A stretch of DNA of 64,000 bases from NCBI RefSeq assembly GCF_000189635.1, contig NW_002476246.1, positions 434,001 to 498,000 on the forward strand, written 5' to 3'. The stretch comes from Tetrahymena thermophila SB210 (Eukaryota > Ciliophora > Oligohymenophorea > Hymenostomatida > Tetrahymenidae). Position numbers and translations under genes: made by a program. The notes beneath the pieces were generated by a model. That model saw only the letters and a list, made by a program, of their open reading frames with translations. It was not told where the DNA came from and did not search any database. Numbering within the stretch: the first letter of the stretch is position 1; every line of letters begins with the position of its first letter. This document shows, one piece after another, positions 1-64,000 of the stretch.

Positions 1-464
1 TAAATTATTTTTAATCCTTAATTTGAAAAAACATAAAAAATAATATATCTAAAATAATTGATTACTCAGAATTACAAAATAGAAAGCTCAAAAAAACTAG
101 ATCCAATTATTTTTTGTGTTAAAAAAATATTAATTTGTTTGTTTTAAGATAAAAAATTCAAAAATTAAGATATTTGTTTGAATATAATAATAATAATTTA
201 ACCAATTAGTCATTTTTATTTTTTATTTAAATTTATTTGTATAAGGTATTTTAGTCTAAGTTAATCATTTTGAGATATTTTTTAATTATAAGGATTTGAT
301 GTATATTTCAAATATCAAAAAATTAATACTGTTGTGGTATTTATTTAGATTAAAGTCATATTAAATTAATTGAAACAAATTGTAAATTTATAAATTTTAA
401 GCTTTAGATCATATTCAATATTTAGTGTAATCTATTTTAAGATAAAAAAATATATAATTCTATC
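1..464. other. AT-rich intergenic DNA, no gene seen
   Basis: Almost pure A/T with no sustained TGA-free frame of coding character, no cysteine-module signature and no RNA gene that I can recognise. It lies outside the block of upstream sequence shared with the other array genes. Confidence 0.5.
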
Positions 465-1984
465 TATAACGCCTTTTTATTTTTAGTCATAACTTCTTAA
501 TGTAAAAAATATTCAAATCTGATAAAGCATAATAAATGATAGAAAGCAAATGCAATTTTTTATTTTTATATCATAAAATTTTTAAGAAAAATATTTTTTT
601 TTATCTAATCTTATTTATTTTAGAAATAAATTTAATCATACTATCTTCAATAAAAAAAAAGCTAAATAAAAGTTCGCAATAATATAGATCATTATTTTAT
701 TTTTCTAGAAATAAGTAATAACTAGTTAGAAACTAGTAAAAATATGGTAAACTTAATAAGACTATAAATAAATTAATATAAAATGAAAAATGGTTAATTT
801 AATATTGATTTCAAATACCTATTTCTAAAATAATTTATTAAGGCTGATTTAAAATATATGTCTAATAAAGATATTTATAATATCATACATTTATAAATAA
901 TAGAATGGTCATAGAGAATTTTGTTAATTAAATATTAAAAATTGGTTGTAAATAAAATAAATATTTGATGTCAAAAATATCTATTCGTGATTTTTAATAA
1001 AATTTGATTTTCTATTTTACAAAGATATTTCCAAAATCTAAAGGATAAATTATAAAAGAATTTTTTTAGTCTTTGATACTTTTATTAATAATATAAAATT
1101 CTTATATTAGAAATCATTGAAATAATTATTTAAAATATGGCCTTAATTTTAAGTATTAATTGCCACATATTTCTTATTTTAATTGAAATAATAATAATTC
1201 AATTAATTAAAATATAAAAAATATTTCTGTTAAGTTAGTTTGTATTTTAAAATAAATTTTATTGGATATTTTTTCTATTAAATATAAAAAATATTTTCAA
1301 ATGAATTTGCTCTTCTCAATAAATACTTAACTTATCTCTTACTCACCTAATACAGTAAAAATGAATTATATATTATTTAATACCTAATCAGGTGTACATA
1401 AGATATAAAATATATTTTTTAATACATTTATTTATTAATTTTGAATTAAAACAAGAGCAAGTAAGTGCATATTTTAAAGAATATGTCTAAAGAGCAAAAT
1501 CAGTACTTTTGGTTACTTAAATTGATTATTAGAGATGTATTTTAAAATATCCTTGTAAAATATCCCTTTTAAATCAATACTTTATATTTACTTGAATTAA
1601 TGTGGTTATGGATAAAGATTTTTATTTTGAGGTATATTTTGAATTATTACTTGAGTAAGCACCACTAATCAAAGTTGATTACTATTTCTTATTTAGTATC
1701 CATGTAAAAATAAATTAACCAGATCCAAATAACAAGAAATTGAGCTTATCTTTTTAAAAATTCAATGGTGTTAGATTTAGTTCGATTCTATTCCATATAT
1801 ATGTTTTTATTTGATATTCAAAAAGCTGATTATTTTCCTTCTTTGTGTATCTAAAAATCATATATACTTGTTTTGTTTATTATTTTAATCAAAAGTAACA
1901 AAATTCTGTCAAAAACACAAATTCAGATTAATTCAAAAAGTAACAAAGAGGAGAAATATCTCTACAAAATATTTTAGAGAAAAT
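465..1984 (+). repeat. Duplicated 5' flank of array gene 1
   Basis: This noncoding stretch has recognisable counterparts before the genes starting at 19509 (about 18126-19508) and 36813 (about 35441-36812), and partly before 27538 and 41792. Shared landmarks in order are a 17-nt hairpin at 721-737, a block near 1305-1365 ending in TCACCTAATACAGTAAAA, a block near 1655 with GAGTAAGCACCACTAAT, and a block close to the start codon (about 1895-1960). It presumably carries the promoter and 5' UTR. No coding frame is visible. Confidence 0.7.
721..737. repeat. Conserved hairpin upstream of gene 1
   Basis: ACTAGTTAGAAACTAGT forms a perfect 7-bp stem with a 3-nt loop. The same 17 nt recur at 18243-18259 and 35625-35641, each about 50 nt after a shared GCTAAATAAAAGTTCGCAA stretch and about 1.2 kb before a start codon. 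The function is unknown. Confidence 0.6.
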
Positions 1985-4900
1985 ATGATCAAAATATTTT
2001 TCTTTTTACTGTTATCATTCCTAGCAATAAATAATTTTATTGTGAAAGGTATACCAATTATTTAATTCTTAATTAAATTGTAATTCTACTTTATTTGTTA
2101 ACAAAAAATCATGGATAATTAAATATGAAAAAGAACTTTTAAATTTGAAGTGATTAAATAAATTTTATATAATTAATAGGGTTAGAAGTAGTCTACTATT
2201 AAGATTTTACTTCTGATCTTTCCTGCTCTAATCTATTTAGCTAGTATTGGTCTATAGTATCTGATTCTTATTCCGGAGGAGGTTGCTAATATTAATGTGA
2301 AAGATCAGATAATGGAAACTCAGCTGATATATTATCACCAGATATGTCTAGTTATCCTAATGGAATATAAATGATAAAATCTATTACCAAACCCTATTCA
2401 TTTTTTGGTGTTGATTTAGTTTATTTAATGAAAGATGATCCCTTAAATATGAGTATATTTGATGGAAATACTTCTTTATTCAGTTAAAATTACAGCGGGG
2501 CTAGTACAGGTACTAACGTAGAATATAATTATAGCCTATAATGTTCTATTTGGTCTGGATATATGTAAGTAAGTAAGGAAATAGTTTAACTGAATTAATC
2601 TCTCACATCAAATACTATTAAAGTGTAGTTTGTATAACATGTAACTAATGATTTTTCTTGGTATGGTGTTTTGAAGTTAAGAGCATGGGCTAACTGTGTA
2701 GAGAATTGCGATGTTTGCTAAGACAATACTAATTGCAGCAGTTGTCTTTAAGGGTTTGATAGGTATACACTACAATCAGGATAAAAAGTATGTGAATAAA
2801 CTTACAATTGCAACATAAACAACTGTTTTTCATGTATCAAAAGCTCTCCTTCTTCTCTAACAGCTACTTGTGTTAAATGCCTACCAGGTTATTCCTTAGA
2901 TGCTAACAATAATTGTATTGCAAATTCTGGAGGGGCTTGTCCTGCAAGTATATTTAAATAAAAATTTAATAGTTTTATTTTTCAATATAAAAAATATATC
3001 TGTCTTTAAATTTATCTAATTTAAACAACATTAAGAGAAAATATTTTATTAATAATAAATTTATTTTTATTACTAAATAAGACTAGTATTAATCAACGGT
3101 TTCAGGTTGCTAAACCTACAGTACTTAATGTTACATGTAAAAGCAAAATACTTACTATACTTGGTAAACTTGCCCAGGATAAGTTAATTTATCTAAATAC
3201 AAATGCTTACATTCTTAGTCTATTCTTATCTATGAACATAAAAATTATTCACTATATACATGTGGTTGTCCTGTCAATAATTGCATTTAATGTCCAAATC
3301 CAAGCTAATGCTCTTAGTGTTAATTAGGATATACTTATGATCCTGTCTCTAAAATTTGTAATTTTGTGACATGCCCTGTATTGTATTCGCGTGATCCTTA
3401 AACAGGACTATGCATTAAAAATTGTAGCGGAAATGATTGTTAGTAATGTGATTAAAATCAATAATGTACTTTATGTAACCCTTCAGATAATTATTATATA
3501 GTATAGGCAAATCCGGTCAACTGCGCTTTGTGTACAATTTAAAATTGTGCAAAATGCTCAGGAGAGGGTATTTAGTTAATTTCATTTATTTGCTAAACAC
3601 AATAAAAATAAAATTTTTTAGAACTTTAAAAATAATTTTTTTTAATTTCAATTTAATATTTAAAAATATTTATTTAAATTTTAAATTTAGGGCTTTGTTA
3701 GCAATGCTAAGCAAATTTTTCGTTAAGTTCAGACAGAACTGCTTGTATTCCTTGTAATGTCAACAATTGTAGTTAATGTGTAATTGGTTAATCTAGTTTA
3801 TGTTAGACATGCATAACTGGTTATATTTAAAGCTCTGATTAAACTACTTGTTCATGTTCTGTGTAGAATTGTTAAGCATGCAATTCTTAAGATGGTACAA
3901 TTTGTGATTTTTGTGTAAATGGTTATTTAATTAGTTTAGATAAAAAGCAGTGTTAATGCGCTGTTCCAAATTGTTTTTAGTGCAATCTTTTAAATGGCAC
4001 TAAATGCTAAACATGTATTGGCGGATATAATCTGAACCCTTTAAATAGCAAATGTTTATGTAATGTTTCTAATTGCTAAACTTGCAATTCTTCAAACGGT
4101 AATTTATGTGATAACTGCATAACAAACTATGCACCAGTAAATATATAATCTCCAACATGTACTTGCTAAGTTTACGGATGCTAAACATGCTATCCTCTTG
4201 ATGGGCTTATATGTTAAATTTGTTATTCGAATTTCATTATCTCATAAAACGGATCTTGTTTGTGTAATGTTTAGAATTGCAGCCAATGCAGTGCGACAGA
4301 TGGAAATATATGTAATACATGTGTGAATAATTACTTATTAAATTCATCTAAAACATCATGTGATTGCTAAGTAAACAGCTGTAATTAATGCGATCCAAAC
4401 AATGGAAAAATATGTATTTCTCCTAAGCCAGGTTATACCTATGATCCTATAAGCTAAACAAATAAATGTAATTTTGCCAACTGTCAAAAATGTGACCCAA
4501 ACGATGGAAGCATTTGCTTGTAATGTTAAAACGGATATAACTTTAGTTCGAATTAATGTTAGTGTAATGTTTAATTTTGCTAAAAATGTGATCCTTTAAA
4601 TGGGAATATCTGTCAATAATGCATTACTGAATATCACTTAAATCCAACTGGTTAAACTGTTTAATGCTAGCTCAATTGCAGCTTAGATAACTGCAAAGAA
4701 TGCTAAGATCCTCCAAATAATAAAACTTAGTGTAAAAGCTGTAATTCTGGATATGTATTAGATCCATCTACAAGTTAATGTGCTTTAACTTAATGCAAAG
4801 TTCCTCAGTGTAGTCAATGTTAGCAATATAAACCAAATCTATGCTAAATATGTAATGATAAATATAATTTAGATTCTGATTCTTAATGTATTTTATCAAT

Positions 4901-7119
4901 ATAGAATGATTTCTCTGTTTAGTAAACTGTCATTTAAAATGTTGGTTATAATGTCACTTTAATTTTTAAAAATTAAATAGTAGCTGATTATTAAAACTTT
5001 GACAGTTAATTAAAAATCTAAATATAAGATTATGTTAACCCTTTTTAAGTTACCATCCTTTAGGTTTAAGAATAATCAATCAAAATTTAACTAAAATTAT
5101 AAGACAATTGTAAAAATAAGAACTTGGTTGTTTAGATGAAAGATCCTAGCTTTGTTTAGATTAATAACTTAGTAGATCCACAAAAAGAAGTAAAACTTAA
5201 TGAATATGTAATTCTTTCAGAATCTTAAATTTAATAGTCATAATAAACTAAATAAGTTGCTTCTGGAACTTCTTCTTCCTTACTTATAATGGTGATACTT
5301 ATGATAGTGATAGGAAATACCTATGTTCTTTTTAGCACAATAGATTTAACAACTTTTATTTATTTTATGCTCTTTATCGATGTTAGATATCCTGATAATG
5401 TTATGTCATTTTGCTCTATATTTTAAAATTTCCAGTTTGCATTTATTCCTAACTCAATATAAGTTTATTTTATGGATCCAAATTACACTCAACCATACAC
5501 TCCCAAGAAATTCATTGATAATGGATATGATGCGTAAAATATAATTTCTAATATAAATTTATTCAAATTTTTTAAATTAAATAGATATTTTTTTAACGGA
5601 GCAGGATAATCTCTTACAACTATGGCTGGTATCATGGCGATATATGGAATTGTCAAAATTCTATCTTATATTCCAGTTACTTCTATTAGAGTATATATAA
5701 GAAGTAAAATCAAAAGTGGATGGGTATATTTTTATCAATTATATTATGTTATTTAAAAAAAATTATGAAATTTTACTAAGTTAGCTTTGACTCATTATTT
5801 ATTTTAAAAAATAGGAATTTTGTGGCTTTTTTGATATGGTTGGATGTGTGTATGTTTATTTATTAATATCTTCTCTATTATAGTTTTACAGCTTTTAATT
5901 TGATGAATCACTTGCTTTTATTAACTACACATTCTTTTCTTTAACCTTTGTATTCACTATAATCTATCCAATAATGATAACAATTTTCATAAAAAATTGT
6001 AAAAACTTAAATGACCCTTAAATTCAAATGTAATTTGGTTCAATTATAGGAGGTTTAGTGATACCTTAAAATGATTAAAATTCTGAGGAATAGAACAAAA
6101 AACAAGAAAACAACTTGAACCAATCTAATCTAAAGATGTTAAATGAAAGCAAATCTTTATAAAAAATTGAGCATGAAAAACTAACCAGATAAAAATAGTT
6201 ACAGTATAAGTGGAGTAGATATACCAATGTAATTCTTTATGCTAGAAAAATTATTTATATGATGGTTTTATTGTATTTTTATGGATAAGTATATTTATAA
6301 ATGATTATTATTAATTCTATGAATGTTTTCCTATCAATCTTTTATTTGTACCTTAAGCCATAAGAAGAAAAATCTGCTAATTTAAAAAATGGAATAAGTG
6401 AGGTGTTACTAGTAATAATGTAGGTTACAATTTGCTTCTTAGTTAAAGATGATGAAAGCTAAAGAGAGGAAGATAGATTTAACATAGGATGGATTATAGT
6501 TGGTAGTGCATCTTTAATTCTAACTATACATATTTTTAGTGTTATTGTAGATCTATTAAAAGGTATTTATAATCTTGTTAAAGATTTTATTTGCACACTA
6601 ATAAAATCAAAAGCAGAAATTGAAAAGTTAAAGTAAGAAAAACTTGCTGAGGAATAGAAAAAATAAAATAAATTTTTAAGACTTGCTTCTTAAATTTCGA
6701 TTGATAAATTAAGAAGTATGAAGAAAAAATTAAGCTTAGTTCCTTAGTCATAATTAGATATATCTATGGTATCAATATAAAGAAATTAAATCAAACAAAA
6801 ATCAATAATAGTTTAACCTAGAAATTATGAAAGCAACCATATCATAGAACTACAAAAGCAATCATAAAATTGTGACTAGTCAAATAAACTTTGCCTTAAA
6901 GACGAAGATGACTAAATTAAAAAAAATGAATAGAAAAACATTTCTTTTGAATTAAAAAACTATCAAGACCAATAAAAAATGAATTTATAAAATTCATTTA
7001 TCCACAATAATATAAATAATTAAACTACTCATAGAATACTATTTTCAGCACCGCAATCTATTAATATATCTAATAATGATTTACTAGCTGCTAAAAATCC
7101 ATCATAAGTTTTTTTATGA
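1985..7119 (+). CDS. Array gene 1: Cys-module multipass surface protein, intact
   Basis: Six exons with introns at 2049-2179, 2948-3081, 3568-3690, 5534-5584 and 5724-5814, giving 1,534 residues with TAA/TAG as Gln and TGA as stop. Residues 1-21 are a hydrophobic signal peptide. About 22-190 form a globular domain. About 190-840 contain cysteine modules of the form CxxC-x5-G-x2-CxxC-x4-Y. About 840-965 are Cys-poor and beta-like. A membrane segment near 966-990 is followed by about seven more up to about 1350, then a Lys-, Gln- and Asn-rich tail. The layout suggests a plasma-membrane receptor or adhesin, but no ligand or enzyme motif is visible. All exons after the first match the 41792-46884 copy in length, which argues for selection. 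The start is the first ATG of the signal peptide. The family is recognised by architecture only, so the function is inferred. Confidence 0.87.
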
Positions 7120-8518
7120 AGGTAATTTATCATATTTTAAAAAAATATTGTATTTTCTAAAAAATATTTTAAAAAAAAAAATTATTTTTTAAAGAAATTT
7201 AATTAAATTCAACATATATTTATGGATTTAAAATTATATATTTATTTATCTGGCAAATTATTAAATTCATTAAGCTAAAGATAATCATAAGGTTATATTC
7301 TATGTTAATTTACTCTCCAAAAATATAATACTTAAAAAATAAAATCTATATAAAAACTAAATATATTTTTTAACTTATTTTAATTTTCATCATTTTTCTA
7401 TTATCATAATTATATATATAAGAAGATTAAACTTTTTGATTTATAAATTTTAATTTAGAGTTTCATGTTTTACATATGATTGTTCTAATTTTAAATTTAA
7501 TAATCTATTAGTTTAAAATATAAATTAAATAAATTAGAAAAAAAAAATTATTTTAATTTAAAAAGAAAAAAATAATCAAAATAAAAATCATAAATCAAGT
7601 AAAAAGCTATTAATAGCATAAATATGAATAATTTTGATGTCTTGATCTTCATTTAAAATAAAAATCATAAAAAAAGCAAAAAGTCATAAAAATTTACTAT
7701 CCTTTTAGTATATATTTTTTATTTCAATAAACCAAATTTATTTTTTAAGGAATTTGACATTTTAAAACATAAACAAAAATCTGTAAAAATATATTTAGCT
7801 ACCAGAAACATACTATTTTATTTAAATAATATATTAAATATAAAGATTTACATTTTAAATGACTAAAAAACAGTGATCATTAGCAATTAATCATGGAAAG
7901 AAAGAATCGCTTTTGAATGAATAAAAAAAATAATCTTGCAGATGAAATGTCGGCGATATGATTAAGTAGAACTAAATTTTTTGGAATACAAATTTCAAAT
8001 TAAATTAATAATTAATTAAAAAGTAAGAGTGAAAAAATTGCACATATGAAGAGTAACTTTATATAAAGGGATAATATATTATAAATATTTGAAGATAATT
8101 TTTAGGGATCCACTGTATTCGGAAAAAAGATCATGGTTCAGCAAACAGAATTTTTCTGAATGTTTGGTGTTAGGCATCTTAAAAATTTGAAATATTCTGC
8201 TTTTGTGGATTATTTAGTGGTATATTTATTTTTTTCAAAATATTATTAATAAATTATGAGATATTAAATTATCATTTATTTTATTTTTCTTCCAATTAAA
8301 CTTAAGATTTGTGTCATAATACAGATTATTCAGATTTCTTCAATTATCCAATTTAATTAAAGTTATGAGTAAAGAAAGATTGATTAAAATAATATCTCAA
8401 ATTTTGTATTTTATCCTATTAAATTGAAGATAATTGAATTGATTTCTAAGTTATAAAGGAGGATTTTATTTAAGTAAAAATTATATTCAACTATAAAACA
8501 AAATAGAATAATCTAAAA
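7120..8518. other. Intergenic, partly duplicated 3' flank of gene 1
   Basis: The first part, to about 7620, resembles the DNA after the 27538 gene (33635-34040), including a shared TTACATATGATTG landmark, so it moved with the gene in a block duplication. The remainder has a slightly less AT-rich patch at 8103-8220 with no frame that I can support. Confidence 0.5.
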
Positions 8519-9592
8519 ATGAGAACATTAATATTTTAATTTTTTACTGTGCCAGCAACAAAGGCAAAAATATTTATATGTAATAGATGTAATAATGAGT
8601 ATTCAATGGGAAGTATAAGCCCAAAAGATCAATGCACTAAAAACATGAAATCACATATAGAAGCTAAGCAGGAGAATTTAAATAAAGAATATAAAGAAAA
8701 AAAGGCTTTATAAAAATTAAAGAAAATGTAAAGTAACTTGGATAATTTTATGATAAAAAAGTGGGATATAATAGATAATAAGAACACGAACCCAGAAGTA
8801 TAGTAAACCATTTTATTAAATTTACACTTATTTTATCATATCCCTCTAGACCTAATTGATTTGCAGATAAGATTCGTTCAAATCAAGCGTGATAGGCAAT
8901 TATATTAAAAAATAAATGAAATAGCCTGTAAAAAATTAGCTTAGAAAAAAAATTTAAGAAAGATATCTTTATATGCAGCAAGTTTCCATTTTGGTAAAGT
9001 AAGGATATCTAGATTTCGAAATAAAGGTTAAGATAGAAATTTATCAAAATGTCTTTTTATGTATTAAGAGAGCATTAAAATGCTAATAAGCTTGCTGTTA
9101 ATTATTCGAGTTTTACTATAAAAGTCTTAAATATAGAGGAATAAGAGTATAATATATAATAACTAAAATATTTATTCACATTTAATTTTGATTTTAGCTT
9201 CTAATAGCATTTCAATAACATTATTTCCTATTTTATAAACAATTTAAGATAAAAATATTCAATAGAATAAATAATGCTATCCAAAAATATTTTTCATTTT
9301 TTTTTCCTATTTCCATTACATAATAAAATCGAAAAAAAAGATTTTATAAGAATGCTTATTTATTTTTACTTAATTTATAAATTATTAACACAGAAAAATT
9401 ATAGAGTTATGGTATTAAAGTATATGGAGTCACTTAAAATTATTTTTTTTTGTTAATTATTAATTTAAGTTAAAATTATTTTTTTAGTAGGTATTTTTTT
9501 AGCTACTTAATAATAATATAAAATAAATGAATAATATTTATAAAAAAAAATATGAATATATAAATTTTGTATTAGAGCAAGGTGGTATTTGA
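8519..9592 (+). pseudogene. Possible transposase relic (BED finger / hAT-like), uncertain
   Basis: An ATG opens a frame of 357 codons, read with TAA/TAG as Gln, to a TGA at 9590-9592. Residues about 21-50 contain CNRC, then a spaced Cys and MKSHIEAK, like a BED-type zinc finger that has lost its last ligand. A segment around residues 105-125 reads FYHIPLDLIDLQIRF, which resembles the Pro-hydrophobic-Glu/Asp-x3-Phe region after the finger in hAT transposases. The part after about 9200 becomes low-complexity Phe/Ile/Lys, as expected of decayed sequence. I saw no terminal inverted repeats. It could also be a chance open frame, because a sole TGA stop makes long frames common in AT-rich DNA. Confidence 0.3.
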
Positions 9593-10516
9593 AAAAGTCA
9601 ATGGAATTCTTTAGATAATTATTGAAAAATAATACTTATCAAGATATTTAAAAGAAAATTATTTGTAAGTAAAAATAAAAAGTAAGAAATAAATTATTAT
9701 TTTGTGTAAATATCTTATACAATTTTAATTTGATTTTGAAAAACTCAAAACCATGAATTTTGATTTCTATGTGACAAGAATTACTTTTATTTGAAGTAAT
9801 TATATAAGATTTGAATATTTATGAATAATAGAAAACTGAATCTTGAAATTCATAAAATTCATTTTCTTCTAAGTTTTTATAATAAGATATTCATTAGATA
9901 AACTCAGCTTTACCAAATTTTAAGTATACAAAAAAATGGGAAGATTAATAAAATCTAAACATGGTATTTATTTTTTTTAAAGAATAAAAATACTAATAAC
10001 ATTACAATTAATGTTGGATAAATAAAGATTTAATATAATTTCTTATAATTTTATGGTTTATGGTTGAGCTTGATTAGATTTTATCATAAATTAAAACTCA
10101 TAATTTCTTTTGCAATTTAAAGTATGAATATTTTAAGAAGTTATAGATAAGTGGTCACTAGTTAATAAATTATGGTATATTTTTTACTACTTGAACCATA
10201 GATTTCTTATCAAGCAAATAAATGCTCAAAGTAAATGGAAATGAAAATCTTCCTATTTAATTTGATTGGAATTGTGCAAATATAAGCAACTTTAAATTGA
10301 TGGATTTTATTTTATTACAATCGGAAGAAAAATCTAACAAATTGATTATTATTGTTTTTATCATTTTGCTCTGTGATGGTTATTTAGGATTTAAATAAAT
10401 AAAGTTCATTTCTTTATTGAATAAGGATAGTAAAAATATAAAGAGAAAATAAAAGTGAAGTAAACAAGAAATTAATTAATAGAATACAACAACAAACTAA
10501 CAAATAAAATAATCAA
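9593..10516. other. Intergenic DNA upstream of gene 2
   Basis: AT-rich, no coding frame recognised. It does not share the conserved hairpin or the TCACCTAATACAG block of the other array flanks, so gene 2 seems to have its own unrelated promoter region. Confidence 0.5.
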
Positions 10517-13500
10517 ATGAGATAAAAAAGCTATTTCTTGAATATCTTATTCTACATTATTATATGCATTAGAGGTAAATTTAACTTACTTCTTTCATTT
10601 TTTATATTTTAAATATTTAAACTAAGTTCAAGAAATATTTGCGCTTGAGAGGGTTCTCTTGAAGTATTACGATTCTTCCACAAATTGCTAAAACGAGTTA
10701 CAAACTAACTGGAATATGATTGGGGGAGGTTCTTTTCCTAACAATAACTGCTAATAAAGCTGTTCTATAAATTCAATTATATATACTGCTTTCTACTTAG
10801 TCCCGACTCAATATCCAAACGGATTTGAAATTACTAAAACCTTAGCAAGCACAGCTTCCATATTAGGTTTTGATTTAGCTTATTTTGTATCTGGATAATT
10901 TACTGTTTCAATATATGGAGATAATAAATTACTATACTAATAATCATATTAGCAAATAGTCTAAAATAATTTTCCTTAAGAAATAATATACAACGGTGTC
11001 AATTGCTAAGGCTCAAGTTTTAGAACAATTTTTGTTAGCAAATACGTCAAAACATAGAATATTTCTAAATATTATTTACAGTTCTCTAACTTGCCTTCTA
11101 ACTATGGTTTTTTCAAAATCTATATGTGGTCAAATTGCGTTTTAAATTGTGATTAATGCAAAGATTCCTAAAATTGCTAAGTTTGTTTATAAGGTTTTTC
11201 ATTGATGATTATGCCTTCTGGTTAACAAGTATGTTCTTAATAAGAGGATTGCTAATCAAGTAATTGTTTGGAATGTGCTATTAGTGGAATAACCGAAGTA
11301 TGCATATTATGCATACCTGGCTATAAACTAAATAGTTCTAATATTTGTGTTTCAACTGGTTTAGCTTGCAGTGCAGGTATATTTAGTTATTAAAATATAT
11401 TTTATTTTAAATTTGCAATTTAAAGAGCATATTAAATAGTTTAAATAAATTAACCAACAGAAATAATAAGCTATTTTTATAACTCAAATATTATCAGCTA
11501 TTTCTAACATTAATGAATAAAAAATAATTAATGTAATCTTCTATTTATTTATTATAAATTCTGATGGTTTTTAAAAAAATTAAAACAATAACTATTACTT
11601 AAAAAATAAATAATACAAATAATATTATAAAATATTCTAATATCATAATTTTGTAAATATAAATTTTAAATTAATTGATAAAAAATTTTTGATTTTCTGA
11701 TTATTTTCTTTTTAATGAATGATAACTATTTTTTAATCTAACAAAAATAATTTTAAAGCTTTCAATTAAAAAAATGATATTAAGTTAGGTTAAAACTAGC
11801 ATTTTTGTTAATTTATAAATAAATGATCTTTGCTTGTGAGTAGCGCAAATTATAAAAAATGCTTAGTATAATCCTATTTTATTTTTAAAAATTTTAAATA
11901 AAATATTTTTTTTTTACCTTTTATTTTGTAAATAAATAATAAGCATATTTATTTTAATAGGATAATATAGAAGTGAATAAAACACTTGTGAAACATATAC
12001 AAGTAATTGTCTTAGATAAAATACATCTGAAACTACTTGGTTATAATGCTTTGCTGTACCAGATTAAACAACATTTAAATGCTTCTAAAATAAAGTAATT
12101 CTATTATATTAAAGAGGAAACTATAGTGCAAGAGTTTGCGGGTGCAATCATTTACCAAATTGCAATTAATGCAATACAAATACTTGCACTTAATGTAAAC
12201 AAGGGTATTCTTTTAGTGGATCAACATGTGTTGCATCTACATGCCCCATAGGGTCATAGATGAACCCTATTACAAAAGCATGCTCTAGTATAATATGCTC
12301 TGATACATATTGCCTTAAATGTGACCAATTTGTTTGCTAATAATGTTTAGGTAGTTCATATTATGTGTCAGCAACAAATCCTCTTCAATGTAAATATTGC
12401 AATGTTCAAAATTGCAAGTAATGCAATCCTGATGGTAATTTTTAATTAACTTTATAAATGATTTTATATCACTAATTTTAGAAATCATCAAATTATTAGT
12501 TTATTAAATTTAAAAAAAAATAATTTTATGGAAAATAAAATAATGGAAATTAGTTCTAAAATAAATCAAATTTTAATTTAAATGTTTACTTAAATTTTTT
12601 GTTTTAGAGATATTAATTTTACTTAAATAATCATTTTTAAATTAGGAACTTGTAAAACTTGTAATCCAACATACTTTATGAACGGTTCAGGAAACTGCAT
12701 AAGCTGTGCTTAAAATTGTCTTTTATGCAATGATCCATCAATTTGTTAACAATGTGTTACCGGTTACGTTTTAAGTAATGATAAAACTACTTGCATTTGC
12801 TCTATCCCTTAATGCTTTTTGTGTAATCCAAATGATGGAACTATTTGTTCAATTTGCAATAATGGAATATTTGATTCATTATCAAAAACATGTAAATGTA
12901 CATTAACAAACTGTTAAACATGTCTTCCTTAAAGTAATACATAATGTTTAGCTTGTAAAGGTGTGTTTATCTTAGATTAGAATAATTAATGTTAATGTCC
13001 TATAAAAAATTGCTAATAATGTGATTCTTCAGGAAGCAAATGCTTAACTTGCGCCACTAACTATATTTTAAGCTCTGATTCTACTTTATGTTAATGCTCT
13101 GTATAATACTGCTCTTTATGTTCAAGTAACAATTGTCTAATATGCACATAAGGCTATACTTTAGTTGGAAACTAATGCATTATGAAAGCCTAAAATTGTA
13201 TCAAACCTGATCCAACGAATGGTATGAATTGCTTATAATGTGTATCTGGTTATTTGGTTGTCTTAGATGATCAATATAATAATACATGCTAATGTAATGT
13301 TTAAAATTGCAAGTAATGTTAGGCTTCTAATGGTAATTTATGTGATCAGTGCTATACTAATTATTAATTAAATAATGATAAGACTTAATGTTTATGTTCT
13401 GTTTAAAATTGCCTTTTTTGCAACTTAAATGATGGAAATTATTGTGATTTATGCAATACTGGTTATTAAAATTTAAATTCAGGTAAAATTTGTTAATGTT

Positions 13501-16500
13501 AAGTCTCCAACTGTTTAAACTGTAACCCTTAAAATGGAAAAATTTGTAATCAATGCTAAGTTAACTATTAAGCTAGTGCTGATTAATCAAAATGTACATG
13601 TTAAGTTAATAATTGTCAAAATTGCAATCCTATCGATGGATCTCTTTGTGATAGTTGTGTTGTAGGATATATTCCTTAAAATAGTAAACATAATTGCTAT
13701 TGTGGTGTAAGTAATTGCTAGATTTGCAATTTATCTAATGGAAATATATGTAATTAATGTACAAATAATTATATAAATAGTAGTGATTAAACTTAATGCA
13801 ATTGCTAAGTTTCTAATTGCAAAAATTGCAACATAACTGATGGGTCAATCTGTGATACTTGCATTACTGGATATATACTTACAAATAATAATAAATCTTG
13901 CCAATGCTCAGTAGCGAATTGTTAGGTCTGTAATCCTTCTGATGGATCATTATGTAATCAGTGCTCAAAAAACTTTATTTTAAGCTCAGATTCTAAATAA
14001 TGTAAATGTTCTGTTTAAAATTGTTAAGTATGTAATTCAAATGATGGTTATATTTGTGATACATGTGTTAATGGCTATTACCCTACCAATAATAATACAA
14101 TTTGTTCATGTAGCGTAAATAATTGTTTGGTTTGTAATACGTTAAATGGTAACTTTTGTGATTAATGTTAACCTAACTTTTAGCTAAGTGTAGATAAGAA
14201 ATCATGCATTTGTTAAGCTTAATATTGCTATTAATGTTCTCTTTTTGATGGAAATATCTGTGGAATGTGTTATTCTGGATTCTATAATAACAACGGATAG
14301 TGTTAATGTAGTGTAGATAATTGCCTTGAATGCAATCCAACTTCCGGAAAATCTTGTATTTAGTGTTAAACTAATTATCTTTTAAGTTTTGATTAACTAA
14401 AATGTTAATGTTAGGTAAGTAATTGTTAAATCTGCAATCCAAATGATGGATCTTTATGTGATACTTGTGTGATAGGGTACATTCCATAGAATAATAATAA
14501 ACTTTGTTCATGCAGCGTCGATAATTGCTAAAATTGTAACCCTTCAAATGGTAGTTTGTGCCATCAATGCAAATATAATTATATTATGAAAAGTGACTTT
14601 ACTTAATGTAATTGCTCTGTTGCTGGTTGTTAAAAATGTAATTATAGCGATGGTTCTATTTGTGATACATGTATTACTGGATATATTCCTTCTAATGATA
14701 ATAAATCTTGTTAATGCTCAGTTGCAAACTGCTAGATATGTGATTCAACAAATGGATTCATCTGTAAATAATGTTTATAAAATTATTCTTTAAGTAGTGA
14801 TAAAACATAATGTAATTGTTCTGTATCTAATTGTTAATCATGCAAATCAAGCGATGGATCTATTTGCAATTTTTGCACAAATGGGTATATTCCTTCAAAT
14901 GACAATAAGGTTTGTTAATGCGGTATGGCTAATTGTTTGGAATGTAATCCTTTAAATGGGTAAATTTGTAACAAATGCCAATAAAATTTTAAGTTAAATG
15001 GTGATTCTTCATAATGCTAATGTATAATCCCTAATTGTTAATAATGTAATTCCAGTGATGGATCTATTTGTAATACATGTGGTTAAGGATATACCACATC
15101 AAAAGATAATAAAACTTGTAAATGTATTAGCTAAAATTGTCTATCTTGCGATCCTTAAAATGGTAATCTGTGTCTAAAGTGTTAACAGAATTATACATTG
15201 AATTAGAATTAATAATGCGTTTGCTAGGTTTCTAACTGCAAAAATTGTAATGTTAATGATGGATAAATTTGTGATTCTTGTGATCAAGGATTTATTCCTA
15301 TTAATAATAATAAGGCATGCTAGTGTGGAATTTAAAATTGCTTAAAATGTAATCCCTAAAATGGAAATGTATGTCAATAGTGTTAGGCCAATTATGCCTT
15401 AAGTTCTAATTCAACATAATGTATTTGCTCAGTTCTTAATTGTCTTAGCTGCAATGTTAATGATGGTTCTATTTGTGATATTTGTTTAGCAGGTTTTGCT
15501 CCTCAAAATAATAATAAGGTATGTTAACCTCAAATTAAAAATTGTTTAGCAACAGATCCTTAAAATAATACAAAATGCATTAAATGTCAGCTAAATTATA
15601 TTTTGAGTGAAGATTAGACTTAATGCAATTGTTCTGTTTTAAACTGCTAAAATTGCAACTCTGGTAATGGTTCAATTTGTGATTCTTGCTAATATGGTTA
15701 TATTTCTTTAAATAATAATTCAGTTTGCTCTTGCCCTAAAGATTCAACAACATGTATTACTTAGTGCAAAGTTTAAAAATGTAAATAGTGTTCAGCAAAT
15801 AATTTAGATAAATGTGAAACTTGTGAAAAAAATTACTACCTAGATAACAATTTATTGTGCATACTATCTATGTAAAATGACTTTATTGTAGATTAAAAAG
15901 TTGTAGAAAATATTGGTTATAATATAACAATAAAATTTTAAAATGAGATTATAGCAACTACTGATAATGTGAATGGGTTACTCAGTATTTAAATAGTTGA
16001 TTACAACAATCCTTTTAAAGTTGAAATAGTAGATATCTAAATTAAATAAATAAAGATTTAAATTTATATGGAAGGTAATTGCAAAAATAAAAATTTAATT
16101 GTTAAAATGAATGACCTATAATTTGTCTAAGTAAACAATTTGTAAGAATAATAAAAATAAGTTTAATTGAACGATTATGTGGTATTAACAAAGAGCCAAA
16201 TATAATAATCTTAAACAACAAAGCAAGCAGCTTCTAAAACTTCATCAACTCTCTTTATAGTGATGGTTTTAATGACAGTAATTGGAAATACTTATGTTTT
16301 ATTTAGCACAATAGACTTAACTACCTTTATTTACTTCATGCTCTTTGTTGATGTTAGGTATCCTGAAAATGTTATGTCATTTTGCTCTATATTTTAAAAT
16401 TTTTAATTTGCATTTGTCCCTAATACCATACAAATTTATTTAATGGATGCTAATTATACATAACCATACACTCCTTAGAAATTTATTGATAACGGATATG

Positions 16501-18063
16501 ATGCGTAATTTAATAAAAAGCTTTAGATTTTTAAATTTTTTTTTTTAATTTTAGGTATTTTTTTAATGGAGCTGGCTAATCTTTGACTATTATAGTTGGA
16601 ATTGTTTCAATTTATTCAGTAATTAAGATACTTTCACTTATCCCTATACCATAAATTAGATTATATATATTGAGTAAAATCAAGAGTGGTTGGGTAAATT
16701 TAAAATTTGCTTTTATATAATGTTAGCAATTTTAAAAAATAAATATTAGGAATATAATGGATTTTTTGACCTAATAGGATGCGTTTACGTTTATGTATTA
16801 GTGTCTACCTTACTCTAGTTTTATTGCTTTAAATTTGACGAATCCTTAGCATTTATTAACTATACGTTATTTTCTTTATTCTTTATATTTGTAATAATTT
16901 ATCCTATCATGATTACTGTTTTTATAGTAAAATGTAAGAATTTGAAAGATCCTTAAATACAACTCTAATTTAGCTCTATAATAGGGGGTTTTATTTTACC
17001 TGAAAATGAGACTGTTGAAGAAAATATAAAAAATAATATAAATAATAACAATAGCATTACAAATAAAGATTAGAAGAATGATATTTAAAGCTAAAATGGA
17101 GAAAAACTTAATAAACTAATACTCAGTAGATAGTAAAAGCTTTAGTTAAAATGGAGTAAATTTACAAACGTTATACTATACTTAAGAAAAATCATTTTTA
17201 TCATGGTCTTGCTATATTTCTATGGCTTTGTATACTTTTAGGTTATTGTAATATGTTTAATGAAAATATTCCTAACCTTTTATTATTTTTATGTGAAACC
17301 ATAAGAAGATAAGAACACTAATATTAAAAATGGCATAAGTGAAATTCTGTTAATTGTCATGTATGCATCTATAAGTCTATTAGTAGAGGATGATGAGAAT
17401 TAGGATGAGTAACATAGGTTTAACATTGGCTGGGTAATTATAGCATCAGCTTCTACTATTTTAGTTATTCATATTTTTAGTGTGATTATCGATTTATTCA
17501 AAAGTATAACTAATTTAGTTAAGGACTTTATTTGCACATTATTTAAATCAAAAAAAGAGCTTGAAAAAATTAAATAAGAAAAACTAGGAGACATTAATTA
17601 ATCAGAGTATAAAACTTTAGGTATTGCTTCTCAAATATCTTTAGAAAAAATCAGAAGTATCAAAAAAAAGTTTAGTACAATTATAATATCTTAAATAGAA
17701 CCAACTTCTAGGCTCTCATTATCACCTTTAAAAAGATAGAGAAGCCTAAATAATTAATCTATAATATCTCATTAGATAAAAACAAATAATTTTAACCAAT
17801 AATAAGAAAAATAGAAAAATAATAATAATTTAAATTTCCAAGAATTAAGCTTAAATGATAAAAATTAGAATTAAAATTGGTCTTAATAAATAAATCCATT
17901 TTACAACAAAAAATATGATATATAAAATGGTTTATCAGATAACTAATTATAAAGTTAATATTAACCACTAAGTAATAGATTTTCAAGCTAAAATGCTTAA
18001 TTACTGAATATTTCTAATAATGATCTACTATCCCATAAAGATGCTTCTATGCAATTACTATGA
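10517..18063 (+). CDS. Array gene 2: long diverged Cys-module multipass surface protein
   Basis: Six exons with introns at 10575-10626, 11377-11960, 12435-12645, 16505-16554 and 16694-16749. The total is 6,594 nt, or 2,197 residues ending at TGA 18061-18063. It has a signal peptide (about 1-19), an N-terminal domain with conserved Cys and a FDLAYFV core matching gene 1, then roughly 30 cysteine modules (about residues 190-1590). The membrane region and tail are close to gene 1, with GNTYVLFSTIDLTTFIYFML shared exactly. The modules alternate between an IPxNNNK type and a LSSDxTQ type, giving a two-module period of about 200 nt. The ectodomain is about 660 residues longer than in gene 1. Intron 2 (584 bp) is about four times longer than in its paralogues. 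No break was found. It is likely a surface receptor or adhesin, with function inferred from architecture. Confidence 0.85.
11377..11960 (+). other. Unusually long intron 2 of gene 2
   Basis: GT..AG intron of 584 bp between a GCA-G exon end and GATAATATAGAAG. The equivalent intron is about 134-148 bp in the other array genes. The interior is AT-rich and I recognise no exon, RNA or mobile element in it. Confidence 0.6.
12646..15740 (+). repeat. Tandem cysteine modules with a two-module period in gene 2
   Basis: About 30 modules of roughly 33 codons each lie in a single exon. Each has NC-x2-C-x5-G-x2-CxxC-x4-Y/F. From about 13560 to 15540, modules with DGSICDTC..GYIP.NNNK alternate with modules with NG.LC.QC..NY.LSSD, so the higher-order unit is about 66 codons. 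Duplication of pairs best explains this. Confidence 0.75.
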
Positions 18064-18125
18064 CAAAATTAATAAAATATGTATTTTATTATTTGCTTTT
18101 TTTATTTTTGCATATTAAAATTATT

Positions 18126-19508
18126 TTAGTCTTATTTATTTTAAAAATAAATTTAAATATACATTATTCATTCAAGAAAAAGCTAAATAAAAGTTCGCAA
18201 TAATATAAATCATTATATTAATTTTAGAGCAGTAAATTAATAACTAGTTAGAAACTAGTAAAAATATGATCAGCTAAATAAGACTATAAATAAATTAATA
18301 TAAAAATTAATAATTGTTAGTTAACTATTGATTTCAAATATCTATTTCTAACATAATTAATTAAGCCTTGTTTAAAATATAATTCTAATTATTGGCAAAA
18401 TTTACTTTTATAATATCAGAAATTTAAATAAATAATAGAATGATCGTAAAGATTGTGTATTCTTAATAAAATATTTGAAAAATTAGTTCAAAAAAAATGT
18501 TTGACACCAAAAAATATCTAATCATGTTTTTTAATAAAATTTGATTGCCTATTTTATAAAAATATTTCTAAAATCAAAAGCATAAATAATAAAAGAATTT
18601 TTTTAGTCTTTGATTTTTTATAAATCATAAATAATTCATAATCAAAATCTTAAAATAATTATTTAAAATTTGGTCTAAATTTTAGATGTCTCATATATCT
18701 TATTATATTTGAAACAATAGTAAGTACAATAAATTAAGATGTAAAAATAATTCTTTTAAGTTAGTTTTTTTTTTTTAAATAAATTTTCTTTGGATATTTT
18801 TTTCTATTAAATATACAAAATATTTAAAAAATGAATTTTTGCTCTTCTCAACTAATACTTAACATATCCCTTACTCACCTAATACAGTAAAAAGCGAATT
18901 AAATATTAATTTTTAATTTGGCGTACATGAGATGTTAAATATATTTTTAATGCATTTATTTAAAAATTTTTAATTAGAGCAAGAGCCAGTCAGTGCATAT
19001 TTTAAGTAATACGGTAAATGAGTTAAATCAGTATTTGGTTATTAAATTTGTTACATATATGGACTTTAAATAATCCTTATAAAATATCTTTTTAATTAAT
19101 GCTTTATATTTAATTAAAATAATGTGGACAGGGACAAAGATTTTATTTTGAGGTATATAATTAATTATTACTTCAGTAAGCACCACTAATAAATTGATTA
19201 TTCTTTCTTATTTAGTAACCTTGTAAAAATAAATTAACCAGATCTAAACACCAAGAAGCTGAGCTTATATTTTAAAAAACTCTATGGTGTTATGTTTAAT
19301 TTGATTATATTTCATATCTATTCTTTTATATGGTATTCAAAAGGCTGATAATTTTCCTTATTTGTGTATTTAAAAACTATAATATTTGTACTTGTTTAAT
19401 ATATTATTTTAATTAAAAGTAACAAAATTTTGTCAAAAATAAAAACTCAGATTAATTCAAAAAGTTAAATAGAGAGAAAATATTTATAAACTATATTTTA
19501 GCTAAAAA
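18126..19508 (+). repeat. Duplicated 5' flank of array gene 3
   Basis: Copy of the upstream block at 465-1984, with the hairpin at 18243-18259, the TCACCTAATACAGTAAAA block near 18880 and the sequence just before the start codon. It follows directly on gene 2, leaving only about 60 bp of unrelated DNA, and probably holds the promoter. No coding frame. Confidence 0.7.
18243..18259. repeat. Conserved hairpin upstream of gene 3
   Basis: Second exact copy of ACTAGTTAGAAACTAGT (7-bp stem, 3-nt loop), in the same context as at 721-737. Confidence 0.6.
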
Positions 19509-22500
19509 ATGATCGAACAATTTTTCTTTTTAATTGTCTTATTCCTAGCTATTAACGGTATTATTGTGAAAGGTATATCTATTTTATTCTTCTTTAAATG
19601 ATAATTATTCTTTAAAAAACAATTAAATGTTATTTTAATAAATAGGGTTAGAAGTGGTCTACTATTAAGATTTTACTCCTAGTCTTTCCTGCTCTAATCT
19701 TTTTAGCTAGTATTGGTCTATAGTTTCTGGTTCTTTTTCTGGTGGAAGTTGCTAATATTAATGCTAGAGATCAGATAATGGAAATCAGGCTGATATATTA
19801 TCACCAGATATGTCTAGTTATCCTAACGGATTATAAATGATAAAATCAATCACATAACCTTATTCTTTTTTTGGTGTTGATTTAGTTTATTTAAGGAAAA
19901 TTGACTCCTTAAATATGAATATATTTGATGGAGATACTTCTTTATTCAATTAAAACTACAGCGGGGCTAGTACAGGTACTAATATAGAATATAATTATAG
20001 CCTAACATGTTCTCAATATTCTGGATATATGTAAGTAAGTAAGGAAACAGTTTAATTGAATTAATCTCTAACATCAAACAATATAAAAGTGTAGTTCATA
20101 TAACATGTAACTAATGGTTATTCTTGGTATGGTGTTTTAAAATTAAGAACATGGGCTAATTGTGTAGAAAATTGCGATATTTGCTTAAACAGTACTAATT
20201 GCAGCAGTTGTCTTTAAGGGTTTGATAGGTATACACTACAATCAGGATAAAAAGTATGTGAATAAACTTAAGATTGCAACATAAACAATTGCTTTTCATG
20301 TATCAAAAGCTCTCCTTCTTCTCTAACAGTTACTTGTGTTAAATGTCTACCAGGTTATTCCTTAGATGCTAACAATAATTGTTTTGCAAATCCTGGAGGG
20401 GCTTGTCCTGCAAGTACATTTAAATTTTAATTTAATAGTTTTAAAACATCAATTTATTCAATATAAAAAATAAATCTATGTTTAAATTTAATAATCTAAT
20501 TTAAATAAAATTAAATAAAAATATTTTATTAATAATAATTTTATTTTTATTATTATATAAGACTAGTATTAATCAAAAGTTTCAGTTTGCTAAACCTATA
20601 GTACTTAATGTTATATGTAAAAGTAAAATACTTACTATACTTGGTAAATTTGTCCTGGATAAGTTAATTTATCTTAATACAAATGCTTATATTCATAGTC
20701 TATTCTTATCTATGAACATAAAAATTATTCTCTTTATACATGTGGTTGCCCTGTAAATAATTGTATTTAATGTCCAAATCCAAATTAATGCTCTTAGTGT
20801 TAATTAGGATATACTTATGATCCTATCTCTTAAACTTGTATTTTTGTGATGTGCCCTGTATTGTATTCACGTGATCCTTAAACAGGTCTATGCAATAAAA
20901 ATTGCAGCGGAAATGACTGTTAGTAATGTGATTAAAATCAATAATGTATTTTATGTAACCCTACAGGTAATTATTATATAGAAACCACAAATCCAGCCAA
21001 TTGCGCTTTGTGTACAATTTAAAATTGCTTAAGCTGCTCAGGAGAAGGTATTTAGTTAATTTTATATATTTACTAAACACAATAAAAATAAAAATTTTTA
21101 GAATTTATTTTGAAAAATAATTTTTTTGTTAAAATTTAATTTTAATAAAATATTTATTTAATTTTAATTTTAGGACTTTGTTATCAATGCTAAAACCATT
21201 TTTCTTTAAGTTAAGACAGAACTGCTTGTAATCCTTGTAATGTCAACAATTGCAATTAATGTGTAATTGGTTAACCTAGTTTATGTTAGACATGCATAGC
21301 TGGTTATATTTAAAGCTTTGATTAAACTACTTGTTCATGTTCTGTGTAAAATTGTTAAGCATGTAATTCTTAAGATGGTACAATTTGTGATTTTTGTGTA
21401 AATGGGTATCTAATTAGCTTAGAAAAAAAGCAGTGTTCATGTGCTGTTCCAAATTGTTCACAGTGTAATCTTTTAGATGGTACTTAATGCTAAACTTGTG
21501 TTAGTGGATATAATCTGAACCCTTTAAATAGCAAATGCTTATGTAATGTTCCTAATTGCTAAACTTGCAATTCTTTAAATGGTAATTTATGCGATAGCTG
21601 CGTAACAAACTATGCACCAGTAGGTATCTAATCGCCAACCTGTACTTGCTAAGTTTATGGATGCTAAACGTGCACTCCTCTTAATGGGCTCATATGTTAA
21701 ATTTGTTATTCGAATTTCATAATTTCATAAAGTGGATCTTGCTTATGTAATGTTTAGAATTGCAGTCAATGTAGTGCAACAGATGGAAATTTATGTAATA
21801 CATGTCTGAATAATTACTAATTAAGCTCTTCTAAAACATCATGTGATTGTTAAGTAAACAGCTGTAATTAATGCGATCCAAACAATGGAAAAATATGTAT
21901 ATTTCCTAAACCAGGTTATACATATGATTCTATAAGTTAAACAAATAAATGTAATTTTGCAAACTGTTAAATATGTGACCCAAACAATGGAAACATTTGT
22001 TTACAATGTTAAAGCGGATATAACTTTAATTCTAACTAATGTTAATGTAATGTTTCTAATTGCTTAACTTGCAACTCTTCAAATGGTAATTTATGCGATA
22101 GCTGCATAACAAATTATGCACCAGTAGGTACCTAATCGCCAACTTGTACTTGCTAAGTTTATGGATGCTAAACGTGCACTCCTCTTAATGGGCTCATATG
22201 TTAAATTTGTTATTCGAATTTCATAATTTCATAAAGTGGATCTTGCTTATGTAATGTTTAGAATTGCAGTCAATGTAGTGCAACAGATGGAAATTTATGT
22301 AATACATGTCTGAATAATTACTAATTAAGCTCTTCTAAAACATCATGTGATTGTTAAGTAAACAGCTGTAATTAATGCGATCCAAACAATGGAAAAATAT
22401 GTATATTTCCTAAACCAGGTTATACATATGATTCTATAAGTTAAACAAATAAATGTAATTTTGCAAACTGTTAAATATGTGACCCAAACAATGGAAACAT

Positions 22501-25500
22501 TTGTTTACAATGTTAAAGCGGATATAACTTTAATTCTAACTAATGTTAATGTAATGTTTCTAATTGCTTAACTTGCAACTCTTCAAATGGTAATTTATGC
22601 GATAGCTGCATAACAAATTATGCACCAGTAGGTACCTAATCGCCAACTTGTACTTGCTAAGTTTATGGATGCTAAACGTGCACTCCTCTTAATGGGCTCA
22701 TATGTTAAATTTGTTATTCGAATTTCATAATTTCATAAAGTGGATCTTGCTTATGTAACGTTTAGAATTGCAGTCAATGTAATGCAACAGATGGAAATAT
22801 ATGTAATACATGTATGAATAATTACTTATTAAATAATTCTAAAACATCATGTGATTGCTAAGTAAACAGCTGTAATTAATGCGATCCAAATAATGGAAAA
22901 ATATGTATATCTCCTAAGGCAGGTTATACATATGATCCTTTAAGTTAAACTAATAAATGTAATTTTGAAAACTGTAAAAGATGTGACCCAAATGATGGAA
23001 ATATTTGTTTGTAATGTTAAAATGGATATAACTTTAGTTCGAACTAATGTTAGTGCAATGTTTAATATTGTTAAAAATGTGATCCTTTAAATGGGAGTAC
23101 CTGTCAATAATGTATTACTGAATATCACTTTAATCCAACTGGTTAAACTGTTTAATGCTAGCTCAATTGTAGCTTAGACAACTGCAAAGAATGTTAAGAT
23201 CCTCCAAATAATAAAACTTAGTGTAAAAGCTGTAATTCTGGATATGTATTAGATCCATCTACAAATTAGTGTGTTTCAACTTAATGCAAAGTTCCTCAGT
23301 GCAGTCAATGTTAGCCATATAAACCAAATCGATGCTAAACATGTAATGATAAATATAATTTAGATTCTGATTCATAATGTATTTTATCAATAAGAAATGA
23401 TTTCTCTGTTTAGTAAACTGTCATTTAAAATGTTGGCTATAACGTCACATTAATTTTTAAAAATTAAATAGTTATGGAAGATTAAAATTTTGACAGTTAA
23501 TTAAAAATCTAAATATAAGATTATGTTAACCCTTTTTAAGTCACCATCCTTTATGTTTAAGAATAATCAATCAAAATTTAATTAAAATTATAAGACAATT
23601 GTAAAAATAAGAACTTGGTAGTTTAGATGAAAGATCCTAGCTTTGTTTAGATTAATAACTTAGTCGATCCACAAAAAGAAGTAAAACTTAATGAATATGT
23701 AGTTCTTTCAGAATCTTAAATTTAATAGTCTTAACAGACTAAATAAGTTACTTCTGGAGCTTCCTCTTCCTTACTTATAATGATGATACTTATGATAGTG
23801 ATAGGAAATACCTATGTTCTTTTTAGTACAATAGATTTAACAACTTTTATTTATTTTATGCTCTTTATTGATGTTAGATATCCTGATAATGTTATGTCGT
23901 TTTGCTCTATATTTTAAAATTTCCAGTTTGCATTCATTCCTAACTCAATATAAGTTTATTTTATGGATCCAAATTACACTCAACCATACACTCCCAAGAA
24001 ATTCATTGATAATGGATATGATGCGTAAAATATAATTTTTATATAAATTTATTCAAATATTTTAAATTAATTAGATATTTCTTTAACGGAGCAGGATAAT
24101 CACTTACAATTATAGCTGGTATCATGATGATATATGGAATTATCAAAGTTTTATCTTATGTTCCAGTAACTTCTTTAAGGGTATATATAAAAAGTAAAAT
24201 CAAAAGTGGATGGGTATATTTTTATCAATTATATTATGATATTTAAAAATTTGTTTTTATGACTCATTTTTAATTTAAAAAAAATTAGGAATTTTGTGGT
24301 TTTTTTGATATGGTTGGATGTGTGTATGTTTATTTATTAATATCTTCTCTATTATAGTTTTACAGCTTTTAATTTGATGAATCACTTGCTTTTATTAACT
24401 ATACACTCTTTTCTATAACCTTTGTATTCACTATTATCTATCCAATAATGATAACAATTTTCATAAAAAAATGCAAAAACTTAAATGACCCATAAATTCA
24501 AATGCAATTTGGATCTATTATAGGAGGTTTAGTGATACCTTAAAATGATCAAAATTCTGAGGAATAGAACAAAAAACAAGAAAATAACTTGAACCAATCT
24601 AATCTAAAGATGTCAAATGAAAGCAAATCTTTATAAAAAATTGAGAATGAAAAACTAACCAGATAAAAATAGTTACAGTATAAGTGGAGTAGATATACCA
24701 ATGTAATTCTTTATGCTAGAAAAATTATTTATATGATGGTTTTATTATATTTTTATGGATAAGTGTACTTTTAAATGATTATTATTAATTCTATGAATAT
24801 TTTCCTATCAATCTATTATCTGTACCTTAAGCCATAAGAAGAAAAATCTGCTAATATAAAAAATGGAATAAGTGAGGTGTTACTAGTAATAATGCAGGTT
24901 ACAATTTGCTTCTTAGTTAAAGATGATGAAAGTTAAAGAGAGGAAGATAGATTTAACATAGGATGGATTATAGTTGGTAGTGCATCTTTAATTTTAACTA
25001 TACATATTTTTAGTGTTATTGTAGATCTATTAAAAGGTATTTATAATCTTGTTAAAGATTTTATTTGCACACTCATAAAACCAAAAGCAGAGATCGAAAA
25101 GTTAAAATAAGAAAAACTCGCTTAGGAATAGAATAAATAAAATAAATTTTTAAGACTAGCTTCTTAAATTTCGATTGATAAATTAACAAGTATGAAGAAA
25201 AAATTAAGCTTAATTGCTTAGTCATAATTAGATATATCTATGGTATCAATATAAAGACATTAAACCAAATAAAAATAAATAATAGTTTAACCTAAAAATA
25301 AAGAAAACAAACATATCAGAGAACTACAAAAGTAATCAGAAAATGGTGGCTAGCCAAATAAACATTCCCTTAAAGACGTAGAAAACTAAATTAAAAAAAA
25401 TGAATAGAAAAACTCTTCTTTTGAATTAAAAAACTCTCCAGACCACTAAAAAATGAATTTATAAAATTCATTTATCCACAATAACATAAATAATTAGAAT

Positions 25501-25593
25501 ACTCATAAAATACTATTTTCAGCGCCACAATCTATTAATTTATCTAATAATTATTTACTAGCTGCTAAAAATCCATCATAAGTTTTTTTATGA
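19509..25593 (+). CDS. Array gene 3: Cys-module multipass surface protein, expanded, intact
   Basis: Six exons with introns at 19573-19645, 20414-20561, 21048-21173, 24025-24074 and 24214-24288, giving 1,870 residues and ending at TGA 25591-25593. Exons 1, 2, 3, 5 and 6 have exactly the lengths found in gene 1. Only exon 4 differs, being 1,008 nt longer because a 504-nt unit is present three times instead of once. Signal peptide, N-terminal domain, Cys modules, beta-like domain, about eight membrane segments and the Gln/Asn-rich tail are all present, and I found no in-frame TGA. The intron-2 acceptor is set at the upstream AG (20561) because it restores alignment with gene 2. A second in-frame AG lies 24 nt downstream. 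Likely a surface receptor or adhesin paralogue. Confidence 0.87.
21547..23058 (+). repeat. Three tandem 504-bp coding units in gene 3
   Basis: Units start at 21547, 22051 and 22555, each marked by TGTTYCTAATTGC. Each unit encodes 168 residues, about five cysteine modules. Units 1 and 2 are almost identical over their last 400 or so bases, while units 2 and 3 share their first 90 or so bases. Unit 3 then diverges, for example at AATAATTACTTATT. This mosaic is what unequal crossing-over leaves. Genes 1, 5 and 6 have one unit. Confidence 0.88.
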
Positions 25594-26394
25594 AAGTAAT
25601 TGTTCATATTTTTTTAAAATATTGTATTTTCTTAAGTATGTTTTAAAATAAAAAAATTAATTTTCTAAATTAATTTAATTAAATTCAATATATATTTATG
25701 GATATTAAAAATTATAAATTTATTTATCTGACAAATAATGGAATTCGTAAAGGCTAAAATAATCATACAGATAATTAAATATAAATCATAAAATAAGCAA
25801 TTAATAATAATAATTTACTATTCATTTAGTATAATTTTTTAATTCTCTAACTCAAATTTATTTCTTAAGGAATTTCATATTTTCTGCTTGTATATTATTT
25901 TATCTAAATAACATATACTAAATCTTATTTTAATTTTATTTCGAAGAAATTCAAACTTATTCATTATGTATTTAATATATTCAAATATAGCTCTTTGCAA
26001 AGTTAAATAATAATCATCAATATTTATTAGCAATAATTTAAATAGTCTTTAGAAATAAATGTAATAAAATTAAAGATTATGCTAATCCAGGGCTGACTGG
26101 ATACATAATGTCAGCGGAATTTCGATATGTTTTTATTTTAAAATTGAATGCTAAGTAGCCTTCTTGCTTTTTTTATTTTGGTTTGTCAGAATTTATCATA
26201 TATACCTGTGATTTTATTAAAAGAAATGCCCTTTAATTTTTATGAAAAACTAATTTTTTTGTTTTAAAAAAAAATTCGCAAAAAATATTTAAAATTTTAA
26301 TTTTATAAAATGTAAAAACATGGTATATAAAACTTGCTTTTTGTAAATTTGTATTGCAACTTACTCTAAATCTAAAATAATTAATTAATCTGTT
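25594..26394. other. Intergenic DNA between gene 3 and the flank of gene 4
   Basis: Begins with 3' flank similar to that of the other array genes, then holds unshared AT-rich DNA. A less AT-rich patch near 26080-26160 has no coding frame or RNA structure that I can support. Confidence 0.5.
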
Positions 26395-27537
26395 AAAATA
26401 TAAGTCTGACTATTGGCAATATACATTTTTATAATATCAGACATTTAAATAAATAAAAGGATGATCAAAAAGATTATGTATTTTGTTAATTAAATATTTA
26501 AAAAAATATAATTCAAAAATAAATGTTTGATGCCAAAAAATATCTCTTTTTTAATAAAATTTGATTGTCTATTTTATAAATATATTTCCAAAATCAAAAG
26601 GATAAATAACAAAAGAATTATTTTAGTCTTTGATACTTTTATTAATCATAAATAAATCTTTGTCAAGATATTTGAAATAATTATTAAAAAATGGTCGCAA
26701 TTTATTTTCACTGTATAATATATCTTCTTTTATTTTAAATAATAGTAAATTTTATAAATTAAGATATAAAAATAATTTTTATTAAGTAGGTTTTTATTTA
26801 TTTTAAAATAAATTTTCTTTGTATATATTTTTTTTAATGGAAAATATTCAACAAAAGAATTCTTGCTCTTCTCAACTAATACCTAACCTACCCCTTACTC
26901 ACCTAATATAGTAAAAATCAAATTATATATTATTTAATAAATAATTTGGTGTATGTGTGATGTAAAATATATTTCTCATGCATTTATTTAATAATTTTGA
27001 ATTATAGCAAATATCAGAAAGTGCGTATTTTAAGTAATATGACATAAGGGTAAAATCAGTACTTGGTTACTCAAATTTGTTATCAGAGATGAACTTAAAA
27101 TAATCCTTGTAAAATATCTTTTTAAATCAATACTTTAAATTTACTTGAAAAAATGTAGAAGGCATAAATATTTTTATTTTTAAGTATATTATGAATTATA
27201 ACTTGAGTAAGCACAACTAATCAAAATTAATTATTATTCCTTATTTAATATCTTTGTAAAAATAAATTAATCAGATTCAAATATCAAGGAGTTGAGATTA
27301 TCTTTTAAAAAATTCAATGGTGTTGTGTTTAGTTTGATTATATTCCATATATATGTTTTTATATGGTATTCAAAAGGCTGATTTATTTCCTTATTTGTGT
27401 ATCTAAAAACTATTTGTATTTGATTTATCTATATATTATTTTTTTTTAAAGTAACAAAATTTTGTCAAAAACAAAATTCAGATTAATTCAAAAAGTAAAT
27501 AGAGAGGAATATTATTTAAGTATATTTTAGCTAAAAA
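26395..27537 (+). repeat. Partial duplicated 5' flank of array gene 4
   Basis: Shares the later part of the upstream block, including the TCACCTAATA segment near 26900 and the sequence up to the start codon. It lacks the 17-nt hairpin and the DNA around it, so the duplication that made this flank began further in. Confidence 0.65.
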
Positions 27538-30500
27538 ATGATGTAATAATTTTTCTTTCTACTTGTCTTATTCCTAGCAATTAATGGTATTATTGTGAGA
27601 GGTATATCTATTACTTTATTTTTCATTAAATGATCATTCTACTTTTTTTTGTTTAACATAAAATACGTAGAAGTTAAATATTAAAAAAGCTATTAATTTT
27701 ATTTTAATAAATAGGGTTAGAAGTGGTCTACTATTAAGATTTTACTCCTAGTCTTACCTGCTCTAATCTTTTTAGCTAGTATTGGTCAATAGTTTCTGGT
27801 ACTTTTTCTGGTGGAAATTGCCAATATTAATGTTCGAGAACAGATAATGGAATTCATATTGACATATTATCACCAGATATGTCTAGTTATCCTAACGGAT
27901 TATAAATGATAAAATCAATCACATAGCCTTATTCTTTTATTGGTGTTGATTTAGTTTATTTAGTGAAAGATGACCCCTTAAATATGAATATATTTGATGG
28001 AAATACTTCTTTGTACAGTTAAAACTATAGTGGCGCAAGTACAGGTACGAGTATGGAATATAATTATAAATTAAAATGTTCATTTTGGTCTGGAAATATG
28101 TAAGTAAGTAAGGAAACAGTTTAATTGAATTAATATCTAGCATCAGACTAGATAAAAGTGAAGTTCGTATAACATGTAACTAGTGATTTTTCATGGTATG
28201 GTGTTTTAAAGTTAAGAGCATGGGCTAATTGTGTAGAGAATTGCAATGTTTGCTTAAACATAGCTAATTGCAGCAGTTGTCTTTAAGGGTTTGATAGGTA
28301 TACACTACAATCAGGATAAAAAGTATGTGACTAAACTTAAGATTGCAACATAAACAATTGCTTTTCATGTATCAAAAGCTCTCCTTCTTCACAAACAGCT
28401 ACTTGTGTTAAATGTCTACCAGGTTATTCCTTAGATGCAAACTAAAATTGTATTGCAAATCCTGGAGGGGCTTGTCCTGCAAGTAAATTTAAACTTTAAT
28501 TTAATGGTTTAAAATAAATAGTATTCAATATAAAATATAAATCTATGTTTAAATTTAATAATTAAATTGAAATTAAATCTTTTGTAAATAATAATATTAT
28601 TTTTATAATTAAATTAGACTAATATTAATCAACAATTTCAGGTTGCTAAGCCTACAGTACTAAATGTTATATGTAAAAGTAAAATACTTACTATACTTGG
28701 TAAACTTGTCCTGGATAAGTAAATTTATCTTAATACAAATGCTTAAATTCTTAGTCAATTCTTATCTATGAACATAAAAATTATTCTCTTTATACATGTG
28801 GTTGCCCTGTAAATAATTGCATTTAATGTCCAAATCCAAGCTAATGCTCTTAGTGTTAATTAGGATATACTTATGATCCTATCTCTTAAACTTGTACTTT
28901 TGTGATTTGCCCTGTATTGTATTCACGCGATCCTTAAACAGGCCTATGCACTAAAAATTGCAGCGGAAATGACTGTTAGTAATGTGATTAAAATTAATAA
29001 TGTACTTTATGTAACCCCACAGGTAATTATTATAAAGTAACCGCAAATCCGATCAATTGCTCTTTGTGTACAATTTAAAATTGCTCAAGCTGCTCAGGAG
29101 AAGGTATTTAGTTAATTTCATTTATTTAGTAAATACAAAAAAATAATTTTTTTTTATAAAATTTAATATTAAAAAATATTTACTTAAATATTAATTTTAG
29201 GACTTTGTTAGAAATGCTAAAATCATTTTTCTTTAAGTTCAGACAGAACTACTTGTTATCCTTGTAATGTAGACAATTGTAGTTAATGTGTAATTGGTTA
29301 ACCTAGTTTATGTTAGACATGCATAAATGGTTATATATTAAGCTTTGATTAAACTACTTGTTCATGTTCTGTGTAAAATTGTTAAACATGCAATTCTTAA
29401 GATGGTACAATTTGTGATTTTTGTGTAAATGGGTATCTAATTAGCTTAGACAAAAAGTAGTGTTCATGTGCTGTTCCAAACTGTTCTCAGTGTAATCTTT
29501 TAGATGGTACTTAATGCTAAACTTGTGTTAGTGGATATAATCTGAACCCTTTAAATAGTAAATGCTTATGTAATGTTTCTAATTGTTAAACTTGTAATTC
29601 TTTAAATGGTAATTTATGTGATAGCTGCATAACAAACTATGCACCAGCAGGAATCTAATCGCCAATTTGTACTTGCTAAGCTTATGGATGCTAAACATGC
29701 ACTCCTCTGAATGGGCTCATGTGTTAAATTTGTTATTCGAATTTCCAAATTTCATAAAGTGGATCTTGCTTATGTAATGTTTAGAATTGCAGCCAATGTA
29801 GTGCAACAGATGGAAATATATGTAATACATGTGTGAATAATTACTTATTAAATTCTTCTAAAACATCATGTGATTGCTAAGTAAACAGCTGTAATTAATG
29901 CGATCCAAATAATGGAAAAATATGTATATCTCCTAAGCCAGGTTATACTTATGATCCTATAAGTTAAACAAATAAATGTAATTTCACAAACTGTTAAATA
30001 TGTGATCTAAACGATGGAAATATTTGTTTGTAATGTTAAAGCGGATATAACTTTAATTCTAACTAATGTTAATGTAATGTTTCTAATTGCTAAACTTGTA
30101 ATTCTTTAAATGGTAATTTATGTGATAGCTGCATAGCAAACTATGCACCAGCAGGAATCTAATCGCCAATTTGTACTTGCTAAGTTTATGGATGCTAAAC
30201 TTGCACTCCTCTGAATGGGCTCATGTGTTAAATTTGTTATTCGAATTTCCAAATTTCATAAAGTGGATCTTGCTTATGTAATGTTTAGAATTGCAGCCAA
30301 TGTAGTGCAACAGATGGAAATATATGTAATACATGTGTGAATAATTACTTATTAAATTCATCTAAAACATCTTGTGATTGCTAAATAAATAGCTGTAATT
30401 AATGCGATCCAAATAATGGAAAAATATGCATATCTCCTAAGCCAGGTTATACTTATGATCCTATAAGTTAAACAAATAAATGCAATTTTTAAAACTGTTA

Positions 30501-33500
30501 AATATGTGATACAAACGATGGAAATATTTGTTTGTAATGTTAAAGCGGATATAACTTTAATTCTAACTAATGTTAATGTAATGTTTCTAATTGCTAAACT
30601 TGCAATTCTTTAAATGGTAATTTATGCGATAGCTGTATAACTAATTATGCACCATTAGGTATCTAATCTTCTACTTGTACTTGCTAAATTTATGGATGTT
30701 AAACGTGTACTCCTCTTAATGGGCTCATATGTTAAATTTGTTATTCAAATTTTAGTATTTCATAAAATGGATCTTGCTTGTGTAATGTTTAGAATTGCAG
30801 CCAATGTAGTGCAACAGATGGAAATATATGTAATACATGTGTGAATAATTACTTATTAAATTCTTCTAAAACATCATGTGATTGCTAAGTAAACAGCTGT
30901 AATTAATGTGATCCAAATAATGGAAAAATATGTATATCTCCTAAGCAAGGTTATACATATGATCCTATAAGTTAAACAAATAAATGTAATTTTGCAAACT
31001 GTAAAAGATGTGACCCAAACGATGGAAACATTTGTTTGTAATGTTAAAATGGATATAACTTTAGTTCAAACTAATGTTAGTGCAATGTTTAATATTGTTA
31101 AAAATGTGATCCTTTAGATGGGAGTACATGTCAATAATGCATTACTGAATATCACTTTAATCCAACTGGTTAAACTGTTTAATGCTAGCTCAATTGTAGC
31201 TTAGACAACTGCAAAGAATGTTAAGACCCTCCAAATAATAAAACTTAGTGTAAAATCTGTAATTTTGGATATGTATTAGATCCATCTACAAATTAGTGTG
31301 TTTCAACTTAATGCAAAGTTCTTCAGTGTAGTCAATGCTAACCATATAAGCCAAATCTATGCTAAATATGTAATGATAAATATAATTTAGATTCTGATTC
31401 TTAATGTATTTTATCGATAAAGAATTCTCTGTTTAATAAACTGTCATTTAAAATGTTGGATATAATGTTACTTTAATTTTTAAAAATTAAATAGTTACGG
31501 AAGATTAAAATTTTGATAGTTAATTAAAAATCTAAATATAAGATTATGCAAACCCTTTTTAAGTTACTATCCTATAGGTTTAAGAAAAATCAATAAAAAT
31601 TTAATTAAAATTATAAGACAATTGTAAAAATAAGAACTTGGTAGTTTAGATGAAAGATCATAGCTTTGTGCAGATTAATAACTTAGTTGATCCACAAAAA
31701 GAAGTAAAACTTAATGAATATGTGGTTCTTTCAGAATCTTAAATTTAATAGTCTTAACAGACTAAATAAGTTACTTCTGGAGCTTCCTCTTCCTTACTTA
31801 TAATTATGATACTTATGATAGTGATAGGAAATACCTATGTTCTTTTTAGTACAATAGATTTAACAACTTTTATTTATTTTATGCTCTTTATTGATGTTAG
31901 ATATCCTGATAATGTCATGTCGTTTTGCTCTATATTTTAAAATTTCCAGTTTGCTTTCATTCCAAACGCAATATAAGTTTATTTAATGGATTCTAATTAT
32001 AGTCAACCGTACACTCCCAAGAAATTCATTGATAATGGATATGATGCGTAAAATATCATTTTTCAAATAAATTTATTTAAATATTTTTAATTAAATAGAT
32101 ACTTTTTTAATGGAGCAGGATAATCTCTAACAACTATGGCTGGTATCATAGCAATATATGGAGTTATCAAAATTCTATCTTATATTCCTGTAACTTCTAT
32201 AAGAGTATATATAAGAAGTAAAATCAAAAGTGGATGGGTATATTTTTGTCAATTATTTTAAGTTATTTAAAAAAGTTATGAAATTTTACTAAGCTAGTTT
32301 TGACTTATTTTTTATTTAAAAAAAATTAGGAATTTTGTGGCTTTTTTGATATGGTTGGATGTGTGTATGTTTATTTATTAATATCTTCTCTATTATAGTT
32401 TTTCAGTTTTTAATTTGATGAATCACTTGCTTTTATTAACTACACACTCTTTTCTTTAACCTTTGTATTCACTATAATATATCCAATAATGATAACGATT
32501 TTCATTAAAAAATGCAAAAATTTAAATGAACCATAAATTCAAATGTAATTTGGATCAATTATAGGAGGTTTAGTGATACCTTAAAATGATCAAAATTCTG
32601 AGGAATAAAACAAAAAACAAGAAAATAACTTGAATCAATCTAATCTAAAGACATCAGATGAAAACAAATCTTTATAAAAAATTGGACATGAAAAACTAAC
32701 AAGATAAAAAGAGTTACAGTATAAGTGGAGTAGATATACAAATGTAATTCTTTATGTTAGAAAAATTATTTACATGATGGTTTTATTATATTTTTATGGA
32801 TAAGTTTACTTATAAATGATTATTATTAATTCTATGAATGTTTTCCTATCAATCTTTTATTTGTACCTTAAACCATAAGAAGAAAAATCTGCTAATATAA
32901 AAAATGGAATAAGCGAGGTATTACTAGTAATAATGTAGGTTACAATTTGCTTCTTAGTTAAAGATGATGAAAATCAAAGAGAATAAGATAGATTTAACAT
33001 AGGATGGATTATAGTTGGTAGTGCATCTTTAATTTTAACTATACATATTTTTAGTGTTGTTATAGATCTATTAAAAGGTATTTATAATCTTGTTAAAGAT
33101 TTTATTTGCACAATGATAAAACCAAAAGCAGAGATCGAAAAGTTAAAATAAGAAAAACTCGCTGACGAATAGAATAAATAAAATAAATTTTTGATACTAC
33201 CTTCTTAAATTTCGATTGATAAATTAAGAAGTATAAAAAAGAAATTAAGCTTAGTTCCTTAGTCATAATTAGATATATCTAAGGTATCTATATAAAGACA
33301 TTAAATCAAACAAAAATCAATAATAGTTTAACCTAGAAATTATGAAAGCAACCATATCATTGAACTACAAAAGCAATCAGAAAATTATGGCTAGTCAAAT
33401 AAGCATTCCCTTAAAGACATAGAAAACTTTATTTAAAAAAATGAATAGAAAAATTCTTCTTTTGAATTAAAAAACTCTCCAGACCATGAAAAAATGAATT

Positions 33501-33634
33501 TATAAAATTCATTTATCCACAATAACATAAATAATTAGACTACTCATAGAATACTATTTTCAGCACCTCAATCTATTAATATATCTAATAATGATTTATT
33601 ATCTGCTAAAAATCCATCATAAGTATTTTTATGA
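27538..33634 (+). pseudogene. Array gene 4: frameshifted copy, predicted soluble ectodomain
   Basis: Exon layout equals gene 3, with introns at 27602-27714, 28483-28617, 29104-29200, 32048-32098 and 32238-32329. Exon 4 is 4 nt shorter because of a deletion near 31418-31426, just after the last cysteine module. The shifted frame reaches TGA at 31651-31653. The product would keep the signal peptide, N-terminal domain and all Cys modules (about 1,256 residues) but lose the beta-like domain and every membrane segment. The downstream exons keep their exact lengths (139 and 1,305 nt) and lack other obvious breaks, so the lesion is young. It is either a recent pseudogene or a gene for a secreted ectodomain. 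The 41792 copy, its closest relative, lacks the deletion. A sequencing error is possible. Confidence 0.82.
29573..31084 (+). repeat. Three tandem 504-bp coding units in gene 4
   Basis: Units start near 29573, 30077 and 30581 with TGTTTCTAATTG. Units 1 and 2 share the variant CACCAGCAGGAATCTAATC, while unit 3 differs (CACCATTAGGTATCTAATC). These variants are not those of gene 3, so the units have been homogenised separately in each gene. Confidence 0.85.
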
Positions 33635-34226
33635 AAGTAATTGCTTATATTTTTTAAAAATATTGTATTTTCTTAAGAATTTTTTCAAATAAAAAAAATA
33701 ATTTCTTAATTAATTAATATTTATAAATTTATTTATCTGACATATTTTGGAATTCGTTAAGGCACAGATAGTCATAAAGCAATATTCTATATCAATTCAC
33801 TCTATTAAATAAAATAAAAAAATATAAAATACTCATAAAACTAAAAACTTTCTAAAAACTAAATTATTTTATTCATCGCTTATCTATTTTCAATATTAAA
33901 TATAAAAGACAATTCTTTTTAATTTAGCATTACATATGATTGATTCAATATTAAATTTAATAATTTATTAGTTTAAAATATAAATAAATTAGAAAAAATA
34001 TTTAATCAAAACTAAAAAGCATAAATCAAATAAAGCTAATATTTTTAAATTCATTACATTTTTTACAATTTCAGCCATTTTATAATGAATTATTAATATA
34101 AAAAATATTTAATAGAAAAAAATATTCTGGAATTATTCTATTAATCATAAATAAAAATTAAGAAGTTTATTTGAAAGGGAGGTTACCTCTTTTCAAATTT
34201 AGTAAAAAATTCATAATATATATTAC
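33635..34226. other. Duplicated 3' flank of gene 4, no gene
   Basis: Matches the DNA after the 41792 gene (46885-47208) and, to about 34040, the DNA after gene 1. The rest is AT-rich and featureless. Confidence 0.55.
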
Positions 34227-35181
34227 ATTGTGTTTCTTCCTAATGGATATATTTTTTTAAATAATAATTAAGTTTGCTCTTGTCCTAGCACGTTAAAGAT
34301 TAACAACATGTATAACTCAATGCAAAGTTTAAAAGTATAAATAATTTTTAGCAAATAATTTAGATAAATGCGAAAATTGTGAAAATAATTACAACCTAGA
34401 TAATTATTTATATTTTACATATTTTTAGGTTATTTTAAATAGCTTAATGATCGTATTCATAACATTTTATTATTTTTATATGAAACCATAAGAAGACAAG
34501 AATACTAATATTAAAAATTGTCTATTAGTAGAGGATGATTAGACTTAGGATGAATAACATAGATTTAATGCTGATTGGGTAATTATAGAATCAGCTTTTG
34601 CTATTTTAATTATTCATATTTTAAGTGTAATTATCAATCTACTGAAAAGTATAACTAATTTAGTTAAAGACTTTATTTGCACATTATTTAAATCAAAAAA
34701 AAGAGTTAGAAAAAATATATAAATAAATTAGGAGATATTAATTAATCAAAGTATAAAACTATAGATGTTGCTTCTCAATATCTTTAGAAAAAATCAGAAG
34801 TATCTAAAAAAATTTTAGTTCAATTATATCTTAAAAAGGATCAACTTCTAGGTTCTCATTATCACAATTAAAAAGGTAGATAGCCTAAAGAATTAACCTA
34901 CGATATATCCTTCAATAAAAATAAATATTTTTAACCAATTATATTAGAACTAAAAAATAAAAATAATTTAAATTTACAAGAATTAAGCTTAAATGATAAA
35001 GATTAGAATGATCTTAAAAAATAAATTCATTTTAGTATTAAAAATAAGATATATTATATAGTTTATCATATAACTAATTATAAAGTTAATATTAACATCT
35101 AAGTAATAGATTTTTAAACTAAAATGCTTAATTACTAATTATATGTTATCCCATAAAGATTATTTTATACAATTAGTATAA
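34227..35181 (+). pseudogene. Relic of a gene-2-like copy
   Basis: The first about 180 bp match the last cysteine modules of gene 2 (about 15690-15860). After a junction near 34408 the sequence matches the last third of gene 2 (about 17230-18063), so about 1.4 kb with two introns has been deleted. The module part is frameshifted (an inserted stretch near 34290 breaks the frame), further small deletions follow, and the original stop TGA has become TAA at 35179-35181. It lies between a type-1 gene and the next 5' flank, exactly as gene 2 does, so it marks a duplicated gene block. Not expected to make protein. Confidence 0.82.
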
Positions 35182-35440
35182 CAAAATAAATAAAATATGT
35201 AATTTATTATTTGCCTTTTGTAAAACAATTTTTATTTTAGAATCTAAAAATGCATTTATTTAGAATTTTTATTTTTGCAATAAAATAAAGCTAGTTGAAT
35301 GAAATCAAGTAATCTATTTTTGAAAATATCTAACCTGCTCTTATGAAGACAGGATAGTTTATTTCCTCTTTAAGTGAAATATTTTTTAATACTTGATATT
35401 ACACTTTTCAATTCTTTTTAATCTAAACATTTCTCTTTAA

Positions 35441-36812
35441 AAGTGTTAAGACTATTTTATAATCCTTCACTTTTATTTTAGGTCATAATTTCTTAACATA
35501 AAAATATTCTAACCTTACAAATCATTATTAAGTGATAGATAGCACTTTATTCATTCAAAAAAAGCTAAATAAAAGTTCGCAATGATATAGATCATTATTT
35601 TAATCTTATAGCAGCAAATTAATTACTAGTTAGAAACTAGTAAAAATATGATCAACTAAATAAGACTATAAAAAAATTAATAATTGTTAATTAAATATTG
35701 ATTTCAAATATTTTTATCTAAAATAATAAATTAAGAATTATTTAAAACATAAGTCTAATTATTGGCAATAAGAATTTTTTATAATGTCATACATTTAAAA
35801 TAAATAAAAGGATTTTCATAAAGTTTGTAAAGTCTGTTAATTAAATATTTGAAAAATTATTTAAAAATAAATATTTGATGCCAAAAAAATATCTATTCCA
35901 TGTTTTTTAAAAAAAATTTGATTATCTATTTTACTAAGATTTCTAAAATTAAAAGAAACAATCAAATAATAAAAGAATTTTTTTTTTCATAAATAACTAA
36001 TAGTAAAAATCATTGAAATTATTATTTAAATTATGGTATAAATTTTAGACTTTAATTGTCCCATATATCTTATTGTATTTTCTCTTAAGTTAGCTTTTAT
36101 TTAAAAAAAATTTTTCTTTGTATATTCTTTTCTATTAAAAATACAAAAAATTTAACAAATCTATTTTCAGTCTTCTCAATTAATACTTAACATATTCCTT
36201 ACTTACTTAATACAGTAAAAAGCGAATTATATATATTTAATACAATTAATTAAATGTACATAAGATGTTAAATATATTTTAATGCTTTTAATAATTTTGA
36301 ATTAGAGCAAGAACCAGTAAGTGAATATTTTAAGTAACGTGTCATGAGAGCGAAATTGGTATTTGGTTACTAAATTTGTTACATTTATGGACTTAAAATT
36401 ATCCTATAAAATATCTTTTTAATTAATACTATCTAGTTACTTAAAATAATGTGGCCAGAGATAAAAATTTTACTTTGAGGTATATTATGAATTATTACTT
36501 GAGTAAACAATAAAAATTGATTATTATATATTATTTAGCATTTTTGTAAAAATAAATTAGCCAGATCAAAATAAAAAGAATTTTAACCTCTCTATATTAT
36601 ATTTAGTTCGATTATATTCCATTAATATGTTTTTATCTAGTATTCAAAAGGCTGAATATTTTCCTTATTTGTGTATCTAAAAACTATTTGTAAATACTTG
36701 TAAAAAATTATTCTAATTAAAAGAAACAAAGTTTTGTCAAAAAGAAAAATTCAGATAAATTGAAAAAGTAACAAAGAGGAGAAATATTTCTAAAGTATAT
36801 TTTAGCTAAATA
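35441..36812 (+). repeat. Duplicated 5' flank of array gene 5
   Basis: Third full-length copy of the upstream block, with the hairpin at 35625-35641 and the later landmarks in the same order. The DNA between the relic and this block (35182-35440) shows nothing recognisable. Confidence 0.68.
35625..35641. repeat. Conserved hairpin upstream of gene 5
   Basis: Third exact copy of ACTAGTTAGAAACTAGT, kept although the gene it precedes is broken. Confidence 0.6.
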
Positions 36813-39800
36813 ATGATCAAATAATTTTTCTTTTTATTTGTCTTATTTCTAACAACTATTGACCGTTTTATTGTGAGAGGTTTACCTATTATTTTATTTT
36901 TCATTAAATATCGTTCTACTTTTTTTTGTTTAACATAAAATATATGGAAGTTAAATATTAAAAAAGCTATTAAATTTTATTTTAATAAATAGGGTTAGAA
37001 GTGGTCTACTATTAAGATTTTACTCCTATTCTTTCCTGCTCTAATCTTTTTAGCTAGTATTTGTCTATAGTTTCTGGTTCTTTTTCTGGTGGAAGTTGCT
37101 AATATTAATGCTAGAGATCAGATAACGGAAATCATGCTGACATATTTTCAACAAATATGTCTAATTATCCTAGCGGATTCTAAATGATAAAATCAATTAC
37201 AAAACCTTATTCTTTTTTTGGTGTTAATTTAGTTTATTTAGTGAAAGATGACCCCTTGAATATGAATATATTTGATGGAAATACTTCTTTGTTCAGTTAA
37301 AATTATAGCGGCGGTAGTACAGGTACGAATGTGGAATATAATTATAGACTAAAATGTTCTTTTTGGTCTGGAAATTTGTAAGTAAGTAAGGAAACAGTTT
37401 AATTAAATTAATATCTAGCATCAGACACTATAAAATTGTAGTTTAAATAACATGTAACTAGTGATTTTTCTTGGTATGGTGTTTTGAAGTTAAGGGCATG
37501 GGCTAATTGTGTTGAGAATTGTAATATTTGCTTAGACAATACGAACTGCAGCAGCTGTCTTTAAGGGTTTGATAGGTATACACTATAATCAGGATAAAAA
37601 GTATGTGAATAAACTTAAGATTGCAACATAACAAATTGTTTTTCATGTATCAAAAGTCCTGCTTCTTCTCTAACATTTACTTGTGTTAAATGTCTACCAG
37701 GTTATTCATTAGATACTAACAAAAATTGTATTGCAAATACTGGAGGAGATTGTCCTGCAAGTACATTTAAATTATAATTTAATAGTTTAAAAATACTAAT
37801 ATTATTCAATATAAAATATAATTCTATGTTTAAATTTAATTATCAAATTGAAATAATTTTAAATAAAAATATTTTTTTAATAATAATTTTATTTTTATTA
37901 CTTAATTAGACTAGTATTAATCAATGGTTTAAGGTTGCTAAGCCTATAGTAGTTAATGTTTTTTGTAAAAGTAAAATACTTACTTTACTTGGTTACCTTG
38001 TCCTGGATAAGTAAATTTATCTTAATACAAATGCTTAAATTTTTAGTCTATTCTTATCTATGAACATAAAAATTATTCTCTTTATACATGTGGCTGCCCT
38101 GTAAATAATTGCATTTAATGTCCAAATCCAAGCTAATGCTCTTAGTGTTAATTAGGATATACTTATGATCCTATCTCTTTAACTTGTACTTTTGTGATAT
38201 GCCCTGTATTATATTCCCACGATCCTTAAACTGGTCTATGTAGTAAAAATTGCAGCGGAAATGACTGTTAGTAATGTGATTAAAATCAATAATGTACTTT
38301 ATGTAATCCTACAGGTAATTTTTATATAGAAACCGCAAATCCAGTCAATTGCGCTTTGTGTACAATTTAAAATTGCTCAAGCTGCTCAGGAGAAGGTATT
38401 TAATTATTTTATTTATTTACTAAACTCAAAAAAATAAAATTTTTCGAGTTTTAAAAAATAATATTTTTTATTAAAAGTTTAAATTTAAAAATATATTTAT
38501 TTAATTTTGAAATTTAGGACTTTGTTAGCAATGCTAAAACTATTTTTCCTTAAGTTTAGACAGAACTGCTTGTAATCCTTGTAATGTCAAAAATTGTAGT
38601 TAATGTGTAATTGGTTAACCTAGTTTATGTTAGACATGTATAGCTGGTTATATTTAAAGCTCTGATAAAACTACTTGTTCATGTTCTGTGTAAAATTGTT
38701 AAACATGCAATTCTTAAGATGGTACAATTTGTGATTTTTGTGTAAATGGATATTTAATTAGTTTAGACAAAAAGTAGTGTTCATGTGTTGTTCCTAATTG
38801 TTCTCAGTGTAATCTTTTAGATGGTACTTAATGCTAAACTTGAGTTAGTGGATATAATTTGAACCTTTTAAATAGTAAATGCTTATGTAACGTTTCTAAT
38901 TGCTAAACTTGCAATTCTTCAAATGGTAATTTATGTGATAGTTGCATAACTAATTATTCACCAGTAGGTATCTAATCGCTAATTTGTACCTGCTAAGTTT
39001 ATGGATGCTAAACTTGCACTCCTCTGAATAGGCTCATGTGTTAAATTTGTTATTCGAATTTCATTATTTCATAAAGTGGATCTTGCTTATGTAATGTTTA
39101 GAATTGCAGCCAATGTAGTGCAACAGATGGAAATACATGTAATACATGTATGAATAATTACTTATTAAATTCTTCTAAAACATCATGAGATTGCTAAGTA
39201 AACAGCTGTAATTAATGTGATTAAAACAATGGAAAAATATGTATATCTCCTAAGCCAGGTTATACTTATGATCCTATAAGTTAAACAAATAAATGTAATT
39301 TTGCAAACTGTAAAAGATGTGACCCAAACGATGGAAAAATTTGTTTGTAATGTTAAAATGGATATAACTTCAGTTTAAACTAATGTTAGTGCAATGTTTA
39401 ATATTGTTAAAAATGTGATCCTTTAAATGGGAGTACATGTCAATAATGCATTACTGAATATCACTTTAATCCAACTGGTTAAACTGTTTACTGCTAGCTG
39501 AATTGCAACTTAGATAACTGCAAAGAATGTTAAGATCCTCCAAATAATAAAACTTAATGTAAAAGCTGTAATTCTGGATATGTATTAGATCCATCTACAA
39601 ATTAGTGTGTTTCAACTTAATGCAAAGTTCCTCAGTGTAGTCAATGCTAACCATATAAACCAAATCTATGCTAAACATGTAATGATAAATATAATTTAAA
39701 TTATGATTCTCAATGTATTTTATCAATAAAGAATGATTTTTCTGTTTAGTAAACCGTGATTTAAAATGTTGGCTATAATATCACTTTAATTTTTAAAAAT

Positions 39801-40958
39801 TAAATAGTTATGGAAGATTAAAATTTTGACAGTTAATTAAACATTTGCAAAAACTTAAATAACTCAAAAATTCAAATGTAATTCGGATCAATTATAGGAG
39901 GTTTAGTGCTACCTTAAAATGACCAATATTCTGATGTATATAACAAAAAATAAGAAAACAACTTGAAAGAATTTAATTTAAAGACTTCAAATGAAAACAA
40001 ATATTTACAAAAAATTGAATATGAAAAACTAACAAGATAAAAGTAGTTACAGTATAAGTGGAGTAGATATACAAATGTAATTCTTTATGGTAGAAAAATT
40101 ATTTACATGACGGTTTTATTGTATTTATATGGATAAGTATACTTTTAAATGGTTATTATTAATTCTATGAATATTTTCCTATCAATATATTATCTATACA
40201 TTAAGCCATAAGAAGAAAAATCTGCTAATATAAAAAATGGAATAAGTGAGGTGTTACTAGTAATAATGCAGGTTACAATTTGTTTCTTAGTTAAAGATGA
40301 TGAAAGTTAAAGAGAAGAAGATAGATTTAATATAGGATGGATTATAGTTGGTAGTGCATCTTTAATTTTAACTATACATATTTTTAGTGTTGTTGTAGAT
40401 CTATTAAAAGGCATTTATAATCTTGTTAAAGATTTTATTTGCACACTGATAAAACCAAAAGCAGAGATAGAAAGTTTAAAATAAGAAAAATTCGTTGAGG
40501 AATAGAATAAATAAAATAAATTTTTAAGACTAACTTCTTAAATTTCGGTTGATAAATTAAGATTTATGAAAAAGAAATTAAGCTTAGTTCCTTAGTCATA
40601 ATTAGATATATCTATGGTATCAATATAAAGACATTAAATAAAATAAAAATAAATAATAGTTTAGCCTAAAAATAATGAAAGCAACCATATCATAGAACTA
40701 CAAAAACAATCAGAAAATTGTGACTTGTTATATAAACAAACCCTTAAAGACGAAGAAAATTAAATAAAAAAAAATGATAATTCTTTTTGATTAAAAAACT
40801 CTCCATTCCATTAAAAAATCAATTAATAAATTTCATTTATACACAATAACATAAATAATTAGACTATAAATAAAATACTATTTTCAACACCATGATTTAT
40901 TAATATATCAAATAATTATATTCTAGCTGCTAAAAATAGATCATAAGTATTTTTATGA
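36813..40958 (+). pseudogene. Array gene 5: broken by two nonsense codons and a deletion
   Basis: Introns at 36880-36992, 37761-37909 and 38396-38517 and exons 1-3 follow the family pattern, with one extra codon in exon 1. In exon 4 two conserved Cys codons (TGT in the paralogues) read TGA, at 38841-38843 and 39186-39188, so the product would stop after 548 residues. Near 39840 about 1.0 kb is missing relative to gene 6. The loss removes the beta-like domain, the first membrane segments, introns 4 and 5 and exon 5, and joins the remains of exons 4 and 6 in frame. The tail near 40770 has lost more bases. The gene is dead as a membrane protein. A short secreted N-terminal product cannot be excluded. 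Confidence 0.87.
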
Positions 40959-41157
40959 AAGTATTGTTCATATTTTAAAAAAATCTTGTATTTTCTAAAG
41001 AATGTTTTAAAATAAAAAGAAAAATTTTTTTCAATTAATTTATTTAAATTCGATAAACACATATTTTTTTTATAAAGTTACTCATTTATTTCAAAATAAA
41101 TATTAATCAACTTTATATGAAATATTGAAAAATAATATAAATCAAAAAATTTAGAGT
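40959..41157. other. 3' flank of gene 5, no gene
   Basis: AT-rich DNA that resembles the sequence after the relic at 47223-48480 (shared TATAAAGTWACTCATTTATT). The next duplicated block starts abruptly at 41158. Confidence 0.5.
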
Positions 41158-44100
41158 TAATATAGTAAAAATTAAATTATATATTATTTAATAAATAATT
41201 TGGTGTATATGTGATATAAAATATATTTATAATGCATTTATTTAATAATTTTGAATTAAAGCAAATATCAGAAAGTGCGTATTTTAAGTAATATGACATA
41301 AGGGTAAAATCAGTACTTGGTTACTCAAATTTGTTATCAGAGATGAACTTAAAATAATCCTTGTAAAATATCTTTTTAAATCAATACTTTAAATTTACTT
41401 GAAAAAATGTAGAAGGCATAAATATTTTTATTTTTAAGTATATCATGAATTATAACTTGAGTAAGCACAACTAATCAAAATTAATTATTATTCCTTATTT
41501 AATATCTTTGTAAAAATAAATTAATCAGATTCAAATATCAAGGAGTTGAGATTATCTTTTAAAAAATTCAATGGTGTTGTGTTTAGTTTGATTATATTCC
41601 ATATATATGTTTTTATATGGTATTCAAAAGACTGATTTATTTCGTTATTTGTGTATCTAAAAACTATTTGTATTTGATTTATCTATATATTATTTTTTTT
41701 AAAAGTAACAAAATTTTGTCAAAAACAAAATTCAGATTAATTCAAAAAGTAAATAGAGAGGAATATTATTTAAGTATATTTTAGCTAAAAAATGATGTAA
41801 TAATTTTTCTTTCTACTTGTCTTATTCCTAGCAATTAATGGTATTATTGTGAGAGGTATATCTATTACTTTATTTTTCATTAAATGATCATTCTACTTTT
41901 TTTTGTTTAACATAAAATACGTAGAAGTTAAATATTAAAAAAGCTATTAATTTTATTTTAATAAATAGGGTTAGAAGTGATCTACTATTAAGATTTTACT
42001 CCTAGTCTTTCCTGCTCTAATATTTTTAGCTAGTATTGGTCATTAGTTTCTGGTTCTTTTTCTGGTGGAACTTGCCAATATTAATGTTCGAGAACAGATA
42101 ATGGAATTCATATTGACATATTATCACCAGATATGTCTAGTGATCCTAAAGGATTCTAACTGATAAAATCAATCACATAACCTTATTCTTTTTTTGGTGT
42201 TGATTTAGTTTATTTAGTGAAAGATGACTTCTTAAATATGTCTATATTTGATGGAAATACTTCTTTGTTCAGTTAATACTATAGTGGCGCAAATACAGGT
42301 ACGAGTTTGGAATATAATTATAAACTAAAATGTTCTTTTTGGTCTGGAAATTTGTAAGTAAGTAAGGAAACAGTTTAATTGAATTAATATCTAGCATCAG
42401 ACTAGATAAAAGTGAAGTTCGTATAACATGTAATTAGTGATTCTTCATGGTATGGTGTTTTAAAGTTAAGAACATGGGCTAATTGTGTAGAAAATTGCGA
42501 TATTTGCTTAAACAGTACTAATTGCAGCAGTTGTCTTTAAGGGTTTGATAGGTATACACTACAATCAGGATAAAAAGTATGTGAATAAACTTAAGATTGC
42601 AACATAAACAATTGCTTTTCATGTATCAAAAGCTCTCTTTCTTCACAAACAGCTACTTGTGTTAAATGTCTACCAGGTTATTCCTTAGATGCTAACAAAA
42701 ATTGTATTGCAAATCCTGGAAGGGCTTGTCTTGCATGTAAATTTAAACTTTAATTTAATGGTTTAAAATAAATAGTATTCAATATAAAATATAAATCTAT
42801 GTTTAAATTTAATAATTAAATTGAAATTAAAACTTTTGTAAATAATAATATTATTTTTATAATTAAATTAGACTAATATTAATCAACATTTTCATTTTGC
42901 TAAGCCTACAGTACTAAATGTTATATGTAAAAGTAAAATACTTACTATAAGTGGTAAATTTGTCCTGGATAAGTAAATTTATCTTAATACAAATGCTTAA
43001 ATTCTTAGACTATTCTTATCTATGAACATAAAAATTATTCTCTTTATACATGTGGTTGCCCTGTAAATAATTGCATTTAATGTCCAAATCCAAGCTAATG
43101 CTCTTAGTGCTAATTAGGATATACTTATGATCCTATCTCTTATACTTGTACTTTTGTGATGTGCCCTCTATTGTATTCACGTGATCCTTAAACAGGCCTA
43201 TGCAGTAAAAATTGCAGCGGAAATGACTGTTAGTAATGTGATTAAAATCAATAATGTACTTTGTGTAACCCTACAGGTAATTATTATATAGTAACCGCAA
43301 ATCCGGTAAATTGCGCTTTGTGTACAATTTAAAACTGCTTAAGCTGCTCAGGAGAAGGTATTTAGTTAATTTAATATATTTTCTAAATCCAATAAAAATA
43401 ATTTTTTTTATAAAATTTAATTTTAAAAAATATTTATTTAAATATGAATTTTAGGACTTTGTTAGCAATGCTAAAATCATTTTTCTTTAAGTTCAGACAG
43501 AACTTCTTGTTATCCTTGTAATGTAGACAATTGTAGTTAATGTGTAATTGGTTAACCTAGTTTATGTTAGACATGCATAAATGGTTATATATAAAGCATT
43601 GATTAAACTACTTGTTCATGCTCTGTGTAAAATTGTTAAGCATGCAATTCTTAAGATGGTACAATTTGTGATTTTTGTGTAAATGGGTATCTAATTAGCT
43701 TAGACAAAAAGTAGTGTTCATGTGCTATTCCAAATTGTTCTCAGTGTAATCTTTTAGATGGTACTTAATGCTAAACTTGTGTTAGTGGATATAATCTGAA
43801 CCCTATAAATAGTAAATGTTTATGTAATGTTTCTAATTGCTAAACTTGTAATTCTTTAAATGGTAATTTATGCGATAGCTGCATAACAAACTATGCACCA
43901 GTAGGTATCTAATCGCCAATTTGTACTTGCTAAGTTTATGGATGCTAAACGTGCACTCCTCTTAATGGGCTCATGTGTTAAATTTGTTATTCAAATTTCA
44001 TAATTTCATAAAGTGGATCTTGCTTATGTAATGTTTAGAATTGCAGCCAATGTAGTGCAACAGATGGAAATATATGTAATACATGTGTGAATAATTACTT

Positions 44101-47100
44101 ATTAAATTCTTCTAGAACATCATGTGATTGCTAAGTAAACAGCTGTAATTAATGCGATCCAAACAATGGAAAAATATGTATTTCTCCTAAGCCAGGTTAT
44201 ACCTATGATCCTATAAGTTAAACAAATAAATGTAATTTTGCAAATTGTAAAAGATGTGACCCAAACAATGGAAACATTTGCTTGTAATGTTAAAATGGAT
44301 ATAACTTTAGTTCGAACTAATGTTAGTGCAATGTTTAATATTGTTAAAAATGTGATCCTTTAGATGGGAGTACATGTCAATAATGCATTACTGAATATCA
44401 CTTTAATCTAATTGGTTAAACTGTTTAATGCTAGCTCAATTGCAGCTTAGACAACTGCAAAGAATGTTAAGACCCTCCAAATAATAAAACTTAATGTAAA
44501 AGCTGTAATTCTGGATATGTATTAGATCCATCTACAAATTAGTGTGTTTCAACTTAATGCAAAGTTCTTCAGTGTAGTCAATGTTAACCATATAAGCCAA
44601 ATCTATGCTAAACATGTAATGATAAATATAATTTAGATTCTGATTCTTAATGTATTTTATCAATATAGAATGATTTCTCTGTTTAGTAAACTGTCATTTA
44701 AAATGTAGGATATAATGTTACTTTACTTTTTAAAAATTAAATAGTTATGGAAGATTAAAATTTTGATAGTTAATTAAAAATCTAAATATAAGATTATGCA
44801 AACCCTTTTTAAGTTACTATCCTATAGGTTTAGGAAAAATCAATAAAAATTTAATTAAAATTATAAGAAAATTGTAAAAATAAGAACTTGGTAGTTTAGA
44901 TGAAAGATCATAGCTTTGTGTAGATTAATAACTTAGTCGATCCACAAAAAGAAGTAAAACTTAATGAATATGTAGTTCTTTCAGAATCTTAAATTTAATA
45001 GTCTTAACAGACTAAATAAGTTGCTTCTGGAGCTTCCTCTTCCTTACTTATAATGATGATACTTATGATAGTGATAGGAAATACCTATGTTCTTTTTAGT
45101 ACAATAGATTTAACAACTTTTATTTATTTTATGCTCTTTATTGATGTTAGATATCCTGATAATGTTATGTCATTTTGTTCTATATTTTAAAATTTCCAGT
45201 TTGCTTTCATTCCAAACGCAATATAAGTTTATTTAATGGATTCTAATTATACTCAACCGTACACTCCCAAGAAATTCATTGATAATGGATATGATGCGTA
45301 AAATATCATTTTTCAAATAAATTTGTTTAAATATTTTTAATTAAATAGATATTTTTTTAATGGAGCAGGATAATCTCTTACAACTATGGCTGGTATCATA
45401 GCAATATATGGAGTTATCAAAATTCTATCTTATATTCCTATAACTTCTATAAGAGTATATATAAGAAATAAAATCAAAAGTGGATGGGTATATTTTTATC
45501 AATTATTTTAAGTTATTTAAAAAAGTTATGAAATTTTACTAAGCTAGTTTTGACTTATTTTTTATTTAAAAAAAATTAGGAATTTTGTGGCTTTTTTGAT
45601 ATGGTTGGATGTGTGTATGTTTATTTATTAATATCTTCTTTATTATAGTTTTACAGTTTTTAATTTGATGAATCACTTACTTTTATTAACTATACACTCT
45701 TTTCTTTAACCTTTGCATTCACTATTATCTACCCAATAATGATAACAATTTTCATAAAAAAATGCAAAAACTTAAATGACCCATAAATTCAAATGTAATT
45801 TGGATCAATTATAGGAGGTTTAGTGATACCTTAAAATGATCAAAATTCTGAGGAATAGAACAAAAAACAAGAAAACAACTTGAACCAATCTAATCTAAAG
45901 ACATTTAATGAAAACAAATCTTTATAAAAAATTGAAAATGAAAAACTAGCAAGATAAAAACAGTTACAGTATAAGTGGAGTAGATATACAAATGTAATTC
46001 TTTATGCTAGAAAAATTATTTACATGATTGTTTTATTATATTTTTATGGATAAGTATACTTATAAATGATTATTATTAATTCTATGAATGTTTTCCTATC
46101 AATCTTTTATTTGTACCTTAAGCCATAAGAAGAAAAATCTGCTAATATAAAAAATGGAATAAGTGAGGTATTACTAGTAATAATGCAGGTTACAATTTGC
46201 TTCTTAGTTAAAGATGATGAAAGTTAAAGAGAGGAAGATAGATTTAACATAGGATGGATTATAGTTGGTAGTGCATCTTTAATTTTAACTATACATATTT
46301 TTAGTGTTATTTTAGATCTATTAAAAGGTATTTATAATCTTGTTAAAGATTTTATTTGCACACTCATAAAACCAAAAGCAGAGATCGAAAACTTAAAATA
46401 AGAAAAACTCGCTTAGGAATAGAATAAATAAAATAAATTTTTAAGACTAGCTTCTTAAATTTCGATTGATAAATTAAGAAGTATAAAAAAGAAATTAAGC
46501 TTAGTTCCTTAGTCATAATTAGATATATCTAAGGTATCTATATAAAGACATTAAACCAAATAAAAATAAATAATAGTTTAGCCTAAAAATAATGAAAGCA
46601 ACCATATCATAGAACTACAAAAGCAATCAGAAAATTATGGCTAGTCAAATAAGCATTCCCTTAAAGACATAGAAAACTAAATTAAAAAAAATGAATAGAA
46701 AAACTCTTCTTTTGAATTAAAAAACTCTCCAGACCATGAAAAAATGAATTTATAAAATTCATTTATCCACAATAACATAAATAATTAGACTACTCATAGA
46801 ATACTATTTTCAGCACCTCAATCTATTAATATATCTAATAATGATTTATTATCAGCTAAAAATCCATCATAAGTATTATTATGAAAGTAATTGTTCATAT
46901 TTTTTAAAAATATTGTATTTTCTAAGAATGTTTTAAAATAAAAAAAATAATTTTTCAATTAATTTATATTTATAAATTTATTTATCTGGTAAATTATGGA
47001 ATTAGTTAAGGCAAATATAGTCATAAAGCAATATTCTATATCAATTCACTCTATTAAATAAAATAAAAAAATATAAAATACTTATAAAAATAAAAACTAA

Positions 47101-47208
47101 AATATTTTATTCATCACTTATCTATTTTCAATATAATATATAAAAGACAATTCTTTTTAATTTAGCATTACATATGATTGATTAAATCTTAAATTTAATA
47201 ATTTATTA
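41158..47208. repeat. Segmental duplication, copy B (paired with 26904-33970)
   Basis: Includes about 630 bp of 5' flank, gene 6 and about 320 bp of 3' flank, nearly identical to copy A. The flank copy starts later than in genes 1, 3 and 5, so gene 6 has the shortest shared promoter region. Confidence 0.8.
41792..46884 (+). CDS. Array gene 6: Cys-module multipass surface protein, intact
   Basis: Introns at 41856-41968, 42737-42871, 43358-43454, 45298-45348 and 45488-45579. Every exon has the same length as in gene 1 (64, 768, 486, 1843, 139 and 1305 nt), giving 1,534 residues and TGA at 46882-46884. Signal peptide MMQQFFFLLVLFLAINGI, N-terminal domain, Cys modules with a single 504-bp unit, beta-like domain, about eight membrane segments and Gln/Asn-rich tail are present without breaks. 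The second in-frame acceptor of intron 2 (an AG in the other copies) reads TT here, so only the upstream acceptor at 42871 can be used. This independently supports that splice site. It is the intact sister of the frameshifted gene at 27538. Likely a surface receptor or adhesin. Confidence 0.87.
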
Positions 47209-47222
47209 TTTAAAAAAATTAG

Positions 47223-48480
47223 GAATTTTGTGGTTTTTTTGATATGATTGGATGTGTGTATGTTTATTTATTATTATCTTCTCTATTATAGTTTTACAGA
47301 TTTTAATTTGATGAATCACTTGCTTTTATTAACTACACACTCTTTTCTATAACCTTTTTATTCACTATAATATATCCAATAATGTTAACAATTTTCATAA
47401 AAAATTGCAAAAACTTAAATGACCCATAAATTCAAATGTAATTTGGATCAATTATAGGAGGTTTAGTGATACCTTAAAATGATCAAAATTCTAAATAATA
47501 GAATAAAAAGTAAGAAAATAAAATAAACGAATCTAATCTAAAGACTTCAAATGAAAAAAAATTTTTATAAAAAATTGAGCATGAAAAAGTAACCAGATAA
47601 AAATAGTTACAGTATAAGTGGAGTAGATATACCAATGTAATTATTTATGCTAGAAAAATTATTTACATGATGGTTTTATTGTATTTTTATGGATAAGTAT
47701 ACTTTTAAATGGTTATTATTAATTCTATGAATATTTTCCTATCAATTTATTATCTATACATTAAGCCTTAAGAAGAAAAATCTGCTAATATAAAAAATGG
47801 AATAAGTGAGGTGTTACTAGTAATAATGCAGGTTACAATTTGCTTCTTAGTTAAAGATGATGAAAGTTAAAGAGAGGAAAATAGATTTAACATAGGATGG
47901 ATTATAGTTGGTAGTGCATCTTTAATTTTAAGTATACATATTTTTAGTGTTGTTGTAGATCTATTAAAAGGTATTTATAATCTTGTTAAAGATTTTATTT
48001 GCACACTCATAAAACCAAAAGCCGAGATTGAAAAGTTAAAATAAGAAAAACTCGCAGAGGAATAGAATAAATAAAATAAATTTTTCATACTAACTTCTTA
48101 AATTTCGGTTGATAAATTAAGATTTATGAAGAAGAAATTAAGTCTAGTTCCTTAGTCATAATTAGATATATCTATGGTATCAATATAAAGACATTAAATT
48201 AAATAAAAATAAATATTAGTTTAGCCTAAAAATAATGAAAGCAACCATATCATAGAACTACATAAGCAATCAGAAAATTGTGACTTGTTAAATAAACATA
48301 CCATTAAAGACGAAGAAAACTAAATAAAAAAAATGAATATAAAATTCATTTATACACAATAACATAAATAATTAGACTATAAATAGAATACTATTTTCAG
48401 CATCAAAATCTATTAATATATCAAATAATTATATACTAGCTTCTAAAAATTGATCATAAGTATTTTTATGAAAGTATTGG
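47223..48480 (+). pseudogene. 3' fragment of an array gene (last exon only)
   Basis: Begins with the tail of intron 5 and its AG, then exon 6 from EFCGFFDMIGCVYVYLL onward, with no upstream exons, signal peptide or cysteine modules. Most of the exon is open, but a deletion near 48325-48345 shifts the frame, and a TGA at 48451-48453 replaces a serine or arginine codon of the paralogues. Sequence and downstream DNA are closest to the 3' end of gene 5. It sits at the end of the 41158-47208 duplication, so it is probably a by-product of that event. Confidence 0.82.
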
Positions 48481-48817
48481 TTATATTTTAAAAAATCTTG
48501 TATTTTCTAAAGAATTTTTAAAAATAAAATAAGTAATTTTCTCAATTAATTTATTATAAATTCGATATTAACAGATTTTTTTTATAAAGTAACTCATTTA
48601 TTTCAAAATATGAATATTTATAAACTTTATATTATTTACTTTTTTTATTTATAATTTTTACTCAGTTCGTAAATAAAATTAAAATTGTGTTCACATAAAA
48701 TAAGTTATTTTTTTAAATTATTATATCTAAATTTTTTTTCTCAAAGATTTAAAACACAAACATATAAAAATTTTATAAAAATTCAATGATTTTTTGTTTT
48801 CTTATTATAAAAGTAAT
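48481..48817. other. Convergent intergenic region between the two gene families
   Basis: Separates the plus-strand array from the minus-strand gene. The right part (about 48720-48817) matches 61390-61481, the 3' flank of the second minus-strand copy. No gene seen. Confidence 0.55.
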
Positions 48818-51800
48818 TCATAACTGGAGAAGTTGGCAGATTTACTTGTTAATCCTTATTTTCAAAAAAAAAAATTAATAGATTAATTTAAATAAAAAAA
48901 TTACTAATTCCTAAATAAGCTGAGAATCAAATATTAACTATTTGTCATTTTTTGTTGTATGGCTACTTAAAATTAAGTCATCCTTAAGAGCTTTAGATTC
49001 TAAATTAGAGTATTACTTGTTAATTTAATACTCTGTATCTTTAAATTATTATTTTTCTTAAATCTTGCATTAACCATTTTATTATTATATACTTTGTGAA
49101 AATATTTTAAATTCTTATGATTCCTTTAACTTTGAGATATTTATTTTTCTAAATTTGATGATTACTTTTTTCCACAAATAATGTACTCTTATATAGCTCA
49201 CTCTTCTAATTCTTATAAAATTCATCAAATATGGTAAATATCTTTTCATACTTATTATCAACTAAGTAATTTTACTTTCATTATTTTACCCATTAATCAG
49301 TTTTATTTCTATGTTATTAAAAGTTATTTATATTAACATAAACAAAACTTAGAGATTAATAACAATTAAGCTAATATAACTTAAAACTTTGAATACACTG
49401 AAAACAGTATCTTGACTATCTTAAATCATAAAACCTAAAACAATAAAGCTATAATTGAGTCTTAAAATCAAAAACTTTTCACAATTCTATTGTTATTAAT
49501 TTTAAAATGGTGATAGTGTGATTTAAAAATATAAATAAAATAATAAAATTATTTATATCAATATAATCTAAATGATTGGGCTTAATTAAGTATTTATTAA
49601 TATCATCAACAAAAATTTTTTAAGTATCTTAATTAGCTCCCAATATGCATATTATGTTTTATAGCTTTTATACAATATACCATGAGTTAATATCTAATCA
49701 TATCTATTACTTAGCTTAGGCGAATGTTAAAATGCTTTTAGTTTTCTATAGTAATAAAAAGGTATAAAAACGCACCATATGAATAGGAAAGGAATAATAA
49801 TAGTAAATATGTAGATCAAATGAATATCTGAATAGCATTCATAGTTAAGCTAAGCAATTAAATACTATTTTTAAGCTATTTATCTACAAAACAATCCCTA
49901 TAACAGTAACTTTGAAATTGAAGGTTAGTAAAATAAGTAAAAGAATGTAAATACCATCATAAAAGTATATCTTTTTTAGCTAACTAAGCTCAACTTTAAT
50001 TTTTTTCTTTTAAAAATATAGGATGCAATCAAAGATATCAATAAATATTAAATAAATACAGAACTGATTTAAATGATAATTCTAAAAAACCAAAGTGGAA
50101 ATTTATCTGTCATAATGAACAAACAATCTAAGCTGGCCACAGTCATTTTAACAGGTTCACCAAAAACATTTATTATTTACTCAATTTATTAAGGAATATT
50201 AGCAGTGAATAAAAAGAATATTTGAAATATTTGAAAATAGTTTATGAAAATCTTGATCCACAAATATAAATCTTAACCCTGTGAGCATGACTTACTGGTT
50301 ATAAAAAGATCCATTTTTCTCAAAACATCTAGCTTAAAAAGTATCATTTTCTTATTGAATTAGCTATTGATGCTGTTTGTGATGTAAAAAATATAAAATA
50401 AAATAAGAGCAAAAAAATAAAGATATTAAGACAGAGCTTATTTGCAAGGTAAACACTCATCATTATTCTTTTTACCAAAATGCTCATTCCAAATTTCTCC
50501 TTTACTATCACAAGTATCGCATAGAGGACCAATATATCCTTTATCGCATCCAAATTTACTACTTGAATCATCTTCTATACATCCTTTTGTGTTGCAAGAA
50601 TAAATTTCATCAGACAATTTATTAATCCTCCAATAGCCATTATTAAGTATGATGGAATTTCCTGAACAGCTCTTAGCCTATATAGGACATTTTAAACAAT
50701 TTAGCTAATTTTAATCTCTCTCGATATTCGGTATAACTAAGGAATATCTATCTTATGGACATAAGTAACACCTAAAGCAAAAAAAAATAAATTTAAATAT
50801 AAAAAATAACATATTTACGTAACAAAACCAGAATCAACTTAAACGATTTCTCCCACTTAACATTCTCTAAATTATATTTAAATTTACATTTAGAGGTTAT
50901 CATCATTTGAAACGATATATAGAGTTTAGTCCATATATTATTTAAACAATATTATAGGGTTGAACTCATATAGTTAATGTATTTTATTCTTAATTAACAT
51001 TTATTATTATTTCACCAAAATATTTTATGTCTTTTAGGTATCAATTTAAATATTATAATTATTCATTTCTTCACTAATTACAGAAGAAGGCGAATACTAT
51101 ATGCTATTAATATCTATACATTTCAATGGATTATTTTCTTCATCAAAAAAATTAAAATACTCCATGTTCTTTAACTAATTACCACTAGATACACCTGTAA
51201 TCTCATTATTTAATATGATTTTATTGGTTTATGTTACTCTCTGAATAGATCTGGGACGAGAGCCTAAATTCTAACCATAACATATTCCTATTTTATATTA
51301 AAATTTAATGAATATTATAAAATATAAAAAATGAAACAACAAAAATATCACAACAAATTAAAATTATATTTTTGGAATTTAAAAATCAAAAAAATAAATT
51401 TCTTCCTTAATAAAATAATATATTATATAAACTTACCAGAGTTGTTAGAGTATTTTACTTCTTTTGAATTTTTTATTGAGCTTTATTAATCATACCAAAT
51501 AGCACCACCTATCAGTGATTCATTTTCTTCAAATAAAGTATCTTATAGAATAAACAAATTAGAATTTATGATTGCTATAGCCCCTCCTTTTTCAGATTTT
51601 GCTTAATTTCTATTAAATGTACTTGAAATAACCGTTATATTATATGAATTTTCTACAAAAATTGCACCTCCAGACTTTAATTTAGAATAATTATTTTCAA
51701 ATATGCATTGATCTATGATTATAAAACTTTATTAATTTAGCAAACTTATGTATAAAGAACCTCCTGAGCTTTAAGAAACACAGCTTTTAAATGTATTATA

Positions 51801-54800
51801 TTTTAAATAAGCTTGAGCTGCTTAATTAATTTCTATAGCTCCAGCTGATTACTATGACGATATTTTTGGAATGGAGCTGCTAGTTAAATTAATAAATTTA
51901 CAGTATTATATCTATAAATTTTAGGTTGATAATATTTAAAGAGCATTTGCAAACCCTAAAGAGGTACTATTTTTAAAGTTAGTATTATTCAAAAACAAAT
52001 ACATACTTTGAACATTAAAAATTCCTCCTACGTTTGAATTAGTAAATTGAAAATGTGCAAAGTTTGAATCTGTAATTTAGATTTAATTTTTAGCTTCTAT
52101 CTAGGCAAATATCCCATTTAAGGTTAAGTATTCTGATTTGGTATTTGAAAAAATGCAATTCAACGCGTTTATTTCAAAAAGAATATTCATTTAGCTAAAA
52201 TCTTAATCAATAGTAACATTTTAGATTGTAAGTTTATTAAAATTTAAATATGAATTGTAAAATAAAGATACATCATTTTTTTAGAATTATTCTGCTAATA
52301 GTATACCAGTGTTATTCAATTGATTGACTTAAATATTTTAAAATATTGATTTATAAACCCCTTAAAGATAAATTATTCTTGAAATGTGTTATGACTATTC
52401 TGTTTCCATAATTCTTTTAGACTAACTAAAGTAGGTAATATTTGTTAAAACCAAGTTTTTTATTTCTAAATTATCAAGCATAATAAATTCAATTAAATTA
52501 TACTATTAGAACTTCGAGTTATCAATAATTAAATTATTTATAGTTATATTACTTGAAAAAAGTATTTAAATAATTTTTCCTTTCCATTTTAAGTTTTAGA
52601 TATTCATATAGTTAATATATACCCTTGTTATATTATTAAATTTAATAAAACCATTTTAGGTGTCCTGACTAATTTCTTCAAAAACATAATTTATATTTTT
52701 TATATCTAGTTACTCAATTAGTACACTCTAAGAATTTTATATAGTTATTACTGATTTATTTCTATGCAAATACTAATCTTGTATGGTCATACTTTAAATT
52801 ACTACCTAAGTGATATTGCTAATAAATAATGTAGAAGAATAATTAAAGAATATTAAATTAACTTAATCTAATAATAAATAATTGAGTGATCCGTATTTAT
52901 TTATTTCTAAATCCTATGAAGTGATATTTACTTTTATATTTAATTAAATAAATGCCAACCTTAAAATATTTTAATTAGATATTTCCTCTGTTAAAAAATT
53001 ATTACTAGTAAGCAAAACATTTGAAAATTATTAATTTGTTTCTGTTGGATCTATTAGAGTATTATATTTTACTAGAGTAAATGGGGATATAATATTCTAA
53101 AATAACTTTATTTTAGGAATTTCAATGTCTTAAAGTTATTTCTATATTTAAATATTATATGCTCCTAAATAGCCATTAAGGTTAGATGCCCTCTACTGTA
53201 ACCTTTAACTCTATTGTTTAAATACAAATTAAATATCAAAATAAAAAAATTTTGAAATTATCAATAAATTTTTATAATTTCTAATTAAATTTGTGATTGG
53301 ATATTTTTCGAGAAAATAGGGTGATTAATAATTAGATTTAAAATTAAAAAATAGAATAATATTTACTGTTTAATAGTATTCTTCAATTTAATTACCATAG
53401 ATGACTTAGATTTAAGAAATTTAATTTTACTAAAAAAAGGTTTAATTAAGACTGTAAGTAAATAAATTTAATTTTGCATCTGAGCTGATCACTTAAATAT
53501 CTATTCCAGACAATTGATTAAAATTATCAAATAATAAATTAAAACTGAGTTCTTCAGGCTAAAAGATATCTTTGAAGCTTTAAACCAACTCTGAATAATG
53601 AGTATTAACTATAATTATTTGTATTTCACTATTGCAAATCAAAATAAAATAATCTTGATAAATTCTTTGGATGTCTACTATTTAAGAGTGCTTAAATGAG
53701 TTGTGCTTGTAATAGTTAATATAATTGAACGATATTACATCATATATTATTACATTTGAATATCCTATGATGTAAAAATACTTTTCATCAAATACAAATT
53801 TTTGACCAAATTATTAAGAATTCTAAAGGTAGCACATTATTTTTTACTAAACTAGATCATAAACATAGGCTTGATAGTTTGAAGAATAAACTAGCAATGG
53901 GTTATTTAACTAAGTCAATATAGTAAAATATTGCATATAATTCTATTCGTTTATCTAAAGTAGTAAATTGTTTGGATTAACTTCCATAGATGATAGAGTA
54001 ATGTTAAAAATCGCTAAAGATTATGCTGTACTGATTGCAAGGTAAGTATTATTAAATAATTAAACCTATAATAAATAGTAATTTATTATTAAAAATCAAA
54101 AGATATAAAATAAGAAAGAAATAAAAATACTTGTGAATTCCTTTGAAGATTTATATTTACAACTTGCTGTAATTTATATTATTGAGAAAATATTAACAGT
54201 TAATAATTATCGTTAACTATTGCTAATAAGTCTTCTGATAGAATATAATATTCAATAATTTTGTCATTAGATTAGCTCATTTAAAATATTTAAGTAAATA
54301 AGAAATTATTTTGAAGCTTAAAAATCTATGTTTAACCAACTTAACAATATGAGCTTTGCTAATAAAATTTAATTGATAAACACTAAAATTATAAGTTAAT
54401 ATTTTTTATTATTTGCATTTAAGTTATATCAAAAACTTAAATTAACTAGCTTGACAAGAAAATTATTAATGTAGTATTATTAACTTTATTAATTAGTAAA
54501 TTGAAACCGTTTAGTGTTAAAGGAGATTATAGCTTGATATAGAGAATATTTTTTAATTCTTTATCTTTTACTTAGATGATTCCTGTATTTTAATATAAGA
54601 CAACATAATACTAATTATTGTCTACCTTAAATTAAAAATAATTTTTAATAAGGAGTTTATTATTAAACTCTTATTTTCCAAACAAAGATAAATTAATATC
54701 AAAATTTGTAATCACACCTTTATGATAGATAAGTATTTCGTTTGTCTGTTCAATAATTTAAGGAATTACAGATGCTGAGCCACTTTCATATTAATAACCT

Positions 54801-57800
54801 AATAAAAATTATAGGTTAGAAAGTTAATAAATACTTAGTTTTGGACTATTAATAACATAAACTAAATCTTATTAAGAATCTATTAGAATTGTATTCATAA
54901 AACTTAAATCCATTCCAGATTAAGTATAAAATCCCTGAGATTAATTTTGAATTACTGAGCAGTTATTCAAATCTATTGAATATATATAACTCTATGAAAT
55001 CAAAATAATTTTCTAAATTAAAAAAAAAGTTATTTTAAGGATAAATAAAAAGTAATAAACTTACCATTGATTGAGATGAAATTTAATAAATCTAAATACT
55101 ATCCGTTGGTATTTAACAAATTTATTAAAATACTGGTTGAATCTTGAATCCAAACACAGTACTTTATCTATTAACTAAAAACATAATATCTGAAGCAAAA
55201 TTATAGTAAATATATTTTGAATGTATCTAAAAATGTGATATCAATGTTTAAATAGAATTATCTATGCTTTTTTAAGAGTATTTAAAGCTCTTTTCAAATA
55301 ATTAGAGTTTATAAATAGAATAATCATCAAGTGTTAAAATGTTATTTGCTTCTTAATAGATATAAAGAGAGTAAAATGTATTACTTTTACCTATTGTGAT
55401 TAAGTAAAATTATGATTTTTCAAAATTATAAACCACAAGTTTATCATAACTTGAAAACTAAATTACTAAACAGTTTATTTATTTGATGAATATAAAATTA
55501 TTTGTTATAGTAGATAAAGAATCTATTAAACTACTTTAGAATTTAACATATTTATCACTCTTAAATTAGTGTGCCAATAATTAATTATTCTTAGAGTCTT
55601 AAATAATAAACGTTTCTATTTCTTAAGAAAAAAAAACTGCAGTGTAATTATTATAGACTATCATTGTTTGATTATTTTTGTTTAATAATAAAAATTAATT
55701 AGTTTCTGTCTAAATTAAAACATAGATATCTTTTTCAATAATTACTAAGTTCTAATTAATGACTTGATCTTCGCCTACCTATTAAATAGTATCTTTAAAA
55801 CAAAAATTTTATAATTAAAAGAACAAATAATTATTTTTATTAAAAATTTACACAAGTACTAAAGTTACTTTGTCTGCACATTAAACAACACTAAATTAGA
55901 ATTTTATTAAAATACTAAAAATTTTTTTATTAAATTTGGCTTATAAGAGATTAAATTGCCAAGATTATAATCTACAGTAGTAAATGCACTATTGCTATCA
56001 TAAATAGTAGCTGCATATGTACTATTGAATAAAGCAATTTAATTTTTACCTAAAGCTCTATATATTTTTACATCTTAATCTACATTTAAAACTGTTTATT
56101 TTAACATCATTGCATCTGCATCATAAATCACAGTTTGATTCTAATATTATAAAATTAAAAAATAATTTATAAATTGCAACAAAATTTTAAATACTTACAT
56201 TATTGATATTGAAAATAATGAATTATTTTCCATCTTTTAGAAAGTTTGAAAATTATGAATTATAAATAAAAAAATTCAAAGCTTTATACTAAGAGGATAT
56301 ATCTATATTGGTAAAATCAGTCAAGTTATATCTATATAAAGCTCCATTTAATAAAATGATTTAATAGTTTTTAGCTTGTTATGTATTGCATGATACTTTA
56401 GTTGAAGATGTTCTTAATTCTAACAATTTTTGATTTAATAAATTAAAAAATTATAAATAATAACCTTTAAAACCGTAAATAGTATTAGTATAGGTATTTA
56501 TGCTACAAACAACATAAAATGTATTAGGTTTAGCTGTATAATCGTAATAAATCATAGATTAGGTTTCATAATTAAAAGCTATTAGTTAAGTAATTTAACC
56601 TTCTACTTTAATAATTTACTAATTTTGACTATTTGGAATATTGTTATTAAGAGTAAAACCCGTAAACTAATACTCTTTTTCTAATTATTATGCTTAAATT
56701 ATATACTATCTAAAAATACCTTCTTCTAGTTATGAAATCATTCTATTACCAAATTAAAAAAATGATTGATTTTCAAAATTTGGATCAGATTCAAATTAGT
56801 ATGATAAAATTTAATTATATCCTTAAACAATGAAAATTGAGTATTAAGAATTTTGATTTTTATAAACAGCTAAAACATAATATTTATTTGATTTAAATTA
56901 TAATTATGTAACGTTAGATAAATCGATATTAAAAGTTAATATCTTTTTTTATTTTGTATCAATAATTATACAATAAAAATCGCTTATTAAGAAAAAGTAT
57001 TATTCGAATATTTATGATTTATAGAGCTATTTATGAATATAGTTTGTAAACGGTTGCTTTTTAAAGTCATCATAAATAATGCTAAATCCATACTTATAAG
57101 TAAGATATGTAGCTCCATCAGTATCAGAATAATGAAGATCTATTAATTAACCATAATTTAAACTCATTTTACTTCCTTAAACATTAGCATAAAGTTTTTC
57201 CTATTTTGAATCAGCTGATATTATTTCGATTTCATATTAATTTGATATATACAATATTTAATTGTATTAATCATAAAACACTGACTTTATTAATGCAATT
57301 TAACCAAAATAATTGATCGAAATTTGATAATTTATGATATCTTTAGTTTAAAATCCATTTTAATTATAAGGAATAACTTTTACTAATGTATTAATTGTAT
57401 TAACTTAAGTTATAGTAATTATGAAAGAACTTTCAATTATTAATGCCTATTCTATGATTAAATTATTTTTCGTAGTAAAATTATAACTAAATTACAAATT
57501 GGTATCTGAATTATTCAAGTTATAAATTTAGCATCCTATTATAAAAGTTTATAAATAATTTTACTTAATTTAATAAACTTACCTAACTTATTTGCAGTAA
57601 CAGTTAAAAGAGTCTAGCTGTCAATAAGACATAAATTTAAATTTCCTTAGCTATGATCTAATTTTCTTATCTAATTTTATTATTAAGTATAAAATAAAAT
57701 TTCTATTTTTATTTTTAGGGCTTCAAATATTTTTAATTTAAAAAATAAAAAATAATTTTTCTATGGTTAAAAATTAATGAGTAAAATTTTTTTGCTCACA

Positions 57801-59487
57801 AGTGGGCTTAAATACAATAAAAAGGTTCTAGCACTTATAATTTCAATAATATTTTGCTCATAAAAAACTTGAAATCCTTATTTTCGTTTTATAATTTTTT
57901 GAAAAATCAAATATTAAAAATAAAATTAATTTTACCATTTAGATATAATATTCAGAAGAAGATTAATTATACTGTATATTTGCTAAGTAACTGTAATAAT
58001 TAGTATAATTTTAAGATAAAACAAATGTAACTGTTTTATTAATTTAACTATAGCACACTAGACTACCTACATTTACTAAATTAGCAGCTAATAAAGGATT
58101 ATTTGGATTAGTAATATCCAAATAATACAATTAATTTGTGCTAGGTTTGAAAACAACTAATTTGCCAATTTCATTATATGATTTGAAGTAATAGAATATA
58201 CTATTTAAATTAATTTATTGATACTATAATAAAGGAATTTCTAATGGTTTTATGAATATTTTATCTTGATTTTGCTAAGGCTCAAAATTAATTTGTCCTG
58301 TCTATAGATTTCTAAAATAATCTTTTTTATCAAGTAGATCATCATTATTATTTTTTGCATCTAATATTCTACCACTGTTTTATTACTACTCATTTTATTG
58401 CAAATCATTTTATGTAAAACTTGTAACTATTATTATATTATCTGTTGAATAGTTAAAACTAATTTAATTTAAACTGAAAATATCTAACTAAGTTAATTTG
58501 TAAGCGTCTTCAAAGCAAGTAAGTTAATAGCCACTAAATTATTATAAAGTACACTATAATTAAGTTTTTTAATAGTTTATTTCTTGATTCAGAAGATTTA
58601 ATATTGCAACTATACCTTCGCCATTTGATTATAACAAAATATAGATTAAATTATCTTATTAAACAGCATCTATTAAGATTCCACTTAGATTTATCATTTG
58701 CAGTGGTACCAAACTTTCTAAACTATAAAATATGATTTGATTCTCACAAAGAACAATCAACTTATTATTATTATTATTATTATTATTATTTAGATTAGAA
58801 AAACATTAAATTGATATAGAAAGATAATTAATTAAATAAATTTTTACTTATTTTTTGCCTTCTACAGTAAATAGTTTAAGTTTATAAATAATACAGCTAC
58901 TATAGAGGTGAGAAGGTATTATTTAGGAATATATATCACCTATTTAAACAAAAGGATTACAAACTCTATTATTATTATCATCTTATCCTTCTTGACAGTA
59001 TAGTAAGCATTGCTATGTTGAAGGATTGTAAAAATAATTTGAATTCTAAAAGCAAATATTATTAAGACACGCCTTTTAATCTTATGATAGACTCCAACCT
59101 TACTAACATTATTTGCAAGTAGAAGATGAGTCGCATATTTGACAATTCTAAATTTCACATTCTTAGCATTCCCCAAAAAAGCTCGATTAATACTCACCTT
59201 CTTTGCATTAATTTTAGCACTGGCTAGTTTAGTAGTCCTTTTACCATCGAAAACATAAATAGTTTTTCTAATTTTTAATAATTTACCAAAAATGTCTATA
59301 AATTGCATGATGAACATTTATTTTGATCTAAGCAATTGTAACATGAATTCTAGCATTATAAACATGAATTTTGTGAAAAGTCAAAGTATTAACCTCTTTA
59401 GCTATTACAGTCATCTGCTACTTAACCTTAACATAAATTATATATCTGTAATAATACAGTAAATAATATTTTTTATCTAATATTCAT
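48818..59487 (-). CDS. Giant beta-propeller / beta-helix multipass surface protein
   Basis: Read from ATG 59487 to TGA 48820-48818 with introns at 59268-59286, 58761-58847, 57671-57935, 57536-57582, 56141-56198, 55793-55851, 55013-55064, 54066-54130, 53211-53366, 51288-51436 and 50772-50818. Coding length is 9,666 nt, or 3,221 residues. Domains in order: signal peptide (1-21); Cys-rich head (about 22-175); a long region with repeated beta-propeller-like strands such as TIYDSNS, IIYDVIS and YVYDLV (about 215-1820); beta-helix repeats with GGAIFVEN, GGAIAIIN and GGAIWYD (about 2215-2415); a second Cys-rich segment with CxxC pairs (about 2545-2680); about eight or nine membrane segments (2685-3090); and a Lys/Gln-rich cytosolic tail. 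GGAI motifs resemble polymorphic outer-membrane repeats. It is probably a cell-surface adhesin or sensor, with ligand unknown. A second copy lies upstream on the same strand. Confidence 0.83.
51437..52100 (-). repeat. Beta-helix (GGAI) repeats in the giant minus-strand gene
   Basis: Successive repeats of about 24-30 codons carry GG[AS][ILF] followed by an F-x-x-N step (FENN, FNRN, FEEN). This is the pattern of parallel beta-helix surface proteins. The last repeat ends at the exon boundary. Confidence 0.65.
58762..58791. repeat. (TTA)10 microsatellite at a splice acceptor
   Basis: About ten TTA triplets. On the coding (minus) strand they read TAA repeats ending in AAG, directly before the exon that starts TTGATTGTT. 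Their length probably varies between strains. Confidence 0.8.
59268..59286 (-). other. Putative 19-nt intron
   Basis: On the minus strand GTAAATTATTAAAAATTAG has standard ends. Removing it joins TTTTTG to AAAAACTAT and keeps the Cys-rich frame (CSSC before, CFRW and CQNQC after). Without removal the frame is lost. With it the whole gene is a multiple of three. A one-base sequence error is the alternative. Confidence 0.5.
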
Positions 59488-59760
59488 TTTTAATACTTTT
59501 CCTATCTTTTGTTTTTTGTTTACAGTTTTTTCTATGATTTTTACTTATTAAATTCGAATTTAGTTATTGAATATAAGAAGAGGATACATTTAATAAATAA
59601 ATAAAAAAGTTAATAAAATATAGGTAAATTATTTTGTTTATATTTAATCTTTTTGTAGGAAATGTATTTGATTAGTAATAAAGATATTTAACTTAAAATG
59701 TAAATAAGCTTTATATGTAAATTTTAAATTTAGGTTATTTTTTATAGTCTATTTAATAAC
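59488..59760. other. Upstream region of the giant minus-strand gene
   Basis: AT-rich DNA between the gene and the tRNA. It presumably holds the promoter, but I see no specific motif. Confidence 0.45.
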
Positions 59761-59765
59761 AAAAA
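59761..59765 (-). terminator. RNA polymerase III terminator of the tRNA gene
   Basis: Five T residues on the minus strand start immediately after the discriminator base, the usual pol III stop signal. Confidence 0.75.
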
Positions 59766-59836
59766 TGCACCGACCGGGAATCGAACCCGGGTCAAAGCGA
59801 TGGCAACGCTCTATTCTACCACTAAACCATCGGTGC
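59766..59836 (-). tRNA. tRNA-Gly (anticodon GCC)
   Basis: On the minus strand a 7-bp acceptor stem (GCACCGA with TCGGTGC) encloses a D arm with TAGTGGTAGAA, an anticodon stem GAGCG/CGCTT around the loop TTGCCAT (anticodon GCC), and a T arm with CCGGGTTCGATTCCCGG. The discriminator base is A (59766). It has no intron and no encoded CCA. The GGTTCGATTCC stretch is the internal B box. It is the only GC-rich island in the window, as expected for a functional RNA in AT-rich DNA. It delivers glycine at GGC/GGU codons. Confidence 0.96.
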
Positions 59837-60079
59837 TTACAGTAAAATTAATTTCAAATCTATTGTTTATTTAAGTAAATATAAAGAAAAATTACATAAA
59901 ATATATAACGTTATATCATTGTTTTCTAGTTAGAAAATAAAAATAGTCATAAAGTTTCTATAGCAAAATTATTTAAACTTATTCATTTAAAGATTGATTT
60001 GATAATTGCATACTCAATATAACAATTCTAAAATAGATAAAATACATGTATAGCTTATTTTATTTTATTTAATTAGTTT
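59837..60079. other. Intergenic DNA between the tRNA and the TPR-like relic
   Basis: AT-rich, nothing recognised. Confidence 0.4.
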
Positions 60080-60997
60080 AATGTAATATAGGTGCTATGC
60101 TCATCTTTTTCAAGATTTTTGTATGTCTATCTAAAGGTTTCATCTTATTTTTACAATACTGCTATTAAATTTTTATAAGGGCATTTTTAATCTATTATAA
60201 GCCTTTTTGTAAATAGTAGTAAGATTTATCATTATCTTTTATATCTTTGCTGTAAATGACTGCTAACTATGAGTAAGGAGTAGGTGAATGATCACTTTTA
60301 ATTTAAATACACTTCTTAAAATGTTTAACTACATTTTCAATGTTCTTTTTATTAAGATTTATATAAGCTAGCTATGCATGAGATTCATATAAAAAATTTT
60401 CAAGTTAAATAGATTTCAAGTAGAGTTCTTCACTTTTTTATAGGTCATTTAATACTTTATTTTTATGATAATTTCATAATTCTTTAAGCTAAATTCAGAA
60501 AATGAAATCTTTCTTATAATATTATAATCATAAATTCCAATTTATTTAGCTTTATTCAAAAGTTTTAAGGATTCATTTTAAGTTAATGGATCTTCAGATA
60601 GTTGTTCAAATCCATATTTTCTGATAGAATTACACTCTCAATATAATTTTTCCTCCAATATTAATTCGCAATCTACTAATACTCATCAATTAGGCTAAAA
60701 TATTTTCTGGTCTATTTCAATTTGAACTTAAACATAATAGAACCTAAGTCAAATCTTGCATCTACATTGTTCTTGTCTTACTTTAAAATTAATTTTATTA
60801 TTTTTAATGCATTTCTAATTTAAATAATATTCATATTTTATTTAGCATTTTATGGTTAAGCTATATAAATTGTTTGGATTTTCTTTTAACCTATTGTCTA
60901 TTTACTGCTTGATGCTTTAAGAAGGATATTTTAAGACCTCTAACTTCTAGTCTACTTGAAAGATATGAATATCTTCATCGAAATTAAAATAATTCAT
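60080..60997 (-). pseudogene. Broken TPR-like protein gene
   Basis: From a possible ATG at 60997 the minus strand has TPR-like stretches in different frames. First comes NYFNFDEDIHIF with an ENPNNLYSL helix. After a one-base shift near 60820 follows KQDKNNVDARFDLGSI. After further shifts comes the best part, SEELYLKSIQLENF with SHAQLAYINLNKKN and YSQLAVIYSKD, to about 60105. Paired helices with A, L, Y and P/N at TPR positions suggest a tetratricopeptide scaffold. The frames are interrupted by TGA codons, and I found no introns that would repair them, so it is probably a pseudogene. Undetected introns remain possible. Confidence 0.5.
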
Positions 60998-61446
60998 TTT
61001 TAGTATTCTAAAATTTTCTAAAAATAAGCTGTTTTTTAAATAAACAATAATAATACTAAAAAATCAAGCAAATTTCTTTAGTAATTAATATTAAAGCATA
61101 AAAAATAAAGAATTATTAATAATATGAATAACAACAAAAATAAAAAAATATAAATAAAAACTACTATATTAATTTTATTTTATTATAAATTTATTAAAAT
61201 TTTTAAAATTTTATTTATATTTCATTAGTTAATTAAATTATTTTCGATTAATAAATTATTTATTTTATTTATTTATTATTAATTATAAAAATCTTTTAAA
61301 AAATTATAAATTATTTATTTTATTTATTTAGATTTTAAATTAAAATAATTTTTTATCACTTAAAATAAATTATTTTTTAAATTATAGTATATAAATGTAT
61401 TTTGTCAAATATTTAAAACACAAACATATAAAAATTTGATAAAAAT
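60998..61446. other. Extremely AT-rich spacer
   Basis: Low-complexity A/T runs, strongest at about 61100-61380. The right end (from about 61390) matches 48720 onward, the 3' flank of the sister gene. No gene seen. Confidence 0.55.
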
Positions 61447-64000
61447 TCAATAATTTTTTGTTTTCTTATTATAAAAGTAATTCATAGCTGGAGAAATTGG
61501 AAGATTTACTTGTTAATCCTTATTTTATAAAAAATAATAAATATATGAATTAAAATAAAAAATTACTAATTCCTAAATAAGCTGAGAATCAAAGATTAAC
61601 TATTTGTCATTTTTTGTTGTTTGGTAACATAAAATTAAGTCATCCTTAAAAGCTTTAGATTCAGAGTATTGCTTATTAATTTAATACTCTGTATTTTTAA
61701 ATGATTATTTTTCTTAAATTTTTCCTTTATCATTTTATTATTATATACTTTCTGAAAATATTTTAAATTCTTATGATTCCTTTAACTTTGAGATATTTAC
61801 TTTTCTAAATTTGATAATTACTTTTTTCCACAACTTATGTACTCTTATATAGCTCACTCTTCTAATTCTAATAAAATACAGCAAATATGGTAAATATCTT
61901 TTCATAATTATTATAAACTAGGTAATTTTACTTACATTATTTTACCCATATATCTGTTTTATTTCTATGTTATTAAAAGTTATATATATTAACATAAACA
62001 AAACTTAGAGATTAATAACAGCTAAGCTAATATAACTTAAAACTTTTAATACACTGAAAACAGTATCTTAACTATCTTAAATGATAAAACCTAAAACAAT
62101 AAAGCTATAATTGAGTCTTAAAATCAAAAACTTTTCACAATTCTATTGTTACTAATTTTAAAATGGAGATAAGGTTATTTAAAAATATTAATAAAATAAT
62201 AAAATAATTTATATAAATATAATCTAGGTGATTGGGCTCAATTAAGTATTTATTAATATCATCAACAATAATTTTTTAAGTATTTTAATTATCTCCCAAT
62301 ATGCATATTATGTTTTATAGCTTTTATACAATATACCATGAGTTAATATCTATTCATATCTATTACTTAGCTTAGGTGAATTTTAAAATGCTTTTAGTTT
62401 TCTATAATAATAAAAGGGTATACAAACGCACCATATGAAAAGGAAAGGAATAATAATAGTAAATATGTAGATCAAATGGGTATCTGAATAGCATTCATAG
62501 TTAAGTTAAGCAATTAAATACTATTTTTAAGCTATTTATCTACAAAACAATCCCTATAACAGTAACTTTGATATTGAAGGTTAGTAAAATAAGTAAAAGA
62601 ATCCAAATACCATCATGAAAATAAATTTTTTTTATCCAACTAAGTTCAGCTTTAACTTCTTTCTTTTAAAGATATAGAATGCAATCAAAGATATCAATAA
62701 ATATTAAATAAATACAGAACTGATTTAAACAATAATTCTAAAAAACCAAAGTGGAAATTTATCTGTCATAATGAACAAACAATCTAAACTAGCCACAGTC
62801 ATTTTAACAGGTTCACCAAAAAGATTTATTATTTACTCAATTTATTAAGGAATATTAGCAGTGAATAAAAAGAATATTTGAAATATTTGAAAATAGTTTA
62901 TGAAAATCTTGATCCACAAATATAAATCTTAACCCTACGAGCATGACTTACTGGTTATAAAAAGATCCATTTTTCTCAAAACATCTAGCTTAAAAAGTAT
63001 CATTTTCTTATTGAATTAGCTATTGATGCTGTTTGTGATGTAAAAAATATAAAATAAAATAAGAGCAAAAAAATAAAGATATTAAGACAGAGCTTATTTG
63101 CAAGGTAAACACTCATCATTATTCTTTTTACCAAAATGCTCATTCCAAATTTCTCCTTTACTATCGCAAGAATCACATAGAGGACCAATATATCCTTTAT
63201 CACATCCAAATTTACTGCTTAAACTATCTTCTATACATCCTTTTGTGTTGCAAGTATAAATTTCATCAGACAATTTATTAATCCTCCAATAGCCATTATT
63301 AAGTATGATGGTATTTCCTGAACAGCTCTTAGCCTATATAGGACATTTTAAACAATTTAACTTGTTCTAATCTGTCTCCATATTTGGTATAACTAAGGAA
63401 TATCTATCTTATGGACATAAGTAACACCTAAATCAAATAAAAATAAATTTAAATATAAAAAATAACATATTTACGTAACAAAACCAGAATCAACTTAAAC
63501 GATTTCTCCCACTCCACATACTCTAAATCTTATTTAAATTTACATTTAGAGATTATCATTGTTTGAAACGATATATAGAGTTTAGTTCATATATTACTTA
63601 AATAATATTATAGGATTGAACTCATATAATTAATGTATATTATTCTTAATTAACATTTATTATTATTTCACCAAAATATTTTGTGTCTTTTAGGTATCAA
63701 TTTAAATATTATAATTATTTATTTCTTCATTAATTACAGAAGAAGGCTAATACTACATGCTATTAATATCTATACATTTTAATGGATTATTTTCTTCATC
63801 AAAAAAATTAAAATACTCCATGTTATTTAACTAATTACCACTAGATACACCTGTAATATCATTATTTAATATTATTTTATTGGTTTATGTTACTCTCTGA
63901 ATAGATCTGGGACGAGAGCCTAAATTCTAGCCATAGCATATTCCTATTTTATTTTCAAAATTTAATGGATGTTATAAAATATAAAAAATTAAACAACAAA
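61390..64000. repeat. Tandem duplication of the giant-gene locus (paired with 48720-51345)
   Basis: Near-identical sequence at an offset of about 12,655-12,664 bases covers 3' flank, exons and introns, with the same orientation. The repeat continues past the right edge. Confidence 0.88.
61447..64000 (-). CDS. Second copy of the giant surface protein, 3' part only
   Basis: The window holds the last two coding exons (61447-63427 and 63475-63943), the intron between them (63428-63474) and the start of the next intron (63944 onward). The 469-nt exon and the 47-nt intron have exactly the lengths of the sister gene at 48818-59487. The encoded part covers the region after the beta-helix, the CxxC-rich segment (CNTKGC, CDKGYIGPLCDTC) and all membrane segments. 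Relative to the sister it lacks 6 nt in frame and 2 nt close to the end (near 61530). The frame therefore passes the sister's stop position and ends at TGA 61449-61447, with a different C-terminus about 11 codons longer. The 5' part lies beyond the window. Confidence 0.82.

Follow-up and report, generated by a model that had tools for sequence, protein, structure and literature searches.

For this region of Tetrahymena thermophila SB210, we on balance favour a reading in which birth and death shape a tandem family whose members are large, receptor-like membrane proteins; their anatomy hints at contact or ligand sensing of the CRMP kind. A TERT exon identical to PDB 6d6v_A makes T. thermophila the most likely source. 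The window, the whole stretch of 64,000 nucleotides analysed here (434–498 kb of contig C262), contains six gene copies arranged head to tail, all on the plus strand, and two relics. Gene models were built from GT..AG sites and homology, and translated with the ciliate code (TAA and TAG as Gln). Copies A, B, C and F are open without an internal stop, D is frameshifted and E is nonsense-bearing. This survey of exons and stops agrees with the preliminary description, which had counted four intact copies, one frameshifted copy, one nonsense-bearing copy and two relics. Chance resemblance is excluded, as blocks of 300 nt occur as many as nine times with identities of 88–97%. Following a type-2 gene upstream, the elements are ordered A (type 1), B (type 2), C and D (type 1), a type-2 relic, E and F (type 1) and a type-1 relic:

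1985..7119, plus strand: copy A, type 1, open, six exons, 1542 aa, 16 CxxC modules, one 504-bp unit
10517..18063, plus strand: copy B, type 2, open, six exons (10517-10574, 10627-11376, 11961-12434, 12646-16504, 16555-16693, 16750-18063), 2197 aa, 35 modules
19509..25593, plus strand: copy C, type 1, open, 1883 aa, 24 modules, three 504-bp units
21534..23045, plus strand: the three in-frame 504-bp (168-aa) units of copy C
27538..33634, plus strand: copy D, type 1, three units, otherwise open, one 4-base deletion
34228..35275, plus strand: relic of a type-2 (B-like) gene, exon 4/exon 6 pieces and 3' flank
36813..40958, plus strand: copy E, a pseudogene of type 1 with four in-frame TGAs and an internal deletion of 962 bp
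41792..46884, plus strand: copy F, type 1, open, 1542 aa, 16 modules, one 504-bp unit
47201..48568, plus strand: type-1 relic, limited to exon 6 and the sequence next to it

Birth and death is supported by the common exon plan, graded decay, in-frame gain and loss of blocks and purifying selection in the open copies. The plan comprises six exons with intron phases 1,1,1,2,0 and is complete in five of the six copies. Exon lengths common to A, D and F are 64/768/486/exon 4/163/1305, versus 58/750/474/3859/139/1314 in copy B. The claim that type-1 exon lengths are conserved to the base thus holds for A, D and F outside exon 4, but not for exon 1 of E (67) or exon 5 of C. The latter exon, the only departure of C from the A/D/F lengths besides exon 4, is modelled as 178 because the shared GT donor of intron 5 is lost at 24252; the reading frame is kept either way. 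Ectodomain length does vary, as previously proposed, with exon 4 measuring 1843 in A and F, 2851 in C and 2847 in D. A and F carry one 504-bp unit, C and D carry three, and relative to C exactly 1008 bp, or two units, are missing in A, E and F. In the tree of individual units, the groupings C1+C2 and D1+D2 each have a support of 100, and H1-3 (copy H lies on contig C110) a support of 84. This in-frame variation between one and three copies of a 168-residue block is a new observation.

The broken elements, four of the eight in the window (D, E and the two relics), represent different stages of decay. In copy D, a single 4-base deletion relative to C, at about 31424 in exon 4, shifts the frame and is the cause of the later stops. 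Copy E retains its first three exons, has lost exon 5 and keeps exons 4 and 6 in part; an in-frame 962-bp deletion at 39845 takes out TM1-TM5, and the four TGAs lie two in exon 4 and two in the tail. Both exon-4 TGAs fall at Cys sites of other copies, and we considered selenocysteine, but set the idea aside in view of the tail TGAs and the large deletion. The relic at 34228, previously taken for an A-type fragment, is in fact B-type (80–83% identity to B), and the last relic is 87–88% identical to A, C, D and F.

Open type-1 copies are under purifying selection. Omega for this set, defined as A, C and F together with H, is 0.31 (0.27–0.36), with dS similar to intron divergence, and constraint is weakest in the N-terminal domain and the tail. 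The preliminary description had named neutral dN/dS in the intact copies as a finding that would speak against it; pairwise omega among A, C, F and H is 0.26–0.36, although the private changes of F (8 synonymous to 28 nonsynonymous) are compatible with neutral drift, and copy F may therefore be decaying already. The same ratio, together with the broken half of the window elements, would suit a decaying, mostly redundant expansion in which no more than one or two copies currently have a specific function. We regard this explanation as unlikely, since the changes private to A, C, D, E and H depart from neutrality in the direction of constraint (p 1e-14 to 0.024, uncorrected; the value for H would fail correction for six tests) and copy B is open across 2197 aa. 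Of the variable surface repertoire seen in the preliminary description, the tandem birth-and-death family stands; alternative or switched expression of its members would be speculative, and selection on the family is overall conserving, not diversifying.

The array is also larger than first described: it starts far upstream of the window, at about 306 kb on the same contig, and eight further relatives are located on the upstream part of that contig. Matches to the membrane domain amount to 56 loci on 20 contigs after merging of positions. Among the upstream genes is a divergent head-to-head pair of distant relatives (407-413k, minus strand; 415-422k, plus strand), and multipass ORFs of a beta-helix-like kind, resembling MRC2, lie at the right flank of the window. 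One flanking segment documents the duplicated unit beyond the genes themselves:

606..1984, plus strand: 5' flank of copy A, belonging to the duplicated unit; identity to the corresponding flanks of C, D, E and F is 74–82%, with only about 660 bp matched in the case of F

The ancestral repeat looks like a pair of one type-2 and one type-1 gene, a new proposal that we base on gene order, on the 2-to-1 intergenic flanks common to the positions before A, C and E, and on the TM tree. Such a pair would have been multiplied by unequal crossing-over and later worn down through losses of type-2 genes. Counting against the favoured reading as a whole, deep relatives from one contig fail to group in the TM tree.

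The encoded proteins begin with a signal segment and an N-terminal domain; CxxC modules and a juxtamembrane domain follow, then approximately nine hydrophobic segments and finally a tail. An N-terminal hydrophobic segment and 16–35 CxxC..CxxC modules are present in A, B, C, F and H, and all five proteins examined are multipass by Kyte-Doolittle analysis; the figure of nine results from merging overlapping windows by eye, automatic counts being 8–11 beyond the signal segment. Signal segment, Cys modules and hydrophobic segments suggest a role as surface receptors or adhesins. Known domains were matched weakly. PF06011 (fungal TRP/flavin carrier, TRP-type) was recovered from only two of four diverged paralogues, those on contigs C37 (E 2.3e-4) and C71 (E 0.0059), with a best score of 20.6 bits against a Pfam gathering cut-off of 28.5, and exon-6 ORFs of B and C gave no match at E 0.1 (0/2). 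CitMHS, matched by the membrane part of copy B (E 4e-4), is below cut-off and probably a generic membrane match. The Pfam VSP match of copy C (E 0.0056) is likewise below cut-off, as is M60-like_N (E 0.033), the only Pfam match of its juxtamembrane region. PDB sequence searches with the exon-4 ORF of copy C and with a six-sequence profile gave no match. AlphaFold models of the N-terminal domain and the membrane part (six window sequences each) have mean pLDDT values of 37.9 and 36.3, a very low confidence at which no fold is claimed. Homology to the beta-helix/multipass family of contig C176 was also considered; the profile-profile probability of 2.1% (E 0.023) is not evidence for it.

We read the array proteins as receptors built like the CRMPs and MTA/MTB/MRC1. 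Comparisons with known systems draw on passages of PMC3608545, PMC6564038, PMC10901506, PMC9670195, PMC9815656 and PMC4136848. According to these passages, CRMPs (Tetrahymena CRMP1/2, Toxoplasma CRMPa/b, Plasmodium CRMP1-4) combine Cys repeats with five TM segments in Tetrahymena or nine in Toxoplasma and Plasmodium. By published description, the likeness extends to the signal peptide, the Cys-repeat ectodomain and the C-terminal multipass domain, and the approximately nine segments found here resemble the apicomplexan members. Unlike CRMPs, the proteins form a large tandem family, and the pieces scanned gave no Pfam match to Kringle, MAR or GAIN/GPS. GAIN was reported in T. thermophila CRMP1/2 by HHpred, whereas our search of the 241-aa juxtamembrane region of C for GAIN/GPS, without a match at E 1, used the less sensitive Pfam. 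A CRMP-like sensing role is our single most likely guess for function, and a tentative one. The secreted N-terminus would lie outside the cell, with the N-terminal domain carried by a rod of 16–35 CxxC modules; judging from anatomy, the rod would sit on the membrane domain, whose roughly nine segments would be followed by a cytoplasmic tail. The protein could then sense contact or a ligand in the manner of CRMPs or mating-type proteins, its variable parts being rod length and the N-terminal domain. A more specific version, in which nine-segment CRMP-like contact sensors are inherited as adjacent type-2/type-1 pairs, perhaps heteromeric (compare CRMPa/CRMPb and MTA/MTB), with reach tuned through gain or loss of a 168-residue rod segment and changes of recognition residing in the N-terminal domain, is improbable as a whole.

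A role in mating or self/non-self recognition, with proteins related to MTA/MTB/MRC1, appears unlikely. The latter, as described in the passages, have a GFR domain and five predicted TM helices, and the two groups are alike, by published description, in being large, Cys-rich (GFR/furin-like) and multipass; the MRC2-like ORFs on the right flank and the one divergent pair upstream also fit. Yet five helices, head-to-head pairing and programmed rearrangement are features of MTA/MTB, and head-to-head pairing is absent from the window, where every copy is on the plus strand.

Improbable, too, is switched antigenic variation, in which single copies would take turns on the cell surface in the way of the Tetrahymena Ser antigens. 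Genes for these GPI-anchored proteins lie, according to the passages of PMC4136848, in tandem arrays and mostly in the same orientation. The tandem Cys-rich genes of one orientation found here, their length variation and the candidate conversion tracts listed below agree with switching, but selection is purifying and decayed copies resemble ordinary pseudogenes; no silent cassettes came to light incidentally. In place of a GPI-anchored C-terminus, the array proteins are predicted to end in a multipass domain of about nine hydrophobic segments followed by a long hydrophilic tail without a terminal hydrophobic signal. Ser antigens have another Cys block pattern and, to our knowledge, do not contain a multipass domain. 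Giardia VSPs share the CxxC-rich ectodomain but differ from the array proteins in their single TM segment and fixed tail.

As a category, tandem expansion of Cys-rich GFR genes has been published for Tetrahymena before. Passages of PMC6564038 list GFR as one of seven domain classes dominating species-specific Tetrahymena genes, often in tandem; the families reported there at category level are, like ours, Cys-rich and tandem, and the array itself is not described in those passages. None of the paper titles or abstract openings found names it. The array is a well-resolved example of birth and death within a family class already known as expanding: genes of a familiar kind that, next to one another in T. 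thermophila, duplicate, grow longer or shorter and decay. If the proteins are CRMP- or mating-type-like sensors, one contig of a tractable ciliate would offer matched natural variants (one versus three rod units, recent and older pseudogenes, type-1 genes paired with type-2 genes), and one could directly test what rod length and the N-terminal domain contribute to contact sensing.

Copy F shows further peculiarities. Its N-terminal domain has 0 synonymous and 17 nonsynonymous changes, a contrast chosen post hoc among many pair/domain combinations, which gives a hint of accelerated change. Positive selection is not claimed because the comparison is post hoc, the D-F pair alone gives p 0.34 against neutrality and the domain overlaps a candidate C-F conversion tract. 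Two tracts in F are involved:

41261..41979, plus strand: 5' flank, exon 1 and intron 1, nearly identical to D
42472..42633, plus strand: matches C at each of 25 consecutive variable sites, a candidate for gene conversion

The former could reflect recent duplication, conversion or constraint, and we list it as candidate conversion; both candidate tracts are new observations.

The window corresponds to C262:434001-498000 in a genome of 101 Mb. Under translation table 11, only one stop-to-stop ORF in 64 kb reaches 120 aa, and the ciliate code (table 6) yields many long ORFs. A TERT exon of this genome is identical to PDB chain 6d6v_A (T. thermophila TERT) in both aligned exonic stretches, the exceptions being an intron and the frame ends; the genome is accordingly taken as that of T. 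thermophila and, judging by size, is most likely macronuclear. Alignment of the copies reveals a common plan of six exons with intron phases 1, 1, 1, 2, 0. Exon 1 supplies the signal segment. Exon 2 covers the N-terminal domain together with the earliest Cys modules, and the module region continues through exon 3 and through most of exon 4. The end of exon 4 contains the juxtamembrane domain and the start of the hydrophobic segments, leaving the remaining membrane part and the tail to exons 5 and 6. By hydropathy, the signal segment is followed by about nine hydrophobic segments (automatic counts, 8-11). Consistent with the preliminary description, which listed four intact, one frameshifted and one nonsense-bearing copy plus two relics, four of the eight elements in the window are open, with stop-free reading in type-1 copies A (1542 aa), C (1883 aa) and F (1542 aa) and type-2 copy B (2197 aa). 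The common intron-5 donor lacks GT in copy C (24252, exon 5/intron 5), where the frame is kept by either retention of the intron or a neighbouring GT; since this intron contains no in-frame stop, it may be retained. Copy D carries one 4-base deletion (~31424, exon 4), its sole gap relative to C in this exon, which accounts for the later stops. Copy E contains four TGAs besides its normal stop, two each in exon 4 and the tail, as well as a 962-bp deletion at 39845, across which translation stays in frame. Both exon-4 TGAs (38518-39845) occupy Cys positions of other copies. Selenocysteine at these codons was dropped as a reading because copy E has other lesions, namely the tail TGAs and the large deletion. 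One further open copy is dispersed:

C110:176970-183039, copy H, open type 1, 1879 aa, three 504-bp units

At C110:174505-183039, H adjoins a fragment of the same family.

The flank before A (606-1984) is 74-82% identical to the flanks before C, D, E and F; the match extends for 1.2-1.4 kb in C, D and E but for ~660 bp in F. In A, C and E this shared flank stands after a type-2 gene or relic. The flank before B is 72% identical to that before the upstream type-2 gene, and the relic at 34228-35275 shows 80-83% identity to B and 75-78% to the upstream gene. Starting with the latter, the order (type in brackets) is 2-A(1)-B(2)-C(1)-D(1)-relic(2)-E(1)-F(1)-relic(1). Judging from the flanks, the simplest reading would be duplication of a type-2 plus type-1 gene pair; D and F would then have lost their type-2 neighbour, or type 1 would have been copied alone.

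Aligned with C, the exon 4 sequences of A, E and F are missing exactly 1008 bp, i.e. two 504-bp units of the Cys rod, and that of H aligns gap-free. In trees of 12 units from six genes (IQ-TREE and FastTree), units cluster within genes: C1+C2 (bootstrap 100), D1+D2 (100) and H1-H3 (84). Thus, units were gained or homogenised inside genes. Deeper IQ-TREE nodes lack support (16-40), and the C and D pairs are joined by FastTree (0.90), not by IQ-TREE. F has one unit versus three in D, although D is its closest copy overall. A Sawyer-type run test, which assumes even constraint along the gene (1331 variable sites; A, C, D, F and H with flanks), detected three D-F runs between 41261 and 41979 and a C-F tract at 42472-42633, all significant after ten-pair correction. 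The D-F tract may reflect recent duplication or local constraint instead of conversion.

The preliminary description had proposed comparing dN/dS per domain and regarded neutral values in intact copies as evidence against it. Across A, C, F and H, the four type-1 genes that are open (Nei-Gojobori, six pairs), omega is 0.31 overall (codon bootstrap 0.27-0.36).

Omega by domain (codon bootstrap ranges)
Signal: 0.62 (0.17-1.89)
N-terminal domain: 0.51 (0.33-0.78)
Cys modules: 0.26 (0.20-0.33)
Juxtamembrane domain: 0.20 (0.11-0.33)
TM1-4 block (segments 1-5 when nine are counted): 0.22 (0.13-0.37)
Loop: 0.31 (0.13-0.70)
Later TM block: 0.35 (0.16-0.73)
Tail: 0.48 (0.32-0.77)

Omega of the N-terminal domain exceeds that of the Cys modules in 99.5% of bootstraps. 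Intron distances (0.18-0.29; D-F 0.04) are similar to dS (0.14-0.26; D-F 0.075), which places dS close to neutral. Private changes were counted only where all six type-1 genes have the codon; those of A, C, D, E and H are shifted to constraint relative to the neutral synonymous fraction of 0.204 (p 1e-14 to 0.024, uncorrected). The expectation of non-neutral evolution holds in pairwise comparisons of A, C, F and H, but the private changes of F (8 synonymous : 28 nonsynonymous) do not depart from the neutral fraction (p 0.84). The D-F N-terminal domain has 3 synonymous : 23 nonsynonymous changes, 0:17 on the F branch; the latter differs from the rest of that branch (Fisher p 0.0007), a contrast picked after many comparisons. 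Because of this post hoc choice, and because the D-F pair alone is compatible with neutrality in this domain (p 0.34), we see only a hint of relaxation or change, short of positive selection.

Eight further relatives, six on the plus and two on the minus strand, were found upstream of the window by tblastn matches (C262:300001-508000):

C262, near 306-311k, plus strand
C262, near 316-322k, minus strand
C262, near 379-385k, plus strand
C262, near 390-396k, plus strand
C262, near 400-406k, plus strand
C262, near 407-413k, minus strand
C262, near 415-422k, plus strand
C262, near 426-434k, plus strand

The distant relatives at 407-413k (minus) and 415-422k (plus) lie head to head, unlike the window copies. 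Genome-wide, matches of E 0.001 or better, merged by position, define at least 56 loci on 20 contigs, several being short fragments or relics; 10 contigs hold two or more. In a membrane-domain tree of 21 loci, neighbours cluster in several places (three at 383-404k on C262, two from C125, two from C71, and H with the type-1 copies), which is the pattern expected from local birth and death. Four C262 relatives (309k, 316k, 408k and 420k) form deep separate branches; therefore, old lineages are also present on this contig. More clusters with family or PF06011 matches occur on C174, C169, C71, C338, C288 and C262 near 1.13-1.17 Mb and suggest that the genome contains several arrays made up of ectodomain-plus-multipass genes.

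Of the six window copies, A, B and C were scanned in pieces against Pfam, as were four diverged paralogues; no domain exceeded its cut-off. Below it were a VSP match to the C ectodomain (E 0.0056) and PF06011 TRP matches in two of the four paralogues (E 2.3e-4 and 0.0059). Structure prediction of the family gave unusable models. Published descriptions give cysteine repeat modular proteins (CRMPs) a set of Cys repeats and, in Toxoplasma and Plasmodium, nine TM segments; five are predicted for the Tetrahymena members, of which CRMP1 and CRMP2 are required for mucocyst discharge (PMC9670195, PMC9815656). As described, CRMPs have the same layout as the array family, and so do the T. thermophila mating proteins MTA, MTB and MRC1 (PMC3608545, PMC10901506). 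From this layout we propose that the family is built like these proteins and may work like them, and claim no membership. Tandem duplication and the growth-factor-receptor (GFR) Cys-rich class have been published for species-specific Tetrahymena genes (PMC6564038), and Ser gene arrays are also known (PMC4136848). Our literature search, whose coverage excluded most subscription journals, found no paper on this array.

Between A and B, a 384-aa ORF (8438-9592, plus strand) has a weak BED zinc finger match (E 0.0018, just under cut-off) and is possibly transposon-derived. Other neighbouring features are:

48818-54095 and 61447-63998, minus strand, second tandem family adjoining the array
59766-59836, minus strand, tRNA-Gly (gcc) gene

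In the second family, ORFs 48821-50833 and 61450-63432 share 91% identity with each other. Both also align with a multipass ORF on C176 at 27-28% identity (E 1e-28 and 2e-26), and the locus of that C176 ORF has a PF06011 match above cut-off. ORF 51351-54095 contains a Chlamydia PMP-type repeat (E 3.7e-6, above cut-off); together, the multipass and PMP-type features bring to mind the mating-complex protein MRC2.
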